DNA from: Acidobacteriota bacterium | GTDB taxonomy: Bacteria > Acidobacteriota > Terriglobia > Bryobacterales > Bryobacteraceae | Length of the DNA: 14,083 nt | NCBI GenBank assembly: GCA_026394095.1 | Contig: JAPKYY010000445.1 | Span: 1-14,083, forward strand | Reading direction: 5' to 3' | Part shown: positions 1 to 14,083 of the stretch, piece after piece | Numbering within the stretch: position 1 is the first letter of the stretch | Layout of the letters: each line of letters opens with the position of its first letter | Position numbers and translations under genes: made by a program | Notes under the pieces: generated by a model | What the model saw: only the letters and a program-made list of their open reading frames with translations | Database searches by the model: none | What the model was told of the DNA's origin: nothing

Positions 1-98
1 TCATCTCCGGCGGTATGGCGGCATCCAGTGGCCTCCACACTCAGGTCGGTTTGGCCGAATAACACGCTGCCCAGAAGCAGGATCCAAAGGATTCTCAA
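1..98 (-). CDS. P8: N-terminus of an eighth sensor phosphatase paralog (cut by window edge)
   Basis: Only the first 32 codons are in the window; the gene continues past position 1. It starts at TTG (98-96), which overlaps the TGA stop of P7 (97-95) in a TTGA junction. A good Shine-Dalgarno GGAGG lies at 108-104, five bases upstream and inside the last P7 codons. The peptide opens with a clear signal sequence (Arg, then about 12 hydrophobic residues, ending near FGQ). It continues with a Cys-containing ATGCRHTAGD segment that aligns with ADNCVHQAGD of P2 and ATNCVHQAGD of P6. It therefore most likely encodes another secreted-sensor/membrane phosphatase of the P2/P6 type. The phosphatase domain itself cannot be seen, so the full product is inferred from position, coupling and N-terminal similarity. 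Confidence 0.72.
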   Translation of the reverse strand, partial: MRILWILLLGSVLFGQTDLSVEATGCRHTAGD

Positions 99-1900
99 GT
101 GCGCCTCCGAACTGTTAAGACAGTGATGTCATCGGTTTGACCCCAAGCAAGCGCTGCCTCGGCAATCTCTGCTGCGGACTTCATCGACATCTCTCTCGTT
201 CGCTCAAATCCAAAAAGCACACGGCGCGCATTCTCGGCCTCCACCACTCCGTCTGAGACAAGCACCAACTGCTCGCCCGGAGCCAGCCTCGCCGCTACTT
301 CTTCATAAGTCGCCTCAGCCGTCACACCCAACGGGAGTCCCGGCGGAACCTCCAATTCCACCCCGGCGAGGAACGGGGAGGGGTGCCCGGCGCTTGCCAC
401 CACCACCTCTCCCCCAGGCGACAACCGCGCAATCGCGCATGTCACAAAACCGCCTGATCTACGCTGCACCAGCGACTGGTTCATCTCATCCAGCAAATCA
501 GCCGGACTACTCGAATGGCGGTTCCGCAGCGCGCCTAAAGCCAGTGCCACCACCATGGCAGCCTGCAATCCCTTGCCGCTCACATCACCCACCACCACCA
601 GCATCGTTCCGTCTGGTGCAGCAATCAGTTCATAGAAGTCGCCACCTACTTCTAGTGCTGGCCGGTATACAGCCTCGGCACTGCAACCTGCTTGATCCAG
701 AGTGTTCACCGACAACAGCGACATCTGCACACTGCGTGCGGAATCCATCTCCGCCGCAAGCCGGTCACGTTCCGCTCGCTGCCTTTTCAATCGTTCGAGG
801 TATTCAACCGACATCCACACCGAAGCCACTAGATAGGCGACAGGCGTAACGGGAATCGAGAATCCCAGCCACTGGATCTCGGGACCAGCGGCGGCAAAAC
901 GAAGGGCCGAAGAATTAACCACCAGGCTAATCGCGCTCGCCGCCGCCACGATCAATGCTGGGCCGACATAGGTGCGTTGCCAAAGCCGGATCAAGGCCAA
1001 ACTCAACGCCAAACCTTGAGGGATCAATACGGCCATGTTGCCAGCGTTGCCACTTGGGTTCGAGAATGGATTCAAAAATGGCCACAGCAAGGCCCCACAA
1101 TAAATGGAAGCTACGAGCCAAATGGCAAAGCGCCAGGGCCGACGGGCAAAGCCGAGAAAGTCGAGCGAAGTGATCACCCAACCAATCCAGCCCGCCGCAT
1201 TCAAAAGGGAAAACAATAAGCCCCACATGCTGCTGGCCGTCGATTCGTACCCCCGAAGATGGCTATTGAAGCACCACATGGCTCCCCAACCCGCAAGAAA
1301 CAATCCCGACGCGAAAAGGTCCCGCCGCCAAACGATCAATAGATAAAGACCCAAGGCGACTTGAGCCACCGAGAGTAGCAGGCGCGGATGAATCGCTTTG
1401 CGGTTTACGTTCCAAAACCGGTCGAGTGCCGATTGCGCAAAGGCTGCACTGCCCAACCGGTAGGTGGCACCATCGACAAATAAAGCGGCCCTCCAGACCT
1501 TAACTTCCCAACAGCGCAAAGCAATCGTCACCTCGCCCGCCGGTAGCCCGCCGGGCAATTGAAACGAACGCGGTTGCCACACTTCAACCCAGCGGCTGCC
1601 AAATCCGGGCACATCCCCCACACGCTGGCCATTCACATAGACTTCGAAGCTCGAAGCCACTCCCCCCAACACCAACACCGCTTCCGGCAGCGCCGCCTCC
1701 AGTGTCACCGTTTTGCGCAACCAGAACACACCTCCGGCCGGGCGTTCCTTCCACGGCAATTGCACCGTCGCCCAATCGCCAACCCCGGTCTGTGGACGCG
1801 CGAACGACTCTGTATCTACGCGCGACATCAGCCAGGGCCCTTCGAGCAAGATCTGCGCTTCCAAAGAAGCCGCCAGGAAGAGAAGAAGCAAGAACTTCAC
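95..1900 (-). CDS. P7: membrane sensor PP2C/SpoIIE (RsbU-type) serine phosphatase
   Basis: 601 aa. It probably dephosphorylates a phosphoserine STAS anti-anti-sigma factor in response to an extracytoplasmic signal. Residues 1-16 are a signal peptide. Residues about 17-150 are a beta-rich domain resembling the sugar-binding domain of family 2 glycosidases (WLRK near 60, FEVYVNGQRVG near 85-95). About seven hydrophobic segments follow (roughly 172-190, 196-212, 226-248, 257-275, 288-306, 311-332, 345-365), then a charged helical linker at 366-395. The PP2C core spans about 410-600 with metal-binding acids visible: D421 in EVGGDFY, D439 in GDVSGKG, D550 in SDGVVEAEN and D590/D591 in QTDD. The start is GTG at 1900, six bases after GGAG. 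Its N-domain lacks the GDNPxWAxxDFDD motif of P2, P4 and P6. Because the vapBC pair separates it from P6, it may need its own promoter, but none is clear. Substrate specificity is inferred. Confidence 0.92.
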   Translation of the reverse strand: MKFLLLLFLAASLEAQILLEGPWLMSRVDTESFARPQTGVGDWATVQLPWKERPAGGVFWLRKTVTLEAALPEAVLVLGGVASSFEVYVNGQRVGDVPGFGSRWVEVWQPRSFQLPGGLPAGEVTIALRCWEVKVWRAALFVDGATYRLGSAAFAQSALDRFWNVNRKAIHPRLLLSVAQVALGLYLLIVWRRDLFASGLFLAGWGAMWCFNSHLRGYESTASSMWGLLFSLLNAAGWIGWVITSLDFLGFARRPWRFAIWLVASIYCGALLWPFLNPFSNPSGNAGNMAVLIPQGLALSLALIRLWQRTYVGPALIVAAASAISLVVNSSALRFAAAGPEIQWLGFSIPVTPVAYLVASVWMSVEYLERLKRQRAERDRLAAEMDSARSVQMSLLSVNTLDQAGCSAEAVYRPALEVGGDFYELIAAPDGTMLVVVGDVSGKGLQAAMVVALALGALRNRHSSSPADLLDEMNQSLVQRRSGGFVTCAIARLSPGGEVVVASAGHPSPFLAGVELEVPPGLPLGVTAEATYEEVAARLAPGEQLVLVSDGVVEAENARRVLFGFERTREMSMKSAAEIAEAALAWGQTDDITVLTVRRRT

Positions 1901-1993
1901 TTTGATCTCCTAAGCTCGCCAGGCGCAAACAAAGCGCCAGATGACGAAATCCCGGCTGCAGTCATCTTTATGCTTTTATGTGAAGCTATATTT
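1901..1993. promoter_or_regulatory. Divergent intergenic region between P7 and vapB
   Basis: This 93-bp gap separates the P7 start (minus) from the vapB start (plus), so it should carry at least the vapBC promoter/operator and perhaps a P7 promoter. I see a perfect 7-bp inverted repeat (1939-1945 and 1961-1967, 15-nt spacer). I also see a 5-bp GGCGC/GCGCC hairpin (1922-1938) and three TTTATG hexamers (1967-1972, 1975-1980 and 1991-1996, the last containing the vapB start codon). No convincing -35/-10 pair was found on either strand. Confidence 0.4.
1939..1967. repeat. 7-bp inverted repeat, possible vapBC operator
   Basis: AGATGAC (1939-1945) is the exact reverse complement of GTCATCT (1961-1967), with a 15-nt spacer. 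It lies 27 bp upstream of the vapB start, where autoregulating ribbon-helix-helix antitoxins usually bind. A 7-bp match can occur by chance, so the operator role is a guess. Confidence 0.3.
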
Positions 1994-2218
1994 ATGCGAA
2001 CCACGATCGATCTTCCAGACGCACTCTTTCGCAAGACCAAAGCGAATGCCGCGCTCAGGGGTACATCGATGAAGGAACTGATTGTTGCGGCACTTGAGAA
2101 GGATCTCAACGCGACACCTCCGAAAGAGACCAGGCACCTGACGCTGCCTCTGATCCGCATGCCGAAGGGAAAGAAGCTAAACCTGAAGGGCGTTGACTTT
2201 GACGATCTACTTGCCTGA
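1994..2218 (+). CDS. vapB: VapB-like ribbon-helix-helix antitoxin
   Basis: 74 aa. The N-terminus MRTTIDLPDALFRKTKANAA is the typical ribbon-helix-helix DNA-binding segment of VapB-type antitoxins (beta strand at 2-7, helix at 9-21, a GTS turn, second helix at 25-38). The acidic tail ending GVDFDDLLA is the usual toxin-neutralising part. It probably binds the VapC toxin encoded next and represses its own operon. The ATG at 1994 gives the normal family start. An in-frame ATG at 1970 would add eight residues unlike the family, and the longer upstream reading frame is antisense to P7. The Shine-Dalgarno is weak (GAAG at 1982-1985). The gene overlaps vapC and is divergent from P7. Confidence 0.82.
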   Translation: MRTTIDLPDALFRKTKANAALRGTSMKELIVAALEKDLNATPPKETRHLTLPLIRMPKGKKLNLKGVDFDDLLA

Positions 2219-2633
2219 TGTCAACGTCTGGATCGCTCTCGCGGTTGACGCACACCCTCACCATCCCGCTGCCAAACGCTGGTTTGAGGCCCAGGGCAAG
2301 GTCTTGTTCGTATTCTGCCGGGTTACTGAAATGGGCTTGTTGCGGCTTCTCACCAATGCGCATGTGATGAATGATCATCCATTGTCGGCAGAATCGGCTT
2401 GGAAAATCCGAAAAGAATTCGAAACAGATGCCCGAGTAAAGTACGCAGCGGAACCAGACGGTTTTGAAGATGTATGGAAAGCCACAGCCAGGGCGGGAAA
2501 AGTAGGTCCGAATTTCTGGACGGATGCTTACCTCTCCAGTTTCTGCGCCAGCGCCGGGGCGACGATGGTGACCTTCGACCGTACTTTCGGGCGCCGTACT
2601 CCATGTAAAAAATTGCTGCTCGATGCCAGCTGA
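2199..2633 (+). CDS. vapC: VapC-like PIN-domain ribonuclease toxin
   Basis: About 144 aa, the size of PIN-domain toxins of the VapC type, which are metal-dependent RNases neutralised by the cognate VapB. The four expected acidic residues are visible (numbered from TTG 2199): D7 in LPDVNVWIAL, E44 in VTEMGLLRLLTN, D109 in WTDAYL and D127 in FDRTF. The HPHHPAAKRWF segment and the LLTN block match the mycobacterial-type PIN toxin family. I chose TTG at 2199 because GGG (2188-2190) lies eight bases upstream and the product then begins MTIYLPDVN; TTG at 2193 has the same frame but is only two bases from that site. It overlaps vapB by about 20 bp, implying translational coupling. Its stop lies 23 bp from the P6 stop, the two genes being convergent. 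It appears intact. Confidence 0.85.
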   Translation: MTIYLPDVNVWIALAVDAHPHHPAAKRWFEAQGKVLFVFCRVTEMGLLRLLTNAHVMNDHPLSAESAWKIRKEFETDARVKYAAEPDGFEDVWKATARAGKVGPNFWTDAYLSSFCASAGATMVTFDRTFGRRTPCKKLLLDAS

Positions 2634-2656
2634 GTCACAGGACTTAACGCAAACCC

Positions 2657-4501
2657 TCATACCTTCCTCCGCACCGTTACTACTGTGATGTCATCCGTCT
2701 GGCCCCAGGCTCGCGCCGCCTCGGCAATCTCTGGCGCAGTCTTCATCGACGTCTCCCGCGTTCGATCAAATCCAAACAGCTCACGCTGTGCGTTCTCGGC
2801 CTCGACGACTCCGTCTGAGACAAGCAAGAGGATTGACCCTTGGCTTGTGGATTCCTCGTAGGTGGCATTGGCAATAACGCCGAGTGGCAAGCCGCCTTCC
2901 ACCGGCATCTCACAGCCGTCGAGATAGGGAGAGGGGTGACCTCCACTTGCGACACTGACTTCTCCGTTGGGGCGGAATAGCGCTGCCGAACAGGTAACAA
3001 AGCCTCCACCGGTTTGTCCATACAGCGCGTTATTGAGGCCGTGCAAAAGTTGCGCGGGCGAACTGGTGTCTAAAGACCGCAGCGAGCCCAAGGCCACAGA
3101 CGCCAACATCGCTGCACGCAGGCCCTTGCCGCTGACGTCGCCCACAACGATCAGCTGCCCCTCGGCAGTCTCGCGCAAGAAATAGAAGTCGCCACCCACT
3201 TCTTTAGCCGGAAGGTATGCGACTTGAACGTCTGCCCACGCCGCGATGCCGGCAACAGAAGACGTAAGCAGTTGCTGCACTTCCTGGGCTGATTTCATCT
3301 CGCCTTGCAGTTCTGCCCGGTCCAGGGCAACCTGCCGGTTCTGGCGCGCGATCACGACGAAAAGCCCCAGGAGGACAAACAACGCCACTATCGATTGGAA
3401 ATTAGCGACATCGCCTTGAACACTGAACCCTTCGAGCCCCCTCACTTGAGGCAACAAGCGCACGATCAAGCCCAGCATGAAAAGAAGACTCAAATTCCGG
3501 GCTAAGCGCAGCGACGGTGGCACTTGCGAGAATGGCCAGAATGCCGCGGCCGGAGCGGTGACCAAAAGCAACAACAATGGGATGCCAAAGCCTCCCCAGC
3601 CTGCCGCCTGCTGCGCAAACTGAATCGGAGCATACAGCGCCGCAAAGGCCCGAAGCACTATGAATAAGACTGAGGCTGCGGCCAGCAGGGAATAAAAAGT
3701 TGGAACCCGTCGCCCGGTCATGCAAAAGAAAGTATTGGGGAATGTTCCAAACGCAATGGCGGTCAGAGGGCCCCATAGGGCGACATAAAGCCAGTTGGGA
3801 AATCCGGATGCGGTTTGCACCAAATAGTATTCCTGAAAGCGCAGGAATCCATAGCAGACGCTGTAGAGCCCGAACCAGAGCAGGCTGCGCTGGCTTCGGT
3901 CTCCAGAAAAGAAGAACAGCAGGAGAAGCACCATTCCGATCACCACCGTAAACGCACCGCCGGCCCAACTGGGCCAGGTTCGCCACAGAGCCGCGGAGAG
4001 TCCTTCGGAGTGCCACACTCTCAAGGAATCTGGGTGCCCAGCGGCGATGGAGGGCCGCAAGGCGGGAATGATGAAGCGGCCCGGGAGTTGCCGTAGCGCC
4101 ACGACTGTTGAGTGCTGTCTACCGGCCCCGGCAGGCAAAGGGCGCTGCTGGAAATAGAAGCTGGAGAAACCCGTCTGCAAGTCGCCGAATGACCCGGCCG
4201 CCTGGCCATCGACAAACAACTCCCATGCCGTAGCCGGCGGTGCGCTGCGGCCCCTTGTGAAGATGCCACCCTCGACCCCGATGGAAGCAGTAGCCGGAAG
4301 AGTGGATAGATCCAAGTGGCAGCGTGTCCAGATAAAGGGATTGCCGATCTTGGGAAACTCGGCAGACCACTGGCTGTCGTCGAAGTCTGGGCGAGCCCAG
4401 TCTGGATTGTCGCCTGCCTGATGGACGCAGTTGGTGGCGGTGACGATTTGCGCTGAGAGTCCCTGCAGTGTCAGCAGCGCCACAAGCAGAAGCCTATACA
4501 T
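2657..4501 (-). CDS. P6: membrane sensor PP2C/SpoIIE (RsbU-type) serine phosphatase
   Basis: 614 aa from ATG 4501. Residues 1-18 are a signal peptide. Residues 19-170 form a jelly-roll-like extracytoplasmic domain with CVHQAGDNPDWARPDFDDSQW (about 25-45, broken here only for reference) and WTRC near 58-61; C25 and C61 could form a disulfide. Seven hydrophobic segments lie at about 181-199, 204-224, 236-258, 268-292, 304-323, 334-350 and 366-386, then a helical linker with a VQQLL motif. The PP2C core carries D438 (EVGGDFY), D455 (GDVSGKG), D563 (SDGVVEAEN) and D603/D604 (QTDD), so it looks catalytically complete. The TTG at 4513 is rejected as start because the codons after it are themselves the Shine-Dalgarno. 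The gene overlaps the P5 stop by 8 bp. P2, not its neighbour P5, is its closest relative in the window across the whole length. Substrate (the STAS protein at 12983-13327) is inferred. Confidence 0.93.
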   Translation of the reverse strand: MYRLLLVALLTLQGLSAQIVTATNCVHQAGDNPDWARPDFDDSQWSAEFPKIGNPFIWTRCHLDLSTLPATASIGVEGGIFTRGRSAPPATAWELFVDGQAAGSFGDLQTGFSSFYFQQRPLPAGAGRQHSTVVALRQLPGRFIIPALRPSIAAGHPDSLRVWHSEGLSAALWRTWPSWAGGAFTVVIGMVLLLLFFFSGDRSQRSLLWFGLYSVCYGFLRFQEYYLVQTASGFPNWLYVALWGPLTAIAFGTFPNTFFCMTGRRVPTFYSLLAAASVLFIVLRAFAALYAPIQFAQQAAGWGGFGIPLLLLLVTAPAAAFWPFSQVPPSLRLARNLSLLFMLGLIVRLLPQVRGLEGFSVQGDVANFQSIVALFVLLGLFVVIARQNRQVALDRAELQGEMKSAQEVQQLLTSSVAGIAAWADVQVAYLPAKEVGGDFYFLRETAEGQLIVVGDVSGKGLRAAMLASVALGSLRSLDTSSPAQLLHGLNNALYGQTGGGFVTCSAALFRPNGEVSVASGGHPSPYLDGCEMPVEGGLPLGVIANATYEESTSQGSILLLVSDGVVEAENAQRELFGFDRTRETSMKTAPEIAEAARAWGQTDDITVVTVRRKV

Positions 4502-6263
4502 TCTTCCTCCCAATAGTCACCACGGTGATGTCATCGGTCTGGCCCCAGGCGCTGGCGGCTTCGGCGATTTCCTGCGCGGACTTCGTTGAGATCTCGCGTG
4601 TGCGGTCGAATCCGAAGAGTTCGCGTTGCTCGTTCTCGGCTTCCACAACACCGTCAGAGACGAAGGTAAACCGGTCTCCTCGAACAACAGCCTCCGCGTA
4701 TTCCAATCCCGGCATAATCCCCAAGGGCAGACCGGCCTCAATTGCAAGTTCCAGACCGTCGCAATAGGGCGAGGGGTGCCCCGCATTCGCTAGCGTGACT
4801 TTCCCATCTTCATCGAATCGGGCACAAGAACAAGTGACAAAACCGCCACCGGCGCGGCCCACTAGCCCGTCGTTCAGGGCAGCGAGAATGGAGCCCGGCG
4901 ACGTTGACTTCTCATTGCGCAGGATTCCAACGCAAACCGACACCAGCATGGCGGCGCGTAGGCCTTTTCCGCTCACATCGCCTATGACAACGAGCCTTGA
5001 TCCTTCCGGCAACTCGACAGCGTGATAGAAATCCCCACCCACTTCTGCGGCCGGTTGGTAGAAAGCCTCAACACCCTCGATAGCCGATGTAGGTAGAAGG
5101 AGTTGTTGGATCGTGCGAGCAGCTTCCAGTTCGCCCGCCAGCCTGTCGCGCTCGCTTCGGTCTCGGGCCGATTGCCGGACCACCATCAGGATGAAGATCA
5201 GGCCGATCACAATGCGATAGCCCGGGACAACATTCATCGCCAGAGGACCCACCATGATCAAGCCAGGCAATTGAATGGGTGGCAGCAGGGCGGCTTGCAC
5301 CAGGTCGTAGCCGAGCAACAGCGTTAGATAGTGCCGGCCGAGCGGTTGGGCAAGCTGCGTTGCTTTCCAGATCAGAACTGCATCTACAAGAACGGCGACC
5401 CACATCTTTGGCCCTGAGTAGAAGCCGCCCATTACCGCAAACAGAGATAGTAAAAAGTAGTACGCGAACCGAAGCGTCAGCGGCAGTGAAATGCCAGCCA
5501 GCGCCAAGCCTGTTTCAGTTAGCAGCGCCGTGGCCAGGAAGGTATAGAGCGGAAGCGTTAACGCCAGCAAGGTAGGACTAGTGCCTGCGAAATAGAAGCC
5601 CGCCAGGATGGCGTCGAAGAGCACCACTTGCATCAGGAAGAAGAGTGCCATGAGTCGAAGCGGCAAGCGATAGCGGCTGCCCTGGCTCAGAGCCCAAAGG
5701 ATTCCGACAAAAAGAAGTTGAAGTCCGCAATTGACCACAAGGTAGACACGCCGGAGTTGGCGCGTTGCAATTTGCCCTTCGGCCAGCATCTTGAGTTGAG
5801 TTGAGGGCCCAAGCAATGGAAGGTCGCGAGGGTAGCTCAACTGGCCGAGCGGAAGTAATCGCGCTGTCGACACTTCCATCACAATTTGGTTCTGACCCGG
5901 TCGCAAGGCACCATCTGGCAAGGCAAACACGACGGGGTTGGCATGCGGGCTCAGCAGCGATTCGGGAGAACCATGTTTGCCGATGGGCGTCCCGTTGAAT
6001 TTGAGGGTATAAGCCCGCTCGAAAGGCATGATCAAAACCGCCAGTCCTGCCAGTCCTGTATCGGGCAATGTGATCGTCCTTTCCAGAACGAAAGGCTGGT
6101 CGACGGGCAGCTTCGCATCGTCAGCCAATGGCAAAACGAGCACGCCAGAAGCAATCTGGGAGCCGGAGACTTTCCATTCTCCCGACAGGTCCATGTAGAC
6201 GGTTGTGGACGGCGCTGCAACGGCACACATTGCCGCCAACAAGAGCCCAATCACGAAGCTCAT
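4494..6263 (-). CDS. P5: membrane sensor PP2C/SpoIIE (RsbU-type) serine phosphatase
   Basis: 589 aa. Signal peptide at 1-17; extracytoplasmic domain at about 18-165. The domain opens DLSGEWKVS, reminiscent of the family 2 glycosidase sugar-binding fold, and lacks the GDNPxWAxxDFDD motif of P2, P4 and P6, so its ligand probably differs. About seven hydrophobic segments lie between 172 and 362, followed by a charged linker (SERDRLAGELEAARTIQQ). The PP2C core has D411 (EVGGDFY), D429 (GDVSGKG), D537 (SDGVVEAEN) and D577/D578 (QTDD). The C-terminus ends TIGRKNV instead of the usual TVRRK. The ATG (6263) overlaps the P4 TGA as ATGA, with GGAG at 6270-6273 six bases upstream. Its stop lies inside the P6 start region (8-bp overlap). 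It looks intact; the phosphatase family call is secure, while ligand and substrate are inferred. Confidence 0.92.
   Translation of the reverse strand: MSFVIGLLLAAMCAVAAPSTTVYMDLSGEWKVSGSQIASGVLVLPLADDAKLPVDQPFVLERTITLPDTGLAGLAVLIMPFERAYTLKFNGTPIGKHGSPESLLSPHANPVVFALPDGALRPGQNQIVMEVSTARLLPLGQLSYPRDLPLLGPSTQLKMLAEGQIATRQLRRVYLVVNCGLQLLFVGILWALSQGSRYRLPLRLMALFFLMQVVLFDAILAGFYFAGTSPTLLALTLPLYTFLATALLTETGLALAGISLPLTLRFAYYFLLSLFAVMGGFYSGPKMWVAVLVDAVLIWKATQLAQPLGRHYLTLLLGYDLVQAALLPPIQLPGLIMVGPLAMNVVPGYRIVIGLIFILMVVRQSARDRSERDRLAGELEAARTIQQLLLPTSAIEGVEAFYQPAAEVGGDFYHAVELPEGSRLVVIGDVSGKGLRAAMLVSVCVGILRNEKSTSPGSILAALNDGLVGRAGGGFVTCSCARFDEDGKVTLANAGHPSPYCDGLELAIEAGLPLGIMPGLEYAEAVVRGDRFTFVSDGVVEAENEQRELFGFDRTREISTKSAQEIAEAASAWGQTDDITVVTIGRKNV
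4505..4510 (-). promoter_or_regulatory. Ribosome binding site deciding the P6 start
   Basis: GGAGGA on the minus strand, three bases before ATG 4501, lies inside the final Gly-Arg-Lys codons of P5. It sets the P6 start at 4501 rather than at the upstream TTG 4513. The same geometry (8-bp overlap, GGAGG four bases from ATG) occurs at the P1/P2 junction. Confidence 0.8.
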
Positions 6264-8107
6264 GCCTTACTCCGCACCGTCACGACAGTGATGTCATCGG
6301 TCTGGCCCCAGGCCCTGGCGGCTTCGGCAATCTCCTGCGCGGACTTGCCGCTGATCTCGCGCGTGCGGTCGAAGCCGAAGAGCTCGCGGTGGGCGTTCTC
6401 TGCTTCAACGACTCCATCGGAGACGAAGCTAAACCGCCCCCCAGCCAAGACAGATTCGCCATAGGGAATTCCATCCATGATCCCCAATGGCAGCCCGGCC
6501 TCCACTTCCACTTCACGGCCATCGCAATAAGGTGCGGGATGGCCGGCGTTGGCTATCGTGACCGTGCCATCGGTAGCAAACAGAGCACAGCAACAGGTGA
6601 CGAAGCCACCCTGGGACCGGCGATGCAGCGTCTGATTCAATCGCGAGAGTACTTCCCCCGGAGCGAGATCGGTGAGGGTTTCTAGCGCACCCAGCAGGCG
6701 CGCGCCCATCATCGCCGCCTCTAGTCCCTTGCCGCTCACATCGCCTACAACCACCATCAAAGTGCCATCGCTTCGCGGCATGAGCTGGTAGAAGTCTCCA
6801 CCGACTTCGAGGGCGGGCAAATAGGCCTTTTCGACCTCGAACAGGGACGTTCCCGTGGATTCGCTTTGCAGCAGAAACTCCTGCACCCGCTGCCCGGCGG
6901 CCAGTTCCTGCGCCTGCCGTCGCTGCTCTTTTTGTTCGTCCCGGAATCGAAGATAGAGCACGGCCAGACAGCACAAAGCGGACGCTGCCAGGGCCATATC
7001 TCTAAGATCAAAAGTGTAGCCTTGCCAATCGATAAGATTTGAGCCAAATCGTCCGGAAAACCGAACAAGGGTAAAAAGAACCAGGAAGACTGCCACAACG
7101 CCATCCCGCCTTTGACGCTTAGTCAGGAGCAGCGAGATAGCGACTATTGCTTGCGCACACAGAATGATTGCAGGTTCAAAGCTAATGTATTCGGTGCGTT
7201 CGAAATCGAAATAGTAGTAAGTGAAGAACCAAATTGCCTGAAGTATACTGATCCCCCAGGTAAAGAACATCAACCAGCGCGCACGAGGAGCGAGCTCCTT
7301 GAGGAACAAGCTAGTCCAGGAAGCTGCCGCGATATATCCCAACACGATCAGCGACGCGATGAGGGATCGCCTTGGCAGATCGAGACTCACCGCAACGATG
7401 CCCAGATGAGAGAAGAGTCCGAAAGACCCCATCGCCAAACCGAGCCAGAGATACTCGCGGCGAGCCCGTTGCTCAAAGTAGAGCACCATGGCGATCAAGC
7501 CCAAGAGCAATAGAATCCAGGATGCAGCGCGCCTGGGGCTTCTGGACCGCTCTCCCTCCAAACGGTGGAGTTCCTCCTGGGCCTGCAGAAGGGCCGCCAG
7601 GCCGACGCGCGGCGGATGCTTCGTTCCCCCGATCTGGCCAGCCGCTGTCAGTGGAACCAGGTTGCTGTTGCTTTTGCCCGCCCAGCGCCGGATGGCGATT
7701 GTGATCGTATCCGATCTTTGAGCTGGTAGTGGATAAGCGGCATGACGATCAAAACGGCCTACGGGTGAAGGGTCAATCGACCCGATTCCGCCGACGCGCA
7801 CTCCATCGACAAAGACCTCATAGGCTTCGTCCATCGGGGGAAGGGCGATGGCGAGCGATTGCGTAGCCAAAACTGGAGGCAAGCGAAGCCGGGTTCGGTA
7901 CCAACGGATGCCGCTGGTCTGGATGCCTGCACGGGTCACGTACAACTGCGGCGCTCCGCTTGCCTGCCAACTCTGGTCGTCGAAATCTGAGGCTGCCCAT
8001 GCCGGATTGTCACCGGCCTTGACCTTCCAGCGATTCAGATCAATTGCTCCTTCTTGCGCGCTCGCCACAAGCAAAGCCAAAGCAAAACTCGAAATCAGCC
8101 GGATCAA
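6260..8107 (-). CDS. P4: membrane sensor PP2C/SpoIIE (RsbU-type) serine phosphatase
   Basis: 615 aa from TTG 8107. This start has GGAGGG eight bases upstream and gives a normal signal peptide (MIRLISSFALALLVASAQ). The in-frame ATG at 8158 would add a hydrophilic lead of 17 residues with no family match. The extracytoplasmic domain (about 18-190) carries KAGDNPAWAASDFDDQSW and WYRTRLRLP, matching the sugar-binding jelly-roll pattern. A charged stretch at about 173-195 precedes seven hydrophobic segments (196-212, 218-241, 250-271, 277-299, 310-329, 335-351, 369-387). The PP2C core shows D438 (EVGGDFY), D456 (GDVSGKG), D564 (SDGVVEAEN) and D604/D605 (QTDD). The mazEF-like pair separates it from P3, and the 84-bp region upstream would have to hold any promoter. 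Its stop overlaps the P5 start (ATGA). Catalytically complete by motif; ligand and target are inferred. Confidence 0.9.
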   Translation of the reverse strand: MIRLISSFALALLVASAQEGAIDLNRWKVKAGDNPAWAASDFDDQSWQASGAPQLYVTRAGIQTSGIRWYRTRLRLPPVLATQSLAIALPPMDEAYEVFVDGVRVGGIGSIDPSPVGRFDRHAAYPLPAQRSDTITIAIRRWAGKSNSNLVPLTAAGQIGGTKHPPRVGLAALLQAQEELHRLEGERSRSPRRAASWILLLLGLIAMVLYFEQRARREYLWLGLAMGSFGLFSHLGIVAVSLDLPRRSLIASLIVLGYIAAASWTSLFLKELAPRARWLMFFTWGISILQAIWFFTYYYFDFERTEYISFEPAIILCAQAIVAISLLLTKRQRRDGVVAVFLVLFTLVRFSGRFGSNLIDWQGYTFDLRDMALAASALCCLAVLYLRFRDEQKEQRRQAQELAAGQRVQEFLLQSESTGTSLFEVEKAYLPALEVGGDFYQLMPRSDGTLMVVVGDVSGKGLEAAMMGARLLGALETLTDLAPGEVLSRLNQTLHRRSQGGFVTCCCALFATDGTVTIANAGHPAPYCDGREVEVEAGLPLGIMDGIPYGESVLAGGRFSFVSDGVVEAENAHRELFGFDRTREISGKSAQEIAEAARAWGQTDDITVVTVRSKA

Positions 8108-8154
8108 TATAGTTCCCTCCACGCCGTCACCAAGGTTGTGCTGTCGTTGCTTCC
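8104..8154 (-). pseudogene. Remnant of a phosphatase paralog C-terminus before P4
   Basis: The frame ending at the TGA 8106-8104 reads GSNDSTTLVTAWRELY, which aligns without gaps to GQTDDITVVTVRRK, the conserved end of the paralogs. At DNA level GTGACGGCGTGGAGG matches the common GTGACGGTGCGGAGG at 13 of 15 positions. The stop overlaps the P4 TTG as TTGA, exactly the junction type seen between intact paralogs. The second Asp of the TDD metal motif is lost (NDS). I read it as the tail of a paralog replaced by the mazEF-like insertion. It is short, so a partial coincidence is possible. Confidence 0.5.
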
Positions 8155-8191
8155 ACATGCGATATATAGATGGAAGAGATAGATAAACACT
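8108..8191. promoter_or_regulatory. Divergent region between P4 and the MazE-like gene
   Basis: The 84-bp gap holds the P4 ribosome site, the phosphatase-tail remnant and an AT-rich stretch (TATATA at 8163-8168) that is the likeliest -10 region for the plus-strand TA pair. The nearest -35-like hexamers (TTGTGC 8136-8141, TTGCTT 8147-8152) have poor spacing, so no promoter is assigned. Confidence 0.35.
8115..8120 (-). promoter_or_regulatory. Ribosome binding site deciding the P4 start
   Basis: GGAGGG on the minus strand lies seven bases before TTG 8107 and supports that start over ATG 8158. It falls within the short phosphatase C-terminus-like remnant, the position it occupies at the intact junctions of the array. 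Confidence 0.65.
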
Positions 8192-8407
8192 ATGCCCCAG
8201 GTATTAGTCCATTTCGATGAGGCAACGTTGCAGGCCATCGACCGGATCGCACCCGCTGCCAAGCGCCAGCGGGCCGACTTCATCCGGAAGGCCGTCAAGG
8301 ATGCGCTGTTTCTGAGGGAGACAGAACGAATGCGCGAGGCATATCGCTTGCAGCCGGATACCGCCGAGGACGCAGACCATTGGGAACTTCCGGAGGAATG
8401 GGAGTAG
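8192..8407 (+). CDS. MazE-like/CopG-type ribbon-helix-helix antitoxin
   Basis: 71 aa. Residues 3-8 (QVLVHF) form the expected DNA-binding beta strand. Helices at about 9-20 and 26-42, with the RADFIRKAVKDAL segment, complete a ribbon-helix-helix fold. The acidic Trp-containing tail (DADHWELPEEWE) is the typical toxin-binding end of antitoxins paired with MazF-type toxins. It probably neutralised the adjacent MazF-like protein and bound its own promoter. The Shine-Dalgarno is weak. Its TAG stop overlaps the GTG start of the MazF-like frame by one base (TAGTG), the usual coupled arrangement. The antitoxin looks intact although its toxin partner does not, so it may now be an orphan repressor. 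The name of the exact antitoxin family is less sure than the fold. Confidence 0.75.
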   Translation: MPQVLVHFDEATLQAIDRIAPAAKRQRADFIRKAVKDALFLRETERMREAYRLQPDTAEDADHWELPEEWE

Positions 8408-8739
8408 TGAAGCAGTTTGAGATCTGATGGGCAGACTTGCCAGAGCCCGTGGGAAAGCGTCCCGTGCTGCTGCTGAGCCGCAACGACGCCTATGGTTATC
8501 TTTCCAAGTTCATCGCGGTGGAAGTTACGTCGACAGTGCGCGGGATCGCAAGCGAAGTCGCCTTGGGAGAAGACGAAGGGCTGCCCAAGCCCTGCGTGGC
8601 CAATTGCGACAGCCTGCGCATGGTTCCTCGTTCGTCCCTGACTCGGCTGGCTGGCCAATTGGCACCAGAGCGTTGGGTGGAGGCCAAGCGCGCGATGGGT
8701 GCGGCCTTGGGCTGGCGTGAATTGACCGACCTCGACTAG
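8407..8739 (+). pseudogene. mazF: MazF-like endoribonuclease toxin interrupted by a TGA codon
   Basis: From GTG 8407 the frame reads VKQFEI, then TGA (8425-8427), then WADLPEPVGKRPVLLLSR and on to TAG at 8737. The MazF/PemK family has EIWWADLP here, so TGA replaces the first Trp of a WW pair (a TGG to TGA change). Downstream the family pattern is complete: RPVLLLSRNDAY, an IAVEVTSTVRGI block, EVALGEDEGLPKPCVANCD and a helical C-terminus. The product should be a sequence-specific mRNA-cleaving toxin. Because of the stop, a full-length toxin is not made unless the codon is read through. A TTG at 8437 could restart a shortened form lacking the first core strand. The gene is convergent with P3, five bases apart. 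A sequencing error at one base would be the simplest alternative. Confidence 0.8.
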
Positions 8740-8744
8740 AGCTT

Positions 8745-10352
8745 TCAAGCATTCCTCCGCACCGTCACCACCGTGATGTCGTCGGTCTGACCCCAGGCCT
8801 TCGCCGCATTGGCAATTTCGTGCGCGGACCGGGTGCTGATCTCACGAGTGCGGTCGAACCCGAACAGTTCACGGTTGGCGTTCTCGGCTTCCACCACGCC
8901 GTCGGAAACAAAAGTGAAACTCTCTCCGTGCGTGAAGGATTGCGGGTATTCAGCACCAGCGGCGATGCCCAGCGGCAGCCCCGGTTCGGTTTCTAATTCG
9001 CGGCCATCGCAGTAAGGCGAAGGATGCCCCGCGTTGGCGATGACGGATTCTCCATTGGGCCGGATCAGCACCGCGCAGCATGTTACGAAGCCGGATTGCA
9101 TATAAGCCTTGGCAGCACCATTGAGTTCTTCGAGGAATCCACCGGGCCTGCGGGTTCGGATCGCCTCCATCGCACACACCAACCCAGCCACGGTCATCGC
9201 CGCCTTCAGACCTTTGCCGGAAACGTCGCCGACCACCACCAAAGTGGCTCCGTCATCAGCCGGGAAAACGCGGTAGAAATCGCCCCCCACCTGGCTGGCC
9301 GGGAGATAGGCGAATTCCACCGCCAGGCCCGGTGTCTCCGGTACCCGCTGCACCAGCGCCTGCTGCATTTCCCGCGCGGCTTCGAACTCGGCGCTGAGCC
9401 CTTGCCGCTCCAGCCACGTGCGCCAAACCCCGCGGAACAACACCCATGCCATCGTTAGAAAAAGCAATATCTGGAAGTTGTCTTGCAGCTCGACCGGGAC
9501 ACCGAAGACCGACCAGGATTGGGGAATCCAGCGGACGACAGTCAACCCCAAAACAAACCGGAAGATGACCAGCGCGAAGGCGATCCAGTCGTTAGGGCGC
9601 AGGCGTTCCTTGAGCACGAACAACGAGAAGATGGCAAAGACGCCGATGGTGATGGCTTCCTGCATGATCTTGAGCTGCGGCGTGGTGAATGGGCCACCGA
9701 ACTGCAGGCTGCCCAGCCGGTTGGCGGGCACCTGCAGGCAGTATTCAGGGAGCGCGATGAGCCAGGAGATCCCAATTGCCGCGAACATCGACCATTCGGC
9801 CTTGCGGATGTGGTAAAGGACGACCAACAGATAGGCCTGGAGCGCAGCGTCGCGCGCGCGGAGAGCCGCCAGTCGCATCCCATCGCGCGAACCGACCTCG
9901 ATCTTTGGAAGTGACACGGTCTCGCCGCGCAGACTGGATGGTACCCAGATCCGGCGCGCTACCAAGACCGAGCGAACTCCTGCTTCGCCGCCCGCAGGTA
10001 AATCATAGACCTTTTCATAAACTGAGGAGTCCATGTATGCGTCGGGAGGGAGCCTTCCGCTCGATCCCACGTACGCGCCGTCAACTCGCAACTCCACCGG
10101 AAAATTCGGCAACAAGGTCTGTTGTTTCAACCGCAACCAAAGCGCCGCATCGCCGGCAGGAGCACTCATCCGCTGTCGCACCCATAGGAAACCATCGCCT
10201 TGCTTCGGTGGCGCGGGCAGAGAATCATTCTCAACAACGGGCCAAGCCGAATCGTCGAAGTCCGAAGCCGCCCAACGCGGGTCATCGCCGAAGTGGTAGC
10301 GGACCTGCGCCTGTACGGTTACGGCAATGAAAAAGAGAACGAAGAATCTCAT
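8745..10352 (-). CDS. P3: shorter membrane sensor PP2C/SpoIIE (RsbU-type) serine phosphatase
   Basis: 535 aa, about 55-80 residues shorter than the other full copies. Signal peptide at 1-15, then a jelly-roll-like domain to about 155 with GDDPRWAASDFDDSAWP (22-38), WVRQRMSAP and an ELRVDGAYVGSSG strand. I count only about five hydrophobic segments (167-182, 186-207, 225-247, 254-274, 291-309). An odd number still places the phosphatase in the cytoplasm. The linker (SAEFEAAREMQQALVQ) leads to a PP2C core with D358 (QVGGDFY), D376 (GDVSGKG), D484 (SDGVVEAEN) and D524/D525 (QTDD). The ATG at 10352 overlaps the P2 TGA (ATGA), with AAGGA at 10360-10364 upstream. Its last codons contain GGAGG followed by a TTGA junction that now leads into antisense TA sequence rather than the next paralog. 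Substrate is inferred. Confidence 0.92.
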   Translation of the reverse strand: MRFFVLFFIAVTVQAQVRYHFGDDPRWAASDFDDSAWPVVENDSLPAPPKQGDGFLWVRQRMSAPAGDAALWLRLKQQTLLPNFPVELRVDGAYVGSSGRLPPDAYMDSSVYEKVYDLPAGGEAGVRSVLVARRIWVPSSLRGETVSLPKIEVGSRDGMRLAALRARDAALQAYLLVVLYHIRKAEWSMFAAIGISWLIALPEYCLQVPANRLGSLQFGGPFTTPQLKIMQEAITIGVFAIFSLFVLKERLRPNDWIAFALVIFRFVLGLTVVRWIPQSWSVFGVPVELQDNFQILLFLTMAWVLFRGVWRTWLERQGLSAEFEAAREMQQALVQRVPETPGLAVEFAYLPASQVGGDFYRVFPADDGATLVVVGDVSGKGLKAAMTVAGLVCAMEAIRTRRPGGFLEELNGAAKAYMQSGFVTCCAVLIRPNGESVIANAGHPSPYCDGRELETEPGLPLGIAAGAEYPQSFTHGESFTFVSDGVVEAENANRELFGFDRTREISTRSAHEIANAAKAWGQTDDITVVTVRRNA

Positions 10353-12169
10353 GAATTTTTCCTTCGCACCGTCACCACCGTGATGTCGTCATTCTGGCCC
10401 CAGGCTTTGGCCGTGTCGGCAATCGCTTGCGCAGACTTCATCGATATCTCCCGAGTCTGGTCAAACCCAAAGAGCTCGCGCTGCGCGTTCTCCGCTTCAA
10501 CGACGCCGTCAGAGACGAGTGTTATGCTGTCGCCATGGCCGGTGGATTCCTGGTAGTCGGAATCCGGCATGATCCCCAAGGGAAGCCCAGCTTCCACCGG
10601 AAACTCCTGGCCGCCCACATAAGGCGACGGGTGCCCCGCGTTGGCTACGATCAGTTGCCCGTCCTTACTCATCAGAGCTGCGCAGCAGGTGACGAAGCCT
10701 CCCCCTACCTGACCGTGCAACACTCTGTTCATGCCCTGCAAAAGACTCGCTGGGGAGTTGGTGTCCAGCGCGCGGACGGCACCCAGCGCTGCTGAGGCGA
10801 GCATGCCGGCGCGCAGGCCTTTGCCGCTTACGTCGCCCACTACGATCAACTGTCCGTCTTGTGTCTGACGGCTGAAGTAAAAGTCTCCGCCGACCTCTTT
10901 GGCCGGCAGGTATGCGACATCCACCGAAGCCCAGGGTGCGACGTCGGGAGTTGATGAGGTGAGCACCCACTGCACCTCTTGCGCCGCCTTCATCTCGCCC
11001 TGCAACTCCGCGCGATTGAGAGCCACCTGACGGTGCCGCTGAGCAATCACAACGAAGAGGCCAATGAGCGCAATGAGGTTGAAGCCGGCCTGTACGTTGG
11101 CTCCCGGGGTCATCCAGGCAGATAGGTCAAAACCGGCAAGCTGAGGCATAAGCCTTGCCCAATAACCCAACAGGAAGAGCAGGCTCAAGCTGCAAGATAG
11201 ACGCAGAGGACGGGGCACCTGCCAAAGTGGCCAAAATGCGGCAGCGGCAGCGGTGCCAATGAGCATCCGTAGGTATATGAAATAGGGATTCATCGCCCGC
11301 ACCTGATGAATCTGTTCGATTGGTGCCAGGAGCGCCATTGCCGTCAAAGAGAGGTCCCAGGCGGTTACTATCATCGACAACCAGAAATAGAAGGCCGGCA
11401 GCGGCCGGCCAGCCAAAGCGAAGAAGAACCTTGGCAGTACCAGGGCCATGACGGCATTCGCCAGACCCAAACAGGGGATAAAGAGCCAGTCGGAAAAGAC
11501 CGTTGCAATAATAAGCGGAAAAGACGCGCCGCAGCGAAAAGAACCCAGTGCAAGAGAGTAAATGCCGAACCAGAGCAATTCCTTCTGACTCTTGTCTGCG
11601 GAAAATGCAAAGAGCAGGAGCAGCAGGATTCCGATCGCCAGGCTGAATCCACCTCCCAGTAGAGCGGGCGCTTGCTCCGAAAGTTGCGTGAGAATGGCAT
11701 TCGACTGCCAGTACTGAAGCGCGACCTGAGTCCCGGCGACTGGGATCAGCGCCATGAGGGGAATGTTGTTGCGGCCCGTCAACTGTCGCACCGCCACGCT
11801 GATAGAGTTGCGCGTTGCAGCGGATCCCGGGATCGGGCGTTTCTGGTACGACGTCCCGGCAAAGCCGGTTCGGATGTCACCGAAGGAACCTGCTGCCTCG
11901 CCTTCCACGAAGAGTTCCCAGGCAGCGAAGCTCCTTATCTCGATATAGACCTGTTCGGTTCGCGGCAAGGACCGCAGATCGATCCGGCAACGTGTCCAGA
12001 TGTAGGGGCTGCCTTTGGCTGGGTACTGCTTGCTCCACTGGCTGTCATCGAAGTCCGGACGGGCCCAGTCGGGGTTGTCGCCTGCTTGATGAACGCAGTT
12101 GTCTGCGGTGACCACTTGCGCACTGAGCATTGGGGTCGCCAGCAGGATGGCGATCCAGAGCTTAAGCAT
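10349..12169 (-). CDS. P2: membrane sensor PP2C/SpoIIE (RsbU-type) serine phosphatase
   Basis: 606 aa from ATG 12169. This start has GGAGG four bases upstream and a clean signal peptide (MLKLWIAILLATPMLSAQ). The open frame runs 108 codons further upstream, but that part is an out-of-frame shadow of P1 and is rejected. The extracytoplasmic domain (about 19-165) has CVHQAGDNPDWARPDFDD around 25-42 and WTRC near 58-61; C25 and C61 are at the same positions as in P6. Seven hydrophobic segments: about 170-189, 196-214, 222-250, 258-284, 295-315, 323-340 and 362-377. The linker with AELQGEMKAAQEVQ leads to the PP2C core: D429 (EVGGDFY), D446 (GDVSGKG), D554 (SDGVVEAEN) and D594/D595 (QNDD). It overlaps P1 by 8 bp and P3 by 4 bp. 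P6 is its closest relative here, which points to a block duplication within the array. Ligand and target are inferred. Confidence 0.93.
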   Translation of the reverse strand: MLKLWIAILLATPMLSAQVVTADNCVHQAGDNPDWARPDFDDSQWSKQYPAKGSPYIWTRCRIDLRSLPRTEQVYIEIRSFAAWELFVEGEAAGSFGDIRTGFAGTSYQKRPIPGSAATRNSISVAVRQLTGRNNIPLMALIPVAGTQVALQYWQSNAILTQLSEQAPALLGGGFSLAIGILLLLLFAFSADKSQKELLWFGIYSLALGSFRCGASFPLIIATVFSDWLFIPCLGLANAVMALVLPRFFFALAGRPLPAFYFWLSMIVTAWDLSLTAMALLAPIEQIHQVRAMNPYFIYLRMLIGTAAAAAFWPLWQVPRPLRLSCSLSLLFLLGYWARLMPQLAGFDLSAWMTPGANVQAGFNLIALIGLFVVIAQRHRQVALNRAELQGEMKAAQEVQWVLTSSTPDVAPWASVDVAYLPAKEVGGDFYFSRQTQDGQLIVVGDVSGKGLRAGMLASAALGAVRALDTNSPASLLQGMNRVLHGQVGGGFVTCCAALMSKDGQLIVANAGHPSPYVGGQEFPVEAGLPLGIMPDSDYQESTGHGDSITLVSDGVVEAENAQRELFGFDQTREISMKSAQAIADTAKAWGQNDDITVVTVRRKNS

Positions 12170-12974
12170 GTTTCCTCCGCACCGTGACCACGGTAATGTC
12201 GTCGTTCTGGCCCCAGGCCTTCGCCTCGTCGGCGATCTCTTGGGCGGACTTCGTCGAGATCTCGCGGGTTCGGTGGAAGCCGAAGAGTTCGCGCTGTGCG
12301 TTCTCGGCTTCCACGACTCCGTCGGAAACAAAAACAAAGCACTTTCTGCGGGATTGTTTCTCTTGATACTCAACGCCATGGAGTATGTCCAGTGGCAAAC
12401 CGGCTTCGAGTTCCACGTCCTGCCCGTCAACCCAGGCTGAAAGATGCCCGACATTTGCCAAAACCACTTGGCCATCAGCCTCAAAGATTGCACGATTCAG
12501 GTGCGCCAGCACCTCGGCAGGCTGGCGGGAGACGAGATCTCCCAGTGCACCGACAACAGCCGCTACCAGCAGTGAAGCTGGCAGGCCCTTTCCGCTTACA
12601 TCTCCAGTTACCACGAGTAAAGATCCATCCTTAGCTAGCGTGGTGTGATAGAAATCTCCGCCAACTTCTTTCGCCGGCAGGTACAAGGCATCTACAGACC
12701 ACTCGGGCGAGTTTTGCACCTTGCGTGCAGCCCCAAGATCCCGGTCCAGCCAGGAACCATGCGTGTTCACCAGCTTGCTCTCGACGTAGATGCGGGAAGG
12801 ATCGAATATACGGGTAAGTTCCGGCCAGCGACCAGTCTGCCAGGCGGAATCGTCAAAATCAGCTGCGGCCCAGGAGAGGTTATCCCCTGCTTGTGTACGC
12901 CAATGGGGAAGCTCCTGGGCCGCCAATCCGCATGTCAGCACTACTCCTAGAATGAATCCGGGCAGCGCCAACAT
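12162..12974 (-). CDS. P1: truncated paralog, signal peptide joined to a shortened PP2C domain, no membrane segments
   Basis: 270 aa from ATG 12974. Signal peptide at about 1-19, then only the beginning of the jelly-roll domain (AGDNLSWAAADFDDSAW at 29-45, up to about 70). The sequence then jumps to the phosphatase linker (WLDRDLGAARKVQ at 75-87), so the rest of the sensor and all membrane segments are missing. The PP2C part keeps D107 (EVGGDFY), D125 (GDVSGKG), D218 (SDGVVEAEN) and D258/D259 (QNDD). It lacks about 15 residues around 164-168 that include the usual GGFVTC strand, and it has changed NAGHPSPY to NVGHLSAW and LPLGI to LPLDI. Both deletions keep the frame. It may be degenerate, or a signal-anchored or exported variant. 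It begins 8 bp after the STAS gene with a poor Shine-Dalgarno. An earlier in-frame start at 13091 would overlap the STAS gene and is not supported. Confidence 0.82.
   Translation of the reverse strand: MLALPGFILGVVLTCGLAAQELPHWRTQAGDNLSWAAADFDDSAWQTGRWPELTRIFDPSRIYVESKLVNTHGSWLDRDLGAARKVQNSPEWSVDALYLPAKEVGGDFYHTTLAKDGSLLVVTGDVSGKGLPASLLVAAVVGALGDLVSRQPAEVLAHLNRAIFEADGQVVLANVGHLSAWVDGQDVELEAGLPLDILHGVEYQEKQSRRKCFVFVSDGVVEAENAQRELFGFHRTREISTKSAQEIADEAKAWGQNDDITVVTVRRKHA
12174..12178 (-). promoter_or_regulatory. Ribosome binding site deciding the P2 start
   Basis: GGAGG on the minus strand, four bases before ATG 12169, is formed by the Arg-Arg codons at the end of P1. It supports the short P2 start and translational coupling to P1. 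Confidence 0.75.
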
Positions 12975-12982
12975 CGCCTGAC

Positions 12983-13327
12983 TTATCCAACCGCCGTGCG
13001 AGCTGCAGCTTCGTCCGGCTCGAGGGTGGTGTACTTGGCCAGGCCCAGCATGGTGAAGACCTTCACGAAGTGAGCGCTCAAGCCAAAACACACTACCTTC
13101 TGGGGTACCTTGCTGGCAGCCATGAGCAACTGAATGACGAGGGCGATGCCGCTTGAATTCAGGTAAGGCACCTTTGAGAAATCGAGCAGGATCTTCTTTG
13201 TATCGCCGCTCAACTTCTTGTAGTATCCCAGCACCGCTTCTTCTGAAGTGCTGGTGATATCGCCTTCAAACCGCATCACGGCCAGATCGCCGCTTTGATC
13301 TACTTTTGTCTTTGTAGCTGTAACCAT
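12983..13327 (-). CDS. STAS-domain anti-anti-sigma factor (RsbV/SpoIIAA-like)
   Basis: 114 aa, the normal size of a single STAS domain. In partner-switching systems the unphosphorylated form binds the anti-sigma kinase and frees its target; kinase phosphorylation on a Ser blocks this and PP2C phosphatases restore it. The phosphorylation loop is YLNSSGIAL, with S58/S59 at the position of the SpoIIAA phosphoserine. The usual Asp before the serines is Asn here (N57). The pattern DLAVMRFEGDI at the front and LLDFSKVPYL before the loop fit the fold. The ATG at 13327 follows GAGGA by seven bases and lies three bases after the kinase stop. Position between the kinase and the phosphatase array makes it the obvious shared substrate of P1 to P8, which is inference from order. 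Confidence 0.92.
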   Translation of the reverse strand: MVTATKTKVDQSGDLAVMRFEGDITSTSEEAVLGYYKKLSGDTKKILLDFSKVPYLNSSGIALVIQLLMAASKVPQKVVCFGLSAHFVKVFTMLGLAKYTTLEPDEAAARTAVG

Positions 13328-13330
13328 AAC

Positions 13331-13771
13331 TTATTCCTCATCCCTCGCATCTAAATGAATCACCAGGCGGGCATAGCCGCCCGCGGTTTCCTGTCCGTAT
13401 TCCACTTCGTCCACCAGCGCCTGAATGAGGAACATCCCCATCCCGCGCGGGGTTTCTTCTCCGGCCATCTTACGGTCGATGTCCGGAATGTGGGCGTCGC
13501 TCGGAACACCCTTGCCTTCGTCTCGAATCTTGACCTCAAGGGACTTGTCGTCCATCGATAAGGTCACTACCACGCCCAGCAGCTCATTCATCTCATTACC
13601 GTGTTCGATCGCGTTGATACAGGCTTCGGCTACGGCGGTCTTGAGATCGTCGACACGGTCTGGCGAGAAGCCCATGATCTGGGCGACGCTGGCGGCCGTG
13701 TTCATTGCTACCTTTTCGAAGCCGAGCCGTGTTGGCAGCCGCAACTCCGTGATGATCGGACTATCGATCAT
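13331..13771 (-). CDS. RsbW/SpoIIAB-like serine kinase/anti-sigma factor (HATPase domain)
   Basis: 146 aa, the typical size for this GHKL-type ATPase family. Motifs in order: N box EACINAIEHG (49-58, with E49 and N53), G1 box DEGKG (84-88) and G2 box RGMGMFLI (109-116). It should bind ATP and phosphorylate the STAS protein encoded next. It may also hold a sigma factor or another output partner, but none is encoded in the window. The ATG at 13771 overlaps the upstream TGA (ATGA) and has an excellent AAGGAGG six bases before it. The gene is intact and is followed three bases later by the STAS gene, the classic kinase/antagonist pairing. Confidence 0.92.
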   Translation of the reverse strand: MIDSPIITELRLPTRLGFEKVAMNTAASVAQIMGFSPDRVDDLKTAVAEACINAIEHGNEMNELLGVVVTLSMDDKSLEVKIRDEGKGVPSDAHIPDIDRKMAGEETPRGMGMFLIQALVDEVEYGQETAGGYARLVIHLDARDEE

Positions 13772-14082
13772 GAATGCCCTCCTTGCTGGGCGCGGTATAA
13801 ATAGAGCGCCGTCATGTCATCGGTCTGTTTCGCGTTGCCGGCAAACTGCGCCAGACTCCGCCATGCATGGTCTAGAAATGCTTCTTGAGGTGTGGGCTCA
13901 ATCAGGCCTAACAAGCGCTCTTCACCAAACTCTTCATCGCCCTGAAAGACTTCCGTCAAGCCGTCAGTGTATAGCAGCAACTGAGCACCGGGGTTGAATG
14001 TCCAGCTTTCTGTTTCGTAGGTGCGGCCGGGGAGCATTCCGAGCGGTGGGCCGCTGGCTCCGATCAGAATCGGCTGCTCTGT
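13768..14082 (-). CDS. Soluble-type SpoIIE/RsbU PP2C phosphatase, C-terminal part
   Basis: Only the last 104 or so codons are present; the 5' end lies beyond the right edge. The visible part carries ASGPPLGMLPG, LLLYTDGLTEVF (metal-binding Asp) and KQTDDMTALYLYR (paired Asp), which are the closing motifs of SpoIIE/RsbU phosphatases. It is clearly a different subfamily from P1 to P8, which have SDGVVEAEN and the long FGFDRTREIS tail. It ends in an ATGA overlap with the kinase gene, so phosphatase, kinase and STAS genes look like one partner-switching operon. Any N-terminal sensory domain (response regulator receiver, GAF, PAS) cannot be judged here. Confidence 0.88.
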   Translation of the reverse strand, partial: TEQPILIGASGPPLGMLPGRTYETESWTFNPGAQLLLYTDGLTEVFQGDEEFGEERLLGLIEPTPQEAFLDHAWRSLAQFAGNAKQTDDMTALYLYRAQQGGHS

Positions 14083-14083
14083 G

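Follow-up and report, generated by a model that had tools for sequence, protein, structure and literature searches.

A partner-switching core with a tandem array of sensor phosphatases and reversed toxin-antitoxin genes spanned by open frames in a Bryobacter-type acidobacterium

Organisation of the locus

The window (the whole stretch of DNA that was analysed, 14,083 nucleotides) is one whole contig of a MAG of Bryobacter-type Acidobacteriota, a soil bacterium. Its minus strand carries, in this order, the 3′ end of a SpoIIE phosphatase gene (P1), an RsbW-like kinase gene, a STAS gene and the array genes P2 to P8, all given below by minus-strand coordinates. The locus is cut on both sides, since the contig ends 94 bp past P8 and within P1.

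P1 (13768–14083; PF07228, E 1e-19) is truncated by the contig end, and the fragment is too short for a check of the PP2C motifs. Its identity is 98% to a SpoIIE protein (403 aa; L102:15386-16597) of the relative G003 and 24–33% to the array members over the aligned parts (44% in one 16-residue stretch); by these comparisons it is a member of another family, not of the array family. The kinase gene (13331–13771) overlaps P1 by 4 nt and encodes a HATPase_c_2 protein (PF13581, E 3.1e-23; 82.6 bits, cut-off 27.4). This protein lies below the NCBIfam RsbW equivalog cut-offs (NF003144, 67.1 of 145 bits; TIGR01924, 57.3 of 155) and is classified as RsbW-like, not as RsbW. The STAS gene (12983–13327) encodes an anti-anti-sigma-like protein (PF01740, E 1.6e-9; 37.9 bits, cut-off 22.6; TIGR00377, 40.6 bits, under the cut-off of 53.45). 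No cognate sigma factor is found in the window, a contig cut at both ends.

A preliminary description of this DNA had a kinase gene and a STAS gene followed directly by tandem SpoIIE-domain paralogs. This order is borne out: the kinase (13771–13331) is followed by the STAS gene (13327–12983) and, 8 nt on and on the same strand, by P2. The same description had placed P1 behind the STAS gene and counted at least eight phosphatases there; P1, a gene of the other family truncated to its 3′ part, lies upstream of the kinase, so that seven genes (P2–P8), not eight, stand behind the STAS gene.

P2 (12162–12974; 270 aa) comprises a signal peptide, the start of a sensor and a SpoIIE domain. It lacks the membrane region and the GGFVT segment, and looks like a fusion remnant, formed by deletion, of two adjacent genes that are still kept in G003. 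P3 (10349–12169; jelly roll, seven transmembrane helices, SpoIIE domain) overlaps P2 by 8 nt; P4 (8745–10352), a sensor phosphatase with a DUF486/DMT_6 membrane segment, overlaps P3 by 4 nt. The other sensor phosphatase genes are P5 (6260–8107; TTG start), P6 (4494–6263; 4-nt overlap with P5), P7 (2657–4501; 8-nt overlap with P6) and P8 (95–1900; GTG start). Promoter-like sites in the window are at chance (4 found vs 4.2 expected), and terminator-like sites number 26 vs 15.5 in shuffles.

Phosphatase and sensor parts

PF07228 scores range from 64 to 125 bits in P1–P8 (cut-off 25). GGDF, GDVSGKG, SDGV and DD are all present in P3–P8, and P2 has the motifs too; GGDF, GDVSGKG, SDG and DD are PP2C metal-binding motifs. 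The near-uniform phosphatase of the preliminary description is confirmed: mean pairwise identity is 72–87% in the last three 20-column blocks (the phosphatase end) vs 11–31% in almost every sensor/membrane block (42% in one). Pairs with a sensor identity below 25% are still about 58% identical in the phosphatase domain, and a profile of the array phosphatase gives 253–325 bits for P2–P8 but at most 92 bits for other SpoIIE proteins of the same genome (4 sequences from 6 loci). Because of these two results, the common phosphatase domain fits one shared substrate. Within-genome gene conversion was rejected as the main cause of the uniformity: at a sensor identity below 0.25, phosphatase identity is 0.588 within and 0.584 between genomes.

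The sensors align as one family (GH2-type jelly roll, membrane bundle, SpoIIE/PP2C). A profile of 33 proteins of the family hits sugar-binding domains of the GH2 type (6D8G, E 5e-14); the jelly-roll assignment rests on this match, because the Foldseek list contains GH2 enzymes and GPCR-like bundles only at E >0.001, and the other fold-search list (VIA) is filled by the PP2C domain. In the predicted structure, which is that of P3 only, strands lie within 19–146 and membrane helices within 167–404. Judged by alignment, a single architecture has been copied and has diverged into the various sensors, and the membrane region of P4 is foreign. The preliminary description had given each of P2–P7 a different sensor domain and a membrane region; the membrane region holds except for P2, and the different domains give way to a single diverged family. 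The ligand would be a glycan or a sugar-like molecule. Sequence comparison also indicates that sensors have been reshuffled between phosphatases, the quartet used having been chosen since it looked incongruent.

The layout of P3 (periplasmic domain, seven-helix bundle, long helix, cytoplasmic signalling domain) is like that of 7TMR-DISM receptors, and among 120 listed homologs of P5 a number combine PF07695 with PF07228. Unlike in these receptors, PF07695 is found in only one of the seven array proteins (P7, 15.1 of 29 bits, under the cut-off) and the periplasmic part resembles the sugar-binding domains of GH2 proteins. SiaA of Pseudomonas aeruginosa, also a membrane sensor with a PP2C domain, is a single gene with another sensor; P8 scores 27 of 700 bits with the NCBIfam SiaA model.

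One core and many phosphatases in relatives

A survey of relatives for variation in array size, proposed in the preliminary description, gave sizes from 1 to about 25–27 genes. All array genomes, including that of the window, are draft assemblies; 5 candidates per genome were scored in the order survey and 3 in the phylum survey. No second place was found in its own genome for the last 120 bases of the window. The kinase is present in 6/6 array genomes (single copy; two in G002) and in 0/3 same-genus genomes without an array (nine genomes searched). The idea of one core with many phosphatases thus stands as a genome architecture, without its wording on different sensor domains. G003 has a single kinase copy with about 25–27 array genes, an estimate from 24 genes spanning the model and 3 partial ones over joined contigs (C1-C106, exact 119-bp overlap; C106-C75, gene order shared with the window; C75-C56, single core only).

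An array without a linked kinase/STAS pair, named in the preliminary description as contrary evidence, is found in part. Array-type genes stand alone, paired or in a short run, with no kinase/STAS match in the stretch read, at eight loci (L111/G106C47, L113, L115, L134, L139, L146, L150 and L160); these core-less genes belong to other genera. In G003, G007, G020 and G108 the core is flanked by a divergent gene for a sigma-54 activator. Pfam annotation of the genes around the core in G185, G067 and G193 shows no such activator, and G002 and G004 yielded no ortholog.

As in RsbU/RsbV/RsbW and SpoIIE/SpoIIAA/SpoIIAB of Bacillus subtilis, a PPM/SpoIIE phosphatase, a STAS protein and a HATPase_c_2 kinase occur together, with the PP2C fold and motifs. 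Partner switching of the RsbU/SpoIIE type has one or a few phosphatases; here, unlike in the B. subtilis systems, 1 to about 25–27 tandem membrane sensors accompany one core and no sigma factor is seen adjoining. Alternatively, each phosphatase could serve its own STAS partner elsewhere, tandem duplication having merely placed these insulated pathways together. Such pairing would agree with the further STAS genes near the core in relatives and with the high specificity of SpoIIE and RsbU for their own STAS substrates (PMC11418112). It is nevertheless improbable: the phosphatases remain about 58% identical where sensors fall below 25%, G003 has one kinase copy for its 25–27 genes, and the reshuffling of sensors and phosphatases would scramble dedicated pairs.

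Reversed toxin-antitoxin genes and bridge ORFs

The array is split by toxin-antitoxin genes on the plus strand, absent from the preliminary description: a MazEF-like pair (8192–8739) between P4 and P5, and VapBC (1994–2633) between P7 and P8. The first gene of the former pair (8192–8407; 71 aa; an ORF with relatives in arrays) is presumed from its position to encode a MazE-like antitoxin. The second (8410–8739) encodes a MazF/PemK-like toxin (PF02452, E 7e-9 on 8437–8739; 36.3 bits, cut-off 23.1). A single stop codon close to the 5′ end interrupts its frame, so that this toxin is probably inactive; relatives in other arrays are uninterrupted. VapBC is assigned from a VapC over its cut-off and an adjoining small antitoxin gene: the VapC-like PIN toxin (2208–2633; listed ORF start 2193) has 116 bits with TIGR00028 (cut-off 73.6) and also matches PF01850, and the VapB-like antitoxin (1994–2218) has 20.7 bits with PF09386 and 13.6 with PF09957, both under the cut-off.

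The array strand is open across both inserts. Bridge A (8104–8748, minus strand; 214 codons) is antisense to the MazEF-like genes and has 4-nt overlaps with the P4 stop and the P5 start. Bridge B1 (2106–2660, minus strand; 184 codons), antisense to VapC, overlaps the P7 stop by 4 nt; Bridge B2 (1897–2160, minus strand; 87 codons), antisense to VapB, overlaps B1 and has a 4-nt overlap with the P8 start. The bridge ORFs begin in the preceding stop overlap and finish in the following start overlap.

Open antisense frames in relatives

The codon-aligned antisense frame has no stops in 9/9 in-array Uma2 genes vs 1/20 Uma2 genes elsewhere. For the control, a model built from the nine copies inside arrays pointed to 31 loci, from which 20 outside genes were kept (a stricter filter kept 9); Uma2 genes beside rather than inside an array (e.g. 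G020:C74:117-488) are uncounted. Some antisense frame is open in 10/10 in-array MazF genes vs 2/11 outside ones (11 genes from 30 loci, by a model of the in-array copies; 59 matches listed). Because of these two contrasts the openness is read as selection, and it suggests that unbroken translation of one giant polycistron is selected for.

In 13/16 gaps of a first set and 10/10 gaps of a second, the restart codon is at -3, within the stop overlap; 2 of the 16 have no restart codon by the rule used and were scored zero, and most gaps, taken singly, reach p values of only 0.01–0.15. The first set includes 16 of 20 gaps, those with no clear opposite-strand gene being excluded (G004C21 1745/end and 15824/up; G004C316 5494/5997 and STAS/3704). 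The second includes 10 of 13 stretches, three having been dropped for the same reason; 2 of its 10 next-start positions come from the ORF listing, the stop of G118C368 was set by hand and then checked, one gap has no marked cassette gene and hence no null, and the RHH-MazF cassette G244C8 18609-18968, beside a gene remnant, is excluded.

Codon usage might instead have left these frames open as a by-product, as might common descent of the cassettes from a few toxin-antitoxin lineages, with no selection for translation. Codon-aligned antisense frames are naturally stop-poor in G+C-rich genes. The cassette copies are mutually related, so that gaps are not independent events, and only about 7–9 cassette lineages are represented: the MazF of the window is 95% identical to a copy in another genus and no more than 40% to those retrieved from outside arrays. 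Two in-array Uma2 genes are left out of this kinship comparison (G004, strand probably misread; G020a, no relative found). Yet outside Uma2 genes contain TTA, CTA and TCA codons at the expected level (56 vs 53.6 in 20 genes) and in-array ones contain none. The open frame, codon-aligned in most cassette families, differs as a bridge requires in the NTase and RHH-MazF cassettes, where the codon-aligned frame has stops and the bridge uses another. With the restarts at -3 in both sets, these results make a by-product unlikely.

Chromosomal integrons are likewise long one-direction arrays with toxin-antitoxin cassettes that change place. An integron-like array, in which phosphatase genes and toxin-antitoxin pairs would be cassettes ending in a 44–50 bp site (the conserved 3′ end) and moved by a site-specific recombinase, would account for 3′-end copies right before the next start in 10/20 listed gaps (scores above the null maximum), several of them without phosphatase homology upstream, for related cassettes at mostly non-orthologous junctions, and for filled vs empty junctions between the window and G003. 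It is very doubtful and was set aside, because the repeat is conserved as protein and not as DNA (third codon positions inside the site vary in genes), tails range from none to 126 nt, the site occurs on array contigs only (eight genus genomes), and no integron integrase is over the cut-off in G000-G007 (TIGR02249 in 1/26 genomes; G020 and later array genomes lie outside this search); homologous recombination between similar gene ends suffices. The locus further differs from integrons by antisense cassettes with bridges and by coupled translation.

Proposed mechanism

The preferred reading, considered rather probable, is that of a multi-sensor partner switch, expressed as one translationally coupled polycistron that bridges reversed cassettes. 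It would be a partner-switching module with a multiplied input side. The RsbW-like kinase would phosphorylate the STAS protein; a ligand bound to a periplasmic GH2-type jelly roll would lead a membrane array phosphatase to dephosphorylate the same, linked protein, and any of many ligands would converge on a single output, for which the sigma-54 activator is plausible. The SpoIIE protein of P1 would be a further input, probably cytosolic.

Expression of the array would run through a single, very long polycistron with translational coupling, in which the 3′ end of each gene provides the following one with an overlapping start and a Shine-Dalgarno-like sequence. Ribosomes may restart in the preceding stop, traverse the bridge ORF and end at the following start. 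Were a gap left untranslated, the gene behind it would lose its coupling and Rho-dependent termination would be favoured. Toxin-antitoxin and Uma2 cassettes in reverse orientation would persist where the array strand is open across them, with polarity as the selective force. The conserved phosphatase part would let genes recombine and pair phosphatases with other sensors. A literature search that covered few subscription papers gave nothing recognised on such arrays or bridges.

A wider picture, held at about even chances, is that of a ribosome-continuous array growing by tandem duplication and sensor swapping, in which reversed toxin-antitoxin and Uma2 genes circulate as lineages peculiar to it. 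These would be two-strand sequences, with the toxin-antitoxin protein encoded on one strand and, on the other, a meaningless but selected translational bridge that protects downstream genes. The array would form the fast-evolving, many-to-one glycan-sensing front end of one partner switch, and the toxin-antitoxin pairs would perhaps guard it against deletion.

Significance

If many sensors feed one STAS protein, the locus takes the many-to-one principle to an extreme and offers array size as a variable set by nature, in a field where phosphatase specificity in partner switching is an open question. If the bridges are translated, unrelated genes of the other strand have changed their codon choice under selection for unbroken translation, polarity and translational coupling become testable as evolutionary forces, and annotators are warned that long antisense ORFs may function without a useful protein.

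Extent and occurrence of the arrays

The window is the whole of contig C1032 of a draft genome (5.05 Mb, 1077 contigs). The array of sensor phosphatases recognized in the preliminary description is real, and arrays of relatives exceed the size supposed there; four points of that description needed correction. Five of eight genomes in the genus (G000, G002, G003, G004, G007) carry array-type genes, as does G020, which belongs to another genus; the remaining genomes gave just weaker, general SpoIIE matches. G003 carries 6, 13 and 8 array genes, complete or partial, on three contigs (24 span the model), with an exact 119-bp overlap between its core contig C1 and C106. The gene order P3, P5, P6, P7, P8, across C106 and C75, is common to the window and G003 (sensor identity 0.81-0.95). 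A single 34.6-kb contig of G244 carries 15 model-spanning genes. Behind a visible core, G108 has five array genes plus broken ones, G185 two, and G067 and G193 one each.

With few candidates scored per genome and the window's own genome counted, the array profile was found at E <= 1e-70 in 23 of 257 genomes and 10 of 84 genera of the order, and in 22 of 396 genomes drawn from the phylum. Outside the window's family, the phylum draw gave mostly lone genes, widely spaced by their listed places, and at least one adjacent pair (G645). After the array end, G003 and G007 both encode one and the same 701-aa protein, in reversed orientation and with a weak VWA match (L050:14530-16635, L064:786-2891).

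Open array strand across reversed cassettes

The most surprising result is that the array strand is open across reversed toxin-antitoxin genes. A literature search found nothing on such openness, which is not proof of its being unpublished. In the window, the two larger gaps contain opposite-strand MazEF-like genes (P4/P5, MazF frame interrupted) and VapBC genes (P7/P8), crossed on the array strand by bridge ORFs A, and B1 and B2, respectively. A single in-frame stop interrupts the MazF-like gene (8410-8739) close to the 5′ end, the bridge opposite it is open, and uninterrupted relatives of this gene are present in other arrays. Gaps of relatives contain, also on the opposite strand, Uma2, MazF/PemK, RHH-MazF, nucleotidyltransferase (NTase) plus HepT, DUF2204-type nucleotidyltransferase or PIN genes; those of the second set were named by resemblance, a domain scan covering part of them.

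The layout is coupled. When bridge ORFs are counted, minus-strand contacts from P1 to P8 are all 4- or 8-nt overlaps or 3- or 8-nt gaps; B1 and B2 share 55 nt. Bridge A, 214 codons long, begins within the TTGA of the P4 stop and terminates within that of the P5 start. A 4-nt overlap was found at 30 of 38 close paralog contacts on 17 contigs. Several phosphatase genes of the L054 array (G004:C21) are broken by stops or split frames, so arrays decay as well; some junctions are unbridged.

A first test covered the 16 of 20 listed gaps that have marked opposite-strand genes, against 400 runs of synonymous shuffles. The restart codon is at -3 in 13 gaps and at 0 in one, none being assigned by rule in two. 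Restart ORFs cover 0.740 of the gaps versus 0.214 in shuffles (maximum 0.381); with the ORF that stops at the next start added, coverage is 0.918 versus 0.483 (maximum 0.643). A single ORF crosses the entire gap in 5 of 16 cases versus 0.26 expected (maximum 2). The strength of this test is in the sum over gaps, since single-gap p values are 0.002 to 0.16 (14 gaps with a restart codon). A second test used 10 of 13 stretches on contigs of three other genera, obtained after the first: restart is at -3 in all 10, the restart ORF covers the gap fully in nine, and a stop at the next start was found in nine (two such starts taken from the ORF listing).

Genes of the same families located outside arrays served as controls, with p values that overstate independence because cassette copies are related: codon-aligned antisense stops are lacking in 9/9 in-array versus 1/20 outside Uma2 genes (Fisher p 1e-6), and a stop-free antisense frame is present in 10/10 in-array versus 2/11 outside MazF genes (p 2e-4), a contrast that is weaker for the codon-aligned frame alone (7/10 versus 2/11, p 0.02), three in-array MazF genes having another open frame. 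Outside Uma2 genes have 56 stop-giving codons versus 53.6 expected. The 25 cassette genes in the first set together have 20 TTA, CTA or TCA codons versus 46.1 expected; 14 of the 20 belong to three genes with bridges in another frame, namely both NTase genes and the RHH-MazF toxin gene of G002. Translational coupling and Rho polarity are established. The bridges would be translated, and polarity could be the force that keeps them open.

Turnover and kinship of cassettes

Contents vary between orthologous junctions: P7/P8 carries VapBC in the window and is empty in G003; P6/P7 is tight in the window and carries Uma2 in G003. Most neighbours of related cassettes are no closer than paralogs (25-38% identity); four exceptions reach 49-81%: the right neighbour of an NTase is 72% identical between G020 and G118; an 80% identical gene is right of RHH-MazF in G002 and left of it in G118; for one Uma2, the right neighbour in G007 matches the left one in G020 (58%); and for an NTase, the right neighbour in G004 matches the left one in G020 (49%). 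Kinship with outside copies was compared for Uma2 and PemK. In-array MazF are nearest to in-array copies (window MazF, 95% to G173 versus 40% to the closest of the fetched outside copies); for Uma2 it is mixed, one in-array copy being closer to an outside gene (72% versus 59%). Uma2 gene matches number one in G006, which has no array, versus 5-17 in six array-bearing relatives. The toxin-antitoxin pairs may be passengers or guardians.

Gene ends and exchange of sensors

The genes end in 44-50 nt (AWGQNDDITVVTVRR) that contain a Shine-Dalgarno-like GGAGG and run into the overlapping start; the final array gene of G003 and G007 lacks this GGAGG end. Copies of the 3′ end exceed the null maximum (14.0 bits) in 10 of 20 listed gaps, at 24 to 102 bits over 19 to 57 nt (one of 126); in several of these gaps, DNA farther upstream is unrelated. 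The window MazEF gap has a short copy under that maximum (13.0 bits), and none was found in VapBC gaps. These tails are read as retained ribosome-binding and coupling ends; they may also serve homologous recombination.

Among 51 model-spanning proteins, ten pairs combine sensor identity < 0.5 with phosphatase identity > 0.78. In a quartet chosen for apparent incongruence, sensor and phosphatase parts support different groupings, each in 1000/1000 bootstraps. Phosphatases therefore exchange sensors. In P4, residues 180-264 (9561-9815) are a DUF486/DMT_6 membrane segment (E 1e-23) replacing the usual seven-helix bundle; judged from its sequence, P4 is a natural receptor chimaera.

Core, candidate output and signal integration

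One core per array holds for most array genomes. At E <= 1e-20, the kinase is single-copy in G000, G003, G004, G007 and G020, in two copies in G002, and was not found in G001, G005 and G006, which all lack the array. No such kinase/STAS match was found in the stretch read at 8 of 11 annotated loci with array-type genes (two genes in L111, a short run in L160, one each in L113, L115, L134, L139, L146 and L150).

Sigma-54 activators are divergent beside the core in G003, G007, G020 and G108 (L102:13176-14928, L103:3982-5373, L197:14736-15998). Among 11 genomes searched, orthologs of the L102 activator (L102:13528-14928; 66-100% identity) were found only in G003, G007 and G020, not in G002 or G004; the G020 copy has one internal stop, and the G108 activator near the core is similar. 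The cores of G185, G067 and G193 showed no such activator alongside, and the window contig stops before the place where it would sit. Upstream of P1, a second STAS gene is present in G003, G020, G108 and G193; none was seen there in G007. The sigma-54 activator is the sole output candidate, one that the preliminary description did not name.

It is established that SpoIIE-type phosphatases dephosphorylate STAS proteins highly specifically, via docking loops (PMC11418112). Among the array phosphatases, P2 is predicted to have weak activity or none. The many-to-one integration proposed earlier is, as a hypothesis, the best reading of the array: all array phosphatases would act on the linked STAS protein as common substrate, their sensors would recognize glycan-like ligands, and output would pass through the sigma-54 activator or another kinase partner.
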